Part shown: piece after piece, positions 1-64,000 of the stretch
How the letters are laid out: each line of letters begins with the position of its first letter
Position numbering within the stretch: the first letter of the stretch is position 1
Assembly: GCA_963966185.1 (NCBI GenBank)
Contig: CAWZYM010000402.1
Span: 545,001-609,000, forward strand
Direction of reading: 5' to 3'
Source of the DNA: Rhabditoides inermis
Lineage: Eukaryota; Nematoda; Chromadorea; Rhabditida; Rhabditidae
DNA: 64,000 nucleotides
Translations under genes and position numbers: made by a program
The notes under the pieces: generated by a model
Database searches by the model: none
Seen by the model: only the letters and a program-made list of their open reading frames with translations
What the model was told of the DNA's origin: nothing

Positions 1-71
1 ATTTGACAACATCTCGAATCGATTTCAGTAAACACACTCTCATGCATTGTAGACAGCAAGTAGTAAACGAA

Positions 72-184
72 GCACGGATGGCCGAGTGGTCTAAGGCGCC
101 AGACTCAAGCGATCGCTTCATACGAGCATGTGTGGGCATTCTGGTATCGGAAACGATGCGTGGTTTCGAACCCCACTCCGTGCA
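72..184 (+). tRNA. tRNA-Leu(CAA), unit L1
   Basis: Model for the Leu genes. Acceptor GCACGGA pairs with TCCGTGC, discriminator A. D stem GCC/GGC, anticodon stem CCAGA/TCTGG, long type-II variable arm and T arm follow. The loop CTCAAG gives anticodon CAA at 106-108. A 29-nt intron (110-138) sits after position 37, as in eukaryotic tRNA-Leu(CAA). This copy has a G-to-T change in the T stem. Confidence 0.85.
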
Positions 185-231
185 AATCTTTTGCCAAAAT
201 GTATTGGCAGTACTCTGAACAACAAAACTTT

Positions 232-316
232 TGCTCCATGGGAGGATCGAACTCCCGACCTCGGCATTTCTTACAACATATAAGTACCACGCGCTAACCG
301 ACTGCGCCAATGGAGC
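232..316 (-). tRNA. tRNA-Ile(UAU), unit L1
   Basis: Model for the Ile genes. On the minus strand the acceptor GCTCCAT pairs with ATGGAGC, discriminator A. Anticodon stem TGGTA/TGCCG, loop CTTATA gives anticodon UAU (280-282). An 11-nt intron (268-278) follows position 37. The T arm is GGGAG-TTCGATC-CTCCC. Intron-bearing tRNA-Ile(UAU) is usual in animals. Confidence 0.92.
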
Positions 317-433
317 ACGTTTTAGCAATGCAGTGTTCCGAATTCGATTTCTCTTGTTTTTCATTTGACAACATCTCGACTCAATTTCAGTAAACACACT
401 CTCATGCATTGTAGACAGCAAGTAGTAAACGCA

Positions 434-546
434 GCACGGATGGCCGAGTGGTCTAAGGCGCCAGACTCAAGCGATCGCTTCATACGAGCATGTGTGGGCA
501 TTCTGGTATCGGAAACGATGCGTGGGTTCGAACCCCACTCCGTGCA
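434..546 (+). tRNA. tRNA-Leu(CAA), unit L2
   Basis: Complete Leu gene, intron 472-500. Confidence 0.92.
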
Positions 547-593
547 AATTTTTTGCCAAAATGTATTGGCAGTACTCTGAACAACAAAACTTT

Positions 594-678
594 TGCTCCA
601 TGGGAGGATCAAACTCCCGACCTCGGCATTTCTTACAACATATAAGTACCACGCGCTAACCGACTGCGCCAATGGAGC
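594..678 (-). tRNA. tRNA-Ile(UAU), unit L2
   Basis: Ile gene with C56 of the T loop (B box) changed to T; possibly weakened. Confidence 0.8.
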
Positions 679-795
679 ACGTTTTAGCAATGCAGTGTTC
701 CGAATTCGATTTCTCTCGTATTTCATTTGACAACATCTTGACTCGATTTCAGTAAACACACTCTCATGCATTGTAGACAGCAAGTAGTAAACGCA

Positions 796-908
796 GCGCG
801 GATGGCCGAGTGGTCTAAGGCGCCAGACTCAAGCGATCGCTTCATACGAGCATGTGTGGGCATTCTGGTATCGGAAACGATGCGTGGGTTCGAACCCCAC
901 TCCGTGCA
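796..908 (+). tRNA. tRNA-Leu(CAA), unit L3
   Basis: Leu gene; acceptor reads GCGCGGA, giving a G.U pair. Confidence 0.88.
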
Positions 909-955
909 AATCTTTTGCCAAAATGTATTGGCAATACTCTGAACAACAAAACTTT

Positions 956-1040
956 TGCTCCATGGGAGGATCGAACTCTCGACCTCGGCATTTCTTACAA
1001 CATATAAGTACCACGCGCTAACCGACTGCGCCAATGGAGC
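956..1040 (-). tRNA. tRNA-Ile(UAU), unit L3
   Basis: Ile gene with one T-stem substitution. Confidence 0.85.
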
Positions 1041-1157
1041 ACGTTTTAGCAATGCAGTGTTCCGAATTCGATTTCTCTCGTATTTCATTTGACAACATCT
1101 CGACTCGATTTCAGTAAACACACTCTTATGCATTGTAGACAGCAAGCAGTAAACGCA

Positions 1158-1270
1158 GCACGGATGGCCGAGTGGTCTGAGGCGCCAGACTTAAGCGATC
1201 GCTTCATACGAGCATGTGTGGGCATTCTGGTATCGGAAACGATGCGTGGGTTCGAACCCCACTCCGTGCA
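1158..1270 (+). tRNA. tRNA-Leu(UAA), unit L4
   Basis: Leu body with loop CTTAAG, so anticodon UAA instead of CAA; the D loop also has A-to-G. Still a leucine anticodon. Confidence 0.88.
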
Positions 1271-1317
1271 AATCTTTTACCAAAATGTTTTGGCAGTACA
1301 CTGAACAACAAAACTTT

Positions 1318-1402
1318 TGCTCCATAGGAGGATCGAACTCCCGACCTCGGCATTTCTTACAACATATAAGTACCACGCGCTAACCGACTGCGCCAATGAA
1401 GC
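1318..1402 (-). tRNA. tRNA-Ile(UAU), unit L4
   Basis: Ile gene; acceptor has a T-G wobble and one T-stem base is changed. Confidence 0.82.
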
Positions 1403-1519
1403 ACGTTTTAGCAATGCAGTGTTCCGAATTCGATTTCTCTCGTATTTCATTTGACAACATCTCGACTCGATTTCAGTAAACACACTCTCATGCATTGTAG
1501 ACAGCAAGCAGTAAACGCA

Positions 1520-1632
1520 GCACGGATGGCCGAGTGGTCTGAGGCGCCAGACTTAAGCGATCGCTTCATACGAGCATGTGTGGGCATTCTGGTATCGGAA
1601 ACGATGCGTGGGTTCGAACCCCACTCCGTGCA
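1520..1632 (+). tRNA. tRNA-Leu(UAA), unit L5
   Basis: Same UAA anticodon and D-loop change as unit L4; the two units are a recent duplicate. Confidence 0.88.
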
Positions 1633-1679
1633 AATCTTTTACCAAAATGTTTTGGCAGTACACTGAACAACAAAACTTT

Positions 1680-1764
1680 TGCTCCATAGGAGGATCGAAC
1701 TCCCGACCTCGGCATTTCTTACAACATATAAGTACCACGCGCTAACCGACTGCGCCAATGGAGC
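1680..1764 (-). tRNA. tRNA-Ile(UAU), unit L5
   Basis: Ile gene with one T-stem change. Confidence 0.88.
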
Positions 1765-1881
1765 ACGTTTTAGCAATGCAGTGTTCCGAATTCGATTTCT
1801 CTCGTATTTCATTTGACAACATCTGGACTCGATTTCAGTAAACACACTCTCATGCATTGTAGACAGCAAGTGGTAAACGCA

Positions 1882-1994
1882 GCACGGATGGCCGAGTGGT
1901 CTAAGGCGCCAGACTCAAGCGATCGCTTCATACGAGCATGTGTGGGCATTCTGGTATCGGAAACGATGCGTGGGTTCGAACCCCACTCCGTGCA
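1882..1994 (+). tRNA. tRNA-Leu(CAA), unit L6
   Basis: Complete Leu gene. Confidence 0.92.
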
Positions 1995-2041
1995 AATCTT
2001 TTACCAAAATGTTTTGGCAGTACACTGAACAACAAAACTTT

Positions 2042-2126
2042 TGCTCCATGGGAGGATCGAACTCCCGACCTCGGCATTTCTTACAACATATAAGTACCAC
2101 GCGCTAACCGACTGCGCCAATGGAGC
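2042..2126 (-). tRNA. tRNA-Ile(UAU), unit L6
   Basis: Complete Ile gene. Confidence 0.92.
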
Positions 2127-2243
2127 ACGTTTTAGCAAGGCAGTGTTCCGAATTCGATTTCTCTCGTATTTCATTTGACAACATCTCGACTCGATTTCAG
2201 TAAACACACTCTCATGCATTGTAGACAGCAAGCAGTAAACGCA

Positions 2244-2355
2244 GCACGGATGGCCGAGTGGTCTAAGGCGCCAGACTCAAGCGATCGCTTCATACGAGCA
2301 TGTGTGGGCATTCTGGTATCGGAAACGATGCGTGGGTTCGAACCCACTCCGTGCA
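2244..2355 (+). tRNA. tRNA-Leu(CAA), unit L7, T arm damaged
   Basis: One C is missing from the 3' side of the T stem, so the T arm cannot form normally; likely inactive. Confidence 0.7.
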
Positions 2356-2402
2356 AATCTTTTACCAAAATGTTTTGGCAGTACACTGAACAACAAAACT
2401 TT

Positions 2403-2487
2403 TGCTCTATGGGAGGATCGAACTCCCGACCTCGGCATTTCTTACAACATATAAGTACCACGCGCTAACCGACTGCGCCAATGGAGC
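2403..2487 (-). tRNA. tRNA-Ile(UAU), unit L7
   Basis: Ile gene with one acceptor substitution. Confidence 0.85.
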
Positions 2488-2599
2488 ACGTTTTAGCAAT
2501 GCAGTGTTCCGAATTCGATTTCTCTCGTATTTCATTTGACAACATCTCGACTCGATTTCAGTAAACACACTCTCATGCATTGTAGACAGCGTAAACGCA

Positions 2600-2712
2600 G
2601 CACGGATGGCCGAGTGGTCTAAGGCGCCAGACTCAAGCGATCGCTTCATACGAGCATGTGTGGGCATTCTGGTATCGGAAACGATGCGTGGGTTCGAACC
2701 CCACTCCGTGCA
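2600..2712 (+). tRNA. tRNA-Leu(CAA), unit L8
   Basis: Complete Leu gene; 6 bp are missing just upstream. Confidence 0.9.
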
Positions 2713-2759
2713 AATCTTTTGCCAAAATGTAGTGGCAGTACACTGAACAACAAAACTTT

Positions 2760-2844
2760 TGCTCCATGGGAGGATCGAACACCCGACCTCGGCATTTCTT
2801 ACAACATATAAGTACCACGCGCTAACCGACTGCGCCAATTGAGC
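2760..2844 (-). tRNA. tRNA-Ile(UAU), unit L8
   Basis: Ile gene with one acceptor substitution. Confidence 0.85.
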
Positions 2845-2961
2845 ACGTTTTAGCAATGCAGTGTTCCGAATTCAATTTCTCTCGTATTTCATTTGACAAC
2901 ATCTCGACTCGATTTCAGTAAACACACTCTCATGCATTGTAGACAGCAAGCAGTAAACGCA

Positions 2962-3074
2962 GCACGGATGGCCGAGTGGTCTAAGTCGCCAGACTCAAGC
3001 GATCGCTTCATACGAGCATGTGTGGGCATTCTGGTATCGGAAACGATGCGTGGGTTCGAACCCCACTCCGTGCA
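2962..3074 (+). tRNA. tRNA-Leu(CAA), unit L9
   Basis: Leu gene with a G-to-T change in the D stem. Confidence 0.82.
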
Positions 3075-3121
3075 AATCTTTTACCAAAATGTTTTGGCAG
3101 TACACTGAACAACAAAACTTT

Positions 3122-3206
3122 TGCTCCATGGGAGGATCGAACTCCCGACCTCGGCATTTCTTACAACATATAAGTACCACGCGCTAACCGACTGCGCCAA
3201 TGGAGC
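3122..3206 (-). tRNA. tRNA-Ile(UAU), unit L9
   Basis: Complete Ile gene. Confidence 0.92.
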
Positions 3207-3323
3207 ACGTTTTAGCAATGCAGTGTTCCGAATTCGATTTCTCTCGTATTTCATTTGACAACATCTCGACTCGATTTCAGTAAACACACTCTCATGCATT
3301 GTAGACAGCAAGCAGTAAACGCA

Positions 3324-3436
3324 GCACGGATGGCCGAGTGGTCTAAGGCGCCAGACTCAAGCGATCGCTTCATACGAGCATGTGTGGGCATTCTGGTATC
3401 GGAAACGATGCGTGGGTTCGAACCCCACTCCGTGCA
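3324..3436 (+). tRNA. tRNA-Leu(CAA), unit L10
   Basis: Complete Leu gene. Confidence 0.92.
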
Positions 3437-3483
3437 AATCTTTTACCAAAATGTTTTGGCAGTACACTGAACAACAAAACTTT

Positions 3484-3568
3484 TGCTCCATGGGAGGATC
3501 GAACTCCCGACCTCGGCATTTCTTACAACATATAAGTACCACGCGCTAACCGACTGCGCCAATGGAGA
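3484..3568 (-). tRNA. tRNA-Ile(UAU), unit L10
   Basis: Ile gene whose first base G1 is T, breaking the terminal acceptor pair. Confidence 0.78.
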
Positions 3569-3685
3569 ACGTTTTAGCAATGCAGTGTTCCGAATTCGAT
3601 TTCTCTCGTATTTCATTTGACAACATCTCGACTCGATTTCAGTAAACACACTGTCATGCGTTGTAGACAGCAAGTATTAAACGCA

Positions 3686-3798
3686 GCACGGATGGCCGAG
3701 TGGTCTAAGGCGCCAGACTCAAGCGATCGCTTCATACGAGCATGTGTGGGCATTCTGGTATCGGAAACGATGCGTGGGTTCGAACCCCACTCCGTGCA
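3686..3798 (+). tRNA. tRNA-Leu(CAA), unit L11
   Basis: Complete Leu gene. Confidence 0.92.
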
Positions 3799-3845
3799 AA
3801 TCTTTTGCCAAAATGTATTGGCAATACTCTGAACAACAAAACTTT

Positions 3846-3930
3846 TGCTCCATGGGAGGATCGAACTCCCGACCTCGGCATTTCTTACAACATATAAGTA
3901 CCACGCGCTAACCGACTGCGCCAATGGAGC
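3846..3930 (-). tRNA. tRNA-Ile(UAU), unit L11
   Basis: Complete Ile gene. Confidence 0.92.
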
Positions 3931-4047
3931 ACGTTTTAGCAATGCAGTGTTCCGAATTCGATTTCTCTCGTATTTCATTTGACAACATCTCGTCTCGATT
4001 TCAGTAAACACACTCTCATGCATTGTAGACAGCAAGTAGTAAACGCA

Positions 4048-4160
4048 GCACGGATGGCCGAGTGGTCTAAGGCGCCAGACTCAAGCGATCGCTTCATACG
4101 AGCATGTGTGGGCATTCTGGTATCGGAAACGATGCGTGGGTTCGAACCCCACTCCGTGCA
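4048..4160 (+). tRNA. tRNA-Leu(CAA), unit L12
   Basis: Complete Leu gene. Confidence 0.92.
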
Positions 4161-4207
4161 AATCTTTTGCCAAAATGTATTGGCAGTACTCTGAACAACA
4201 AAACTTT

Positions 4208-4292
4208 TGCTCCATGGGAGGATCGAACTCCCGACCTCGGCATTTCTTACAACATATAAGTACCACGCGCTAACCGACTGCGCCAATGGAGC
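4208..4292 (-). tRNA. tRNA-Ile(UAU), unit L12
   Basis: Complete Ile gene. Confidence 0.92.
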
Positions 4293-4408
4293 ACGTTTTA
4301 GCAATGCAGTGTTCGAATTCGATTTCTCTCGTATTTCATTTGACAACATCTCGACTCGATTTCAGTAAACACACTCTCATGCATTGTAGACAGCAAGTAG
4401 TAAACGAA

Positions 4409-4521
4409 GCACGGATGGCCGAGTGGTCTAAGGCGCCAGACTCAAGCGATCGCTTCATACGAGCATGTGTGGGCATTCTGGTATCGGAAACGATGCGTGG
4501 GTTCGAACCCCACTCCGTGCA
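4409..4521 (+). tRNA. tRNA-Leu(CAA), unit L13
   Basis: Complete Leu gene. Confidence 0.92.
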
Positions 4522-4568
4522 AAACTTTTGCCAAAATGTATTGGCAGTACTCTGAACAACAAAACTTT

Positions 4569-4653
4569 TGCTCCATGGGAGGATCGAACTCCCGACCTCG
4601 GCATTTCTTACAACATATAAGTACCACGCGCTAACCGACTGCGCCAATGGAGC
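4569..4653 (-). tRNA. tRNA-Ile(UAU), unit L13
   Basis: Complete Ile gene. Confidence 0.92.
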
Positions 4654-4769
4654 ACGTTTTAGCAATGCAGTGTTCGAATTCGATTTCTCTCGTATTTCAT
4701 TTGACAACATCTCGACTCGATTTCAGTAAACACACTCTCATGCATTGTAGACAGCAAGTAGTAAACGCA

Positions 4770-4882
4770 GCACGGATGGCCGAGTGGTCTAAGGCGCCAG
4801 ACTCAAGCGATCGCTTCATACGAGCATGTGTGGGCATTCTGGTATCGGAAACGATGCGTGGGTTCGAACCCCACTCCGTGCA
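4770..4882 (+). tRNA. tRNA-Leu(CAA), unit L14
   Basis: Complete Leu gene. Confidence 0.92.
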
Positions 4883-4929
4883 AATCTTTTGCCAAAATGT
4901 ATTGGCAGTACTCTGAACAACAAAACTTT

Positions 4930-5014
4930 TGCTCCATGGGAGGATCGAACTCCCGACCTCGGCATTTCTTACAACATATAAGTACCACGCGCTAACCGAC
5001 TGCGCCAATGGAGC
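4930..5014 (-). tRNA. tRNA-Ile(UAU), unit L14
   Basis: Complete Ile gene. Confidence 0.92.
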
Positions 5015-5130
5015 ACGTTTTAGCAATGCAGTGTTCGAATTCGATTTCTCTCGTATTTCATTTGACAACATCTCGACTCGATTTCAGTAAACACACTCTC
5101 ATGCATTGTAGACAGCAAGTAGTAAACGAA

Positions 5131-5243
5131 GCACGGATGGCCGAGTGGTCTAAGGCGCCAGACTCAAGCGATCGCTTCATACGAGCATGTGTGGGCATTC
5201 TGGTATCGGAAACGATGCGTGGGTTCGAACCCCACTCCGTGCA
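5131..5243 (+). tRNA. tRNA-Leu(CAA), unit L15
   Basis: Complete Leu gene. Confidence 0.92.
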
Positions 5244-5290
5244 AATCTTTTGCCAAAATGTATTGGCAGTACTCTGAACAACAAAACTTT

Positions 5291-5375
5291 TGCTCCATGG
5301 GAGGATCGAACTCCCGACCTCGGCATTTCTTACAACATATAAGTACCACGCGCTAACCGACTGCGCCAATGGAGC
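5291..5375 (-). tRNA. tRNA-Ile(UAU), unit L15
   Basis: Complete Ile gene. Confidence 0.92.
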
Positions 5376-5491
5376 ACGTTTTAGCAATGCAGTGTTCGAA
5401 TTCGATTTCTCTCGTATTTCATTTGACAACATCTCGACTCGATTTCAGTAAACACACTCTCATGCATTGTAGACAGCAAGTAGTAAACGAA

Positions 5492-5604
5492 GCACGGATG
5501 GCCGAGTGGTCTAAGGCGCCAGACTCAAGCGATCGCTTCATACGAGCATGTGTGGGCATTCTGGTATCGGAAACGATGCGTGGGTTCGAACCCCACTCCG
5601 TGCA
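5492..5604 (+). tRNA. tRNA-Leu(CAA), unit L16
   Basis: Complete Leu gene. Confidence 0.92.
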
Positions 5605-5651
5605 AATCTTTTGCCAAAATGTATTGGCAGTACTCTGAACAACAAAACTTT

Positions 5652-5736
5652 TGCTCCATGGGAGGATCGAACTCCCGACCTCGGCATTTCTTACAACATA
5701 TAAGTACCACGCGCTAACCGACTGCGCCAATGGAGC
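5652..5736 (-). tRNA. tRNA-Ile(UAU), unit L16
   Basis: Complete Ile gene. Confidence 0.92.
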
Positions 5737-5853
5737 ACGTTTTAGCAATGCAGTGTTCCGAATTCGATTTCTTTTGTTTTTCATTTGACAACATCTCGAC
5801 TCGATTTCAGTAAACACACTCTCATGCATTGTAGACAGCAAGTAGTAAACGCA

Positions 5854-5966
5854 GCACGGATGGCCGAGTGGTCTAAGGCGCCAGACTCAAGCGATCGCTT
5901 CATACGAGCATGTGTGGGCATTCTGGTATCGGAAACGATGCGTGGGTTCGAACCCCACTCCGTGCA
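5854..5966 (+). tRNA. tRNA-Leu(CAA), unit L17
   Basis: Complete Leu gene; last one before the LINE. Confidence 0.92.
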
Positions 5967-6013
5967 AATTTTTTGCCAAATTGTATTGGCAGTACTCTGA
6001 ACAACAAAACTTT

Positions 6014-6098
6014 TGCTCCATGGGAGGATCAAACTCCCGACCTCGGCATTTCTTACAACATATAAGTACCACGCGCTAACCGACTGCGCCAATGGAGC
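6014..6098 (-). tRNA. tRNA-Ile(UAU), unit L17
   Basis: Ile gene with the same T-loop C56-to-T change as unit L2. Confidence 0.8.
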
Positions 6099-6200
6099 AC
6101 GTTTTAGCAATGCAGTGTTCCGAATTCGATTTCTCTCGTATTTCATTTGACAACATCTTGACTCGATTTCAGTAAACACACTCTCATGCATTGTAGACAG

Positions 6201-6205
6201 CAAGT
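6201..6205. repeat. Target duplication of the LINE, left copy (CAAGT)
   Basis: CAAGT of the tRNA spacer ends here and recurs at 47073-47077 after the LINE tail. The final C of the tail makes the duplication 4 or 5 bp. Confidence 0.75.
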
Positions 6206-6256
6206 CTGCCACTCGCATCTCTCTGCCACTCGCATCCCTCTGCCACTCGCATCTCT
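6206..6256 (+). repeat. LINE 5' tandem repeats, 3 x 17 bp
   Basis: Three copies of CTGCCACTCGCATCTCT (the second with one change) start the LINE, followed by a partial fourth. Repeated 5' monomers often act as internal promoters in LINEs; here that role is inferred. Confidence 0.75.
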
Positions 6257-6385
6257 CTGCCCGCAGCGAGCGGTTGTTTCTGTCTTATTTCCGGCGCGCG
6301 CATCTCTCTCACCCTTCGCTTTGAATCTGTTCCATCTCTATATCCGTCCATGTTTTGATTTTGCCCTGCTTCTGCTTCCCCGCTT

Positions 6386-7333
6386 ATGGACGGTTGTAAC
6401 AAGCGTGCGCGACTTTCTTCCCCTGTTCTGCCACCCGAGATGGAGCTGGGTTCGTCCCCATCATCTGCCGATCTGACCACCTTGGTCGACCAGATCGATG
6501 TTGTTCTCAAGGAGGACACGCTCTCTCCCACTATGGCTCTCTTGTTCCGCTGTGTTTCTGCTCTTATGAAGCGTGCCGATGCGCCTGTCCCCACTCCGCC
6601 TCCGGCACCGATCGATCGCGAAGCGATTCGATCGATTGCCGAGGAGTGTATAGCCGAGAAAGACCGCTCTCACTATGCCGTTTTGATTGGAATGCCCGAG
6701 AGGTTCGATCTCGATCCCAACGGCCGCGTCATTGCTGATTTCGATCGTGTCTGTGGCATCGCGGGTGCTATTGGTTTGGAGTACCGTGTTCTCGATGTGT
6801 TCCGTGCGGGCAAGCGAGATGGCAAGCCGCGAGTCACCAAAGTCAAATTCTCCAATTCCAACGCTGCCTCTGTGTTCATTCGTCTCGTGCAGAAAAACAA
6901 GCGCACTTTTGCGTGTTTCAAGGGTATGCATGCGCGCCCGTCTATGCCCGTTGAGGAACGCACTGCCCTCATGGCACTGCAGGTCGAGTGCACGGACAAG
7001 CGCAAGGCCACCGGCAAGGACTGGGTCATCTATGGGGGTGTGATCACTCTGCGCGAGAACATCCCTGACCTGAAAAAGCAGCTCGCACGTAAGGTCGACG
7101 ATGACTCCGTCCCTGCCTCTCTCGCCGCTCCTCTCTCGCAGTCACTTGCCACCGGCGCTAACGCGCAGCCTCTCCCTCTCACCACTCCCCCTCTCGGCTC
7201 GCGCGGTTTCACCTGGCCGTCGGCCGCTCCCCAGCAGCCGATCGACCATGTGATGGACTCCTCTTCTAGTGTTCCCTCTCCGGAGGTGCTCACTGTGGAG
7301 GAGACGCCGTCGCTGCAGCCAAAAAACCACTAG
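6386..7333 (+). CDS. LINE ORF1 protein (RNA-binding, chaperone-like)
   Basis: A 315-residue frame that starts at an ATG 180 bp inside the LINE and lies directly upstream of the ORF2 frame. The N-terminal 90 residues are acidic and proline-rich. Residues about 90-215 are mixed alpha/beta with many basic residues, as in LINE ORF1 nucleic-acid-binding domains, and the last 80 are low-complexity Ser/Pro/Ala. No zinc knuckle is seen. Position and size fit a CR1-type ORF1 that coats the LINE RNA. The frame is intact. Its penultimate codons form a -1 slippery sequence (7321-7327), so a share of ribosomes may continue into ORF2. I recognise it by context rather than by a signature motif. Confidence 0.75.
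   Translation: MDGCNKRARLSSPVLPPEMELGSSPSSADLTTLVDQIDVVLKEDTLSPTMALLFRCVSALMKRADAPVPTPPPAPIDREAIRSIAEECIAEKDRSHYAVLIGMPERFDLDPNGRVIADFDRVCGIAGAIGLEYRVLDVFRAGKRDGKPRVTKVKFSNSNAASVFIRLVQKNKRTFACFKGMHARPSMPVEERTALMALQVECTDKRKATGKDWVIYGGVITLRENIPDLKKQLARKVDDDSVPASLAAPLSQSLATGANAQPLPLTTPPLGSRGFTWPSAAPQQPIDHVMDSSSSVPSPEVLTVEETPSLQPKNH
7321..7327 (+). promoter_or_regulatory. Candidate -1 ribosomal frameshift site A AAA AAC
   Basis: The heptamer matches X XXY YYZ in the ORF1 frame (CCA AAA AAC CAC TAG), two codons before the ORF1 stop. A slip of -1 enters the ORF2 frame, which is open from here into the endonuclease domain. No clear downstream pseudoknot was found. Confidence 0.55.
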
Positions 7334-7835
7334 CGCGTCATGCAACAGCACCTTCCTCTCGTCTCAAATTGTTCTATTTCAATGCCAGGTCTATTGTGAA
7401 CAAAACCCAATTTCTTTATGCACACATGTCACTGTATAAGCCCGATATTTATGTGATTGTTGAGTCGTTTCTATGCAAATCAATTTTCGATAGTGAGCTC
7501 ATTCGCGATATGCCCTATCTCGTTATGCGCAAGGATAGAAACCGCCACGGTGGTGGTGTACTTGTGTTGGTGCGTGATCATTTTGTTGTGAACTGTGTGA
7601 AACTTTCCCTGAAAAGTAGCTATGATGTGTTAGCCTTTGATTTGTCTTGCGCTATGAAATTCCGTTTTATTTGTGTTTATCGCCCTCCTTCGACTGTCGC
7701 ATCCGCCGATGAATCTCTCACTGACGCGCTCTCTGACCTACTCACTTGCGATCACACCCAAATTGTCGTAGGTGATTTCAATGTCGACCCTACATTTGAT
7801 TCCAAATACTCTCGTTTTCGCGATCTCTGGTCCTC
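7327..7835 (+). pseudogene. LINE ORF2, 5' part: APE-type endonuclease (interrupted)
   Basis: After a -1 shift the frame reads through the first half of an apurinic-endonuclease-like domain. The Asn of NARS, the Glu of VIVES, YRPP, and the Asp/Asn of GDFNVD are visible. There is no ATG near its start, which supports frameshifting or reinitiation. The frame is cut by the Polinton at 7835; removing 7836-43007 rejoins WSS with FDITH and the domain continues on the other side. Confidence 0.9.
7830..7835. repeat. Polinton target duplication, left copy (GTCCTC)
   Basis: GTCCTC immediately precedes AGTAGTATATG and recurs at 43002-43007. Six bp is the usual Polinton duplication length. Confidence 0.93.
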
Positions 7836-8637
7836 AGTAGTATATGTTTGGCCTAGATTACATGACGTCGAAGGTTTCACAACCTATAGGGTGCAAGTTG
7901 CACCCAAAATGTACTTTCGATTACCGTATATTAATTATACGTAATGAACTCATTGTACTGTACGTATTGTCCGGAAATGGTTTGCACTATCAGTTTACGT
8001 GTTTTCTATGAGGTCATGCGCACCTGCAGAGTTCAACTGCACCCACACTTTCTCTCTCTCTCTCTCTCTCCCCACAACATAGACCAGGTGTGTCTAGAGA
8101 GTTGTTGTTGTTCGTTCTCTCTCGTCACACTTTTGTTTAAAGTAAAAGTCAGCACACATCGATGCAAGTTTTTATCGCATGTGTGCAGCAACAGCAGCAG
8201 CAGTCGTGGTGGTGGTGAAGAGGAGGAGGCGACTTCACACACACACACACACAAACATCACTATAAGTACAACATGTACAAACATTAATCTAATGTTAAT
8301 GCTTTGAACATGTTCTACTTACAAAATCAGGGCAGTGTTGATGGGCGTAGAGGAGTTGGCAGCAGCAGCAGCCTACAATCGTTTTGATTAGAACAAATTT
8401 TTTTTTTGCAATTGTAGTAGGGGGCGAGCACTCACGTTTATAGTAGATATCTGAAGAGAAACAGCGAATGTTATGGCGAACGCGGGCGACACATTTCCCC
8501 GCCAGCAACAGTGAGCGAGTGAACTAACGAGTCGACCGCAACGCTTTTATATCACCGACTGAGCACCTTTCGCATAAGCCCCGCCCACAACACTTTCTTT
8601 TAACACAGCAAGTACATTATTTCATCAGTGTATCGTC
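7836..8637. other. Left terminal region: no capsid or replication gene
   Basis: Contains an exact palindrome GGGTGCAAGTTGCACCC (7889-7905), a TC-repeat, a CA-repeat and, on the minus strand, a TATA promoter (8544-8551) aimed at the element end. Candidate donors and acceptors around 8350-8480 suggest a short spliced minus-strand transcript, but no ATG-led frame of note. The true terminal inverted repeat of the ancestral element cannot be told apart from the larger palindrome. Confidence 0.6.
8544..8551 (-). promoter_or_regulatory. TATA box TATAAAAG with upstream GC box
   Basis: On the minus strand GGGCGGGGC is followed by TATAAAAG; start expected near 8515. It would drive an outward transcript toward the element end. 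Confidence 0.6.
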
Positions 8638-8958
8638 ATGTCATCGTCCGGAGAGGAGGGTGAGGATGCTTTTATTTCTTCTCACCTTGATGATGAGCTC
8701 GCGAATAATGTTCCCTCGTTGGCGCAGTTGAAAATATCACAATTCGCTTTCGCTTATGGTCTGAAATACACAGAGACAATGAGCTTCTACAAGCGCTATA
8801 ATGAAATCGCTACACTATACAACAACCTGTCCACTCTGCCGTTTCATAGACGCGAGCGAGTGAAAATCAAGCAAGAAATGGATACGCTGTTTGCGTATTT
8901 GATGAGGCGCTGGAAAGTGTCCGCGGAATCACTATCTCAATTGTTGTTGTATTTTTAG
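8638..8958 (+). CDS. Small acidic/helical Polinton protein, 106 aa (unspliced form)
   Basis: ATG-led frame following a GC-box region, first gene of the left arm. The N terminus is Ser/Glu-rich and acidic; residues 30-106 are predicted mostly helical, with an aromatic stretch near residues 35-50 and a basic patch RRERVKIK around 78-85. No known family is recognised. A donor-like GTGAGG at 8660 and an acceptor TTTTTAG ending at 8958 can remove nearly the whole frame and join the first seven codons to a membrane protein (next entry). The same start codon could thus serve two products. The right arm has an identical arrangement. Confidence 0.55.
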   Translation: MSSSGEEGEDAFISSHLDDELANNVPSLAQLKISQFAFAYGLKYTETMSFYKRYNEIATLYNNLSTLPFHRRERVKIKQEMDTLFAYLMRRWKVSAESLSQLLLYF

Positions 8959-9206
8959 GTGATCCGGACTTTGCAACAACAACAACATCTATATTCCTTT
9001 CGAATGGCCCTATTTCCAGACGAACACGCGACATGTTCACAACTATTCTCGGCATCTTCCTCGCGCTCAGCGTCACCCTCCTCGTCGTCATCGAGTACAA
9101 CTACCACGAGTGCGAGTGCGGAGAGGTCGAACTCATATTCCCGGTCATTCCGACCTCAGCATCTTCATCGCTCCCCATCAGCGACACTACAGTCTTCGAC
9201 TCGTAA
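8638..9206 (+). CDS. Candidate spliced small membrane protein, 89 aa
   Basis: Exon 1 8638-8659, intron 8660-8958, exon 2 8959-9206, in phase (270 nt including stop). Exon 2 has one hydrophobic segment of about 20 residues ending LLVVIEY, then a short Cys pair (CEC) and an acidic/Ser-rich tail. This reading frame of exon 2 differs from the longer frame that overlaps it (9004-9633). A single-span protein with small domains would fit an accessory or virion membrane role, but that is inference. The join rests on a GTGAGG donor and a strong T-run acceptor, without transcript evidence. Confidence 0.45.
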
Positions 9207-9633
9207 TGAGCGCAGAGCTGTGAGGTTTTTCGATGACGATCACCCCATCCATGTTTGCTCAAAAGAGGGGCTCTCAACGAAAAAGGAGGAGGAAGGAGAG
9301 GAGAACCCCACTAGCAGCAGCAGTAGCGTCAACATGCAAGACACCGCATTTGTGAGACAGCCGCGAGCATCTGCAATTGTCGGCTTCAAACCGTGCATGG
9401 TGGTGTTCTTGTGTCAATGGTGTCGCCAGCGCTCACGCGATAGTCTTCCCGATTATCGCGTCACCGAGACGATCTATCGTATTCACATGTGCCCGTCGTG
9501 TGTTAGCACAAATTTGGCGCTTCGCTTCGATGAGCCTCGCCCGTGGGTTCAATCGGTCCTCCGCGGCTCTCGCAAACCGCACACCCAGACGAGAGTGACA
9601 CAGGGCTCGCGAAAGCGCAAGTTGTTTGCATGA
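9004..9633 (+). CDS. Putative zinc-ribbon-like Polinton protein
   Basis: Frame of 209 codons from the first ATG. The first 70 residues are Ser-rich low complexity and overlap the membrane-protein exon in another frame, so the true start may lie further in (Met near 9334). The second half looks like a real domain. It has CQWC and CPSC pairs about 30 residues apart (two CxxC knuckles, possible zinc binding) with aromatic and basic residues between, then a basic tail ending RKRKLF that could be a nuclear signal. AATAAA follows at about 9737. Family unknown. Confidence 0.5.
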   Translation: MALFPDEHATCSQLFSASSSRSASPSSSSSSTTTTSASAERSNSYSRSFRPQHLHRSPSATLQSSTRNERRAVRFFDDDHPIHVCSKEGLSTKKEEEGEENPTSSSSSVNMQDTAFVRQPRASAIVGFKPCMVVFLCQWCRQRSRDSLPDYRVTETIYRIHMCPSCVSTNLALRFDEPRPWVQSVLRGSRKPHTQTRVTQGSRKRKLFA

Positions 9634-9705
9634 GATTGATGATGATGATGATTAGATGTATGTGTGTGTTCGTAAAATGTTGTCATTGTAAATGTTGTGT
9701 CATTG

Positions 9706-10041
9706 ATGAGTGGTGGTGGCGATCGCTCGTTTCACAGAATAAAGTTGCACCTTGGCTTGTTTGAGCGCATTCTGCGTAGACCACGGCTAGACTACAGCAA
9801 ACTCTCGAATGCACAGTTCGGTATAATCATCGAACTCTTTCACAACTTTCTCCGAAATAAGATTGCTGTGACGGCACGTGAAAAAGAGACGCTGCTCAAG
9901 GGGATTGGAGTGGTGCGAAAAGTGGCGGGAGTGCGAACGCGCTCACGAGCACAAACGCTCTTTACCACATCTGCGCGTAATCGAAATCTTTTGAAGATTA
10001 TTGTTCGTGCAGTTTTGGCGCGCAATTGCAACCGAAAGTGA
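9706..10041 (+). CDS. Small basic helical protein, 111 aa
   Basis: ATG chosen at 9706; the frame is open a few codons further upstream without ATG. It is very basic (many Arg/Lys), helical, with spaced aliphatic residues: SNAQFGIIIELFHNFL, then Lys/Glu, then RTRSRAQ. Its composition resembles small basic proteins often found near capsid genes of Polintons and adintoviruses, possibly a core or DNA-condensing protein; this is a pattern impression only. It sits between the zinc-ribbon gene and the lysine-rich gene on the same strand. Confidence 0.55.
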   Translation: MSGGGDRSFHRIKLHLGLFERILRRPRLDYSKLSNAQFGIIIELFHNFLRNKIAVTAREKETLLKGIGVVRKVAGVRTRSRAQTLFTTSARNRNLLKIIVRAVLARNCNRK

Positions 10042-10065
10042 ATTTTGGCGCTTAAGAGCGCACAA

Positions 10066-11373
10066 ATGTGGGATTGGATTATGCGCTTTGCAAACAAATT
10101 TCGCATAATCTCACAAAAACTCGACACGCACCCGATTTTGGGGGACGATAATGCGGCTATTCTGCAAGACGCTCGAGAGCGTACTCAGGCTGTGCTGGAC
10201 AGTGATGTTGATGTGCACTCAAAGTCGGGATTATACGGACATCATCTCACACACTTTGACACGCTGAAGAAACACATTGAGGGGTGCGCCCCTACAAATG
10301 CCAGCGTAGCTAACAGCAGGATTGTGGACAAACGGAGAGCATTATCACGGCGAATGCCTGTTGCTGTCGCCCCCGTTTCCACACCACTATCTCCTCTACC
10401 ACCACGATCGCGAAAACAAGTGGGGCGACATGGGCGGCAGCTCAATAAACGCAAAGTCACAGCTACCGACACTCACGACACTTCGGCGGATGTGCGTGAG
10501 GCTGCACTCGCTCCCACCACAATCACTGATCAACTCAAAAAGAGTAAAATGGATGCGGCGGCGGGTGCTGACGACTCTCGTAAAAAAGAAGGAGATATCC
10601 CTTCACAACAACCGGAAACAAGCGGTATTGTGAAATCTACGAGAAACCGTGTGGTTTTTCGAAAACACGGACTCTCGCTGAAAGACGATCCGAGTTTTGT
10701 TGAGCGCAAAGTGATAACGCTGTTAGCTAATCTCGAGTCTAAGAACGCGTTCGTAAATAAGAGGGATCGGCGATGGAGAGATGCTATGCGAAGACGAATT
10801 GTGCAGGTTGAGAAAATGCGCGCTGAGAGCGACGAAAATCTCCTACACGGTCCAAAACGCCTCAAACTCTCCAAGGATGTGTCTTCGAAGAAATGGTGGT
10901 ATAATACACTGTTACGATTACGTAAAAAACAACGACGTCTTGCCAACAAAAGAAAGGCGGATACGAGCGCTGACGTCGAAGAGCGAGCCGGAGCAGACGG
11001 AAAGCGTAGACGAATCACCTCCTCCTCCTTCTCTACCACAAAAAACAACACAGCTGCTCCAGCCGCACGTGATGCTGATGCTGATGATGATGCGGGAGAG
11101 AAAGTTGAAAAAAAGGTATCGATAAAGAAAGAGACTGTCGTAAAAAAAGATAACGATGTGAAAAAACGCAAACGAAAAACATCTATAAAAAGCGAGGTGG
11201 GAGATGAGCCCGATGTTAAGATGTCGGTTCACAAAAGAGATACACCCGTTTCACGCCAGCATAAAAAGGCAGGTGTTGCTGTGGCGGCTGTGAAGAAAGA
11301 GGTGTTGAGTGATCAAGAAGGCAGCGGATTAGCGTCACCGAAACAAGCGAGACTTCGTGTTTGTTCGTGGTAG
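10066..11373 (+). CDS. Large lysine/arginine-rich protein, 435 aa, unknown function
   Basis: First ATG of the frame is at 10066. The N-terminal 80 residues are a compact mixed domain (starting WDWIMRFANKF) with a conserved-looking HLTHFDTLKKHIEG motif. After that the chain is highly charged, with repeated KKRKRK-type clusters, Asp/Ala runs and Ser/Thr linkers, and no hydrophobic core. It is probably nuclear and nucleic-acid binding, such as a virion core or histone-like protein; inferred from charge only. AATAAA at 11424-11431 can end its transcript just before integrase. Both arm copies are intact. Confidence 0.6.
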   Translation: MWDWIMRFANKFRIISQKLDTHPILGDDNAAILQDARERTQAVLDSDVDVHSKSGLYGHHLTHFDTLKKHIEGCAPTNASVANSRIVDKRRALSRRMPVAVAPVSTPLSPLPPRSRKQVGRHGRQLNKRKVTATDTHDTSADVREAALAPTTITDQLKKSKMDAAAGADDSRKKEGDIPSQQPETSGIVKSTRNRVVFRKHGLSLKDDPSFVERKVITLLANLESKNAFVNKRDRRWRDAMRRRIVQVEKMRAESDENLLHGPKRLKLSKDVSSKKWWYNTLLRLRKKQRRLANKRKADTSADVEERAGADGKRRRITSSSFSTTKNNTAAPAARDADADDDAGEKVEKKVSIKKETVVKKDNDVKKRKRKTSIKSEVGDEPDVKMSVHKRDTPVSRQHKKAGVAVAAVKKEVLSDQEGSGLASPKQARLRVCSW

Positions 11374-11472
11374 TGATGATGCTGATAATGCTGTTATCGA
11401 TTGTTTTGCGTTTGAGTACGTAATAATAAAAGAGTGAATTCCAACCGAAAGTGTGTCATTTGTTGTTTTGCA

Positions 11473-12652
11473 ATGGTGAGTGATGGTGACGATGCGCGTA
11501 ATAAATTGCTTGCGTCGCTCTATACGGATTTGGACAAAGCTTCTGCGTTCACATCTGCTCAAAGGCTTTTGGAGGATGCGCGAAAAGTGGACTCGAAAAT
11601 CACCCGAGAGCACATCCGAGACTTCCTACTCGCATCGAACACCTACACCCTCCACAAGCCTGCAAGGGTCAACTATCCGCGCAATCGGACCAGGAGTACT
11701 GGTATTTTGGAACATGTTCAGAGCGATTTGTGCGAAATGCAATTGTTGCATGAGAGCAATTTGGGGTATCGATATATTCTGACAGCCATCGATGTGTATT
11801 CGCGTTTCGCCTGGGCTGCTCCCCTGAAGAACAAGGGCGGTGAGGAGGTGCGAGACGCCCTAGCAAAAATGTTTGATAGACGAAAAATGTTGATATTGGT
11901 TACCGATGCGGGTAAAGAGTTTCTCAACCGACATGTGCAAAAATGGCTCACCGACAACGATATCATTCACTCGGTGCCGAACAGCAAAATGAAAGCGGCC
12001 ATGTGTGAGAGGTGAGAGTACAGTCAGATGTTTCGTATGTTTGATTAGATTATGATGATAATGATGATGTTCTCTTATGTTTAGGCTGAACCGCACCTTG
12101 AAAAGTCGTCTCTACAAATATTTTACGCATGCCGGCACGGAGCGATGGCTGGAGGCGCTGCCGAAAATTGTGAACGCTATCAATCACTCTGTTAACCGCT
12201 CAATCGGAATGCGCCCCGTGGATGTGAAAAATGGGAGTATTGAAGAGAGGGAGAAGGCGGCAGAGGCAGCCGGCCGTCCCCCTCGAAGAAAGCCACTGCA
12301 GAAGCCAAAATACAAAGTCGGACAAAACGTGCGCATTTCAAAGAATCGCTCCGTGTTCAGCAAACAATATCTGCCCACCGAGGAGATTTTCACTATCGAT
12401 TCGATACAGTTACGCGATCCTCCAATCTATAAGCTTCGTGACTATACCGGTGAGCTCGTAGAGGGCAGTTTTTACGAGCCCGAAATCACACCGACCACCT
12501 CGCAAGTGTATCGCATCGAAAAGGTTATCAGAAAGCGAACCAAGCAGGGAAAGAAAGAGTGTCTGGTCAAGTGGCTCGGCTTTGACGACACCCACAACTC
12601 TTGGGTGCCGTGTGAGGAGATTGAAAATCTGCAAGACAACCAAACAAAGTGA
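11473..12652 (+). CDS. Polinton integrase (DDE, chromodomain), one intron
   Basis: Exons 11473-12011 and 12085-12652; the 73-bp intron (GTGAGA...TTTAG) joins MCE-R with LNRT in frame. The start is the first ATG, after an AT-rich promoter. The retroviral-type catalytic core shows D in HVQSDLCEM, D in LVTDAGKEF and, across the splice junction, E in MCERLNRTLK. A 15-aa Pro/Lys linker leads to a C-terminal chromodomain-like segment (Y-x-EKVI ... LVKWLG...SWVP), which in related integrases may steer integration through chromatin. It would cut and join the element ends and give the 6-bp duplication seen here. Intact. Confidence 0.93.
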
Positions 12653-12681
12653 TGGTGAACGAGACAAAAAAAATCGATTGT

Positions 12682-13296
12682 TTATTCTTCCTTTGGCACA
12701 TATGCAATGTGATGTTCGTCGAAAACACGACCCAAATATTTCAAATGTTCGGGCGTCGTCTGACACCCGTCAATGACAAAGTGTCCGAATGGATCGCTGG
12801 TCGCATCGCGATACGCCTCAATTACAAACTGTGGGTTGGTGGGGTGAAGTTGTTGAGCGAGAACGCGAATCTGCGTTAGATCCATGGGATTCTTTGTGAG
12901 TACAATGTAGTTTGCGTTCGTTCTCGATGTTCGATCGTGCCCACCGAATATGTTCTGGCACACGTATATCACACTCACATTTTTGTGATGAATTGCTCGT
13001 GTATAAATGTTATTGAGAGCCTCTTTTCGTTTTTTGTAGTACTCTGCCTGGTCTTCAATGACTATCAACGTTTTCTTTTCCGGATTCACGTAGCTCAAAT
13101 CGACGGGACCATCAATCATCTTAACAAATGAGTGTGAGGGCGGGTGTGCGGTGGAGCATCCCTGAAACCAGAGCACCTCGTTGACGCCCGGAAACATGTG
13201 CGCGAGATTGTCGAGAACACGTCGCAAAAACGTGCTTTTTCCGCTCATGGTTGGACCGGAAATGTAGGTGCCGCTCGGCCAACTCCATACCAACAT
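12682..13296 (-). CDS. Polinton packaging ATPase (FtsK/HerA-type)
   Basis: Walker A GPTMSGKST near residues 12-20 and Walker B TLIVIED near 75-81, with a sensor region VIYVCQN. This is the A32/FtsK-like ATPase of Polintons and related viruses that pumps DNA into capsids. The frame is open further upstream, but a TATA box at 13347-13354 places the transcript start near 13320, so the ATG at 13296 is chosen. The stop codon TAA is part of AATAAA (12681-12686). Only this gene and the outward transcript run against the other genes. Length (204 aa) is usual for the family. Confidence 0.9.
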   Translation of the reverse strand: MLVWSWPSGTYISGPTMSGKSTFLRRVLDNLAHMFPGVNEVLWFQGCSTAHPPSHSFVKMIDGPVDLSYVNPEKKTLIVIEDQAEYYKKRKEALNNIYTRAIHHKNVSVIYVCQNIFGGHDRTSRTNANYIVLTKNPMDLTQIRVLAQQLHPTNPQFVIEAYRDATSDPFGHFVIDGCQTTPEHLKYLGRVFDEHHIAYVPKEE

Positions 13297-13346
13297 TCTC
13301 GCGTGAGTGTTGAGGCAAAAGTGTGTACACGATGCGTGGATGTGGT

Positions 13347-13354
13347 CTTTTATA
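13347..13354 (-). promoter_or_regulatory. TATA box of the ATPase gene
   Basis: TATAAAAG on the minus strand, about 50 bp upstream of the chosen ATG. Confidence 0.65.
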
Positions 13355-13378
13355 CCCACATCCACACGCGCCAACACG

Positions 13379-13476
13379 ACACGGTGGTATAGTGGATAGT
13401 GATGTGGCATGTTGGGCGATCACACGGCATGACTGATGATGATGCGAGATCGATACCCGCTACAGCCGAAGATTTT
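13379..13476 (+). ncRNA. Candidate Pol III transcript (A box, B box, T-run)
   Basis: TGGTATAGTGG at 13385-13395 matches the A-box consensus TRGYNNARNNG at every defined base. GATCGATAC at 13448-13456 matches the B box GWTCRANNC. TTTT at 13473-13476 ends the unit. The T arm can partly form, but no 7-bp acceptor stem pairs, so it is not a working tRNA. It could be a small Pol III RNA, a tRNA-like remnant or a captured SINE head. It sits between two divergent genes, and the copy in the right arm is preserved. Confidence 0.4.
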
Positions 13477-13652
13477 GCTGGTTTCGCGCATTGCCCTTTC
13501 AAAAAAAAATCCTGATTTGATGTGCACGTGTGCATGAGGAAATCCATTTCAACATCATTACGGTAAAAAAGACGCACATCTATTCGATTATCGATGTGCT
13601 GCGTGTCATTTCTCATACTCTCCCTCTTATCCGACTCTCCCCTCTTTCCCTC

Positions 13653-14075
13653 ATGTCCGACGTCATTGTTGTGCCTGCATTCCTCTGCGGGTACAAATGT
13701 CTCAGCGGGGAGCAGTGCGTGAGCGACAAGTCTGTGGACGGCAAGGAGTGGTGTCGACCGAGCGCGACTGCTGCTCTCCAAAAGCTCGAGGGTGAGTACA
13801 CGTTTTCTCTGTTTTATTGTGCTTTGTGCTTTGTGGTTCGTGATTTGATTTTGTACTGTAACCCGGGCGTATTTGCAGATCCGGAGCTCACCGTGTTCGG
13901 CGGCTACGCGCTGCTGTGCACCCTCTTCGTCGTGTTTGGCGGCGTTCTGCTCCTCCTCGGCGCCGTCTTCCGCCAGTGGAAGCAGAGCCGCTCGCGTCGT
14001 CGTCTTGCCGCTCTGCACGACCGTCCCCTCCCTCCCAGCCCCGCCCCCTCCACATACGCTCTCATTAGTGTCTAA
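13653..14075 (+). CDS. Small Cys-rich membrane protein, one intron
   Basis: Exons 13653-13791 and 13879-14075, joining LE to DPEL in phase (111 aa). The first exon has four to five Cys (FLCGYKC, QCV, EWC) like a small disulfide-bonded ectodomain. The second has one strong membrane segment of about 25 residues (ALLCTLFVVFGGVLLLLG), then a basic stretch and a Pro-rich tail. The 87-bp intron is a multiple of three and has no stop codon, so an unspliced message gives a protein with 29 extra, mostly hydrophobic residues. AATAAA follows the stop at once. Function unknown; a virion or membrane protein is likely. Confidence 0.65.
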   Translation: MSDVIVVPAFLCGYKCLSGEQCVSDKSVDGKEWCRPSATAALQKLEGEYTFSLFYCALCFVVRDLILYCNPGVFADPELTVFGGYALLCTLFVVFGGVLLLLGAVFRQWKQSRSRRRLAALHDRPLPPSPAPSTYALISV

Positions 14076-14139
14076 AATAAATATGGTTGTACACATTGGT
14101 GGTCGTGGTGGTGTTGCCGAGCGGTCGTTTCGATCTTGC

Positions 14140-14179
<40 letters not shown>

Positions 14180-14201
14180 TTTGGGAGTTGTAGAGTGAGT
14201 G

Positions 14202-14807
14202 ATGATGGAGGACAACTTCTACGTGACGCTTCCATCGTCGGTGGTGGCCACAGATGGAGTGAACACAATCAGCAACTACACCACCCGTCTTCCTGAACCG
14301 CTGATCCTCAACCGAGACACGGCGCGTTGTGGTCTGGCCGAGCTCATCTACACTATGAGTTTCGATTCGATTGCAAACGAGAGTTTCTTTGAGATCGAGT
14401 ACGTGGACGGCGAACGCGTGCGCGTCGCCTTTCCGAAAGGCAACTATGCGAGCGCATCGGAAATCATCGACACACTGAATGGCGTCTACGAGCGCGCAAC
14501 AAAGAAGAACAGAAAAACAAATAAGCGAAAAGCCGACAGCAGTCCGGACGCCACACACTTTCGGGTGAAGCGAGATGGGGTAGTGGATGAAATGAACGAA
14601 CTCGACGATCTCTACGAAACCTCTCTACAAATCGAAAAAGAGCAAAGAGCGCTCGCCACGCAGAGTGACGCTCTTTTGGCGACGGCGGTCACCGCTCTTA
14701 TCGACAAACTTATCGAACCGAGCGGTGACACGAACGAAAAGGAGACTGTTGTTGCACCACAACCAAAACCGAAACCAAAAACAACAACAACAACAACAAC
14801 AACAGCA

Positions 14808-14845
<38 letters not shown>

Positions 14846-16323
14846 ATTGCCTTCGGTGACGAGCACATCACTGCCCCCTCCAGCAACAACGAGGACGAGC
14901 ACACCGAAGCCTCCAGCGACGACGACGACCACATCCAAACCGCCAGCGACGACGACGTCGACCACACCAAAGCCGCCAGTGACGACGACGACGAGCACAC
15001 CGAAGCCGCTAGCGACGACGACGAGCACACCGAAGCCGCTAGCGACGACGACGAGCACACCGAAGCCGCCAGCGACGACGACGACGAGCACACCAAAGCC
15101 GCCAGCGACGACGACGAGCACACAAAAGCCGCCAGCGACGACGACGACGAGCACACCAAAGCCGCCAGCGACGACGACGAGCACACCGAAGCCGCCAGCG
15201 ACGACGACGAGCACACCGAACCCGCCAGCGACGACGACGACGACGACGACCACACCAAAACCTACTCCGATTGTACACAGCGCAAATCAGAAATCGGCGA
15301 GCGTGGATGATAGTACAAGTAGGACAAGCGGTGCAGTCGCAACAACAACAACAGCAGCAGCAGCAGCAATAGAGATTGAGAGCAAAAAGAGAGCAGATAG
15401 AGAGAGGGAGAGAAAACTCTCGGCATACGCCGATGCACTGCTTGCTGTCGGTGCAACAGCGGCGCTCGACGAGCTGCTCGCGTTGCTCGAGGAGCACGAG
15501 AAAAAGAAACGGCAAAACGCTCAAAAAGCGGCTGCTTCTGCAGCAGAGGCTGTGCTCAAAGCTGCAGAGCTGAAGAAAAATGAGAGGCTCGTTGCTCACC
15601 ACCGCCCTCACCATCACAACCGCCACTCTCAACAAGACGGCTGATGCGGCGGCGAAAAAGAAGAAGATTGATGCCGCGACAGCACGTCTCGCTGATGCCC
15701 TGGTCGCGACCGGAGCGGTAGTCGCAGCGATCGCAGCGCTGAATCAGAGCAAAGAGAAGAAGGTGACAGCGAGCAAAGAGAGTGTTCCCACCGTCCAACG
15801 CACTCTTGTCGACATTTCCGATGAGTCCGATGCGACCGAGGAGCTCCCCGTTGCAGCTGGCACTATTGTGCGCGCGAGAGGACCACCATATCACAGACTA
15901 TTCTCCTACGATATCACACAAAAGAGAGTGTTGGTGAGCGGCTTGCGAAAACATGGAATCGTCTCGATTACGCTCGCCGAGGAGCTCGCCTATTTGATAG
16001 GATTTCGTCATCCCATAATAAACAGTGAGGCAGCTGCCGAGTATCCAATCGATTTACGTAACAACACTAGCGGTCTCTACGTGTATTGTAGTATCTTGCA
16101 ATACTCTGTACTCGGAAATGTGAAGAGCAATTTGCTGAGAGTGGTGCCGGTGAGTGGTGAGTACGGACAGGTCGTTTCGCTCTCGTTCAATCCCATCCGC
16201 TACATTCCGATTTTGTTCGACACGATCGAGAGCATTCAAATCACCGTGTGTGACGAGCGTGGACAGGAGATACCCTTCAACTTTGGCACCATCATTGCCA
16301 CCCTACACTTTACCACAAACTGA
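14202..16323 (+). pseudogene. Minor capsid (penton) gene, left copy, frameshifted
   Basis: Same gene as the intact 34508-36640, but 8 bp (CGGACGCG) are missing near 15589, so the reading frame shifts and stops at 15644. The C-terminal jelly-roll half stays open in another frame to 16323. One Thr codon of the repeat is also missing. The 5' flank has a (GT)n tract of slightly different length from the right arm. Confidence 0.9.
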
Positions 16324-16501
16324 CGTCAGTATTTGTTTGCTGTATATACACATGTAAATTTATTCAAACTCCAATACGATAGCCTCTATTGTATCGCGTG
16401 TAGTGGGTGTGAGTGGTGGTGCAAGAGAGAGAGAGAGAGAGAATTTTCTTCAACACGCATTGTTTGAAGCAGAAAGAGAAAGAGAGAGATAGAGAGCGAA
16501 A

Positions 16502-16951
16502 ATGCCACCGAGACGCGTCGCGTTCGATGTGACCAGCTACGATTGGCGCGCCGAGTTTGAGCGGATTGCTAGAGGAGGACAACAGGGGGGAGGTGGTCGA
16601 TTCATCGCAGCGCACCGCTTCCAGCGCGGCCATGGCCTAGGCGGTTTTTTGCGACGCAATGCCTACTCGATCCCCGCCTTTCTCACATCTCGAGTCTTAC
16701 CCAATGTCGTCGACACGGGCAAGGCGGTTATTGCGGATCTCGCACAAGGCAAAAACGTGACACAGACGCTCAATCGAAGGGGGGAAGAGGGATTTCGCAA
16801 GCTCTTCTCCACACAGGGTGGAAGCGGATCGACGTCCAGCCCCCCTCACACCGCCTCCTCTCCTCGCAGCACACAAAATAAAAGGAGGCGCGCCGTGGGC
16901 AAAATCATTTGTAAAACTGTTGGTGGTACTGAAAGGTCGCTTCCTTTTTAG
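16502..16951 (+). CDS. pVI/pX-like capsid-associated protein, 149 aa
   Basis: ATG just after a GA-rich leader. Gly-rich stretch (residues 25-34), then FQRGHGLGGFLR and a helix with PAFLTSRVLPNVVDTGKAVIADLAQGKN. The pattern of an aromatic-Arg-Gly motif followed by an amphipathic helix and a DLAQGKN-type turn recurs in Polinton/adintovirus proteins likened to adenovirus pX/pVI. These sit inside the capsid and may disturb membranes. The C terminus is Ser/Pro-rich, then basic. It lies between the penton and major capsid genes, as expected. The right copy differs by one visible residue (Q/H). Confidence 0.65.
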   Translation: MPPRRVAFDVTSYDWRAEFERIARGGQQGGGGRFIAAHRFQRGHGLGGFLRRNAYSIPAFLTSRVLPNVVDTGKAVIADLAQGKNVTQTLNRRGEEGFRKLFSTQGGSGSTSSPPHTASSPRSTQNKRRRAVGKIICKTVGGTERSLPF

Positions 16952-17080
16952 CTGTCTGTGGTAGTGTTGCTACTACTACTATTCATACCTCATCACCCCA
17001 CCAACACTACTACTACTACTCATAATACCTCAGATTCCCCGAAAAAAACATGTACATTACAACTACAAGTCTAAACTAAC

Positions 17081-18595
17081 ATGTATCAGTTGATTGATGA
17101 AAAGTCGGAGAAGGAGACGCTGCCAGAGCTCAATCTCTTCGACTCACTACCCACACAAGTTGGTGTCGCAAACACGCGTTGGGTTGTGCATGGTCTCGCG
17201 AACACTCTGCTACAAAGTGGCCCTAACGAAATAAAAATTGCCGGCTCGCGCGCCTACCTCAACCTCCAAAAAACCTACGTGTGTGTGACGCTACAAGTGC
17301 TCGACGAAAACGATGCGCCTATCACGATTAGTGAGGAGCTGCGCCGAGATTTGATGGATGGAGCGGTTGCCCGCGAGAAGATATCGATGGTACCGTGCGG
17401 AAGCGTCGCCGGCGACGACACTCGAATGGACACAAGTGGCAGTGAAGCGGGGAAACCTTCGACCCCACAAGTACCAAAATTGGAGGGTCGCGTGAAACGG
17501 GGAAACGCTGCGACTGGTGGCGATACCATAGTGGTCGCGCCGATTCAACTGCTCGGCAAGACGCTCTTCCGACAGGTGGCCGTCTACGTGAACGATCAAA
17601 ATGTCACCGATGCGAATGTGAATTATGCGTATCGCGCATTCCTCGAAACTGAGCTGCAGCACGATCGCGAGACAAAAGAGATTCTCTATGGACCCGCCGG
17701 GTACACGTGGGATCGCTCGGCAATCGATCAATATGACCCCGGCTACCTCAAACGATTCGCATTGGTGGAGAATGGCAAGCATCTGCAGTTGTGCGCAAAC
17801 ATCAATCTCGACATTATGAATCAACCGCGTCTGATGTTAAACTATGTGTCGATGCGTTTTGTGTTCTACATGAATTCGCCAGAGTTTTGCCTACATGCAC
17901 GACGCGTGGATCCAGAAATGGATTCGTATGTGCCAAAGTACAAGATCAAAATCAGCGACATGAAGATGCTGGTAAACGAGTACGAGTTGCATGAGGGCGC
18001 CGATTTGGCAATAAACAATATGCTGAAGGAAAAGCATTTCATTCACTATCCACTTGTCTCGAACCAACTGCGCCACTTCTACATCCCGCCAAATGTGATG
18101 GAGAGCGAGGCACACACTCTCTTCACAACATCCGTGAAACGCCTCACCATTGGGCTAGTGCCGGCACGTTGCTACAGCGGCACCATCACCTCTAACCCCT
18201 TTGCGTTTATGAATTACGCCGTGCGCAACATTTTCATCGAGCACAACTCGCGCAGTCTTCCCATCCGGAGTATGGATCTAAACTTTAAGCATAACAAGTA
18301 CACAGAAGCCTATCTGATGATGCAAGAGGCACTCGGATTCGGTCGCTCCGAGAACAACAACTCAATTTCGATGGACATGTTCAAAAATCAGGGATTCTGT
18401 CTGTTCGTATTTGAGTTGTCTCCTACATGCGGTCTGGATCTATTCGATTTGCAAACGCCCGGCAATGTGGCGATTCGTATACAGTTTGCCGAGCCCACCC
18501 CAGCCGGCGGTCTCATTTGTGTGTGTCTCGGCGAACAAAGCTCTCATTTCACGCTCGACGCCGACCGCAATCCATCCGTTAATATGCTCACCTAA
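17081..18595 (+). CDS. Polinton major capsid protein (double jelly roll), 504 aa
   Basis: ATG is followed by an N-terminal arm and the first beta-sandwich (about 45-290). A disordered charged loop (about 115-150) is inserted in it. The second sandwich runs from about 300 to 500. The family match rests on length, on place between the pVI/pX-like and protease genes, and on beta-rich segments such as YLNLQKTYVCV, LMLNYVSMRFVFYMN and NVAIRIQFAEP. This hexon-like protein would build the icosahedral shell. The gene is intact. It differs from the right arm copy at two residues seen by eye (A/G near 180, Q/H near 236). Confidence 0.85.
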   Translation: MYQLIDEKSEKETLPELNLFDSLPTQVGVANTRWVVHGLANTLLQSGPNEIKIAGSRAYLNLQKTYVCVTLQVLDENDAPITISEELRRDLMDGAVAREKISMVPCGSVAGDDTRMDTSGSEAGKPSTPQVPKLEGRVKRGNAATGGDTIVVAPIQLLGKTLFRQVAVYVNDQNVTDANVNYAYRAFLETELQHDRETKEILYGPAGYTWDRSAIDQYDPGYLKRFALVENGKHLQLCANINLDIMNQPRLMLNYVSMRFVFYMNSPEFCLHARRVDPEMDSYVPKYKIKISDMKMLVNEYELHEGADLAINNMLKEKHFIHYPLVSNQLRHFYIPPNVMESEAHTLFTTSVKRLTIGLVPARCYSGTITSNPFAFMNYAVRNIFIEHNSRSLPIRSMDLNFKHNKYTEAYLMMQEALGFGRSENNNSISMDMFKNQGFCLFVFELSPTCGLDLFDLQTPGNVAIRIQFAEPTPAGGLICVCLGEQSSHFTLDADRNPSVNMLT

Positions 18596-18673
18596 GCGCA
18601 CCCTCAACTTACATTGAGGCTTGTGCGCATCGCGTGCGCTCTCCTCTCACAATCACTCGCTCACTCACTCGTC

Positions 18674-19080
18674 ATGAATAACCACGAAATCGATACATGT
18701 CTACGCTCGAAAGAACACGTGAGAGGAGTGTACCTCGGGTGTTTTGCCGCCGACACACTCGCGCCCGCGGTCGCTCCTCTCGCCAGCTCGCCTAGCACTT
18801 GGGCGGCGGTGGTGAACACTGCGCGCGCCACACATCCCGGTCGTCACTGGGTGGCGCTTTTCGTACGCCCTCCACACGCCTTCTACTTTGATAGTTTCGG
18901 GGGGCGCCCCCGTGCGTATTGGATGCGACGCTTTCTGAGTCACTACAAGAGTGTAAGCTACAATTGCATTCGACACCAGCGCTACACACAAAACACTTGC
19001 GGTGGTTTTGCAGTTTGGTTCATTGACCGCATGTGCGCCGGCGACTCTCTCGAGGCGATCGTGCGCGAGTTTCAACGCAT
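18674..19080 (+). pseudogene. Adenovirus-type cysteine protease, left copy, cut by the LTR element
   Basis: Starts at the ATG 78 bp after the capsid stop. All catalytic parts are before the break: His in HWVALF, Asp in YFDSFGG, Gln-x-x-Cys in QNTCGG. The frame then runs into the LTR at 19081 and the last 26 residues (31096 onward) are lost. The intact version is 31676-32161. Confidence 0.9.
19077..19080. repeat. LTR-element target duplication, left copy (GCAT)
   Basis: GCAT precedes the LTR and recurs at 31092-31095. The intact right arm has a single GCAT at this place, which proves the insertion point. Confidence 0.92.
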
Positions 19081-19338
19081 AGTGACAGGTGTTTGGACGT
19101 GTAAACGCCGGTCTGCCCAGGACCTACCTGTTAGGGACATCCGCGTGAGCGGATGCGCCAACCCAGAGGACTTCGATATCAAACCGCAACTACTACCGTT
19201 GATAACAACCCCAAAGTCCACATTAGTTCCCGTGGGACATAATGTGAATGCAATACAAGAACAGATGTTTTGGCATCTTTATCTCGCATAACAAGCACAC
19301 ATGAGAAATGGATAGGGAACGGGGTAAACCCCAATGTG

Positions 19339-19362
19339 GACGCGGGGACGGCACCCCTCAGG
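19339..19362 (-). repeat. Hairpin repeat, copy in 3' LTR
   Basis: Core on + GGGGACGGCACCCC: 4-bp GGGG/CCCC stem with a 6-nt loop. Same orientation in every copy. Confidence 0.7.
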
Positions 19363-19450
19363 TGGTCTATGGTGGGACCTAAGGTCTCAGGACTGGCATC
19401 TGAGTATCAGCTACCGCCGTACTGAACCCCCGACTGAGTGGTGAGGGTGG

Positions 19451-19458
19451 CTTATATA
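19451..19458 (-). promoter_or_regulatory. TATA box in 3' LTR
   Basis: TATATAAG on the minus strand, with a GC box about 20 bp upstream. Confidence 0.6.
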
Positions 19459-19677
19459 GGGAAGGGGGCGGGGCATGTAGTGGCGTCTCGGCCAATGGAC
19501 GGACGACACGAGTCCCGTCTCTTCCCGCTTGTTATCAGTCGATCGGCCGCGTTCCCGCCGGTGTATCGGTAGATCACCCGTCGTGCCGTTGGCTGCAATG
19601 AGTGATCAGACTAGAGTCGAGTAAGCATCTCTCTCGCAGAGCGAGATGCGACAGACAGAGATACTCTCTCTGTCACA

Positions 19678-19689
19678 CCTCCCCCCTTT
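19678..19689 (-). other. Polypurine tract
   Basis: AAAGGGGGGAGG on the minus strand directly upstream of the 3' LTR; primes plus-strand synthesis in LTR elements. It fixes the element orientation. Confidence 0.85.
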
Positions 19690-20493
19690 GCAGCGTCCGA
19701 CTCCCGGCGGACGGACACAAGGCCTGACCGCAGAAAGTCAGAGCCGCAATCGCTCTCACTTAAACTCTTCAGATACCTCCGTTGATGACGTGATGTTGGC
19801 GACCTTGGTTGGCTCGTTGGCCTCGCAGCTGGACTGCTTGGCGCGTGCTGCACAGCTGCTGCTGGTTGGCGTTCCTGTTGGCACGGCTCGTTCAATGGAG
19901 AAATGGTGCTCCAACGCTGACGCGGAGAAAGCACTCGCGTTTGTCTCTGGTGCTGCTCTCTCTGTCGAGCGATCAAGGGCGTTAATCGCTCGGGTGTCCG
20001 GCTGTCGCACCTGAACAATCCATGTTATTATCGGAAATGCGAAACGTATCGTAGCGTACCACTAGGATCCAAACCAACTGGTTTGTCAATGACACCATCT
20101 TGGGGCGGCGCTTCTGTACACCACCTTCTCGATGTCGCGGCTACCAAGTTGCAGCTCGCTCTCGCCGTTGCCGGCGGGGCTTGTAAGATCCTCGTCAATG
20201 TTGACGTTGCCGGGCGCCCTCGCTGGTGTCGTCGCTGTCCTTGACGGATCTCCGCAGAGTTGCCGAGTCAGTGAGATCCCAACCTTGATGGCTGAGTCCA
20301 CCAGCTCCTGAACAAGTGGGTTGACTGAAAATTTGTCTCACTCACTTAAAAGTATGACCAAAAATTGACTGAACACAATTCGTACAAGTAAAACTGCATG
20401 TTTCGCTACCGTTTTGAACAACTGGGGTTGTGTAACTTTGTTACACAACCTCGGTCTCTTACCAATGGTCCACTGTTGGTGGAGCGACGAGGC
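19690..20493 (-). other. 3' region with two further exon-like frames
   Basis: On the minus strand two open stretches follow good acceptors. 20307-20086 (after TTGTTCAG) reads about 73 codons to a stop; 20010-19756 (after the same TTGTTCAG motif) reads about 84 codons to a stop. Both look protein-like, Ser/Thr/Ala-rich. The phase of the first allows joining to exon B of the accessory gene only in a different frame, so their use is not settled. No env-like membrane protein is seen. Confidence 0.35.
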
Positions 20494-23400
20494 TTATTGT
20501 CCTCGCGCCTTCGCCAGATTGAGCGAGGCGATGAACACCTCGTAGTTGGTCGAGCCGGTGACCAGCTTGATGTTCCGGTGTCCCGCAGGAGCCGCCTTGT
20601 TCCAATCAACGTTGTACCCAAGCGTTGGCCTTGTCGTTGGCGACGGGCTCGTTGTAGCGGGAAAAACTGCAAAAAGAGCGGTAGTTCCCGGTCCCTCCCT
20701 TGACTCACCTTGGTTTTGGTGGGGTATGGGGAAAGACGCGGGGACAGCACCCCTCAGGTTGCTTGTCCACTGGCGGCGGGCGGAGTGAGTGATTCCACTC
20801 CCGAAGCAGCTGTTGCTGCTCCGCCTGGTCGGCGCGTTCGCCTCGGCGACCGAGTGCGTCCACTCGGCTCTGCTGCCGCAGCTGGCCGGGTCCAGTGGAT
20901 CTGGACCTGCAAATACAGTTTAGAGTGTACTGAACTGTGTTTGCAGTCGATAAACGCTGCAACCCAATTCACAATGAACAATGCATAATAAACAAAACAC
21001 ACACAAATGCAACTAAAATGTCTTAAACTGCTACAAACTGTTTCTAAACTAACACAAAATGTTCTAAACTCATAAAAAACACAACTGAATGAACGAGAAA
21101 TGCTAAAATATGCAAAAAAAATCCACAATTAAAAGCTTAACAACCCAAAATCTGATAAGAACACAAAATGAATGATCACAAACTGACTCACCTGTTCCGC
21201 TCTTCTTAGGCGTGTCCACGTTGGTGTCGTTGAACTGCTCGGAGGTTGCCGGCGTGGCCAAATACACGCGTCTCGGCCTGTCGCCGCGTGACTGTTGGGG
21301 CAGAATGGTGCGATTGTGGGCGGGGTTTGCCCCTGCGCATAGGCCTGTCGCCTGCACCCCCGACGTCGCGCTCTCGCCGAGCCGAGTGCTCTGGGGATGC
21401 TGTATCGATTGATCGCATCGCATCCGCTCCGCGTCGCTTCTGCCTGTCTGCCATTGCCTCCCCCCTTCGCAAGCGCCTGCTGGCGATTGCGAAAACTGCT
21501 CTAGCCTCCTCGGGGGGCGAACCTCTCTCTCTCCCTCACTGGGGATCGGGGGACCGACCGTGCAGCTGGCAATAGCGGCGCGCGCTGCCACAAACGATGT
21601 GTATGATTAACATGTAAAGAAAGCAAATGATATACAATTTGAAAACTGAAACTCTTACACTAGAAACGATAAAAGAAAGTGTAGCTGAATGTTGATTAGC
21701 TGACTCACTGAGAATCCTCGACGGAATCGCGAGGACGCGGCGCACGAATCTGGTTCTTGTTGTACTTGCCGCGTTTCGGATTCTTCTGCCGCACGAACTC
21801 TTCAGTTGTCGACTGCTCTTCATCCAGGTTCGGATCCGCGTTGTGCGGTCCGTCGTTCGGCTTGACTTTGCCGGACAGATCAGCTGGCTGTGCGCCTGCC
21901 TGTCGGAGCGCCTCTCTCTCACTCTCCGAGAGTCGGCGTCTGCTCCAGATGGGGCCCTCCAGTTCGAAGGACTTCTTCAGCTGGTCCTTGTGTACCCTCC
22001 TCGGTACCTCCTGAGCGACACAGCTCTCGATGGTCACATATGGGTGTTCGATCTCCAGTACTCGATACTGACCCTTCCAGGGGAGAATCAGCTTGTCGCT
22101 GACTCCCTTCGTCCTGTTGTAGTTCTTGAGATAGACGCGATCGCCGACGGTGATCTCCAGCGGCTTCAGGTGAGATGGCAGCTTGGTAGCCATTCTCTTC
22201 CTTGCCGCTTCAGCCTCCTGCTCGGCTTTCATCCACACCACTCGAAGTGTGCGGAGAAGCGTCTTGACATAGCTGCCGTCTCTCGAGAACTCCGGAATCT
22301 TCTTCTCCGCCTCGGTCGTCATGAGCGAATCCACCCGGAATATCGGCTCCCTGCCGAACATGAGGAAGAACGGGGAGTAGCCTGTGCTGCTGTGCACACT
22401 CGTGTTGTATGCCAGCGCACATGCTGCCACGTGGTCGTCCCACGTCCACGGGTTCTCCTCGATGTAGCAGCGGACCGACTGCTGGAGGGTGGAGAAGACT
22501 CTCTCAACCATTCCCTGGCTCTGGTGGTGATGTGGTACGCTAAAATGATGATTCACTTGCAGCGTAGTGAGCACCTGCTCCAACTTGTTGGCTCGCAGAT
22601 AAGTCGCATTGTCAGTGTGCAACACTGGCATCGTACCATACCTGAATACGACGTCGTTCATGAGATCATTCGCGACCGTCTCCGCCTCAGTGTTCGAGAG
22701 GACAGATACCACAATGTACTTGGTGAAGTGGTCTGCGAGGCAAAGGATGAACTTGTTGCCCTTGTTCGACTTGGTGACTGGTCCGAAGATGTCCATATAG
22801 CAGATCTGGAATGGCGCATGTGGAATGGTGGCAATCAACTTCTCACGGTTCATTGGATTGACCCGCTTCCGCTGACACACGTCGCATGAGCGGCAGAACT
22901 TGTAGATCTGGTCCGCCATGCCGATCCAAAAGTACTTCTTGGCTATCCTCTTCAGGCTCTTGTCCCAGTTGTGGTGACCGCCGCTCGCCTTCACAGTGTG
23001 GTACTGCTCCACAACCTCCTGTTGCATAGATTCTGGAACGATGAATCGTTTCACCACCTGCTCACCTTGTAGTGCCGGAGTGAGCATCACGAGACGCTCG
23101 TTGCTGTCCACAGTGCACTGCTCGCCGACGCGGATCATCTTCAGTTCCTCTCGACTGGGTCGCTCCGGAATGTTGACGCCGTTGACGATCTCTCTCAACC
23201 GGATGCATGTCGCGTCCTTCAGCTGTTCGGCCAGCAGCTTCGATCGATTGCTTGGAAGCATCGCGTCAATTTCTGCCTGTGAACGCTGAAACTGAGCAAT
23301 GTTAAGACACGCTGGAAACTCGATGATGTCATCGATCTCGGGAGAGTCGTCCTTGAATCGCTCAATGGGATTACACCTTGAGAGTGCATCCGCCACGACA

Positions 23401-26400
23401 TTAGACTTGCCCTGAATATATTTTATATCCACGTCCAATGTTTGTAGCTCGACCAGCCATCGCATGAGGCTGGCGTGGTTGGCGTTTCCCTTGAGCACGT
23501 GGGTGAGGGGCTGATGATCTGTCCATATCTCGACGTGGTTGCCGTAGACAATAGGGCGGAAGTGGCGCATCGCTGCGATGATGGCGAAGAGCTCGCAGTG
23601 CGTCGGCGCCCACTTCCTCTGAGAGTCAGCGAGAGACTTGCTGTAGTACGCGACTACTCCCAGGTCGCTCTTAGGATCGTCCTTGTCTCGACGCTGCATC
23701 AGTACAGCGCCAACTGCCTCCAGAGACGCATCGGTGTGCATGATGAACATCTGATCCTTCGGATGAATCAGAATCGGCTCGCTGACGAGTGCAGACTTGA
23801 TTGCCTCGAACGCCTCTGTCTCTTCCTTCTCCCACTTGAACTTCACCTTGTCGCGCATCAGAGCGTAGAGCGGACTGCAAATGTGAGCAAATTGGAAGAC
23901 AAACTTCTTGAAGAAGTTGGCCATACCGACAAATGATCTCACCTCCTTCGTGTTGCGGGGAGTGGGGAAGTCTTCAATAGCCTTCACGTTGCGCCTCGAG
24001 GGAGTGTAGTACTGACCGGTAATCTCGTGTCCGAGAAACCGTATCCGTGGCAGCGCAATCTCCGTCTTCTTGGCGCTCGCCTTCAAGTTGAATTGGCGCA
24101 GGCGCGTCAGAACCCTGCGGATAGACTCCACATGCTCCTCGAAGGTGTTGTCGTAGATGACGATATCGTCAAGGTACGCCGTAACGTTGTTCTTGAGACC
24201 TCCTAGCACTCGCCCCAGGACGAAGTTGAAAGCGGCTGGACCGTTCTTGATTCCGAAGGGGACGAATCGGTAGAGGAAGTTTCCTCTCGGTGTGGTCATC
24301 CCACACATCCTCATCGATCTCTCGGAGAGCTTCAGTTGTAGAAACCCTGAAGCGAGATCGAAACTGGAATAATATCGATAACCTGCAATCTTGTTCAGAA
24401 CCTCCTCAATGTGAGGGAGTTCGTGGTGTTGCGGCTTCGTGATCTTGTTCAGGTTGCGGAAGTCCGTGCACAACCGCAGGCTCCCGTCCTTCTTCGCGAC
24501 GCACACCAGACTGTGCATGAACTGCGTCTGGGTTGTCCGAACAATTCGCCCCGCATCCAGCAGTTGCTGGATGTGCTTGTCTACCTCCTTGAGATACTTC
24601 ATAGGTACCCGGCTGTTTCGAGCTCTATAATTCGTCTCGGCGTCGGTGTGCAGATCGATCTCGATGAGATCGGCCTCGTATGATCCCAAGTCGTACGAAG
24701 AGGTTGACATGACGTCACTGAACTGCTTGAACAGCTCAGCCATCACCGTCTTTTCGTCATCGTTGAGAATGCTGCCGCTCATGTCCGGCACGAAGACGTC
24801 GGTTGGAGGATCACCAGAAGCTGGCTCCACCCCCTCCTGTTCCACCTTCACGTCGATCCCGTTGGGGATCTGCTCGCAGTCTGACTCCTCTTGTCGCGTC
24901 GCCGCAAGCCTGAGTACCTGTGCGGCGCGGTCGCGGATTGCGCGGGCGCCGGCTGGCAGCTTGGTTGGGGATCTGATCGTAACTGAGACACGGGGACGGC
25001 ACCCCTCAAGAGAGACAGACTGAGAGAAAGGAAGAGAATGATGGAAGAGAGGCGTGGCATCTGTGCTAAAACCGCTCCTGGAGAACGCCAACGTTCGTCC
25101 GAAAGCAGGGGACGGCGTCTGCCAAGAACTGGCCCTTGTAGATGACCACGTCCTTGCTGGTGCCGTTGGCAACGAGGAGCTCGCCTCCCTTCCCGTTGAG
25201 AACGGTCGGCTGCATGTAGAGGTTGTTCTCAAGGAACACCTCTCCCACGCCGTCGGTGCACCAGTCGTTGCCTTCCTCATCCGAGATGATGCTGCAATCG
25301 ATGAATGATTCATGTCCCGCCTTGACTACCTGGGTGTCGCGGGCGATGATGCTCGCGAGTCCGTCCTTCTTGACGGGTACGTCGATCATGGTGACGATGG
25401 GGATACTGTCGCCTCCCACCTCGAATCGCCGGTTGCGATAATCGATTGACCAACGGGGCAGCCGGGCGAGAAAGTCGTTACCGAGGATAATCTGGTATCC
25501 CTCCACGTCTCTCGGCTTGGCCATGGTGCGAGAGAAGTTCACCACGGTGGGGTAGTTGATACCGCTGACCTTAATGTTTATGAGCTTCGATCCCACAAAC
25601 TCAACTGGCCCGCCGGAAAGTCCCGTTGCCGCGTCGATGCTGGGCGCGTCGAATTTGAACACGCCAATGAGAGGCGCCACTGAAGTGTGACACACACTCA
25701 CGTTGGCTCCCGTGTCGAACAGCGCGAGCATCCTGCAATCGTTGATCTCGCATGGCACGTTCAAGGAAAACATGCCGCGACGCATCCTGTCGGCGTACAT
25801 GACGTCCGCCATATCCGTGTCCGGTTCGAGAGAGTCGAAGAACTGCTCCTCGTCAGTGTCGCCCGTAGGGGTGACCGCGGTACTCCACTCGACCGGCGAG
25901 TGCTGCATGACCCTGTTGTAGTCGATGGTGGCGTACCTGTCGGAGTCGTTCGCGCATAGTGCGGCTTCGATCTCCCTCTCCGTATCGTCCGTGTGTCCGA
26001 CGCAAGAGTCGTTCGGCTCTTCGTCGCTCGTCGCATCTCCCTCACTCTTTTGTTCAGCAGTAGTGCTGATGGCGAGCATCCCCTCCTCGCGCATCTCCTG
26101 CCAGAACGGAGTGATGGGGCGACTGGAGTCGGTCTCCTCGGATCCGTCCTCCTTGTTGTTGATGTGGTTGTCCACCTCCGACGCCTCAGTGATTGCGTGA
26201 TTGTGCGGAGTGTTTGTCCTCCTGCCACGCACAATGTATCCACACATCCTGATCGTCAGGTAGAAACAGCACAAGGCTACCCACAGGCAGGATCCACCTG
26301 CAATGATCATGCTCATCCAGCTAACGCTTTCGTGGCTCATCATACTCGAGTGGTTGATGACCAGCAGCGGGCCCCGGATCGTGATCGGTACCTCCTGTGG

Positions 26401-28140
26401 CGTGCCGTTGTTGCTGTTGTTGCCCATCTGCTCGCACTCGCACGCACTCGCGCCTCCCATCAGAAGCGTGATAGCTGCAAGCATAAGCAAACCCACGTGG
26501 GCCTTGGCTCCACTCGACTTCCTGGCACTCACCCTCAGCGTGTTCACCTGAGGTGCCATCTCGGAAGCCTTGTCCACCCAGCGGTCGTGCAGCTCCTCGC
26601 TCCTCTTCTTATAAAGAGCCGCCTGTGTTGTCAAGTTATCCTTGGCTTCAGTCATGTATCCCAGCTCTGTCTTGGCGTTCTGCAGCTGTCGACGGAGATC
26701 ATCCACCTCTGAAAGGGAGTCGGATGAGTACGCGTCGACGACGCGGACAGTAGGCCGTCCCGTCTGTTGCGACTGCTGTTGCGGCGCAAAGTGTTGCTGC
26801 GGCGCAAAGTGTTGCTGCGGCATAAACTGCTGCTGCGGCATGAACTGCTGCTGCGGCGAGAACTGCTGCTGCTGAACATACCGCTGTTGCGGCTGCGACG
26901 CCGGCTGCTGCTGATACTGCTGCGGCGCGTGCTGATACTGCTGCGGCGCGTGCTGAGCGTTCTGCTGCCTCAGGGGACATCTATCCCTGTAATGACCAAG
27001 CTGGTGACACTCCCAGCACTGCACCGTGCTCTGAGTGGGCTGGTGCCTGTTGTTCTTCTTGTTGTGAACTCTCCTGTTCCCTCCGTTGTTTCCGCCGTAG
27101 TTGTTGTTGTGCAGGTGGCGCGCATTCTCCTCCTGTTCCATTCGAAGAGGGCAGTCACAGAGCACGTGACCCTCCTTCCAACAATATAGACAAAAATTGG
27201 CTACCTCGTCCACCGGCTGTTGCTTGGCTTGCATCGCTGCAACCATCACCTGACGATCCCTCTCGTTCTCCATCCGAATCCTGTTGGTTTCGTCTCGAAT
27301 CGCGATCGCACGGCACGCGAGATCCCTTGCCTGATCCAGTGTCTCCGGGTCGGCGAACTGCACCTGAGCGCTGATCTCGAGGGGCAGTTTCATCACAAAC
27401 GCTTCCAGAAGAGCCTTGTTGAAGTAGCTCCTCGGGTCGTTCGGATACGCGGTCTCGAACGCGGTGCGCAGTCGATCCTCAAAGTTCAGAACAGACTCAC
27501 CTTCTCTCATGAAAATGTTGCGCACCTGCGCCTGTGCGGCGCGCTGCACCGACACGCTGTTGTATCTCTTGTCGAGGAAGGCGATGATCTTGTCATAGTC
27601 GTCTCTGTCCGCTTCCGGCATCGTTTCGATGCTGTTGCGAGCGGAGCTGCGCAGACACCCCTTGAGCGTGGCCGCTTTGCGCTCGGTGGTGAGGCGCACA
27701 CTGCGGGTTCGCATGATGTCCTCAAAGTTTCTCTTAAATCCCTTCCACTCCGCCGGGTTCTCGCCGGTGAATGTAGACGGGCGCTCGGGCGAGCTGGCGT
27801 CCGCGTAGATAGCCTGCACCTCCGCAATCTGCTGACTGATGGAGAGAATGTCGGCATCGGTCGCCTGAGTTCTCGCGCGGATTGCCTCAAGCGCCTCGTT
27901 GAACGCCTTCTCCTGATCGTCTCCGTTGATGTACGCTTCGGCGACGGCCTTGGTCATGGCGTCGCGCACCGCGGCCAGATCGGAAGGAAGGATGATGTCC
28001 TTCACGCCACTCGCCGCAGTGTTCAGCTCTGCCAACGCGCTCCTCTGCAGCCTGTTGTTCTGCAGGAACTGGTCCATGTTGAACTCGGGGTGCGCCGGTG
28101 TCGCCGGCGACCTGCTGTTTCCGGATGGCTCACCTGGCAT
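20494..28140 (-). CDS. Spliced accessory gene of the LTR element (about 256 aa)
   Basis: Exons, in order of reading: 28140-28134 (ATG CCA G, shared with gag), 21584-21192 (A), 20906-20709 (B), 20666-20494 (C). Junctions: donors CAG|GTGAGC, CAG|GTGAGT, AAG|GTGAGT; acceptors GTGGCAG, TTTGCAG, TTTTTGCAG. All four exons are phase 1 and total 771 nt with the stop. Exon A is Arg/Gln/Pro-rich and hydrophilic; B is Ser/Arg-rich and holds a hairpin copy; C has a compact end with LGYNVDWNKAAPAGH. No membrane segment, so it is not an envelope; family unknown. It lies where env genes lie in other elements, and subgenomic splicing would supply it. No transcript evidence. Confidence 0.5.
20735..20758 (-). 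repeat. Hairpin repeat, copy in accessory exon B
   Basis: Core GGGGACAGCACCCC; stem intact, one loop change. Confidence 0.7.
21705..25313 (-). CDS. pol: Pol: reverse transcriptase, RNase H, integrase
   Basis: Open for 1202 codons; the first 100 overlap gag in the +1 frame and look non-coding. Splicing from the gag donor (28133) to the acceptor CTCAG ending at 24983 enters this frame in phase and gives about 1094 residues; +1 frameshifting is the alternative. In the open-frame numbering RT spans about 225-480 with YLDD at 380-383. RNase H shows HTDAS (527), CEL (573-575) and TDH (598-600). Integrase has an HHCC zinc part (C810, C813) and D841, D901, E937, then a GPY/F-like segment near 1075. 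No chromodomain follows. The frame is intact; clade beyond Ty3/Gypsy is not resolved. Confidence 0.95.
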   Translation of the reverse strand: MNHSSIAASSRMRKATTGAPTAWERCSLRTTSTCSRPFSTGREASSSLPTAPARTWSSTRASSWQTPSPAFGRTLAFSRSGFSTDATPLFHHSLPFSQSVSLEGCRPRVSVTIRSPTKLPAGARAIRDRAAQVLRLAATRQEESDCEQIPNGIDVKVEQEGVEPASGDPPTDVFVPDMSGSILNDDEKTVMAELFKQFSDVMSTSSYDLGSYEADLIEIDLHTDAETNYRARNSRVPMKYLKEVDKHIQQLLDAGRIVRTTQTQFMHSLVCVAKKDGSLRLCTDFRNLNKITKPQHHELPHIEEVLNKIAGYRYYSSFDLASGFLQLKLSERSMRMCGMTTPRGNFLYRFVPFGIKNGPAAFNFVLGRVLGGLKNNVTAYLDDIVIYDNTFEEHVESIRRVLTRLRQFNLKASAKKTEIALPRIRFLGHEITGQYYTPSRRNVKAIEDFPTPRNTKEVRSFVGMANFFKKFVFQFAHICSPLYALMRDKVKFKWEKEETEAFEAIKSALVSEPILIHPKDQMFIMHTDASLEAVGAVLMQRRDKDDPKSDLGVVAYYSKSLADSQRKWAPTHCELFAIIAAMRHFRPIVYGNHVEIWTDHQPLTHVLKGNANHASLMRWLVELQTLDVDIKYIQGKSNVVADALSRCNPIERFKDDSPEIDDIIEFPACLNIAQFQRSQAEIDAMLPSNRSKLLAEQLKDATCIRLREIVNGVNIPERPSREELKMIRVGEQCTVDSNERLVMLTPALQGEQVVKRFIVPESMQQEVVEQYHTVKASGGHHNWDKSLKRIAKKYFWIGMADQIYKFCRSCDVCQRKRVNPMNREKLIATIPHAPFQICYMDIFGPVTKSNKGNKFILCLADHFTKYIVVSVLSNTEAETVANDLMNDVVFRYGTMPVLHTDNATYLRANKLEQVLTTLQVNHHFSVPHHHQSQGMVERVFSTLQQSVRCYIEENPWTWDDHVAACALAYNTSVHSSTGYSPFFLMFGREPIFRVDSLMTTEAEKKIPEFSRDGSYVKTLLRTLRVVWMKAEQEAEAARKRMATKLPSHLKPLEITVGDRVYLKNYNRTKGVSDKLILPWKGQYRVLEIEHPYVTIESCVAQEVPRRVHKDQLKKSFELEGPIWSRRRLSESEREALRQAGAQPADLSGKVKPNDGPHNADPNLDEEQSTTEEFVRQKNPKRGKYNKNQIRAPRPRDSVEDSQ
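24987..25010 (-). repeat. Hairpin repeat, copy at the start of pol
   Basis: Core GGGGACGGCACCCC. It ends a few bases before the pol splice acceptor and after a strong pyrimidine tract. Confidence 0.7.
25066..28140 (-). CDS. gag: Gag-protease polyprotein, 1024 aa
   Basis: ATG at 28140 overlaps a splice donor. Gag capsid-like domain about 105-290; two CX2CX4HX4C zinc knuckles at 317-330 and 375-388; a Gln-rich repeat tract 395-460; a coiled coil about 475-525. An unusual insert follows: hydrophobic segment 547-566 like a signal peptide, a short part with Cys and two N-glycosylation motifs, and a second membrane segment about 608-637. The aspartic protease is near 790-910, with catalytic ALFDTGANVSV (DTG 809-811) and IILGNDFL. 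The frame ends in TAG at 25066. Gag assembles particles and the protease matures them. At 1024 aa it is longer than usual for Ty3/Gypsy Gag. Confidence 0.93.
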   Translation of the reverse strand: MPGEPSGNSRSPATPAHPEFNMDQFLQNNRLQRSALAELNTAASGVKDIILPSDLAAVRDAMTKAVAEAYINGDDQEKAFNEALEAIRARTQATDADILSISQQIAEVQAIYADASSPERPSTFTGENPAEWKGFKRNFEDIMRTRSVRLTTERKAATLKGCLRSSARNSIETMPEADRDDYDKIIAFLDKRYNSVSVQRAAQAQVRNIFMREGESVLNFEDRLRTAFETAYPNDPRSYFNKALLEAFVMKLPLEISAQVQFADPETLDQARDLACRAIAIRDETNRIRMENERDRQVMVAAMQAKQQPVDEVANFCLYCWKEGHVLCDCPLRMEQEENARHLHNNNYGGNNGGNRRVHNKKNNRHQPTQSTVQCWECHQLGHYRDRCPLRQQNAQHAPQQYQHAPQQYQQQPASQPQQRYVQQQQFSPQQQFMPQQQFMPQQHFAPQQHFAPQQQSQQTGRPTVRVVDAYSSDSLSEVDDLRRQLQNAKTELGYMTEAKDNLTTQAALYKKRSEELHDRWVDKASEMAPQVNTLRVSARKSSGAKAHVGLLMLAAITLLMGGASACECEQMGNNSNNGTPQEVPITIRGPLLVINHSSMMSHESVSWMSMIIAGGSCLWVALCCFYLTIRMCGYIVRGRRTNTPHNHAITEASEVDNHINNKEDGSEETDSSRPITPFWQEMREEGMLAISTTAEQKSEGDATSDEEPNDSCVGHTDDTEREIEAALCANDSDRYATIDYNRVMQHSPVEWSTAVTPTGDTDEEQFFDSLEPDTDMADVMYADRMRRGMFSLNVPCEINDCRMLALFDTGANVSVCHTSVAPLIGVFKFDAPSIDAATGLSGGPVEFVGSKLINIKVSGINYPTVVNFSRTMAKPRDVEGYQIILGNDFLARLPRWSIDYRNRRFEVGGDSIPIVTMIDVPVKKDGLASIIARDTQVVKAGHESFIDCSIISDEEGNDWCTDGVGEVFLENNLYMQPTVLNGKGGELLVANGTSKDVVIYKGQFLADAVPCFRTNVGVLQERF

Positions 28141-28241
28141 ATCGATCGCTGTTCTCTATCTCACTCTCGCTCACTTCCGCTGGTCTGTCTCCCCACTCGA
28201 CTGTTATCCTGTTGATTGTTATAAGGAAAGATATAAGTCGA

Positions 28242-28265
28242 GACGCAGGGACGGCACCCTTCAGG
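28242..28265 (-). repeat. Hairpin repeat, leader copy 1
   Basis: Core AGGGACGGCACCCT: the outer pair is A-T where other copies have G-C. Confidence 0.7.
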
Positions 28266-28417
28266 AATAGACAAAGATGATGGAGAAAGAGAGAGAGAGA
28301 TACCAGTGTATTATGAGCGAGTCACAATACACCCACCGCTTACCTGTTTACCTTGTTGTTGACCGATGATCGCTCTGGCCTTGCGGCTTTTGCGACAAGT
28401 TGTGGTTATTCGGTTTG

Positions 28418-28442
28418 AACGCAGGGACGACACCCTTCAAGG
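28418..28442 (-). repeat. Hairpin repeat, leader copy 2
   Basis: Core AGGGACGACACCCT; stem kept, loop changed. Confidence 0.7.
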
Positions 28443-28470
28443 AATAGAAAGACGGATGGAATGTAATGCG

Positions 28471-28495
28471 AACGCGAGGATGGCACCTCTCGAGG
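28471..28495 (-). repeat. Hairpin repeat, leader copy 3
   Basis: Core GAGGATGGCACCTC: a G-to-A change on one side is matched by C-to-T on the other. Confidence 0.7.
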
Positions 28496-30752
28496 AAGAG
28501 AAAGACGGATGGAAATAGCGAAAACTATACCACGCGAAAATCGAAACCACAAGAGCGAGTGTGACCTGGAAATCGCCACATTACTGTGATGTATCATGGG
28601 TTTACTCAAACTGGCGGCGCGTACACAGACACATACACGGAAACACGACAAAAGATGTGAGGCAAATGGCGTGATGATTGAGAGAAAAGATAAGCGCGCA
28701 ATGAGGATGCGGCAATAGAGAGAGCAATGTGGAAACAATGTTGACTGGCAGCGACCAATCGATATCGAAATAGAGAGAGGGCGCAGAGAAAGAAAAGCAA
28801 AAATAGAGAGTGATGGGGGAAAGCACACAGAAGAAAAACCTACACCTATAGAAGATCATGAGCTGTCCCATCCAGGCTGCTCGACTCGGCGGAAGGCGCC
28901 AAGAGATCAGCTCAGTCTCTCTTCTCTCTCCCGAGGTGGTCCTAAGCAGCGCAAGTCCTGGATCCGTGATCCAGCGCCTGCAGTCCACGCCCTCGGTGCG
29001 TCAGCCGTTTGTAGTACATATGGTCGTTCGGCGACTCATGGGCAGCGTCACCGCCCCTCCGAACATAGGAGAACGGAGGCGCCCTTGCTCGGTGCTACTC
29101 CGATTGCAAGCTACCGTCTGGCGACTCTAAACAAGTGCATAGCAGAGGGAAGTGACTACTGTGTACACCAGTTCATCACCTATCACACTACCACAAATCT
29201 AAAATCTTCTACACAAGCCACCAATGTGTATCCTCAGGCGAAGGTCATCCCCCAACCCACGGCCACAGATCCTCCGCCGATCCCGGAGATCTTTGGGGAG
29301 GTCCCTCGGCTGGGCTAGGCCAGGGCAGCCTCTGTCCCGTTACATTGAAAGAGCGCTTTACATATGCAAATACCACTCAATCTCCGCATCTGGGGGGCAG
29401 TTGTTTGAGGGTAGGGCACAACGTCAGGCCCATCCTCTGCGCGCGCCGGGGCAGGGTTCTCGCATTGCGTCCCACCGCCGCGCGTTCCCATCCCGCCTAT
29501 ATAGGCGCGATACTGGTGACTACCATGGTACCGCTAGTTAGTAGTGCACAAAACCCCAATAACTAGTCACGTAGACTTAATAAATCGGACAAAAACAAAG
29601 TGGTAAAACAACCCACCTCCATGTAGTCCTTGTGCGGGCACGTCTCCACAAGTGACGTCACCTCCCTAGTCGCCGCAGCCGCTGCCATCACTAGAGCGTC
29701 GCCGGAATGGCAAGGCGAATGGCGGGCGCTTGTGCGTAGTCTGCTCGGACGAATGGCGTGATCAGTGCACACTCGAGAGCGGACATTGCACTCTGCGCGT
29801 TCTTTGAACGCGGCGAGCCGTCTAGACACAAGGGCAGAGAGGGTGTGAGAGAAAATAGGGCCTACGCTGGGTCGTTCTCTCTCTCCCTCTCTCCACCCAT
29901 CTAAACGGGGGATTGTAACTGTTACGTTGCTGAAAAAGCATTACCCGCTCTACGGTATAATTAAAAACCATTACTACAAAACAAAACCGGAAAACTAGTA
30001 TGAGTAGTTGTACTGGAAGAGTGTGTGGAGTCATCGATTTGACTCGCCCACAACGGGCACTTCCTGCCAGCCGGAGCCGCAGAAAGCGCGTTTAAACGAG
30101 ACAAAACATGGGTACTGTACCGCTACCGTATTGCTACAGTAACTACAGTACCAAAACACAAACTACAGTACACCACACTCACCTCATCGTTCTCCTCTCC
30201 GGGGTCGATGTACAACAGAAGATGACCAGGGAGCGAAGAGATAGTCCGTCGCTGCTCATGATACAGCGCCGGTCACGTATCAATTGCTCAACTTTACCTG
30301 ACCTGAAATCGATCGCACCCTCTCTCTCTTCTCTCTCTCTCTCGTACCGCAGCTGGATTGCTGGGCGCGGGGGATGAAGGAGAGGGGCGGGGTCACACTA
30401 CAATCGATCGGTGGATCGTGTAAAAAAAGTTCTAAACAGGTAGCTAATCTGTAAAGTAAGAACTAGTTACTATAAAACCGAACTCGCTGCTATCAGTGAC
30501 AGGTGTTTGGACGTGTAAACGCCGGTCTGCCCAGGACCTACCTGTTAGGGACATCCGCGTGAGCGGATGCGCCAACCCAGAGGACTTCGATATCAAACCG
30601 CAACTACTACCGTTGATAACAACCCCAAAGTCCACATTAGTTCCCGTGGGACATAATGTGAATGCAATACAAGAACAGATGTTTTGGCATCTTTATCTCG
30701 CATAACAAGCACACATGAGAAATGGATAGGGAACGGGGTAAACCCCAATGTG

Positions 30753-30776
30753 GACGCGGGGACGGCACCCCTCAGG
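30753..30776 (-). repeat. Hairpin repeat, copy in 5' LTR
   Basis: Downstream of the predicted start, so it would be present in the transcript. Confidence 0.7.
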
Positions 30777-30864
30777 TGGTCTATGGTGGGACCTAAGGTC
30801 TCAGGACTGGCATCTGAGTATCAGCTACCGCCGTACTGAACCCCCGACTGAGTGGTGAGGGTGG

Positions 30865-30872
30865 CTTATATA
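30865..30872 (-). promoter_or_regulatory. TATA box in 5' LTR
   Basis: TATATAAG on the minus strand with a GC-rich stretch (GGGGGCGGGG on +) upstream. Confidence 0.65.
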
Positions 30873-31091
30873 GGGAAGGGGGCGGGGCATGTAGTGGCGT
30901 CTCGGCCAATGGACGGACGACACGAGTCCCGTCTCTTCCCGCTTGTTATCAGTCGATCGGCCGCGTTCCCGCCGGTGTATCGGTAGATCACCCGTCGTGC
31001 CGTTGGCTGCAATGAGTGATCAGACTAGAGTCGAGTAAGCATCTCTCTCGCAGAGCGAGATGCGACAGACAGAGATACTCTCTCTGTCACA

Positions 31092-31095
31092 GCAT
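31092..31095. repeat. LTR-element target duplication, right copy (GCAT)
   Basis: Second copy of GCAT; left-arm protease sequence continues after it. Confidence 0.92.
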
Positions 31096-31382
31096 CTCCA
31101 ACGATGACGTGTTCATTCGAGGCTACATGTTGAGTCACTATGGCTACACCCTTCCTCTCTCACCCCAACGATGATATTATGTTGCTGCTATTATCACTGT
31201 TGATTTTGATGTACGTCAAATAAATGAATATATATATATATATACATATTTATGTATGCCCCCCCCCAAAAAAAAAACATATGATGACGAAAACAATGAG
31301 AACAAAATGGATACATACATACACAGACACAGTGGGATCGATACTTCACTACTTGCACATTCCACTTTTTTTTTTCGTTTCA
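31096..31382. other. Rest of left arm: protease 3' end and intron-like sequence
   Basis: First bases are the lost end of the left protease gene. AATAAA at 31219-31224 would end its transcript. Then come a (TA)n tract, C9A10 and a T-rich run ending CGTTTCAG, a typical 3' intron end for the thymidine kinase exon. Confidence 0.7.
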
Positions 31383-31383
31383 G

Positions 31384-31458
31384 CTGGAGCTGATTGGCGG
31401 CGAGAGTGTGTACAAGGCGTTGTGCCGCGACTGCTACTACAAGCAGAGCGAGGCGTGA
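31384..31458 (+). pseudogene. Last-exon fragment of a TK1-type thymidine kinase
   Basis: The frame reads 24 residues to TGA after a T10-CGTTTCAG acceptor. Key residues are E-x-IGG, Y ten residues into the exon, then C-R-x-C-Y-x-K. This is the C-terminal zinc-binding lasso of TK1-type thymidine kinases, where human TK1 has IGG...Y...CRLCYFK. No other part of the kinase (P-loop, DFG-like core) is in the window, so it makes no enzyme. The exon fills the 73-bp centre of the palindrome. The TGA itself may be contributed by the mirrored arm. Confidence 0.7.
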
Positions 31459-31675
31459 AAAGAAAAAAAAAGTGGAATGTGCAAGTAGTGAAGTATCGAT
31501 CCCACTGTGTCTGTGTATGTATGTATCCATTTTGTTCTCATTGTTTTCGTCATCATATGTTTGTTTTTTTTTTGGGGGGGGGGCATACATAAATATGTAT
31601 ATATATATATATATATATATATTCATTTATTTGACGTACATCAAAATCAACAGTGATAATAGCAGCAACATAATA

Positions 31676-32161
31676 TCATCGTTGGGGTGAGAGAGGAAGG
31701 GTGTAGCCATAGTGACTCAACATGTAGCCTCGAATGAACACGTCATCGTTGGAGATGCGTTGAAACTCGCGCACGATCGCCTCGAGAGAGTCGCCGGCGC
31801 ACATGCGGTCAATGAACCACACTGCAAAACCACCGCAAGTGTTTTGTGTGTAGCGCTGGTGTCGAATGCAATTGTAGCTTACACTCTTGTAGTGACTCAG
31901 AAAGCGTCGCATCCAATACGCACGGGGGCGCCCCCCGAAACTATCAAAGTAGAAGGCGTGTGGAGGGCGTACGAAAAGCGCCACCCAGTGACGACCGGGA
32001 TGTGTGGCGCGCGCAGTGTTCACCACCGCCGCCCAAGTGCTAGGCGAGCTGGCGAGAGGAGCGACCGCGGGCGCGAGTGTGTCGGCGGCAAAACACCCGA
32101 GGTACACTCCTCTCACGTGTTCTTTCGAGCGTAGACATGTATCGATTTCGTGGTTATTCAT
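31676..32161 (-). CDS. Adenovirus-type cysteine protease (intact copy)
   Basis: A 161-residue protein from the ATG 78 bp after the capsid gene. Catalytic His in HWVALF, Asp in YFDSFGG, Cys in QNTCGGFAVWF with the oxyanion Gln three residues before. This Ulp1/adenain-like fold matures capsid proteins in Polintons and adenoviruses. The last 26 residues, missing from the left copy, end in LPLSPQR. AATAAA on this strand lies at 31626-31631. The gene is the innermost of the arm. Confidence 0.9.
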   Translation of the reverse strand: MNNHEIDTCLRSKEHVRGVYLGCFAADTLAPAVAPLASSPSTWAAVVNTARATHPGRHWVALFVRPPHAFYFDSFGGRPRAYWMRRFLSHYKSVSYNCIRHQRYTQNTCGGFAVWFIDRMCAGDSLEAIVREFQRISNDDVFIRGYMLSHYGYTLPLSPQR

Positions 32162-32239
32162 GACGAGTGAGTGAGCGAGTGATTGTGAGAGGAGAGCGCA
32201 CGCGATGCGCACAAGCCTCAATGTAAGTTGAGGGTGCGC

Positions 32240-33754
32240 TTAGGTGAGCATATTAACGGATGGATTGCGGTCGGCGTCGAGCGTGAAATGAGAGCTTTGT
32301 TCGCCGAGACACACACAAATGAGACCGCCGGCTGGGGTGGGCTCGGCAAACTGTATACGAATCGCCACATTGCCGGGCGTTTGCAAATCGAATAGATCCA
32401 GACCGCATGTAGGAGACAACTCAAATACGAACAGACAGAATCCCTGATTTTTGAACATGTCCATCGAAATTGAGTTGTTGTTCTCGGAGCGACCGAATCC
32501 GAGTGCCTCTTGCATCATCAGATAGGCTTCTGTGTACTTGTTATGCTTAAAGTTTAGATCCATACTCCGGATGGGAAGACTGCGCGAGTTGTGCTCGATG
32601 AAAATGTTGCGCACGGCGTAATTCATAAACGCAAAGGGGTTAGAGGTGATGGTGCCGCTGTAGCAACGTGCCGGCACTAGCCCAATGGTGAGGCGTTTCA
32701 CGGATGTTGTGAAGAGAGTGTGTGCCTCGCTCTCCATCACATTTGGCGGGATGTAGAAGTGGCGCAGTTGGTTCGAGACAAGTGGATAGTGAATGAAATG
32801 CTTTTCCTTCAGCATATTGTTTATTGCCAAATCGGCGCCCTCATGCAACTCGTACTCGTTTACCAGCATCTTCATGTCGCTGATTTTGATCTTGTACTTT
32901 GGCACATACGAATCCATTTCTGGATCCACGCGTCGTGCATGTAGGCAAAACTCTGGCGAATTCATGTAGAACACAAAACGCATCGACACATAGTTTAACA
33001 TCAGACGCGGTTGATTCATAATGTCGAGATTGATGTTTGCGCACAAGTGCAGATGCTTGCCATTCTCCACCAATGCGAATCGTTTGAGGTAGCCGGGGTC
33101 ATATTGATCGATTGCCGAGCGATCCCACGTGTACCCGGCGGGTCCATAGAGAATCTCTTTTGTCTCGCGATCGTGCTGCAGCTCAGTTTCGAGGAATGCG
33201 CGATACGCATAATTCACATTCCCATCGGTGACATTTTGATCGTTCACGTAGACGGCCACCTGTCGGAAGAGCGTCTTGCCGAGCAGTTGAATCGGCGCGA
33301 CCACTATGGTATCGCCACCAGTCGCAGCGTTTCCCCGTTTCACGCGACCCTCCAATTTTGGTACTTGTGGGGTCGAAGGTTTCCCCGCTTCACTGCCACT
33401 TGTGTCCATTCGAGTGTCGTCGCCGGCGACGCTTCCGCACGGTACCATCGATATCTTCTCGCGGGCAACCGCTCCATCCATCAAATCTCGGCGCAGCTCC
33501 TCACTAATCGTGATAGGCGCATCGTTTTCGTCGAGCACTTGTAGCGTCACACACACGTAGGTTTTTTGGAGGTTGAGGTAGGCGCGCGAGCCGGCAATTT
33601 TTATTTCGTTAGGGCCACTTTGTAGCAGAGTGTTCGCGAGACCATGCACAACCCAACGCGTGTTTGCGACACCAACTTGTGTGGGTAGTGAGTCGAAGAG
33701 ATTGAGCTCTGGCAGCGTCTCCTTCTCCGACTTTTCATCAATCAACTGATACAT
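32240..33754 (-). CDS. Polinton major capsid protein, right copy
   Basis: Intact 504-residue twin of 17081-18595 with G at the N-V-T-D-x-N site near residue 180 and H near 236 instead of A and Q. Same order and spacing to its neighbours. Two intact copies in inverted position could keep each other alike by gene conversion. Confidence 0.85.
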   Translation of the reverse strand: MYQLIDEKSEKETLPELNLFDSLPTQVGVANTRWVVHGLANTLLQSGPNEIKIAGSRAYLNLQKTYVCVTLQVLDENDAPITISEELRRDLMDGAVAREKISMVPCGSVAGDDTRMDTSGSEAGKPSTPQVPKLEGRVKRGNAATGGDTIVVAPIQLLGKTLFRQVAVYVNDQNVTDGNVNYAYRAFLETELQHDRETKEILYGPAGYTWDRSAIDQYDPGYLKRFALVENGKHLHLCANINLDIMNQPRLMLNYVSMRFVFYMNSPEFCLHARRVDPEMDSYVPKYKIKISDMKMLVNEYELHEGADLAINNMLKEKHFIHYPLVSNQLRHFYIPPNVMESEAHTLFTTSVKRLTIGLVPARCYSGTITSNPFAFMNYAVRNIFIEHNSRSLPIRSMDLNFKHNKYTEAYLMMQEALGFGRSENNNSISMDMFKNQGFCLFVFELSPTCGLDLFDLQTPGNVAIRIQFAEPTPAGGLICVCLGEQSSHFTLDADRNPSVNMLT

Positions 33755-33883
33755 GTTAGTTTAGACTTGTAGTTGTAATGTACATGTTTTTTTCGGGGAA
33801 TCTGAGGTATTATGAGTAGTAGTAGTAGTGTTGGTGGGGTGATGAGGTATGAATAGTAGTAGTAGCAACACTACCACAGACAG

Positions 33884-34333
33884 CTAAAAAGGAAGCGACC
33901 TTTCAGTACCACCAACAGTTTTACAAATGATTTTGCCCACGGCGCGCCTCCTTTTATTGTGTGTGCTGCGAGGAGAGGAGGCGGTGTGAGGGGGGCTGGA
34001 CGTCGATCCGCTTCCACCCTGTGTGGAGAAGAGCTTGCGAAATCCCTCTTCCCCCCTTCGATTGAGCGTCTGTGTCACGTTTTTGCCTTGTGCGAGATCC
34101 GCAATAACCGCCTTGCCCGTGTCGACGACATTGGGTAAGACTCGAGATGTGAGAAAGGCGGGGATCGAGTAGGCATTGCGTCGCAAAAAACCGCCTAGGC
34201 CATGGCCGCGCTGGAAGCGGTGCGCTGCGATGAATCGACCACCTCCCCCCTGTTGTCCTCCTCTAGCAATCCGCTCAAACTCGGCGCGCCAATCGTAGCT
34301 GGTCACATCGAACGCGACGCGTCTCGGTGGCAT
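33884..34333 (-). CDS. pVI/pX-like capsid-associated protein, right copy
   Basis: Twin of 16502-16951, 149 residues; H replaces Q in the basic tail. The FQRGHG motif and the following helix are the same. The 5' GA-repeat is a few bases shorter than in the left arm. Confidence 0.65.
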   Translation of the reverse strand: MPPRRVAFDVTSYDWRAEFERIARGGQQGGGGRFIAAHRFQRGHGLGGFLRRNAYSIPAFLTSRVLPNVVDTGKAVIADLAQGKNVTQTLNRRGEEGFRKLFSTQGGSGSTSSPPHTASSPRSTHNKRRRAVGKIICKTVGGTERSLPF

Positions 34334-34507
34334 TTTCGCTCTCTATCTCTCTCTTTCTCTTTCTGCTTCAAACAATGCGTGTTGAAGAAAATTCTCTCTC
34401 TCTCTCTTGCACCACCACTCACACCCACTACACGCGATACAATAGAGGCTATCGTATTGGAGTTTGAATAAATTTACATGTGTATATACAGCAAACAAAT
34501 ACTGACG

Positions 34508-35993
34508 TCAGTTTGTGGTAAAGTGTAGGGTGGCAATGATGGTGCCAAAGTTGAAAGGTATCTCCTGTCCACGCTCGTCACACACGGTGATTTGAATGCT
34601 CTCGATCGTGTCGAACAAAATCGGAATGTAGCGGATGGGATTGAACGAGAGCGAAACGACCTGTCCGTACTCACCACTCACCGGCACCACTCTCAGCAAA
34701 TTGCTCTTCACATTTCCGAGTACAGAGTATTGCAAGATACTACAATACACGTAGAGACCGCTAGTGTTGTTACGTAAATCGATTGGATACTCGGCAGCTG
34801 CCTCACTGTTTATTATGGGATGACGAAATCCTATCAAATAGGCGAGCTCCTCGGCGAGCGTAATCGAGACGATTCCATGTTTTCGCAAGCCGCTCACCAA
34901 CACTCTCTTTTGTGTGATATCGTAGGAGAATAGTCTGTGATATGGTGGTCCTCTCGCGCGCACAATAGTGCCAGCTGCAACGGGGAGCTCCTCGGTCGCA
35001 TCGGACTCATCGGAAATGTCGACAAGAGTGCGTTGGACGGTGGGAACACTCTCTTTGCTCGCTGTCACCTTCTTCTCTTTGCTCTGATTCAGCGCTGCGA
35101 TCGCTGCGACTACCGCTCCGGTCGCGACCAGGGAATCAGCGAGACGTGCTGTCGCGGCATCAATCTTCTTCTTTTTCGCCGCCGCATCAGCCGTCTTGTT
35201 GAGAGTGGCGGTTGTGATGGTGAGGGCGGTGGTGAGCAACGCGTCCGCGAGCCTCTCATTTTTCTTCAGCTCTGCAGCTTTGAGCACAGCCTCTGCTGCA
35301 GAAGCAGCCGCTTTTTGAGCGTTTTGCCGTTTCTTTTTCTCGTGCTCCTCGAGCAACGCGAGCAGCTCGTCGAGCGCCGCTGTTGCACCGACAGCAAGCA
35401 GTGCATCGGCGTATGCCGAGAGTTTTCTCTCCCTCTCTCTATCTGCTCTCTTTTTGCTCTCAATCTCTATTGCTGCTGCTGCTGCTGTTGTTGTTGTTGC
35501 GACTGCACCGCTTGTCCTACTTGTACTATCATCCACGCTCGCCGATTTCTGATTTGCGCTGTGTACAATCGGAGTAGGTTTTGGTGTGGTCGTCGTCGTC
35601 GTCGTCGTCGCTGGCGGGTTCGGTGTGCTCGTCGTCGTCGCTGGCGGCTTCGGTGTGCTCGTCGTCGTCGCTGGCGGCTTTGGTGTGCTCGTCGTCGTCG
35701 TCGCTGGCGGCTTTTGTGTGCTCGTCGTCGTCGCTGGCGGCTTTGGTGTGCTCGTCGTCGTCGTCGCTGGCGGCTTCGGTGTGCTCGTCGTCGTCGCTAG
35801 CGGCTTCGGTGTGCTCGTCGTCGTCGCTAGCGGCTTCGGTGTGCTCGTCGTCGTCGTCACTGGCGGCTTTGGTGTGGTCGACGTCGTCGTCGCTGGCGGT
35901 TTGGATGTGGTCGTCGTCGTCGCTGGAGGCTTCGGTGTGCTCGTCCTCGTTGTTGCTGGAGGGGGCAGTGATGTGCTCGTCACCGAAGGCAAT

Positions 35994-36034
<41 letters not shown>

Positions 36035-36640
36035 TGCTGTTGTTGTTGTTGTTGTTGTTGTTTTTGGTTTCGGTTTTGGTTGTGGTGCAACAACAGTCTC
36101 CTTTTCGTTCGTGTCACCGCTCGGTTCGATAAGTTTGTCGATAAGAGCGGTGACCGCCGTCGCCAAAAGAGCGTCACTCTGCGTGGCGAGCGCTCTTTGC
36201 TCTTTTTCGATTTGTAGAGAGGTTTCGTAGAGATCGTCGAGTTCGTTCATTTCATCCACTACCCCATCTCGCTTCACCCGAAAGTGTGTGGCGTCCGGAC
36301 TGCTGTCGGCTTTTCGCTTATTTGTTTTTCTGTTCTTCTTTGTTGCGCGCTCGTAGACGCCATTCAGTGTGTCGATGATTTCCGATGCGCTCGCATAGTT
36401 GCCTTTCGGAAAGGCGACGCGCACGCGTTCGCCGTCCACGTACTCGATCTCAAAGAAACTCTCGTTTGCAATCGAATCGAAACTCATAGTGTAGATGAGC
36501 TCGGCCAGACCACAACGCGCCGTGTCTCGGTTGAGGATCAGCGGTTCAGGAAGACGGGTGGTGTAGTTGCTGATTGTGTTCACTCCATCTGTGGCCACCA
36601 CCGACGATGGAAGCGTCACGTAGAAGTTGTCCTCCATCAT
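34508..36640 (-). CDS. Polinton minor capsid (penton) protein with mucin-like insert, 710 aa
   Basis: Starts at the first of two ATGs after a (CA/GT)n tract. Residues 1-115 begin MEDNFYVTLPSSV and hold the N-terminal part of a single jelly roll (LILNRDTARCGLAELIY). Residues about 185-365 are Thr/Pro-rich repeats (TPKPPATTT type) after poly-Thr. Residues about 375-570 are Ala/Lys/Glu-rich, probably helical. The C-terminal 130 residues complete the fold with IDLRNNTSGLYVYC, LLRVVPV and FGTIIATLHF, typical of Polinton penton proteins. Penton proteins sit at capsid vertices; the Thr-rich part could be a glycosylated or extended spike. This copy is intact. Confidence 0.85.
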
Positions 36641-36662
36641 CACTCACTCTACAACTCCCAAA

Positions 36663-36696
<34 letters not shown>

Positions 36697-36762
36697 ATGC
36701 AAGATCGAAACGACCGCTCGGCAACACCACCACGACCACCAATGTGTACAACCATATTTATT

Positions 36763-37185
36763 TTAGACACTAATGAGAGCGTATGTGGAGGGGGCGGGGC
36801 TGGGAGGGAGGGGACGGTCGTGCAGAGCGGCAAGACGACGACGCGAGCGGCTCTGCTTCCACTGGCGGAAGACGGCGCCGAGGAGGAGCAGAACGCCGCC
36901 AAACACGACGAAGAGGGTGCACAGCAGCGCGTAGCCGCCGAACACGGTGAGCTCCGGATCTGCAAATACGCCCGGGTTACAGTACAAAATCAAATCACGA
37001 ACCACAAAGCACAAAGCACAATAAAACAGAGAAAACGTGTACTCACCCTCGAGCTTTTGGAGAGCAGCAGTCGCGCTCGGTCGACACCACTCCTTGCCGT
37101 CCACAGACTTGTCGCTCACGCACTGCTCCCCGCTGAGACATTTGTACCCGCAGAGGAATGCAGGCACAACAATGACGTCGGACAT
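36763..37185 (-). CDS. Small Cys-rich membrane protein, right copy
   Basis: Exons 37185-37047 and 36959-36763 with the same 87-bp, stop-free intron (37046-36960) as in the left arm. Conservation of the open intron in both arms is expected from their recent duplication and is not independent support. Confidence 0.65.
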   Translation of the reverse strand: MSDVIVVPAFLCGYKCLSGEQCVSDKSVDGKEWCRPSATAALQKLEGEYTFSLFYCALCFVVRDLILYCNPGVFADPELTVFGGYALLCTLFVVFGGVLLLLGAVFRQWKQSRSRRRLAALHDRPLPPSPAPSTYALISV

Positions 37186-37361
37186 GAGGGAGAGAGGGGA
37201 GAGTCGGATAAGAGGGAGAGTATGAGAAATGACACGCAGCACATCGATAATCGAATAGATGTGCGTCTTTTTTACCGTAATGATGTTGAAATGGATTTCC
37301 TCATGCACACGTGCACATCAAATCAGGATTTTTTTTTGAAAGGGCAATGCGCGAAACCAGC

Positions 37362-37459
37362 AAAATCTTCGGCTGTAGCGGGTATCGATCTCGCATCATC
37401 ATCAGTCATGCCGTGTGATCGCCCAACATGCCACATCACTATCCACTATACCACCGTGT
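37362..37459 (-). ncRNA. Candidate Pol III transcript, right copy
   Basis: Mirror of 13379-13476. A box 37443-37453, B box 37382-37390, T-run 37362-37365, all unchanged. Confidence 0.4.
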
Positions 37460-37483
37460 CGTGTTGGCGCGTGTGGATGTGGG

Positions 37484-37491
37484 TATAAAAG
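37484..37491 (+). promoter_or_regulatory. TATA box of the ATPase gene, right copy
   Basis: TATAAAAG, about 50 bp before the ATPase ATG. Confidence 0.65.
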
Positions 37492-37541
37492 ACCACATCC
37501 ACGCATCGTGTACACACTTTTGCCTCAACACTCACGCGAGA

Positions 37542-38156
37542 ATGTTGGTATGGAGTTGGCCGAGCGGCACCTACATTTCCGGTCCAACCATGAGCGGAAA
37601 AAGCACGTTTTTGCGACGTGTTCTCGACAATCTCGCGCACATGTTTCCGGGCGTCAACGAGGTGCTCTGGTTTCAGGGATGCTCCACCGCACACCCGCCC
37701 TCACACTCATTTGTTAAGATGATTGATGGTCCCGTCGATTTGAGCTACGTGAATCCGGAAAAGAAAACGTTGATAGTCATTGAAGACCAGGCAGAGTACT
37801 ACAAAAAACGAAAAGAGGCTCTCAATAACATTTATACACGAGCAATTCATCACAAAAATGTGAGTGTGATATACGTGTGCCAGAACATATTCGGTGGGCA
37901 CGATCGAACATCGAGAACGAACGCAAACTACATTGTACTCACAAAGAATCCCATGGATCTAACGCAGATTCGCGTTCTCGCTCAACAACTTCACCCCACC
38001 AACCCACAGTTTGTAATTGAGGCGTATCGCGATGCGACCAGCGATCCATTCGGACACTTTGTCATTGACGGGTGTCAGACGACGCCCGAACATTTGAAAT
38101 ATTTGGGTCGTGTTTTCGACGAACATCACATTGCATATGTGCCAAAGGAAGAATAA
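37542..38156 (+). CDS. Polinton packaging ATPase, right copy
   Basis: Intact twin of 12682-13296, 204 residues. Walker A GPTMSGKST and Walker B TLIVIED are unchanged, and the stop overlaps AATAAA (38153-38158). As in the other arm it is transcribed against the capsid genes, from its own TATA box. Confidence 0.9.
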   Translation: MLVWSWPSGTYISGPTMSGKSTFLRRVLDNLAHMFPGVNEVLWFQGCSTAHPPSHSFVKMIDGPVDLSYVNPEKKTLIVIEDQAEYYKKRKEALNNIYTRAIHHKNVSVIYVCQNIFGGHDRTSRTNANYIVLTKNPMDLTQIRVLAQQLHPTNPQFVIEAYRDATSDPFGHFVIDGCQTTPEHLKYLGRVFDEHHIAYVPKEE

Positions 38157-38185
38157 ACAATCGATTTTTTTTGTCTCGTTCACCA

Positions 38186-39365
38186 TCACTTTGTTTGGTT
38201 GTCTTGCAGATTTTCAATCTCCTCACACGGCACCCAAGAGTTGTGGGTGTCGTCAAAGCCGAGCCACTTGACCAGACACTCTTTCTTTCCCTGCTTGGTT
38301 CGCTTTCTGATAACCTTTTCGATGCGATACACTTGCGAGGTGGTCGGTGTGATTTCGGGCTCGTAAAAACTGCCCTCTACGAGCTCACCGGTATAGTCAC
38401 GAAGCTTATAGATTGGAGGATCGCGTAACTGTATCGAATCGATAGTGAAAATCTCCTCGGTGGGCAGATATTGTTTGCTGAACACGGAGCGATTCTTTGA
38501 AATGCGCACGTTTTGTCCGACTTTGTATTTTGGCTTCTGCAGTGGCTTTCTTCGAGGGGGACGGCCGGCTGCCTCTGCCGCCTTCTCCCTCTCTTCAATA
38601 CTCCCATTTTTCACATCCACGGGGCGCATTCCGATTGAGCGGTTAACAGAGTGATTGATAGCGTTCACAATTTTCGGCAGCGCCTCCAGCCATCGCTCCG
38701 TGCCGGCATGCGTAAAATATTTGTAGAGACGACTTTTCAAGGTGCGGTTCAGCCTAAACATAAGAGAACATCATCATTATCATCATAATCTAATCAAACA
38801 TACGAAACATCTGACTGTACTCTCACCTCTCACACATGGCCGCTTTCATTTTGCTGTTCGGCACCGAGTGAATGATATCGTTGTCGGTGAGCCATTTTTG
38901 CACATGTCGGTTGAGAAACTCTTTACCCGCATCGGTAACCAATATCAACATTTTTCGTCTATCAAACATTTTTGCTAGGGCGTCTCGCACCTCCTCACCG
39001 CCCTTGTTCTTCAGGGGAGCAGCCCAGGCGAAACGCGAATACACATCGATGGCTGTCAGAATATATCGATACCCCAAATTGCTCTCATGCAACAATTGCA
39101 TTTCGCACAAATCGCTCTGAACATGTTCCAAAATACCAGTACTCCTGGTCCGATTGCGCGGATAGTTGACCCTTGCAGGCTTGTGGAGGGTGTAGGTGTT
39201 CGATGCGAGTAGGAAGTCTCGGATGTGCTCTCGGGTGATTTTCGAGTCCACTTTTCGCGCATCCTCCAAAAGCCTTTGAGCAGATGTGAACGCAGAAGCT
39301 TTGTCCAAATCCGTATAGAGCGACGCAAGCAATTTATTACGCGCATCGTCACCATCACTCACCAT
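38186..39365 (-). CDS. Polinton integrase (DDE, chromodomain), right copy
   Basis: Exons 39365-38827 and 38753-38186, 73-bp intron 38826-38754. No residue difference from the left copy was noticed: the D-D-E residues, Pro/Lys linker and chromodomain-like end are all present. It converges with the ATPase gene, the two stops being about 30 bp apart. With two copies the element keeps a working integrase even though no polymerase is left. Confidence 0.93.
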
Positions 39366-39464
39366 TGCAAAACAACAAATGACACACTTTCGGTTGGAAT
39401 TCACTCTTTTATTATTACGTACTCAAACGCAAAACAATCGATAACAGCATTATCAGCATCATCA

Positions 39465-40772
39465 CTACCACGAACAAACACGAAGTCTCGCTTGTTTCGG
39501 TGACGCTAATCCGCTGCCTTCTTGATCACTCAACACCTCTTTCTTCACAGCCGCCACAGCAACACCTGCCTTTTTATGCTGGCGTGAAACGGGTGTATCT
39601 CTTTTGTGAACCGACATCTTAACATCGGGCTCATCTCCCACCTCGCTTTTTATAGATGTTTTTCGTTTGCGTTTTTTCACATCGTTATCTTTTTTTACGA
39701 CAGTCTCTTTCTTTATCGATACCTTTTTTTCAACTTTCTCTCCCGCATCATCATCAGCATCAGCATCACGTGCGGCTGGAGCAGCTGTGTTGTTTTTTGT
39801 GGTAGAGAAGGAGGAGGAGGTGATTCGTCTACGCTTTCCGTCTGCTCCGGCTCGCTCTTCGACGTCAGCGCTCGTATCCGCCTTTCTTTTGTTGGCAAGA
39901 CGTCGTTGTTTTTTACGTAATCGTAACAGTGTATTATACCACCATTTCTTCGAAGACACATCCTTGGAGAGTTTGAGGCGTTTTGGACCGTGTAGGAGAT
40001 TTTCGTCGCTCTCAGCGCGCATTTTCTCAACCTGCACAATTCGTCTTCGCATAGCATCTCTCCATCGCCGATCCCTCTTATTTACGAACGCGTTCTTAGA
40101 CTCGAGATTAGCTAACAGCGTTATCACTTTGCGCTCAACAAAACTCGGATCGTCTTTCAGCGAGAGTCCGTGTTTTCGAAAAACCACACGGTTTCTCGTA
40201 GATTTCACAATACCGCTTGTTTCCGGTTGTTGTGAAGGGATATCTCCTTCTTTTTTACGAGAGTCGTCAGCACCCGCCGCCGCATCCATTTTACTCTTTT
40301 TGAGTTGATCAGTGATTGTGGTGGGAGCGAGTGCAGCCTCACGCACATCCGCCGAAGTGTCGTGAGTGTCGGTAGCTGTGACTTTGCGTTTATTGAGCTG
40401 CCGCCCATGTCGCCCCACTTGTTTTCGCGATCGTGGTGGTAGAGGAGATAGTGGTGTGGAAACGGGGGCGACAGCAACAGGCATTCGCCGTGATAATGCT
40501 CTCCGTTTGTCCACAATCCTGCTGTTAGCTACGCTGGCATTTGTAGGGGCGCACCCCTCAATGTGTTTCTTCAGCGTGTCAAAGTGTGTGAGATGATGTC
40601 CGTATAATCCCGACTTTGAGTGCACATCAACATCACTGTCCAGCACAGCCTGAGTACGCTCTCGAGCGTCTTGCAGAATAGCCGCATTATCGTCCCCCAA
40701 AATCGGGTGCGTGTCGAGTTTTTGTGAGATTATGCGAAATTTGTTTGCAAAGCGCATAATCCAATCCCACAT
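39465..40772 (-). CDS. Large lysine/arginine-rich protein, right copy
   Basis: Intact twin of 10066-11373, 435 residues, no change noticed after the ATG. Its transcript would end at the AATAAA about 50 bp beyond the stop, just before the integrase start. Confidence 0.6.
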   Translation of the reverse strand: MWDWIMRFANKFRIISQKLDTHPILGDDNAAILQDARERTQAVLDSDVDVHSKSGLYGHHLTHFDTLKKHIEGCAPTNASVANSRIVDKRRALSRRMPVAVAPVSTPLSPLPPRSRKQVGRHGRQLNKRKVTATDTHDTSADVREAALAPTTITDQLKKSKMDAAAGADDSRKKEGDIPSQQPETSGIVKSTRNRVVFRKHGLSLKDDPSFVERKVITLLANLESKNAFVNKRDRRWRDAMRRRIVQVEKMRAESDENLLHGPKRLKLSKDVSSKKWWYNTLLRLRKKQRRLANKRKADTSADVEERAGADGKRRRITSSSFSTTKNNTAAPAARDADADDDAGEKVEKKVSIKKETVVKKDNDVKKRKRKTSIKSEVGDEPDVKMSVHKRDTPVSRQHKKAGVAVAAVKKEVLSDQEGSGLASPKQARLRVCSW

Positions 40773-40796
40773 GTGTGCGCTCTTAAGCGCCAAAAT

Positions 40797-41132
40797 TCAC
40801 TTTCGGTTGCAATTGCGCGCCAAAACTGCACGAACAATAATCTTCAAAAGATTTCGATTACGCGCAGATGTGGTAAAGAGCGTTTGTGCTCGTGAGCGCG
40901 TTCGCACTCCCGCCACTTTTCGCACCACTCCAATCCCCTTGAGCAGCGTCTCTTTTTCACGTGCCGTCACAGCAATCTTATTTCGGAGAAAGTTGTGAAA
41001 GAGTTCGATGATTATACCGAACTGTGCATTCGAGAGTTTGCTGTAGTCTAGCCGTGGTCTACGCAGAATGCGCTCAAACAAGCCAAGGTGCAACTTTATT
41101 CTGTGAAACGAGCGATCGCCACCACCACTCAT
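40797..41132 (-). CDS. Small basic helical protein, right copy
   Basis: Twin of 9706-10041, 111 residues, unchanged by eye. The gap to the next gene (lysine-rich protein) is only about 25 bp, which suggests a shared promoter region or a bicistronic message. Confidence 0.55.
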   Translation of the reverse strand: MSGGGDRSFHRIKLHLGLFERILRRPRLDYSKLSNAQFGIIIELFHNFLRNKIAVTAREKETLLKGIGVVRKVAGVRTRSRAQTLFTTSARNRNLLKIIVRAVLARNCNRK

Positions 41133-41204
41133 CAATGACACAACATTTACAATGACAACATTTTACGAACACACACATACATCTAATCATCATCATCATC
41201 AATC

Positions 41205-41834
41205 TCATGCAAACAACTTGCGCTTTCGCGAGCCCTGTGTCACTCTCGTCTGGGTGTGCGGTTTGCGAGAGCCGCGGAGGACCGATTGAACCCACGGGCG
41301 AGGCTCATCGAAGCGAAGCGCCAAATTTGTGCTAACACACGACGGGCACATGTGAATACGATAGATCGTCTCGGTGACGCGATAATCGGGAAGACTATCG
41401 CGTGAGCGCTGGCGACACCATTGACACAAGAACACCACCATGCACGGTTTGAAGCCGACAATTGCAGATGCTCGCGGCTGTCTCACAAATGCGGTGTCTT
41501 GCATGTTGACGCTACTGCTGCTGCTAGTGGGGTTCTCCTCTCCTTCCTCCTCCTTTTTCGTTGAGAGCCCCTCTTTTGAGCAAACATGGATGGGGTGATC
41601 GTCATCGAAAAACCTCACAGCTCTGCGCTCATTACGAGTCGAAGACTGTAGTGTCGCTGATGGGGAGCGATGAAGATGCTGAGGTCGGAATGACCGGGAA
41701 TATGAGTTCGACCTCTCCGCACTCGCACTCGTGGTAGTTGTACTCGATGACGACGAGGAGGGTGACGCTGAGCGCGAGGAAGATGCCGAGAATAGTTGTG
41801 AACATGTCGCGTGTTCGTCTGGAAATAGGGCCAT
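41205..41834 (-). CDS. Putative zinc-ribbon-like protein, right copy
   Basis: Twin of 9004-9633; CQWC and CPSC pairs and the basic tail are kept. The Ser-rich first third again overlaps the membrane-protein exon in another frame, so the real start may be further inside. Confidence 0.5.
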   Translation of the reverse strand: MALFPDEHATCSQLFSASSSRSASPSSSSSSTTTTSASAERSNSYSRSFRPQHLHRSPSATLQSSTRNERRAVRFFDDDHPIHVCSKEGLSTKKEEEGEENPTSSSSSVNMQDTAFVRQPRASAIVGFKPCMVVFLCQWCRQRSRDSLPDYRVTETIYRIHMCPSCVSTNLALRFDEPRPWVQSVLRGSRKPHTQTRVTQGSRKRKLFA

Positions 41835-42200
41835 TCGAAAGGAATATAGATGTTGTTGTTGTTGCAAAGTCCGGATCACCTAAAAATACAACAACAATTG
41901 AGATAGTGATTCCGCGGACACTTTCCAGCGCCTCATCAAATACGCAAACAGCGTATCCATTTCTTGCTTGATTTTCACTCGCTCGCGTCTATGAAACGGC
42001 AGAGTGGACAGGTTGTTGTATAGTGTAGCGATTTCATTATAGCGCTTGTAGAAGCTCATTGTCTCTGTGTATTTCAGACCATAAGCGAAAGCGAATTGTG
42101 ATATTTTCAACTGCGCCAACGAGGGAACATTATTCGCGAGCTCATCATCAAGGTGAGAAGAAATAAAAGCATCCTCACCCTCCTCTCCGGACGATGACAT
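41632..42200 (-). CDS. Candidate spliced small membrane protein, right copy
   Basis: Exons 42200-42179 and 41879-41632, in phase, 89 residues. Donor and acceptor are the same as in the left arm. Confidence 0.45.
41880..42200 (-). CDS. Small acidic/helical protein, right copy (unspliced form)
   Basis: Twin of 8638-8958, 106 residues, same alternative-splice geometry. It is the outermost ATG-led gene of the arm. Confidence 0.55.
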   Translation of the reverse strand: MSSSGEEGEDAFISSHLDDELANNVPSLAQLKISQFAFAYGLKYTETMSFYKRYNEIATLYNNLSTLPFHRRERVKIKQEMDTLFAYLMRRWKVSAESLSQLLLYF

Positions 42201-43001
42201 GACGATACACTGATAAAATAATGTACTTGCTGTGTTAAAAGAAAGTGTTGTGGGCGGGGCTTATGCGAAAGGTGCTCAGTCGGTGATATAAAAGCGTTGC
42301 GGTCGACTCGTTAGTTCACTCGCTCACTGTTGCTGGCGGGGAAATGTGTCGCCCGCGTTCGCCATAACATTCGCTGTTTCTCTTCAGATATCTACTATAA
42401 ACGTGAGTGCTCGCCCCCTACTACAATTGCAAAAAAAAAATTTGTTCTAATCAAAACGATTGTAGGCTGCTGCTGCTGCCAACTCCTCTACGCCCATCAA
42501 CACTGCCCTGATTTTGTAAGTAGAACATGTTCAAAGCATTAACATTAGATTAATGTTTGTACATGTTGTACTTATAGTGATGTTTGTGTGTGTGTGTGTG
42601 AAGTCGCCTCCTCCTCTTCACCACCACCACGACTGCTGCTGCTGTTGCTGCACACATGCGATAAAAACTTGCATCGATGTGTGCTGACTTTTACTTTAAA
42701 CAAAAGTGTGACGAGAGAGAACGAACAACAACAACTCTCTAGACACACCTGGTCTATGTTGTGGGGAGAGAGAGAGAGAGAGAGAAAGTGTGGGTGCAGT
42801 GTGAACTCTGCAGGTGCGCATGACCTCATAGAAAACACGTAAACTGATAGTGCAAACCATTTCCGGACAATACGTACAGTACAATGAGTTCATTACGTAT
42901 AATTAATATACGGTAATCGAAAGTACATTTTGGGTGCAACTTGCACCCTATAGGTTGTGAAACCTTCGACGTCATGTAATCTAGGCCAAACATATACTAC
43001 T
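42201..43001. other. Right terminal region
   Basis: Mirror of 7836-8637: TATA promoter at 42287-42294 facing the end, possible small exons up to about 42520 (acceptors TCTTCAG and TTGTAG, donors GTGAGT and GTAAGT), microsatellites, and the palindrome GGGTGCAACTTGCACCC at 42932-42948. No clear protein. Confidence 0.6.
42287..42294 (+). promoter_or_regulatory. TATA box TATAAAAG, outward transcript
   Basis: Preceded by GGGCGGGGC at 42251-42259; start expected near 42320. Confidence 0.6.
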
Positions 43002-43007
43002 GTCCTC
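43002..43007. repeat. Polinton target duplication, right copy (GTCCTC)
   Basis: Follows CATATACTACT; LINE sequence resumes in frame right after it. Confidence 0.93.
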
Positions 43008-44791
43008 ATTTGACATCACTCACTGTGTGTCCACTCCAACCCGTCAGAACCGCACAATCGATTGGCTTTTGACAAATGCCCCAGCCGTGGTGAGCGCTGA
43101 GGTGACTGACCGCTTTTGCCATTCGAATGATCATCTCTCTATCACTGCCACAATCAGCTGCCCCTCAATTCCGCCTGTTATGAAACAATATCCCAATTTT
43201 CATGCAGCTGATTTTGATGCAATCGGTCACTCTCTGCGCGCCACTGACTGGTTCGAACTGTTTGAGCACTGTTCTAGTATGGATGAAATGTATGCGCTTT
43301 TCGTGTCAACTGTGATAACTATTTTCGCTAAGCACGTCCCTTTCAAGCGTAAGAAATCTAAGTGGCAGTCGTACTCCGACCACATTCGCAACCTGTTCCG
43401 TCAAAAAGCGCAATTGTTTGATCGTGGTTTGTCGAATGATCCCCTGTACGCGCGAGTCTGTTTCGATCTCACACGCCACTTGAGACGTTATGAGAAAAGT
43501 AAAACAAAACAGCAGTTTCTCAAGGGTAACCGCACATTCCACGCGTTTGTGTCATCTATTGTGAAGCCGAAATCATCTCTCCCCATTCGAATGCAATCAC
43601 TGACTGGAGAGATCATCCACCGCCATAGTGATAAAGCCGCTGTTTTCTCCCAGTTCTTTGAGTCGGTGTTCGTTAAGTACCGGTCAGTCTCTTCGAAACA
43701 CTCCCGAATGCCCCCAAAACACTTCGGAATTGCCTTTCGAATCGCCCTCAGAACACTCCCGAATTGCCTTCGAAACACTCCCGAATACCCCCGAACACTT
43801 CGGAATGCCTTGCTATGCCTTCGAAACACTCCCGAATGGCTTTCGAAGAGACTGACCGCACCTTTAGAGAAAACACAGCTATTCCACCACTCCTCCCTCG
43901 CACCACCGCTACTTTCGAGATGCCGCCTCTATTCCCATCCGATGTGACCCCCTTCCTGCGACGCCTCAAACAATCGTGCTCATTACCCGCAGACTGTATC
44001 CCTCCCATTGTGTTAAAAAAGTGCGCTCGCGATTTCTCGCTTCCCCTGTCAATCATTTTCAACATACTATCATTGCGCGAAGGGGCGATACCGACTGCAT
44101 GGAGGCAGGCACATGTCACACCAATTTTGAAACCTGGTGGCAAGGCGAGTGTAGTGAATGCGTACAGACCGATCTCTATCTGTTCTGCTCTCTCCAAGGT
44201 ATTAGAACGAATGATCAGGAAACATCTTATACACTTTCTCGAGTCCAGGTCTCTACTTTCTTATGAACAACATGGTTTCCGAAGCAAACGGTCGAAATCT
44301 CAAATGTTATAGTGTTTTGATGACTGGACTCGAGTGAGTGCATCTGGTATGGTGACTGACATAGTGTATTTCGATTTCAGAAAAGCATTCGATAAGGTGA
44401 ATCTCGAGAAGTTGTTGAGCAAGTGTGAATCTTTCGGTATTCGCGGTGTGCTGTTAGAATGGGTACGGTCGTTCCTATATGATCGAGAGTTTACTGTAAG
44501 GGTGAATGACAGTTTTTCCGAAGCCGCGAAATCACCATCTGGAGTGCCTCAGGGTACGGTTTTGGGACCTATTTTCTTTATTATGTATATCACTGGTATT
44601 GAGATCGGTCTACCAAAAGGCATTCAATTTCGAGCTTTCGCAGATGATATCAAGATATACATTTCTTACCATCTAATATCAGCTGATACCGCGCACCTCG
44701 CACTACAAGCAGCGATCAACCACATTCGTAGATGGGCGCGTGAGTGGCAGCTTGAATTAGCCGAGTCAAAGTGTAGTGTAGTGCATTTGGG
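43008..44791 (+). pseudogene. LINE ORF2, middle part: endonuclease end and reverse transcriptase
   Basis: Begins FDITH, the continuation of the interrupted endonuclease; SNDHLS holds its last Asp-His pair. The RT follows: motif A FDFRKAFDKV, motif B SGVPQGTVLGP, and FADD at about 44638-44649. It is broken by a 178-bp insert (43681-43858) that also shifts the frame, by an in-frame TAG at 44310-44312 and by a 929-bp insert after 44791. Reverse transcription by this copy is therefore impossible. Confidence 0.92.
43681..43858. mobile_element. 178-bp inverted-repeat insert (MITE-like)
   Basis: Perfect 18-bp inverted ends CGGTCAGTCTCTTCGAAA. The inside is made of variants of ACACTCCCGAAT and ACACTTCGGAAT. 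Clear target duplication was not found. It interrupts the LINE ORF2 frame. Confidence 0.6.
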
Positions 44792-45116
44792 GAAGGCTGT
44801 CGCGGACGCGATGCAAACACATAAAAGACTAAGAGAATGAGTGAGTGACTACATAATAAATATGTACGAATACTTTGGAATTACTAGTAATTAATAAGAA
44901 TCGATAATCAATCGATAACACCCAATTAACACAACCTGGGAAAGACGAAATTCTCCCGCCAGAAGAGATGGGCGGAGTCATCAAATGGCAATGCGACCAC
45001 AATTGACCGGGAATATTTGTCAATGCCGGAATCCGTATTATTTAAATCAGAATTGAACGGCATTGATGGTCCCGGACCGACTACATTCAAATACATGACC
45101 GTAACCCATCCGGAGA

Positions 45117-45124
45117 GTATAAAA
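45117..45124 (+). promoter_or_regulatory. TATA box in the 929-bp insert
   Basis: GTATAAAAG, with the first ATG about 17 bp further on and an intron donor 70 bp downstream. Confidence 0.5.
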
Positions 45125-45135
45125 GCTCATCCGGG

Positions 45136-45670
45136 ATGCAATCAAAACACTTATCCTCACTTATCCGACTTGCGACCGTCAGGCGCGGTGAGTGGATGCG
45201 ATAAATCAATGAATCGAATGAAGTGGACCGACATCTAAATGTAAATCAGGGTAAATGTAAACTGAACACACTATGATAAATTACGAGTAGTACAGCGGAT
45301 TAAATGCAATAATGTGTTCGCAGTGGAGTGAATCGGAATATGACCACGCCAGTATCGCAGAGGTTCTGCACTGAGCGTCCCTTCTTCCCCTTCTTCAGCA
45401 GCCGATTGCCCGGTGGATTCCGAGGCGCTGCGTGCGTTGTATGGCCATGCAACCCGGTGGATTCCGGGGGCCCGCACTCCTACCGCATCAAGTCTCCGTC
45501 GCTGGTGGATTCCCGACGAGAGCTACCGTAACCACTCACTGGAACCAAGAATACGCTACAGTATCCCGCTTCTTCTACAAGTACATCATCACCGTGCGGC
45601 TCTATCTACCGTAACCCTCGTCCGACTCCTGTACCTCAACCACTTCAATAATCGCATGAATATGAAATAA
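45136..45670 (+). CDS. Candidate spliced mini-gene, 107 aa
   Basis: Exons 45136-45187 and 45399-45670. Donor GCG|GTGAGT and a strong pyrimidine tract with CTTCAG bound a 211-bp intron, and the join stays in frame to TAA. AATAAA follows at about 45681. The protein is Arg/Leu-rich with no recognised domain. Exon 2 is also open for long stretches in the other two frames, so the frame is uncertain. It may be a promoter-bearing fragment of a longer element. Confidence 0.35.
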
Positions 45671-45725
45671 CATGTATTGCAAATAAATAATATTATGATT
45701 ACGTGTACTTGGTGACGATCTTGGG

Positions 45726-46435
45726 TGCGCTCAAAGGCCAACCCTTGTCATGAGTACTCGCTCGGTGATGAGAGGCTGTCTAGTTGCGAGCGCGTGCGCG
45801 ACCTCGGCTTGCAAGTCGATTCCACTGCCAACCCATGTCTCAACGCTACCGTGCGGGCTCAATCTGGCATGGCGCGGGCTCGCCTCCTTTTGCGCTCAAT
45901 CACCACATGCGACCAGTCCGTGCTCACTTCGCTTTTCAAAACTTATGTACTACCCGTCGTTGAGTTTGCTTCGCCGGTCTGGAGTCCACACCTCTTGAAA
46001 GATATACGAGCGCTAGAAAAAGTGCAACGCTATTTCACCCGAATCCTCTTTTACCGTGTGTTCCCTTCCAATCAATACCCCCTCGCAATGCCAGACTACT
46101 CTATCCGGTTGAAGCTGTTAGGACTCACTAGCCTATGTGAGCGGCGTGCTCGTAGTGACATCGTGTTTGCACACAAGATGTATAAAGGGCTAGTTTCTAT
46201 TCCATTTTCAACACTGTTTCGCATCAAACCGAGTCGCGGGCGCACAGGCGGGTTTGCGTTTCATATCAAGGCTACCAGATCCACGCTACTACACAATTCA
46301 TATGCTTTCCGAACGGCGCGATTCATTCTCGCACTAACCAAAGCACATCCAGGCATATTCAGAAAACGGCACTCGCTATTTGTGAAAGCTCTATCACGCA
46401 TTGATCTATCTAAGACACTCAATCTCAAACACTAA
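45726..46435 (+). pseudogene. LINE ORF2, C-terminal part
   Basis: Frame continues from the RT thumb region (RVRDLGLQVD, typical after the catalytic core) through LPVVEFASPVWSPH to the natural end, LNLKH and TAA. Intact in itself, but separated from the rest by the 929-bp insert, with a one-base discrepancy at the join. Confidence 0.88.
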
Positions 46436-47072
46436 GGACCCTGTCCTGTTTCGAATATCTTTTGCATCCATGTTCAGTGTTTTATTTGTTTGTGCTGTCT
46501 AGTTTGTGTCGTTCGTTGTGTGTTTGTACGCCCGTACTGTCTTGGCGTGTCGCTGGCTCAACTTCACTCCGGCTGCTCTCTGGTGGTCCCCACTCATTCA
46601 TGACGGTCGACGGCTCGGCCCTCTTTCACCTCCCTCCATACACACCACTCGAGAAGAGATGCCCTTAGAGCCCCGCCACCATACTCCCCCGTCGTCCTTT
46701 GACCACCAGAAGACTTTCCATCCAGTCACGCACTCACTCCCACACAGACGATGCATATAGTTCTAACATCTTTTCAATTAAAAATTATGAATTCGCTAGG
46801 CGCTCAGTTATAGTGAGACAAGGTAGAGTGATGGTTGAGTGATGGTTGTCGAATGTGCGCTTGTTTCCTAGTGCACACCTCGCGGTCGTGCAAGCGGTTC
46901 CCTCCGCCGCTCCTCACCCTTCACCAAGGCTGGGGGCGTGTGCCACAAACGTACCAGATCTCTTCCTCTCTCGCCTTCCCCACTTCTCCATTAAATTGAT
47001 TGCTTCGGGTTATTTTCTTAATGTGATTGTGATTTCTGTGACGCAGATTTTTCTGTAATAAATTCATTCATT
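46436..47072 (+). other. LINE 3' untranslated region
   Basis: Pyrimidine-rich, no coding frame. Ends AATAAATTCATTCATTC, an ATTC microsatellite tail as in CR1-like LINEs. Confidence 0.8.
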
Positions 47073-47077
47073 CAAGT
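47073..47077. repeat. Target duplication of the LINE, right copy (CAAGT)
   Basis: Array spacer resumes here, 10 bp before the next tRNA-Leu gene. Confidence 0.75.
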
Positions 47078-47087
47078 AGTAAACGCA

Positions 47088-47200
47088 GCACGGATGGCCG
47101 AGTGGTCTAAGGCGCCAGACTCAAGCGATCGATTCATACGAGCATGTGTGGGCATTCTGGTATCGGAAACGATGCGTGGGTTCGAACCCCACTCCGTGCA
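47088..47200 (+). tRNA. tRNA-Leu(CAA), unit R1
   Basis: Leu gene; intron has C-to-A at its seventh base. Only 15 bp of array spacer precede it, then the LINE tail. Confidence 0.9.
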
Positions 47201-47247
47201 AAACTTTTGCCAAATTGTAGTGGCAGTACACTGAACAACAAAACTTT

Positions 47248-47332
47248 TGCTCCATGGTAGGATCGAACTCCCGACCTCGGCATTTCTTACAACATATAAG
47301 TACCACGCGCTAACCGACTGCGCCAATGGAGC
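47248..47332 (-). tRNA. tRNA-Ile(UAU), unit R1
   Basis: Ile gene; last T-stem base changed. Confidence 0.86.
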
Positions 47333-47449
47333 ACGTTTTAGCAATGCAGTGTTCCGAATTCGATTTCTCTTGTTTTTCATTTGACAACATCTCGACTCGA
47401 TTTCAGTAAACACACTCTCATGCATTGTAGACAGCAAGTTGTAAACGCA

Positions 47450-47562
47450 GCACGGATGGCCGAGTGGTCTAAGGCGCCAGACTCAAGCGATCGATTCATA
47501 CGAGCATGTGTGGGCATTCTGGTATCGGAAACGATGCGTGGGTTCGAACCCCACTCCGTGCA
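47450..47562 (+). tRNA. tRNA-Leu(CAA), unit R2
   Basis: Same intron change as R1. Confidence 0.9.
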
Positions 47563-47609
47563 AAACTTTTGCCAAATTGTAGTGGCAGTACACTGAACAA
47601 CAAAACTTT

Positions 47610-47694
47610 TGCTCCATGGTAGGATCGAACTCCCGACCTCGGCATTTCTTACAACATATAAGTACCATGCGCTAACCGACTGCGCCAATGGAGC
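47610..47694 (-). tRNA. tRNA-Ile(UAU), unit R2
   Basis: T-stem change as R1 plus one D-stem change. Confidence 0.83.
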
Positions 47695-47811
47695 ACGTTT
47701 TAGCAATGCAGTGTTCCGAATTCGATTTCTCTTGTTTTTCATTTGACAACATCTCGACTCGATTTCAGTAAACACACTCTCATGCATTGTAGACAGCAAG
47801 TTGTAAACGCA

Positions 47812-47924
47812 GCACGGATGGCCGAGTGGTCTAAGGCGCCAGACTCAAGCGATCGCTTCATACGAGCATGTGTGGGCATTCTGGTATCGGAAACGATGCG
47901 TGGGTTCGAACCCCACTCCGTGCA
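47812..47924 (+). tRNA. tRNA-Leu(CAA), unit R3
   Basis: Complete Leu gene. Confidence 0.92.
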
Positions 47925-47969
47925 AATCTTTTGCCGAAATGTATTAAGTACTCTGAACAACAAAACTTT

Positions 47970-48054
47970 TGCTTCATGGGAGGATCAAATTCCCGACCTC
48001 GGCATTTCTTACAACATATAAGTACCACGCGCTAACCGACTGCACCAATGGAGC
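47970..48054 (-). tRNA. tRNA-Ile(UAU), unit R3, degenerate
   Basis: Changes in acceptor, T loop (C56 to T), T stem and D stem; probably inactive. Confidence 0.65.
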
Positions 48055-48171
48055 ACGTTTTAGCAATGCAGTGTTCCGAATTCGATTTCTCTCGCATTTC
48101 ATTTGACAACATCTTGACTCGATTTCAGTTAACACACTCTCATGCATTGTAGACAGCAAGTATTAAACGCA

Positions 48172-48284
48172 GCACGGATGGCCGAGTGGTCTAAGGCGCC
48201 AGACTCAAGCGATCGCTTCATACGAGCATGTGTGGGCATTCTGGTATCGGAAACGATGCGTGGGTTCGACCCCCACTCCGTGCA
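48172..48284 (+). tRNA. tRNA-Leu(CAA), unit R4
   Basis: T loop reads TTCGACC. Confidence 0.86.
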
Positions 48285-48331
48285 AATCTTTTACCAAAAT
48301 GTTTTGGCAGTACACTGAACAACAAAACTTT

Positions 48332-48416
48332 TGCTCCATGGGAGGATCGAACTCCCGACCTCGGCATTTCTTACAACATATAAGTACCACGCGCTAACCG
48401 ACTGCGCCAATGGAGC
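48332..48416 (-). tRNA. tRNA-Ile(UAU), unit R4
   Basis: Complete Ile gene. Confidence 0.92.
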
Positions 48417-48533
48417 ACGTTTTAGCAATGCAGTGTTCCGAATTCGATTTCTCTCGTATTTCATTTGACAACATCTCGACTCGATTTCAGTAAACACACT
48501 GTCATGCGTTGTAGACAGCAAGTATCAAACGCA

Positions 48534-48646
48534 GCACGGATGGCCGAGTGGTCTAAGGCGCCAGACTCAAGCGATCGCTTCATACGAGCATGTGTGGGCA
48601 TTCTGGTATCGGAAACGATGCGTGGGTTCGAACCCCACTCCGTGCA
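48534..48646 (+). tRNA. tRNA-Leu(CAA), unit R5
   Basis: Complete Leu gene. Confidence 0.92.
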
Positions 48647-48693
48647 AATCTTTTACCAAAATGTTTTGGCAGTACACTGAACAACAAAACTTT

Positions 48694-48778
48694 TGCTCCA
48701 TGGGAGGATCGAACTCCCGACCTCGGCATTTCTTACAACATATAAGTACCACGCGCTAACCGACTGCGCCAATGGAGC
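48694..48778 (-). tRNA. tRNA-Ile(UAU), unit R5
   Basis: Complete Ile gene. Confidence 0.92.
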
Positions 48779-48895
48779 ACGTTTTAGCAATGCAGTGTTC
48801 CGAATTCAATTTCTCTCGTATTTCATTTGACAACATCTCGACTCGATTTCAGTAAACACACTGTCATGCGTTGTAGACAGCAAGTATTAAACGCA

Positions 48896-49008
48896 GCACG
48901 GATGGCCGAGTGGTCTAAGGCGCCAGACTCAAGCGATCGCTTCATACGAGCATGTGTGGGCATTCTGGTATCGGAAACGATGCGTGGGTTCGAACCCCAC
49001 TCCGTGCA
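48896..49008 (+). tRNA. tRNA-Leu(CAA), unit R6
   Basis: Complete Leu gene. Confidence 0.92.
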
Positions 49009-49055
49009 AATCTTTTACCAAAATGTTTTGGCAGTACACTGAACAACAAAACTTT

Positions 49056-49140
49056 TGCTCCATGGGAGGATCGAACTCCCGACCTCGGCATTTCTTACAA
49101 CATATAAGTACCACGCGCTAACCGACTGCGCCAATGGAGC
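49056..49140 (-). tRNA. tRNA-Ile(UAU), unit R6
   Basis: Complete Ile gene. Confidence 0.92.
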
Positions 49141-49257
49141 ACGTTTTAGCAATGCAGTGTTCCGAATTCGATTTCTCTCGTATTTCATTTGACAACATCT
49201 CGACTCGATTTCAGTAAACACACTCTCATGCATTGTAGACAGCAAGTAGTAAACGCA

Positions 49258-49370
49258 GCACGGATGGCCGAGTGGTCTAAGGCGCCAGACTCAAGCGATC
49301 GCTTCATACGAGCATGTGTGGGCATTCTGGTATCGGAAACGATGCGTGGGTTCGAACCCCACTCCGTGCA
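49258..49370 (+). tRNA. tRNA-Leu(CAA), unit R7
   Basis: Complete Leu gene. Confidence 0.92.
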
Positions 49371-49417
49371 AATTTTTTGCCAAAATGTATTGGCAGTACT
49401 CTGAACAACAAAACTTT

Positions 49418-49502
49418 TGCTCCATGGGAGGATCGAACTCCCGACCTCGGCATTTCTTACAACATATAAGTACCACGCGCTAACCGACTGCGCCAATGGA
49501 GC
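49418..49502 (-). tRNA. tRNA-Ile(UAU), unit R7
   Basis: Complete Ile gene. Confidence 0.92.
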
Positions 49503-49619
49503 ACGTTTTAGCAATGCAGTGTTCCGAATTCGATTTCTCTCGTATTTCATTTGACAACATCTCGACTCGATTTCAGTGAACACACTCTCATGCATTGAAG
49601 ACAGCAAATAGTAAACGCA

Positions 49620-49732
49620 GCACGGATGGCCGAGTGGTCTAAGGCGCCAGACTCAAGCGATCGCTTCATACGAGCATGTGTGGGCATTCTGATATCGGAA
49701 ACGTTGCGTGGGTTCGAACCTCACTCCGTGCA
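49620..49732 (+). tRNA. tRNA-Leu(CAA), unit R8, weakened
   Basis: G43-to-A breaks the first anticodon-stem pair; a T-stem C-to-T and a variable-arm change are also present. Confidence 0.7.
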
Positions 49733-49779
49733 AATCTTTTACCAAAATGTTTTGGCAGTACACTGAACAACAAAACTTT

Positions 49780-49864
49780 TGCTCCATGGGAGGATCGAAC
49801 TCCCGACCTCGGCATTTCTTACAACATATAAGTACCACGCGCTAACCGACTGCGCCAATGGAGC
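49780..49864 (-). tRNA. tRNA-Ile(UAU), unit R8
   Basis: Complete Ile gene. Confidence 0.92.
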
Positions 49865-49981
49865 ACGTTTTAGCAATGCAGTGTTCCGAATTCGATTTCT
49901 CTCGTATTTCATTTGACAACATCTCGACTCGATTTCAGTAAACACACTCTCATGCATTGTAGACAGCAAGCAGTAAACGCA

Positions 49982-50094
49982 GCACGGATGGCCGAGTGGT
50001 CTAAGGCGCCAGACTCAAGCGATCGATTCATACGAGCATGTGTGGGCATTCTGGTATCGGAAACGATGCGTGGGTTCGAACCCCACTCCGTGCA
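49982..50094 (+). tRNA. tRNA-Leu(CAA), unit R9
   Basis: Same intron change as R1. Confidence 0.9.
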
Positions 50095-50141
50095 AAACTT
50101 TTGCCAAATTGTAGTGGCAGTACACTGAACAACAAAACTTT

Positions 50142-50226
50142 TGCTCCATGGTAGGATCGAACTCCCGACCTCGGCATTTCTTACAACATATAAGTACCAC
50201 GCGCTAACCGACTGCGCCAATGGAGC
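50142..50226 (-). tRNA. tRNA-Ile(UAU), unit R9
   Basis: Last T-stem base changed, as R1. Confidence 0.86.
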
Positions 50227-50343
50227 ACGTTTTAGCAATGCAGTGTTCCGAATTCGATTTCTCTTGTTTTTCATTTGACAACATCTTGACTCGATTTCAG
50301 TAAACACACTCTCATGCATTGTAGACAGCAAGTTGTAAACGCA

Positions 50344-50456
50344 GCACGGATGGCCGAGTGGTCTAAGGCGCCAGACTCAAGCGATCGCTTCATACGAGCA
50401 TGTGTGGGCATTCTGGTATCGGAAACGATGCGTGGGTTCGAACCCCACTCCGTGCA
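50344..50456 (+). tRNA. tRNA-Leu(CAA), unit R10
   Basis: Complete Leu gene. Confidence 0.92.
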
Positions 50457-50501
50457 AATCTTTTGCCGAAATGTATTAAGTACTCTGAACAACAAAACTT
50501 T

Positions 50502-50586
50502 TGCTCCATGGGAGGATCAAATTCCCGACCTCGGCATTTCTTACAACATATAAGTACCACGCGCTAACCGACTGCGCCAATGGAGC
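50502..50586 (-). tRNA. tRNA-Ile(UAU), unit R10
   Basis: T loop C56 to T and a T-stem change. Confidence 0.75.
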
Positions 50587-50703
50587 ACGTTTTAGCAATG
50601 CAGTGTTCCGAATTCGATTTCTCTCGTATTTCATTTGACAACATGTTGACTCGATTTCAGTAAACATACTCTCATGCATTGTAGACAGCAAGTATTAAAC
50701 GCA

Positions 50704-50816
50704 GCACGGATGGCCGAGTGGTCTAAGGCGCCAGACTCAAGCGATCGCTTCATACGAGCATGTGTGGGCATTCTGGTATCGGAAACGATGCGTGGGTTCG
50801 ACCCCCACTCCGTGCA
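50704..50816 (+). tRNA. tRNA-Leu(CAA), unit R11
   Basis: T loop reads TTCGACC. Confidence 0.86.
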
Positions 50817-50863
50817 AATCTTTTACCAAAATGTTTTGGCAGTACACTGAACAACAAAACTTT

Positions 50864-50948
50864 TGCTCCATGGGAGGATCAAATTCCCGACCTCGGCATT
50901 TCTTACAACATATAAGTACCACGCGCTAACCGACTGCGCCAATGGAGC
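50864..50948 (-). tRNA. tRNA-Ile(UAU), unit R11
   Basis: T-arm changes as R10. Confidence 0.75.
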
Positions 50949-51065
50949 ACGTTTTAGCAATGCAGTGTTCCGAATTCGATTTCTCTCGTATTTCATTTGA
51001 CAACATCTTGACTCGATTTCAGTAAACATACTCTCATGCATTGTAGACAGCAAGTATTAAACGCA

Positions 51066-51178
51066 GCACGGATGGCCGAGTGGTCTAAGGCGCCAGACTC
51101 AAGCGATCGCTTCATACGAGCATGTGTGGGCATTCTGGTATCGGAAACGATGCGTGGGTTCGACCCCCACTCCGTGCA
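51066..51178 (+). tRNA. tRNA-Leu(CAA), unit R12
   Basis: T loop reads TTCGACC. Confidence 0.86.
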
Positions 51179-51225
51179 AATCTTTTACCACAATGTTTTG
51201 GCAGTACACTGAACAACAAAACTTT

Positions 51226-51310
51226 TGCTCCATGGGAGGATCGAACTCCCGACCTCGGCATTTCTTACAACATATAAGTACCACGCGCTAACCGACTGCG
51301 CCAATGGAGC
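51226..51310 (-). tRNA. tRNA-Ile(UAU), unit R12
   Basis: Complete Ile gene. Confidence 0.92.
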
Positions 51311-51427
51311 ACGTTTTAGCAATGCAGTGTTCCGAATTCGATTTCTCTCGTATTTCATTTGACAACATCTCGACTCGATTTCAGTAAACACACTGTCATG
51401 CGTTGTAGACAGCAAGTATTAAACGCA

Positions 51428-51540
51428 GCACGGATGGCCGAGTGGTCTAAGGCGCCAGACTCAAGCGATCGCTTCATACGAGCATGTGTGGGCATTCTGG
51501 TATCGGAAACGATGCGTGGGTTCGAACCCCACTCCGTGCA
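51428..51540 (+). tRNA. tRNA-Leu(CAA), unit R13
   Basis: Complete Leu gene. Confidence 0.92.
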
Positions 51541-51587
51541 AATCTTTTACCAAAATGTTTTGGCAGTACACTGAACAACAAAACTTT

Positions 51588-51672
51588 TGCTCCATGGGAG
51601 GATCGAACTCCCGACCTCGGCATTTCTTACAACATATAAGTACCACGCGCTAACCGACTGCGCCAATGGAGC
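51588..51672 (-). tRNA. tRNA-Ile(UAU), unit R13
   Basis: Complete Ile gene. Confidence 0.92.
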
Positions 51673-51789
51673 ACGTTTTAGCAATGCAGTGTTCCGAATT
51701 CGATTTCTCTCGTATTTCATTTGACAACATCTCGACTCGATTTCAGTAAACACACTGTCATGCGTTGTAGACAGCAAGTATTAAACGCA

Positions 51790-51902
51790 GCACGGATGGC
51801 CGAGTGGTCTAAGGCGCCAGACTCAAGCGATCGCTTCATACGAGCATGTGTGGGCATTCTGGTATCGGAAACGATGCGTGGGTTCGAACCCCACTCTGTG
51901 CA
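51790..51902 (+). tRNA. tRNA-Leu(CAA), unit R14
   Basis: Acceptor 3' strand TCTGTGC gives a G.U pair. Confidence 0.88.
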
Positions 51903-51949
51903 AATCTTTTACCAAAATGTTTTGGCAGTACACTGAACAACAAAACTTT

Positions 51950-52034
51950 TGCTCCATGGGAGGATCGAACTCCCGACCTCGGCATTTCTTACAACATATA
52001 AGTACCACGCGCTAACCGACTGCGCCAATGGAGC
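51950..52034 (-). tRNA. tRNA-Ile(UAU), unit R14
   Basis: Complete Ile gene. Confidence 0.92.
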
Positions 52035-52151
52035 ACGTTTTAGCAATGCAATGTTCCGAATTCGATTTCTCTCGTATTTCATTTGACAACATCTCGACTC
52101 GATTTCAGTAAACACACTCTCATGCATTGTAGACTGCAAGTATTAAACGCA

Positions 52152-52264
52152 GCACGGATGGCCGAGTGGTCTAAGGCGCCAGACTCAAGCGATCGCTTCA
52201 TACGAGCATGTGTGGGCATTCTGGTATCGGTAACGATGCGTGGGTTCGAACCCCACTCCGTGCA
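52152..52264 (+). tRNA. tRNA-Leu(CAA), unit R15
   Basis: One variable-arm base changed. Confidence 0.88.
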
Positions 52265-52311
52265 AATCTTTTGCCAAAATGTAGTGGCAGTACACTGAAC
52301 AACAAAACTTT

Positions 52312-52396
52312 GGCTCCAAGGGAGGATCGAACTCCCGACCTCGGCATTTCTTACAACATATAAGTACCACGCGCTAACCGACTGCGCCAATGGAAC
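52312..52396 (-). tRNA. tRNA-Ile(UAU), unit R15, degenerate
   Basis: Both acceptor strands and the discriminator are altered; likely a pseudogene. Confidence 0.55.
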
Positions 52397-52513
52397 TCGT
52401 TTTAGCAATGCAGTGTTCCGAATTCGATTTCTCTCGTATTTCATTTGACAACATCTCGACTCGATTTCAGTAAACACCCTCTCATGCATTGTAGACAGCA
52501 AGCAGTAAACGCA

Positions 52514-52626
52514 GCACGGATGGCCGAGTGGTCTAAGGCGCCAGACTCAAGCGATCGCTTCATACGAGCATGTGTGGGCATTCTGGTATCGGAAACGATG
52601 CGTGGGTTCGAACCCCACTCCGTGCA
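52514..52626 (+). tRNA. tRNA-Leu(CAA), unit R16
   Basis: Complete Leu gene. Confidence 0.92.
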
Positions 52627-52673
52627 AACCTTTTGCCAAAATGTATTGGCAGTACTCTGAACAACAAAACTTT

Positions 52674-52758
52674 TGCTCTATGGGAGGATCGAACTCCCGA
52701 CCTCGGCATTTCTTACAACATATAAGTACCACGCGCTAACCGACTGCGCCAACGGAGC
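52674..52758 (-). tRNA. tRNA-Ile(UAU), unit R16
   Basis: Two acceptor changes; one leaves a C-A mismatch. Confidence 0.75.
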
Positions 52759-52875
52759 ACGTTTTAGCAATGCAGTGTTCCGAATTCGATTTCTCTCGTA
52801 TTTCATTTGACAACATCTCGACTCGATTTCAGTAAACACACTCTCATGCATTGTAGACAGCAAGTAGTAAACGCA

Positions 52876-52988
52876 GCACGGATGGCCGAGTGGTCTAAGG
52901 CGCCAGACTCAAGCGATCGCTTCATACGAGCATGTGTGGGCATTCTGGTATCGGAAACGATGCGTGGGTTCGAACCCCACTCCGTGCA
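52876..52988 (+). tRNA. tRNA-Leu(CAA), unit R17
   Basis: Complete Leu gene. Confidence 0.92.
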
Positions 52989-53035
52989 AATTTTTTGCCA
53001 AAATGTATTGGCAGTACTCTGAACAACAAAACTTT

Positions 53036-53120
53036 TGCTCCATGGGAGGATCGAACTCCCGACCTCGGCATTTCTTACAACATATAAGTACCACGCGCTA
53101 ACCGACTGCGCCAATGGAGC
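53036..53120 (-). tRNA. tRNA-Ile(UAU), unit R17
   Basis: Complete Ile gene. Confidence 0.92.
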
Positions 53121-53237
53121 ACGTTTTAGCAATGCAGTGTTCCGAATTCGATTTCTCTCGTATTTCATTTGACAACATCTCGACTCGATTTCAGTGAACA
53201 CATTCTCATGCATTGAAGACAGCAAATAGTAAACGCA

Positions 53238-53350
53238 GCACGGATGGCCGAGTGGTCTAAGGCGCCAGACTCAAGCGATCGCTTCATACGAGCATGTGTG
53301 GGCATTCTGATATCGGAAACGTTGCGTGGGTTCGAACCTCACTCCGTGCA
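53238..53350 (+). tRNA. tRNA-Leu(CAA), unit R18, weakened
   Basis: Same stem changes as R8. Confidence 0.7.
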
Positions 53351-53397
53351 AATCTTTTACCAAAATGTTTTGGCAGTACACTGAACAACAAAACTTT

Positions 53398-53482
53398 TGC
53401 TCCATGGGAGGATCGAACTCCCGACCTCGGCATTTCTTACAACATATAAGTACCACGCGCTAACCGACTGCGCCAATGGAGC
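53398..53482 (-). tRNA. tRNA-Ile(UAU), unit R18
   Basis: Complete Ile gene. Confidence 0.92.
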
Positions 53483-53599
53483 ACGTTTTAGCAATGCAGT
53501 GTTCCGAATTCGATTTCTCTCGTATTTCATTTGACAACATCTCGACTCGATTTCAGTAAACACACTCTCATGCATTGTAGACAGCAAGCAGTAAACGCA

Positions 53600-53712
53600 G
53601 CACGGATGGCCGAGTGGTCTAAGGCGCCAGACTCAAGCGATCGCTTCATACGAGCATGTGTGGGCATTCTGGTATCGGAAACGATGCGTGGGTTCGAACC
53701 CCACTCCGTGCA
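53600..53712 (+). tRNA. tRNA-Leu(CAA), unit R19
   Basis: Complete Leu gene. Confidence 0.92.
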
Positions 53713-53759
53713 AACCTTTTGCCAAAATGTATTGGCAGTACTCTGAACAACAAAACTTT

Positions 53760-53844
53760 TGCTCTATGGGAGGATCGAACTCCCGACCTCGGCATTTCTT
53801 ACAACATATAAGTACCACGCGCTAACCGACTGCGCCAACGGAGC
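53760..53844 (-). tRNA. tRNA-Ile(UAU), unit R19
   Basis: Acceptor changes as R16. Confidence 0.75.
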
Positions 53845-53961
53845 ACGTTTTAGCAATGCAGTGTTCCGAATTCGATTTCTCTCGTATTTCATTTGACAAC
53901 ATCTCGACTCGATTTCAGTAAACACACTCTCATGCATTGTAGACAGCAAGCAGTAAACGCA

Positions 53962-54074
53962 GCACGGATGGCCGAGTGGTCTAAGGCGCCAGACTCAAGC
54001 GATCGCTTCATACGAGCATGTGTGGGCATTCTGGTAACGGAAACGATGCGTGGGTTCGAACCCCACTCCGTGCA
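53962..54074 (+). tRNA. tRNA-Leu(CAA), unit R20
   Basis: Variable arm starts TAACGG. Confidence 0.88.
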
Positions 54075-54121
54075 AATCTTTTACCAAAATGTTTTGGCAG
54101 TACACTGAACAACAAAACTTT

Positions 54122-54206
54122 TGCTCCATGGGAGGATCGAACTCCCGACCTCGGCATTTCTTACAACATATAAGTACCACGCGCTAACCGACTGCGCCAA
54201 TGGAGC
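54122..54206 (-). tRNA. tRNA-Ile(UAU), unit R20
   Basis: Complete Ile gene. Confidence 0.92.
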
Positions 54207-54323
54207 ACGTTTTAGCAATGCAGTGTTCCGAATTCGATTTCTCTCGTATTTCATTTGACAACATCTCGACTCGATTTCAGTAAACACACTGTCATGCGTT
54301 GTAGACAGCAAGTATTAAACGCA

Positions 54324-54436
54324 GCACGGATGGCCGAGTGGTCTAAGGCGCCAGACTCAAGCGATCGCTTCATACGAGCATGTGTGGGCATTCTGGTATC
54401 GGAAACGATGCGTGGGTTCGAACCCCACTCCGTGCA
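54324..54436 (+). tRNA. tRNA-Leu(CAA), unit R21
   Basis: Complete Leu gene. Confidence 0.92.
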
Positions 54437-54483
54437 AATCTTTTACCAAAATGTTTTGGCAGTACACTGAACAACAAAACTTT

Positions 54484-54568
54484 TGCTCCATGGGAGGATC
54501 GAACTCCCGACCTCGGCATTTCTTACAACATATAAGTACCACGCGCTAACCGACTGCGCCAATGGAGC
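54484..54568 (-). tRNA. tRNA-Ile(UAU), unit R21
   Basis: Complete Ile gene. Confidence 0.92.
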
Positions 54569-54685
54569 ACGTTTTAGCAATGCAGTGTTCCGAATTCGAT
54601 TTCTCTCGTATTTCATTTGACAACATCTCGACTCGATTTCAGTAAACACACTGTCATGCGTTGTAGACAGCAAGTATTAAACGCA

Positions 54686-54798
54686 GCACGGATGGCCGAG
54701 TGGTCTAAGGCGCCAGACTCAAGCGATCGCTTCATACGAGCATGTGTGGGCATTCTGGTATCGGAAACGATGCGTGGGTTCGAACCCCACTCCGTGCA
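54686..54798 (+). tRNA. tRNA-Leu(CAA), unit R22
   Basis: Complete Leu gene. Confidence 0.92.
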
Positions 54799-54845
54799 AA
54801 TCTTTTGCCAAAATGTATTGGCAGTACTCTGAACAACAAAACTTT

Positions 54846-54930
54846 TGCTCCATGGGAGGATCGAACTCCCGACCTCGGCATTTCTTACAACATATAAGTA
54901 CCACGCGCTAACCGACTGCGCCAATGGAGC
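54846..54930 (-). tRNA. tRNA-Ile(UAU), unit R22
   Basis: Complete Ile gene. Confidence 0.92.
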
Positions 54931-55047
54931 ACGTTTTAGCAATGCAGTGTTCCGAATTCGATTTCTCTCGTATTTCATTTGACAACATCTCGACTCGATT
55001 TCAGTAAACACACTCTCATGCATTGTAGACAGCAAGTAGTAAACGCA

Positions 55048-55160
55048 GCACGGATGGCCGAGTGGTCTAAGGCGCCAGACTAAAGCGATCGCTTCATACG
55101 AGCATGTGTGGGCATTCTGGTATCGGAAACGATGCGTGGGTTCGAACCCCACTCCGTGCA
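55048..55160 (+). tRNA. tRNA-Leu body with AAA anticodon, unit R23
   Basis: Loop CTAAAG gives anticodon AAA (55082-55084), which reads Phe codons, while acceptor, discriminator A and long variable arm stay leucine-like. Confidence 0.82.
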
Positions 55161-55207
55161 AATCTTTTGCCAAAATGTATTGGCAGTACTCTGAACAACA
55201 AAACTTC

Positions 55208-55296
55208 TGCTCCATGGGAGGATCGAACTCCCGACCTCGGCATTTCTTACAACATATAAGTACATACCACGCGCTAACCGACTGCGCCAATGGAGC
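55208..55296 (-). tRNA. tRNA-Ile(UAU), unit R23, 4-nt insertion
   Basis: TGTA is inserted between the anticodon stem and loop (89 bp); probably not functional. Confidence 0.6.
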
Positions 55297-55413
55297 ACGT
55301 TTTAGCAATGCAGTGTTCCGAATTCGATTTCTCTCGTATTTCATTTGACAACATCTCGACTCGATTTCAGTGAACACACTTTCATGCATTGAAGACAGCA
55401 AATAGTAAACGCA

Positions 55414-55526
55414 GCACGGATGGCCGAGTGGTCTAAGGCGCCAGACTCAAGCGATCGCTTCATACAAGCATGTGTGGGCATTCTGGTATCGGAAACGATG
55501 CGTGGGTTCGAACCCCACTCCGTGCA
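55414..55526 (+). tRNA. tRNA-Leu(CAA), unit R24
   Basis: One intron base changed. Confidence 0.9.
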
Positions 55527-55573
55527 AATCTTTTACCAAAATGTTTTGGCAGTACACTGAACAACAAAACTTT

Positions 55574-55659
55574 TGCTCCATGGGAGGATCGAACTCCCGA
55601 CCTCGGCATTTCTTAACAACATATAAGTACCACGCGCTAACCGACTGCGCCAATGGAGC
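55574..55659 (-). tRNA. tRNA-Ile(UAU), unit R24
   Basis: Intron is 12 nt (one extra T on the sense strand). Confidence 0.85.
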
Positions 55660-55776
55660 ACGTTTTAGCAATGCAGTGTTCCGAATTCGATTTCTCTCGT
55701 ATTTCATTTGACAACATCTCGACTCGATTTCAGTGAACACACTCTCATGCATTGAAGACAGCAAATAGTAAACGCA

Positions 55777-55889
55777 GCACGGATGGCCGAGTGGTCTAAG
55801 GCGCCAGACTCAAGCGATCGCTTCATACAAGCATGTGTGGGCATTCTGGTATCGGAAACGATGCGTGGGTTCGAACCCCACTCCGTGCA
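55777..55889 (+). tRNA. tRNA-Leu(CAA), unit R25
   Basis: One intron base changed. Confidence 0.9.
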
Positions 55890-55936
55890 AATCTTTTACC
55901 AAAATGTTTTGGCAGTACACTGAACAACAAAACTTT

Positions 55937-56021
55937 TGCTCCATGGGAGGATCGAACTCCCGACCTCGGCATTTCTTACAACATATAAGTACCACGCGCT
56001 AACCGACTGCGCCAATGGAGC
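55937..56021 (-). tRNA. tRNA-Ile(UAU), unit R25
   Basis: Complete Ile gene. Confidence 0.92.
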
Positions 56022-56138
56022 ACGTTTTAGCAATGCAGTGTTCCGAATTCGATTTCTCTCGTATTTCATTTGACAACATCTCGACTCGATTTCAGTAAAC
56101 ACACTGTCATGCGTTGTAGACAGCAAGTATTAAACGCA

Positions 56139-56251
56139 GCACGGATGGCCGAGTGGTCTAAGGCGCCAGACTCAAGCGATCGCTTCATACGAGCATGTGT
56201 GGGCATTCTGGTATCGGAAACGATGCGTGGGTTCGAACCCCACTCCGTGCA
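56139..56251 (+). tRNA. tRNA-Leu(CAA), unit R26
   Basis: Complete Leu gene. Confidence 0.92.
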
Positions 56252-56298
56252 AATCTTTTACCAAAATGTTTTGGCAGTACACTGAACAACAAAACTTT

Positions 56299-56383
56299 TG
56301 CTCCATGGGAGGATCGAACTCCCGACCTCGGCATTTCTTACAACATATAAGTACCACGCGCTAACCGACTGCGCCAATGGAGC
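56299..56383 (-). tRNA. tRNA-Ile(UAU), unit R26
   Basis: Complete Ile gene. Confidence 0.92.
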
Positions 56384-56500
56384 ACGTTTTAGCAATGCAG
56401 TGTTCCGAATTCGATTTCTCTCGTATTTCATTTGACAACATCTCGACTCGATTTCAGTAAACACACTGTCATGCGTTGTAGACAGCAAGTATTAAACGCA

Positions 56501-56613
56501 GCACGGATGGCCGAGTGGTCTAAGGCGCCAGACTCAAGCGATCGCTTCATACGAGCATGTGTGGGCATTCTGGTATCGGAAACGATGCGTGGGTTCGAAC
56601 CCCACTCCGTGCA
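56501..56613 (+). tRNA. tRNA-Leu(CAA), unit R27
   Basis: Complete Leu gene. Confidence 0.92.
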
Positions 56614-56660
56614 AATCTTTTGCCAAAATGTATTGGCAGTACTCTGAACAACAAAACTTT

Positions 56661-56745
56661 TGCTCCATGGGAGGATCGAACTCCCGACCTCGGCATTTCT
56701 TACAACATATAAGTACCACGCGCTAACCGACTGCGCCAATGGAGC
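56661..56745 (-). tRNA. tRNA-Ile(UAU), unit R27
   Basis: Complete Ile gene. Confidence 0.92.
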
Positions 56746-56862
56746 ACGTTTTAGCAATGCAGTGTTCCGAATTCGATTTCTCTCGTATTTCATTTGACAA
56801 CATCTCGACTCGATTTCAGTAAACACACTCTCATGCATTGTAGACAGCAAGTAGTAAACGCA

Positions 56863-56975
56863 GCACGGATGGCCGAGTGGTCTAAGGCGCCAGACTAAAG
56901 CGATCGCTTCATACGAGCATGTGTGGGCATTCTGGTATCGGAAACGATGCGTGGGTTCGAACCCCACTCCGTGCA
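56863..56975 (+). tRNA. tRNA-Leu body with AAA anticodon, unit R28
   Basis: Same AAA anticodon as R23, by block duplication. Confidence 0.82.
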
Positions 56976-57022
56976 AATCTTTTGCCAAAATGTATTGGCA
57001 GTACTCTGAACAACAAAACTTC

Positions 57023-57111
57023 TGCTCCATGGGAGGATCGAACTCCCGACCTCGGCATTTCTTACAACATATAAGTACATACCACGCGCTAACCGACTGC
57101 GCCAATGGAGC
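57023..57111 (-). tRNA. tRNA-Ile(UAU), unit R28, 4-nt insertion
   Basis: As R23. Confidence 0.6.
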
Positions 57112-57228
57112 ACGTTTTAGCAATGCAGTGTTCCGAATTCGATTTCTCTCGTATTTCATTTGACAACATCTCGACTCGATTTCAGTGAACACACTTTCAT
57201 GCATTGAAGACAGCAAATAGTAAACGCA

Positions 57229-57341
57229 GCACGGATGGCCGAGTGGTCTAAGGCGCCAGACTCAAGCGATCGCTTCATACAAGCATGTGTGGGCATTCTG
57301 GTATCGGAAACGATGCGTGGGTTCGAACCCCACTCCGTGCA
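57229..57341 (+). tRNA. tRNA-Leu(CAA), unit R29
   Basis: One intron base changed. Confidence 0.9.
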
Positions 57342-57388
57342 AATCTTTTACCAAAATGTTTTGGCAGTACACTGAACAACAAAACTTT

Positions 57389-57474
57389 TGCTCCATGGGA
57401 GGATCGAACTCCCGACCTCGGCATTTCTTAACAACATATAAGTACCACGCGCTAACCGACTGCGCCAATGGAGC
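57389..57474 (-). tRNA. tRNA-Ile(UAU), unit R29
   Basis: 12-nt intron, as R24. Confidence 0.85.
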
Positions 57475-57591
57475 ACGTTTTAGCAATGCAGTGTTCCGAA
57501 TTCGATTTCTCTCGTATTTCATTTGACAACATCTCGACTCGATTTCAGTGAACACACTCTCATGCATTGAAGACAGCAAATAGTAAACGCA

Positions 57592-57704
57592 GCACGGATG
57601 GCCGAGTGGTCTAAGGCGCCAGACTCAAGCGATCGCTTCATACAAGCATGTGTGGGCATTCTGGTATCGGAAACGATGCGTGGGTTCGAACCCCACTCCG
57701 TGCA
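57592..57704 (+). tRNA. tRNA-Leu(CAA), unit R30
   Basis: One intron base changed. Confidence 0.9.
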
Positions 57705-57751
57705 AATCTTTTACCAAAATGTTTTGGCAGTACACTGAACAACAAAACTTT

Positions 57752-57836
57752 TGCTCCATGGGAGGATCGAACTCCCGACCTCGGCATTTCTTACAACATA
57801 TAAGTACCACGCGCTAACCGACTGCGCCAATGGAGC
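57752..57836 (-). tRNA. tRNA-Ile(UAU), unit R30
   Basis: Complete Ile gene. Confidence 0.92.
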
Positions 57837-57953
57837 ACGTTTTAGCAATGCAGTGTTCCGAATTCGATTTTTCTCGTATTTCATTTGACAACATCTCGAC
57901 TCGATTTCAGTAAACACACTCTCATGCATTGTAGACAGCAAGCAGTAAACGCA

Positions 57954-58066
57954 GCACGGATGGCCGAGTGGTCTAAGGCGCCAGACTCAAGCGATCGCTT
58001 CATACGAGCATGTGTGGGCATTCTGGTAACGGAAACGATGCGTGGGTTCGAACCCCACTCCGTGCA
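57954..58066 (+). tRNA. tRNA-Leu(CAA), unit R31
   Basis: Variable arm starts TAACGG, as R20. Confidence 0.88.
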
Positions 58067-58113
58067 AATCTTTTGCCAAAATGTATTGGCAGTACTCTGA
58101 ACAACAAAACTTT

Positions 58114-58198
58114 TGCTCTATGGGAGGATCGAACTCCCGACCTCGGCATTTCTTACAACATATAAGTACCACGCGCTAACCGACTGCGCCAACGGAGC
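58114..58198 (-). tRNA. tRNA-Ile(UAU), unit R31
   Basis: Acceptor changes as R16. Confidence 0.75.
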
Positions 58199-58315
58199 AC
58201 GTTTTAGCAATGCAGTGTTCCGAATTCGATTTCTCTCGTATTTCATTTGACAACATCTCGACTCGATTTCAGTAAACACACTCTCATGCATTGTAGACAG
58301 CAAGCAGTAAACGCA

Positions 58316-58428
58316 GCACGGATGGCCGAGTGGTCTAAGGCGCCAGACTCAAGCGATCGCTTCATACGAGCATGTGTGGGCATTCTGGTAACGGAAACGA
58401 TGCGTGGGTTCGAACCCCACTCCGTGCA
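58316..58428 (+). tRNA. tRNA-Leu(CAA), unit R32
   Basis: Variable arm starts TAACGG. Confidence 0.88.
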
Positions 58429-58475
58429 AATCTTTTGCCAAAATGTATTGGCAGTACTCTGAACAACAAAACTTT

Positions 58476-58560
58476 TGCTCCATGGGAGGATCGAACTCCC
58501 GACCTCGGCATTTCTTACAACATATAAGTACCACGCGCTAACCGACTGCGCCAATGGAGC
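58476..58560 (-). tRNA. tRNA-Ile(UAU), unit R32
   Basis: Complete Ile gene. Confidence 0.92.
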
Positions 58561-58677
58561 ACGTTTTAGCAATGCAGTGTTCCGAACTCGATTTCTCTCG
58601 TATTTCATTTGACAACATCTCGACTCGATTTCAGTGAACACACTCTCATGCCATGAAGACAGCAAATAGTAAACGCA

Positions 58678-58790
58678 GCACGGATGGCCGAGTGGTCTAA
58701 GGCGCCAGACTCAAGCGATCGCTTCATACGAGCATGTGTGGGCATTCTGGTATCGGAAACGATGCGTGGGTTCGAACCCCACTCCGTGCA
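58678..58790 (+). tRNA. tRNA-Leu(CAA), unit R33
   Basis: Complete Leu gene. Confidence 0.92.
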
Positions 58791-58837
58791 AATCTTTTAC
58801 CAAAATGTTTTGGCAGTACACTGAACAACAAAACTTT

Positions 58838-58922
58838 TGCTCCATGGGAGGATCGAACTCCCGACCTCGGCATTTCTTACAACATATAAGTACCACGCGC
58901 TAACCGACTGCGCCAATGGAGC
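58838..58922 (-). tRNA. tRNA-Ile(UAU), unit R33
   Basis: Complete Ile gene. Confidence 0.92.
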
Positions 58923-59039
58923 ACGTTTTAGCAATGCAGTGTTCCGAATTCGATTTCTCTCGTATTTCATTTGACAACATCTCGACTCGATTTCAGTAAA
59001 CACACTGTCATGCGTTGTAGACAGCAAGTATTAAACGCA

Positions 59040-59152
59040 GCACGGATGGCCGAGTGGTCTAAGGCGCCAGACTCAAGCGATCGCTTCATACGAGCATGTG
59101 TGGGCATTCTGGTATCGGAAACGATGCGTGGGTTCGAACCCCACTCTGTGCA
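59040..59152 (+). tRNA. tRNA-Leu(CAA), unit R34
   Basis: Acceptor G.U pair as R14. Confidence 0.88.
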
Positions 59153-59199
59153 AATCTTTTACCAAAATGTTTTGGCAGTACACTGAACAACAAAACTTT

Positions 59200-59284
59200 T
59201 GCTCCATGGGAGGATCGAACTCCCGACCTCGGCATTTCTTACAACATATAAGTACCACGCGCTAACCGACTGCGCCAATGGAGC
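59200..59284 (-). tRNA. tRNA-Ile(UAU), unit R34
   Basis: Complete Ile gene. Confidence 0.92.
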
Positions 59285-59401
59285 ACGTTTTAGCAATGCA
59301 ATGTTCCGAATTCGATTTCTCTCGTATTTCATTTGACAACATCTCGACTCGATTTCAGTAAACACACTCTCATGCATTGTAGACTGCAAGTATTAAACGC
59401 A

Positions 59402-59514
59402 GCACGGATGGCCGAGTGGTCTAAGGCGCCAGACTCAAGCGATCGCTTCATACGAGCATGTGTGGGCATTCTGGTATCGGTAACGATGCGTGGGTTCGAA
59501 CCCCACTCCGTGCA
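59402..59514 (+). tRNA. tRNA-Leu(CAA), unit R35
   Basis: Variable-arm change as R15. Confidence 0.88.
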
Positions 59515-59561
59515 AATCTTTTGCCAAAATGTAGTGGCAGTACACTGAACAACAAAACTTT

Positions 59562-59646
59562 GGCTCCAAGGGAGGATCGAACTCCCGACCTCGGCATTTC
59601 TTACAACATATAAGTACCACGCGCTAACCGACTGCGCCAATGGAAC
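59562..59646 (-). tRNA. tRNA-Ile(UAU), unit R35, degenerate
   Basis: Same acceptor damage as R15. Confidence 0.55.
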
Positions 59647-59763
59647 TCGTTTTAGCAATGCAGTGTTCCGAATTCGATTTCTCTCGTATTTCATTTGACA
59701 ACATCTCGACTCGATTTCAGTAAACACCCTCTCATGCATTGTAGACAGCAAGCAGTAAACGCA

Positions 59764-59876
59764 GCACGGATGGCCGAGTGGTCTAAGGCGCCAGACTCAA
59801 GCGATCGCTTCATACGAGCATGTGTGGGCATTCTGGTATCGGAAACGATGCGTGGGTTCGAACCCCACTCCGTGCA
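59764..59876 (+). tRNA. tRNA-Leu(CAA), unit R36
   Basis: Complete Leu gene in the hybrid R16/R17 unit. Confidence 0.92.
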
Positions 59877-59923
59877 AATTTTTTGCCAAAATGTATTGGC
59901 AGTACTCTGAACAACAAAACTTT

Positions 59924-60008
59924 TGCTCCATGGGAGGATCGAACTCCCGACCTCGGCATTTCTTACAACATATAAGTACCACGCGCTAACCGACTGCGCC
60001 AATGGAGC
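59924..60008 (-). tRNA. tRNA-Ile(UAU), unit R36
   Basis: Complete Ile gene. Confidence 0.92.
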
Positions 60009-60125
60009 ACGTTTTAGCAATGCAGTGTTCCGAATTCGATTTCTCTCGTATTTCATTTGACAACATCTCGACTCGATTTCAGTGAACACACTCTCATGCA
60101 TTGAAGACAGCAAATAGTAAACGCA

Positions 60126-60238
60126 GCACGGATGGCCGAGGGGTCTAAGGCGCCAGACTCAAGCGATCGCTTCATACGAGCATGTGTGGGCATTCTGATA
60201 TCGGAAACGTTGCGTGGGTTCGAACCTCACTCCGTGCA
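60126..60238 (+). tRNA. tRNA-Leu(CAA), unit R37, weakened
   Basis: Stem changes as R8 plus T-to-G in the D loop (A box). Confidence 0.65.
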
Positions 60239-60285
60239 AATCTTTTACCAAAATGTTTTGGCAGTACACTGAACAACAAAACTTT

Positions 60286-60370
60286 TGCTCCATGGGAGGA
60301 TCGAACTCCCGACCTCGGCATTTCTTACAACATATAAGTACCACGCGCTAACCGACTGCGCCAATGGAGC
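60286..60370 (-). tRNA. tRNA-Ile(UAU), unit R37
   Basis: Complete Ile gene. Confidence 0.92.
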
Positions 60371-60487
60371 ACGTTTTAGCAATGCAGTGTTCCGAATTCG
60401 ATTTCTCTCGTATTTCATTTGACAACATCTCGACTCGATTTCAGTAAACACACTCTCATGCATTGTAGACAGCAAGCAGTAAACGCA

Positions 60488-60600
60488 GCACGGATGGCCG
60501 AGTGGTCTAAGGCGCCAGACTCAAGCGATCGCTTCATACGAGCATGTGTGGGCATTCTGGTATCGGAAACGATGCGTGGGTTCGAACCCCACTCCGTGCA
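60488..60600 (+). tRNA. tRNA-Leu(CAA), unit R38
   Basis: Complete Leu gene. Confidence 0.92.
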
Positions 60601-60647
60601 AACCTTTTGCCAAAATGTATTGGCAGTACTCTGAACAACAAAACTTT

Positions 60648-60732
60648 TGCTCTATGGGAGGATCGAACTCCCGACCTCGGCATTTCTTACAACATATAAG
60701 TACCACGCGCTAACCGACTGCGCCAACGGAGC
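60648..60732 (-). tRNA. tRNA-Ile(UAU), unit R38
   Basis: Acceptor changes as R16. Confidence 0.75.
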
Positions 60733-60849
60733 ACGTTTTAGCAATGCAGTGTTCCGAATTCGATTTCTCTCGTATTTCATTTGACAACATCTCGACTCGA
60801 TTTCAGTAAACACACTCTCATGCATTGTAGACAGCAAGCAGTAAACGCA

Positions 60850-60962
60850 GCACGGATGGCCGAGTGGTCTAAGGCGCCAGACTCAAGCGATCGCTTCATA
60901 CGAGCATGTGTGGGGATTCTGGTATCGGAAACGATGCGTGGGTTCGAACCCCACTCCGTGCA
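60850..60962 (+). tRNA. tRNA-Leu(CAA), unit R39
   Basis: One intron base changed; otherwise complete. Confidence 0.9.
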
Positions 60963-61009
60963 AATATTTTACCAAAATGTTTTGGCAGTACACTGAACAA
61001 CAAAACTTT

Positions 61010-61094
61010 TGCTCCATGGGAGGATCGAACTCCCGACCTCGCCATTTCTTACAACATATAAGTACCACGCGCTAACCGACTGCGCCAATGGAGC
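61010..61094 (-). tRNA. tRNA-Ile(UAU), unit R39
   Basis: One anticodon-stem substitution. Confidence 0.8.
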
Positions 61095-61211
61095 ACTTTT
61101 TAGCAATGCAGTGTTCCGAATTCGATTTCTCTCGTATTTCATTTGACAACAACTCGACTCGATTTCAGTAAACACACTCTCATGCATTGTAGACAGCAAG
61201 TAGTAAACGCA

Positions 61212-61324
61212 GCACGGATGGCCGAGTGGTCTAAGGCGCCAGACTCAAGCAATCGCTTCATACGAGCATGTGTGGTCATTCTGGTATCGGAAACGATGCG
61301 TGGGTTCGAACCCCACTCCGTGCA
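61212..61324 (+). tRNA. tRNA-Leu(CAA), unit R40
   Basis: Two intron bases changed. Confidence 0.88.
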
Positions 61325-61371
61325 AATCTTTTGCCAAAATGTATTGGCAGTACTCTGAACAACAAAACTTT

Positions 61372-61456
61372 TGCTCCATGGGAGGATCGAACTCCCGACC
61401 TCGGCATTTCTTACAACATATAAGTACCACGCGCTAACCGACTGCGCCAATGGAGC
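61372..61456 (-). tRNA. tRNA-Ile(UAU), unit R40
   Basis: Complete Ile gene. Confidence 0.92.
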
Positions 61457-61573
61457 ACGTTTTAGCAATGCAGTGTTCCGAATTCGATTTCTCTCGTATT
61501 TCATTTGACAACATCTCGACTCGATTTCAGTAAACACACTCTCATGCATTGTAGACAGCAAGTAGTAAACGCA

Positions 61574-61686
61574 GCACGGATGGCCGAGTGGTCTAAGGCG
61601 CCAGACTAAAGCGATCGCTTCATACGAGCATGTGTGGGCATTCTGGTATCGGAAACGATGCGTGGGTTCGAACCCCACTCCGTGCA
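61574..61686 (+). tRNA. tRNA-Leu body with AAA anticodon, unit R41
   Basis: Third AAA-anticodon copy. Confidence 0.82.
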
Positions 61687-61733
61687 AATCTTTTGCCAAA
61701 ATGTATTGGCAGTACTCTGAACAACAAAACTTC

Positions 61734-61822
61734 TGCTCCATGGGAGGATCGAACTCCCGACCTCGGCATTTCTTACAACATATAAGTACATACCACGCGC
61801 TAACCGACTGCGCCAATGGAGC
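61734..61822 (-). tRNA. tRNA-Ile(UAU), unit R41, 4-nt insertion
   Basis: As R23. Confidence 0.6.
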
Positions 61823-61939
61823 ACGTTTTAGCAATGCAGTGTTCCGAATTCGATTTCTCTCGTATTTCATTTGACAACATCTCGACTCGATTTCAGTGAA
61901 CACACTCTCATGCATTGAAGACAGCAAATAGTAAACGCA

Positions 61940-62052
61940 GCACGGATGGCCGAGTGGTCTAAGGCGCCAGACTCAAGCGATCGCTTCATACAAGCATGTG
62001 TGGGCATTCTGGTATCGGAAACGATGCGTGGGTTCGAACCCCACTCCGTGCA
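61940..62052 (+). tRNA. tRNA-Leu(CAA), unit R42
   Basis: One intron base changed. Confidence 0.9.
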
Positions 62053-62099
62053 AATCTTTTACCAAAATGTTTTGGCAGTACACTGAACAACAAAACTTT

Positions 62100-62185
62100 T
62101 GCTCCATGGGAGGATCGAACTCCCGACCTCGGCATTTCTTAACAACATATAAGTACCACGCGCTAACCGACTGCGCCAATGGAGC
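62100..62185 (-). tRNA. tRNA-Ile(UAU), unit R42
   Basis: 12-nt intron, as R24. Confidence 0.85.
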
Positions 62186-62302
62186 ACGTTTTAGCAATGC
62201 AGTGTTCCGAATTCGATTTCTCTCGTATTTCATTTGACAACATCTCGACTCGATTTCAGTGAACACACTCTCATGCATTGAAGACAGCAAATAGTAAACG
62301 CA

Positions 62303-62415
62303 GCACGGATGGCCGAGTGGTCTAAGGCGCCAGACTCAAGCGATCGCTTCATACAAGCATGTGTGGGCATTCTGGTATCGGAAACGATGCGTGGGTTCGA
62401 ACCCCACTCCGTGCA
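62303..62415 (+). tRNA. tRNA-Leu(CAA), unit R43
   Basis: One intron base changed. Confidence 0.9.
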
Positions 62416-62462
62416 AATCTTTTACCAAAATGTTTTGGCAGTACACTGAACAACAAAACTTT

Positions 62463-62547
62463 TGCTCCATGGGAGGATCGAACTCCCGACCTCGGCATTT
62501 CTTACAACATATAAGTACCACGCGCTAACCGACTGCGCCAATGGAGC
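62463..62547 (-). tRNA. tRNA-Ile(UAU), unit R43
   Basis: Complete Ile gene. Confidence 0.92.
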
Positions 62548-62664
62548 ACGTTTTAGCAATGCAGTGTTCCGAATTCGATTTTTCTCGTATTTCATTTGAC
62601 AACATCTCGACTCGATTTCAGTAAACACACTCTCATGCATTGTAGACAGCAAGCAGTAAACGCA

Positions 62665-62777
62665 GCACGGATGGCCGAGTGGTCTAAGGCGCCAGACTCA
62701 AGCGATCGCTTCATACGAGCATGTGTGGGCATTCTGGTATCGGAAACGATGCGTGGGTTCGAACCCCACTCCGTGCA
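62665..62777 (+). tRNA. tRNA-Leu(CAA), unit R44
   Basis: Complete Leu gene. Confidence 0.92.
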
Positions 62778-62824
62778 AATCTTTTGCCAAAATGTATTGG
62801 CAATACTCTGAACAACAAAACTTT

Positions 62825-62909
62825 TGCTCCATGGGAGGATCGAACTCCCGACCTCGGCATTTCTTACAACATATAAGTACCACGCGCTAACCGACTGCGC
62901 CAATGGAGC
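62825..62909 (-). tRNA. tRNA-Ile(UAU), unit R44
   Basis: Complete Ile gene. Confidence 0.92.
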
Positions 62910-63026
62910 ACGTTTTAGCAATGCAGTGTTCCGAATTCGATTTCTCTCGTATTTCATTTGACAACATCTCGACTCGATTTCAGTAAACACACTCTCATGC
63001 ATTGAAGACAGCAAATAGTAAACGCA

Positions 63027-63139
63027 GCACGGATGGCCGAGTGGTCTAAGGCGCCAGACTCAAGCGATCGCTTCATACGAGCATGTGTGGGCATTCTGAT
63101 ATCGGAAACGTTGCGTGGGTTCGAACCTCACTCCGTGCA
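63027..63139 (+). tRNA. tRNA-Leu(CAA), unit R45, weakened
   Basis: Stem changes as R8. Confidence 0.7.
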
Positions 63140-63186
63140 AATCTTTTACCAAAATGTTTTGGCAGTACACTGAACAACAAAACTTT

Positions 63187-63270
63187 TGCTCCATGGGAGG
63201 ATCGACTCCCGACCTCGGCATTTCTTACAACATATAAGTACCACGCGCTAACCGACTGCGCCAATGGAGC
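63187..63270 (-). tRNA. tRNA-Ile(UAU), unit R45, T loop short
   Basis: One base lost in the T arm (84 bp); likely weak. Confidence 0.7.
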
Positions 63271-63387
63271 ACGTTTTAGCAATGCAGTGTTCCGAATTCG
63301 ATTTTTCTCGTTATTCATTTGACAACATCTCGACTTGATTTCAGTAAACACACTCTCATGCATTGTAGACAGCAAGTAGTAAACGCA

Positions 63388-63500
63388 GCACAGATGGCCG
63401 AGTGGTCTAAGGCGCCAGACTCAAGCGATCGCTTCATACAAGCATGTGTGGGCATTCTGGTATCGGAAACGATGCTTGGGTTCGAACCCCACTCCGTGCA
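63388..63500 (+). tRNA. tRNA-Leu(CAA), unit R46, weakened
   Basis: Acceptor G5-to-A and first T-stem base G-to-T leave two mismatches. Confidence 0.7.
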
Positions 63501-63546
63501 AATCTTTTGCCAAATGTATTGGCAGTACTCTGAACAACAAAACTTT

Positions 63547-63631
63547 TGCTCCATGGGAGGATCGAACTCCCGACCTCGGCATTTCTTACAACATATAAGT
63601 ACCACGCGCTAACGGACTGCGCCAATGGAGC
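63547..63631 (-). tRNA. tRNA-Ile(UAU), unit R46
   Basis: One D-loop change. Confidence 0.85.
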
Positions 63632-63748
63632 ACGTTTTAGCAATGCAAAGTTCCGAATTCGATTTCTCTCGTATTTCATTTGACAACTTCTCGACTCGAT
63701 TTCAGTAAACACACTCTCATGCATTGTAGACAGCAAGTAGTAAACGCA

Positions 63749-63861
63749 GCACGGATGGCCGAGTGGTCTAAGGCGCCAGACTCAAGCGATCGCTTCATAC
63801 GAGCATGTGTGGGCATTCTGGTATCGGAAACGATGCGTGGGTTCGAACCCCACTCCGTGCA
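63749..63861 (+). tRNA. tRNA-Leu(CAA), unit R47
   Basis: Complete Leu gene. Confidence 0.92.
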
Positions 63862-63908
63862 AATCTTTTGCCAAAAAGTATTGGCAGTACTCTGAACAAC
63901 AAAACTTT

Positions 63909-63993
63909 TGCTCCATGGGAGGATCGAACTCCCGACCTCGGCATTTCTTACAACATATAAGTACCACGCGCTAACCGACTGCGCCAATGGAGC
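63909..63993 (-). tRNA. tRNA-Ile(UAU), unit R47
   Basis: Complete Ile gene; last in the window. Confidence 0.92.
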
Positions 63994-64000
63994 ACGTTTT

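Follow-up and report, generated by a model that had tools for sequence, protein, structure and literature searches.

Adenoviruses produce snap-back defective genomes, and the linear killer plasmids of Kluyveromyces, a protein-primed PolB replicon, give rise to hairpin and inverted-dimer deletion derivatives. To our knowledge, replication of Polintons has been inferred and not directly observed. The Kluyveromyces plasmids are related to Polintons (PMC11071308), and the snap-back genomes of adeno-associated virus are doubled, self-complementary half-genomes that carry one end twice and rely on functions supplied in trans (PMC8235507). Polinton/Maverick elements themselves have the end motif (AGT)2//(ACT)2 (PMC8097293). 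A palindromic Polinton was not found among the literature matches listed, a weak negative as subscription papers were thinly covered.

The window analysed here is a 64,000-nucleotide stretch of a contig of Rhabditoides inermis, in which self-comparison detected a mirror-image Polinton-type element, termed A, at positions 7836 to 43001 (Table 1). Contigs of the same genome assembly are abbreviated to C70, C130 and so on, C402 being the contig with element A. As in Polinton/Maverick elements, A has a 6-bp target duplication, (AGT)2//(ACT)2 ends and a DDE integrase, together with a double-jelly-roll capsid gene and candidate protease-like and ATPase-like genes (PMC8097293, PMC6431247). It is unlike these elements in that no PolB was found, in that almost all of the element consists of long inverted repeats and in that sister copies appear to have moved although decayed. 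A shares the structure of the adeno-associated virus snap-backs: half a genome is present as two mutually complementary arms, one terminus stands at either end and the replicase half is missing; unlike those viral forms, the elements described here are fixed genomic insertions and multi-copy transposons. Palindromic deletion forms are shared with the Kluyveromyces derivatives, but the plasmids lack integrase and capsid genes and are not chromosomal. Long inverted repeats are also found in Teratorn, a giant virus-transposon, which differs in being a fusion of piggyBac and a herpesvirus whose repeats enclose a unique region (PMC6431247). The Mu killer locus of maize is likewise a transposon-derived inverted duplication but serves to silence a plant transposon (PMC3440606).

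Table 1. Features of element A and its insertion site (positions in the window)
Feature	Position	Strand	Basis or remark
Target duplication GTCCTC, left copy	7830..7835	.	6 bp
Left arm, outer part	7836..19080	+	terminus AGTAGTATATG inward; 99.7% identity with right arm
Integrase, predicted exon 1, rve core	11434..12011	+	Pfam rve E 1.9e-13
Integrase, predicted GT-AG intron	12012-12084		
Integrase, predicted exon 2, C-terminal with chromodomain	12085..12649	+	Pfam Chromo E 2.8e-9
Putative packaging ATPase (P-loop)	12685..13419	-	weak P-loop matches
Conserved ORF, putative minor capsid/penton	14199..16323	+	two frames here
Major capsid protein, double jelly roll	17081..18595	+	ORF open in both arms
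Putative adenovirus-type protease	18614..19080	+	cut by retrotransposon in left arm
LTR retrotransposon in left arm	19081..31091	-	RVT_1, RNase H and rve matches
Left arm, inner end (protease end, T-tract)	31092..31382	+	mirrored by 31456-31758
Central spacer, thymidine-kinase-like last exon and splice acceptor	31383..31455	+	thymidine kinase exon comparison
Right arm, complete	31456..43001	-	arm-versus-arm alignment
Target duplication GTCCTC, right copy	43002..43007	.	6 bp

Alignment of the arms over ~11.2 kb (7835-19080 versus 31755-43002) detected 9 substitutions, with a further 22 gapped bases spread over 6 gap openings, and an identity of 99.7%, which bears out the claim of an earlier sequence-only reading that the same 11.5-kb half-element stands in inverted order at both ends. 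An inverted repeat of 11 kb at this identity makes a chance model needless, and chance origin was rejected. Interpretation of A as an ordinary pair of long terminal inverted repeats around a unique middle was also rejected, as the apparently unique 12 kb proved to be an LTR retrotransposon flanked by a GCAT duplication of its own. This retrotransposon is 12,011 bp in length, has LTRs (19081-19677 and 30495-31091) identical at 597 of 597 positions and split the left arm at a later time. The description of A as a giant palindrome holds, with the correction that the retrotransposon has made the present locus lopsided; without the insert, A measures about 23.15 kb and consists of inverted arms of ~11.5 kb. 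The termini, AGTAGTATATG and CATATACTACT, exhibit the Polinton motif as AGTAGT...ACTACT, and both these ends and the 6-bp duplication were, as had been claimed, intact.

Element A is inserted in a LINE. A query of 331 bases, in which the flanks of A were joined at the duplication, was searched against the genome contigs. Uninterrupted LINE copies were detected across the joined flanks, with identities of 94-98% for the 8 of 18 matches that covered at least 324 of the 331 bases; two shorter matches (C285 and C396) likewise spanned the junction. The flank matches of A itself overlapped by 7 query bases, equivalent to the 6-bp duplication plus one chance base. The target duplication, the empty sites and the presence of the retrotransposon in one arm only strongly support integration of A as a single palindrome, in line with the earlier proposal that a double-armed product was formed and then integrated. 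Inverted arms would equally be expected if two Polintons had inserted head to head and then recombined, but there is a single target duplication around both arms, the empty site indicates that nothing else was lost and the same centre recurs in the five copies of family B described below, making such a pair extremely improbable. Alternatively, one half of an ordinary integrated Polinton could have been replaced by a mirror image of the other half through break-induced copying that made use of the inverted ends, a course in which the original target duplication would survive. Identical inverted ends would let the copying tract rejoin the far flank and, hence, the duplication and empty site of A are compatible with this in-chromosome origin, as is the single occurrence of the centre of A among the genome contigs.

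The arms had been assigned integrase, ATPase, penton, major capsid and protease genes, and these assignments fared unequally. The integrase was matched on both sides of its predicted intron. The major capsid assignment was upheld by a predicted double-jelly-roll fold, for which structure comparison returned double-jelly-roll proteins broadly, with no split between Polinton, virophage and adenovirus types. Six weak relatives of this protein, with 23-33% identity across the alignment, were present in the protein database, while no exogenous relatives were detected in IMG/VR using the capsid alignment and one peptide pattern. Profile matches for the ATPase (best Pfam E 0.0017; phrog ATPase E 0.008) and for the protease (Pfam Peptidase_C5 E 0.017) were weak and below the cut-offs, and the homologues of both are conserved in other elements of this genome, those of the ATPase at 27 other contig places and those of the protease adjoining the major capsid gene. 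The protease ORF of the right arm has 181 codons (31676-32221, minus strand). The putative penton ORF is conserved, but had no match in the profile search and is frame-broken in the left arm; it is intact in the right arm (711 codons; 34508-36643, minus strand).

A genome search with PF03175 produced 11 matches on eight other contigs (C407, C375, C210, C153, C165 and three more) and none on C402. The reported absence of PolB is borne out by this search, and A is classed as a derivative lacking PolB rather than as an autonomous Polinton. A full Polinton with the arm of A joined to PolB and thymidine kinase had been suggested as the parent to be sought in the same genome; none was found among the contigs, although PolB contigs exist. 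The nearest PolB-carrying relatives by major capsid protein were C407 and C375, the former having another ORF, with no thymidine kinase match, between protease and PolB. The 18-bp terminus shared by A and family B had nine exact matches in the genome, all of which were ends of palindromic copies, and the four further matches with two mismatches were at the control level (four). As no PolB element with these termini was found, the helper is unseen. Supply of PolB in trans is possible, as other contigs of this assembly carry PolB genes, or the double-armed product may have been packaged, as the earlier reading also put forward.

At the centre of A, the arms do meet as TTTCA (31378-31382) and TGAAA (31456-31460) around 73 bp, as originally described, but base-by-base comparison indicated that they part slightly further out, within a T-tract (T10CGTTTCA versus T9CTTTTCA). 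The putative exon in the spacer had 16 of 21 residues identical to the thymidine kinase exon on C231, and its splice acceptor is, by eye, in the same codon as in the thymidine kinase genes on C231 and C45. The sequence accords with fold-back at a T-tract beside a thymidine-kinase-like exon, as suggested earlier for a T-rich intron end, but the missing parent weakens this suggestion.

Family B has the termini of A but a different centre and is mirrored on five contigs (C70, C130, C178, C179 and C590). The central spacer is 21 bp on C70, C179 and C590; C130 carries it twice, and so does C178, where two substitutions are present. Target duplications of 6 bp were GGCGAC for C70, AGCGCG for C130 and CACCGA for C179, the last being read across two contigs with the other side on C180; C178 has its own separate left flank and no flank was seen for C590. 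Recurrence of one centre, anticipated if the palindrome itself transposes, was thus observed for family B but not for A. Genes of family B are decayed: matches to the major capsid protein stop near residue 142 at an in-frame stop and the ATPases contain stops on all five contigs, while integrase pieces in different frames were seen on C70 only. A parent for the inner 664 bp of B was sought without success, 10 of 14 matches being on the five B contigs themselves and the other four, on C41, C205 and C107, being short or at 68-69%. We conclude that B, its genes already decayed, appears to have moved in palindromic form. Given sister palindromes around one common centre at several sites, it is probable that the entire palindrome is replicated and mobilised together by means of a borrowed polymerase. 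An in-chromosome origin would, in contrast, have to recur with identical breakpoints at each of the several sites that share one centre, three of which have matched duplications of their own, and is considered improbable. Palindromes are also a typical form of assembly and amplification artefacts, here through missed adapters or chimeric amplification, and four B contigs (C178, C179, C180 and C590) end within the element. An artefact is, however, very improbable in view of flanks that differ between left and right, 6-bp duplications that match exactly, the empty sites, an insertion confined to one arm, a centre common to five contigs and a lack of mirroring at 19 of the 28 contig places with the ATPase gene.

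Arms within a copy differed by 0 to 2 bases per 1.1- to 3.6-kb piece of B, and most copies diverged more from each other. For the outer piece, there were no arm differences within C70, C130 and C179 (2959 shared columns) and 9 to 20 differences between copies, the C179/C590 pair excepted; 37 arm mismatches of C130 were non-homologous piece ends and were left out of the count. In the centre-side piece, some copies were as alike as arms (0 differences for C179-C590 and 2 of 2397 for C70-C179). A third mirrored lineage, C (C276, C388 and C144), exhibited 0, 1 and 0 arm differences of 441 within copies and 10 to 22 between copies; over 1000 bp the arms of C276 were 100% identical (rounded), while C388 and C144 were 84% alike to C276. 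The outer 1800 bp of C70 is A-like (99.3% in the last 735 bp), and the inner boundary of this segment is at the same base in both arms. This pattern suggests a hairpin-like intermediate that would rewrite both arms in each round. Arms of large chromosomal palindromes are kept alike by gene conversion, and similarity within copies would also be expected if these palindromes moved as units and their arms were kept identical by chromosomal gene conversion instead of by copying during replication. Gene conversion is a live rival to hairpin rewriting, but a less likely one: one-armed changes persist (the LTR element and 9 substitutions in A, and a deletion of about 3.5 kb in the left arm of C70), the substitutions in A were not significantly clustered (KS p 0.14, a weak test with 9 points) and the foreign terminus of C70 stops at the same base in both arms.

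For C276, 11 differences between the arms were counted among the 3882 positions compared and the spacer is 1.7 kb, and the centre of C144 is rearranged, indicating that not every copy is a clean snap-back. Three different centres point to separate origins for A, B and lineage C; palindromes formed at least twice, and likely three times.

These observations would be explained if, during protein-primed strand displacement, a growing strand changed template at a short match, the T-tract in A, and went on to copy its own strand, whether displaced or nascent, and if the resulting hairpin was then copied into a double-armed genome in which one end is present twice. The polymerase half would be lost in this fold-back product and, hence, PolB would have to come in trans. 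Either strand of the double-armed genome could fold into a hairpin, so that one arm would template both per cycle, keeping the arms identical and carrying a recombined terminus, as on C70, onto both. Integrase acting on two identical ends would then produce an insertion with a 6-bp duplication. Our main reading, to which we assign a probability of roughly 0.7, is that A is a PolB-less palindromic Polinton derivative, for which entry as a unit is most likely, a fold-back origin likely and a polymerase from other Polintons probable. More tentatively, snap-back Polintons may persist in this genome as a parasite class of their own, replicating through hairpins with one arm templating both, needing only their ends, arising repeatedly, swapping ends with Polintons (as on C70), outliving their own genes and perhaps dampening the host Polintons as sources of double-stranded RNA.

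Defective snap-back genomes are otherwise known from infections; here, they appear to be inherited, multi-copy mobile elements. The palindromes would give a fossil record of Polinton replication and a way to test strand fold-back, and would exemplify parasitism on a virus-like transposon. Because of the arm-reset pattern, the intermediate can be tested for in other nematode genomes using nothing but sequence.

The sequence-only reading had taken element A, the Polinton derivative whose left arm is split by an LTR retrotransposon, to be a palindrome, and its inverted halves were indeed 99.7% identical (9 substitutions, 6 gap openings). The 12 kb between the long arm matches is an inserted retrotransposon, foreign to the element's own design; its LTRs were identical at 597/597 positions, its target duplication was GCAT, and the insertion is likely to be recent. 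This 12-kb retrotransposon carried a 1202-codon pol ORF and a second ORF of 1024 codons, with DUF1759-like and aspartyl-protease-like matches below the cut-off. Past the insertion, the left arm resumed and reached 31382, and without the retrotransposon element A measured about 23.15 kb. At the centre lay a 73-bp spacer, readable as the final exon of a thymidine kinase (TK): 16/21 residues were identical to a TK exon on contig C231, and the splice acceptor, judged by eye, occupied the codon position that it has in the TK genes on C231 and C45. This exon may stem from a TK gene of the parent or from host DNA picked up when the strand switched. The arms diverged inside a T-tract (T10CG against T9CT), a parting of the kind that would be expected from fold-back at a run of T.

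Coordinates of features in the window and on other contigs of the assembly
Feature	Position	Content
Element A	7836-43001	palindromic Polinton derivative
Arms of A, inverted	7835-19080 and 31755-43002	
LTR retrotransposon	19081-31091, within A left arm	RVT_1, RNase H, integrase domains
In-frame tandem repeat	14877-15243	threonine/proline-rich, mucin-like (TTTSTPKPPA)
Arm length difference	14808	3 bp, just outside the tandem repeat
Region matched by 157-bp sequences	8475-8640	
Satellite	1-6205 and 47073-64000	period about 362 bp
C70 arm (example)	C70:266717-271476	early ORFs 8578 and 8959 twice in tandem
Short inverted pair	C409:851310-852157	lineage C outer sequence, about 0.85 kb across
Tandem duplication	C210:35404-49602	two capsid and ATPase sets

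The termini of A (AGTAGTATATG/CATATACTACT) and its 6-bp target duplication, GTCCTC, were intact, as had been claimed; vertebrate Mavericks, averaging close to 17 kb, are described with 6-bp duplications and (AGT)2//(ACT)2 ends (PMC8097293). The host sequence was a LINE, the right flank coding for reverse transcriptase (E 5.4e-23). When the flanks were joined at the duplication and used as a query, 18 matches were obtained: 8 covered ≥324 of 331 bases at 94 to 98% identity, 2 were shorter yet crossed the junction, 2 were the window itself, left and right of A, and 6 were confined to the right of the junction. The uninterrupted matches indicated that the present flanks formed one piece of DNA before A inserted. 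One satellite, in two blocks, flanked the LINE and A.

Each arm of A contained an integrase, with core and chromodomain separated by a predicted GT-AG intron, and a major capsid protein of 506 codons, open in both arms, whose predicted fold matched double-jelly-roll capsid proteins at low mean confidence (pLDDT 57.7); both genes had been proposed. The ATPase and protease, likewise proposed, gave weak profile matches in A but had homologues in other elements of the genome. The claimed lack of protein-primed DNA polymerase B (PolB) was borne out, there being no match on A's contig and 11 on 8 other contigs in the same search. As PolB is defining for an autonomous element, A was filed as a PolB-less palindromic Polinton derivative. 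The tandem repeat lay within a putative minor-capsid ORF. The host is probably a nematode, as the SL1 leader occurred 368 times and the reversed control 0 times. Four 157-bp matches on C397, C398 and C321 (85% identity) were the only ones on these contigs in that search and may be a small repeat that A picked up or gave rise to.

With the outer 806 bp of A as a query, mirrored copies were detected on C70 and C130 and partial copies on C178, C179, C180 and C590 (family B). An 18-bp terminus gave 9 exact matches, all at ends of palindromic copies (two each on C402, C70 and C130, one each on C178, C179 and C180); allowing 2 mismatches added 4, equal to the control count. Other palindromes with one common centre, which would indicate that the palindrome itself transposes, were found in this family: all five contigs holding the B centre (C70, C130, C178, C179 and C590) had CAACAAACTACAGACATA, a spacer and then the mirror of CAACAAACTACAGACATA. 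C70, C179 and C590 shared an identical 21-bp spacer (in either orientation); C130 carried it as a tandem pair, as did C178 with two substitutions. C178 thus resembled C130 in its spacer, yet its outer parts were closer to C179, indicating that centre and outer parts differ in history. Target duplications were GGCGAC (C70), AGCGCG (C130) and CACCGA (C179 and C180, one side each); C178 had a left flank only and C590 none. In the B arms that were read, gene remnants were arranged as in A's arm: early ORFs, ORF 9676, ORF 10042, broken-frame integrase, ATPase with stops and a capsid start of 142 or so residues with an in-frame stop; the remnants of ORF 10042 and integrase were seen on C70. The shared decay suggests that the copies moved after decaying and would thus have had help in trans. 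Each C70 arm also held a tandem pair of early-ORF sets, one near A (93 to 98%) and the other about 78 to 82% alike.

In most comparisons, arms were more alike within one copy than between copies. Over 2959 columns common to eight B arms, own-arm differences were 0 in C70, C130 and C179, while copies were 9 to 20 differences apart, except for C179 and C590, which did not differ and are perhaps a single copy. For the centre-side piece, of 2397 columns, the counts were 0 to 1 between arms and 0 to 13 between copies (C179-C590, 0; C70 versus either, 2; C130 versus the rest, 12 to 13). Across the 1130 columns of the terminal piece, own-arm differences were 0 in both C70 and C130; C130 differed from C178 and C179 by 46, C178 from C179 by 0, and C70 from all others by 319 to 325 because its end is A-like. 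Pairwise BLAST of whole pieces between the arms of B copies gave 0 to 1 substitutions and 1 to 7 gap openings per 1.3 to 3.6 kb, and MAFFT gave 2 substitutions between the C70 terminal pieces.

The outer 1800 bp of C70 were 96.3 to 96.5% identical to A overall (last 735 bp, 99.3%), with B sequence inward, and the position of the switch was identical, to the base, in the two arms, indicating that one exchange reached both. A simple explanation is that each round of replication copies a single arm into the pair. Chromosomal gene conversion could likewise have put the exchanged end into both arms; as the main cause, however, it is opposed by the retrotransposon and 9 substitutions kept in one A arm only and by an about 3.5-kb deletion in the left arm only of C70. 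The substitutions in A were not significantly clustered (KS p 0.14), a weak test with 9 points.

A third lineage (C), on C276, C388 and C144, was mirrored as well, with one-sided relatives on C412, C221 and C179:54-61k. Within-copy arm differences over 441 columns were 0, 1 and 0, against 10 to 22 between copies. Over a longer stretch, the C276 arms differed at 11/3882 positions; in the 1000 bp further out they were 100% identical (rounded), C388 and C144 being 84% alike to C276 there. The C276 and C388 arms stopped at a common point near capsid residue 480, and those of C144 extended into the protease. The spacers differed (about 1.7 kb, 84 bp and 306 bp), so the centres either arose more than once or were remodelled. 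In an ATPase search, 28/48 matches lay in palindromic copies (9 contig places; C70 by one arm only) and 20/48 in 19 one-sided places, so mirroring is no general fault of this assembly. As the centre differs among A, B and C, and C is remote from the other two by capsid sequence and has one-sided relatives, at least two origins of the palindromes are well supported; a third, separating A from B, appears likely. The inverted pair on C409 is possibly a miniature derivative. The C210 sets, about 9 kb apart in the same orientation, are a tandem duplication, not mirrored, and C210 also carries PolB.

Protein-primed initiation by PolB at the termini, with displacement of a strand, is established for this family (PMC11071308, PMC3511435). 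A growing strand that used a short match to switch onto its own displaced or nascent strand would form a hairpin with one terminus, and copying through the loop would yield a linear palindrome with the same terminus at both ends. Lacking PolB, such a palindrome must obtain it from elsewhere. PolB matches were found on C407, C375, C210, C153, C165 and three more contigs. The 18-bp search of the contigs detected no non-palindromic element with A/B termini, so the actual helper has gone unseen, has been lost or is exogenous. The expected full parent of A did not emerge in this genome. The nearest capsid relative also having PolB was C407, with C375; on C407, protease and PolB faced each other with another ORF between and no TK match there, so the exact parent was not found. 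Snap-back genomes of adeno-associated virus replicate through functions supplied in trans; when a dimer of one type was engineered, it lowered rep expression, perhaps, the authors suggest, via double-stranded RNA (PMC8235507). Among the literature matches listed, with most subscription papers outside the coverage, there was no palindromic Polinton. The view of A as a snap-back Polinton that lost its polymerase half and then integrated was largely right and too modest: the palindromic Polinton is a recurrent, mobile form and not a single accident.
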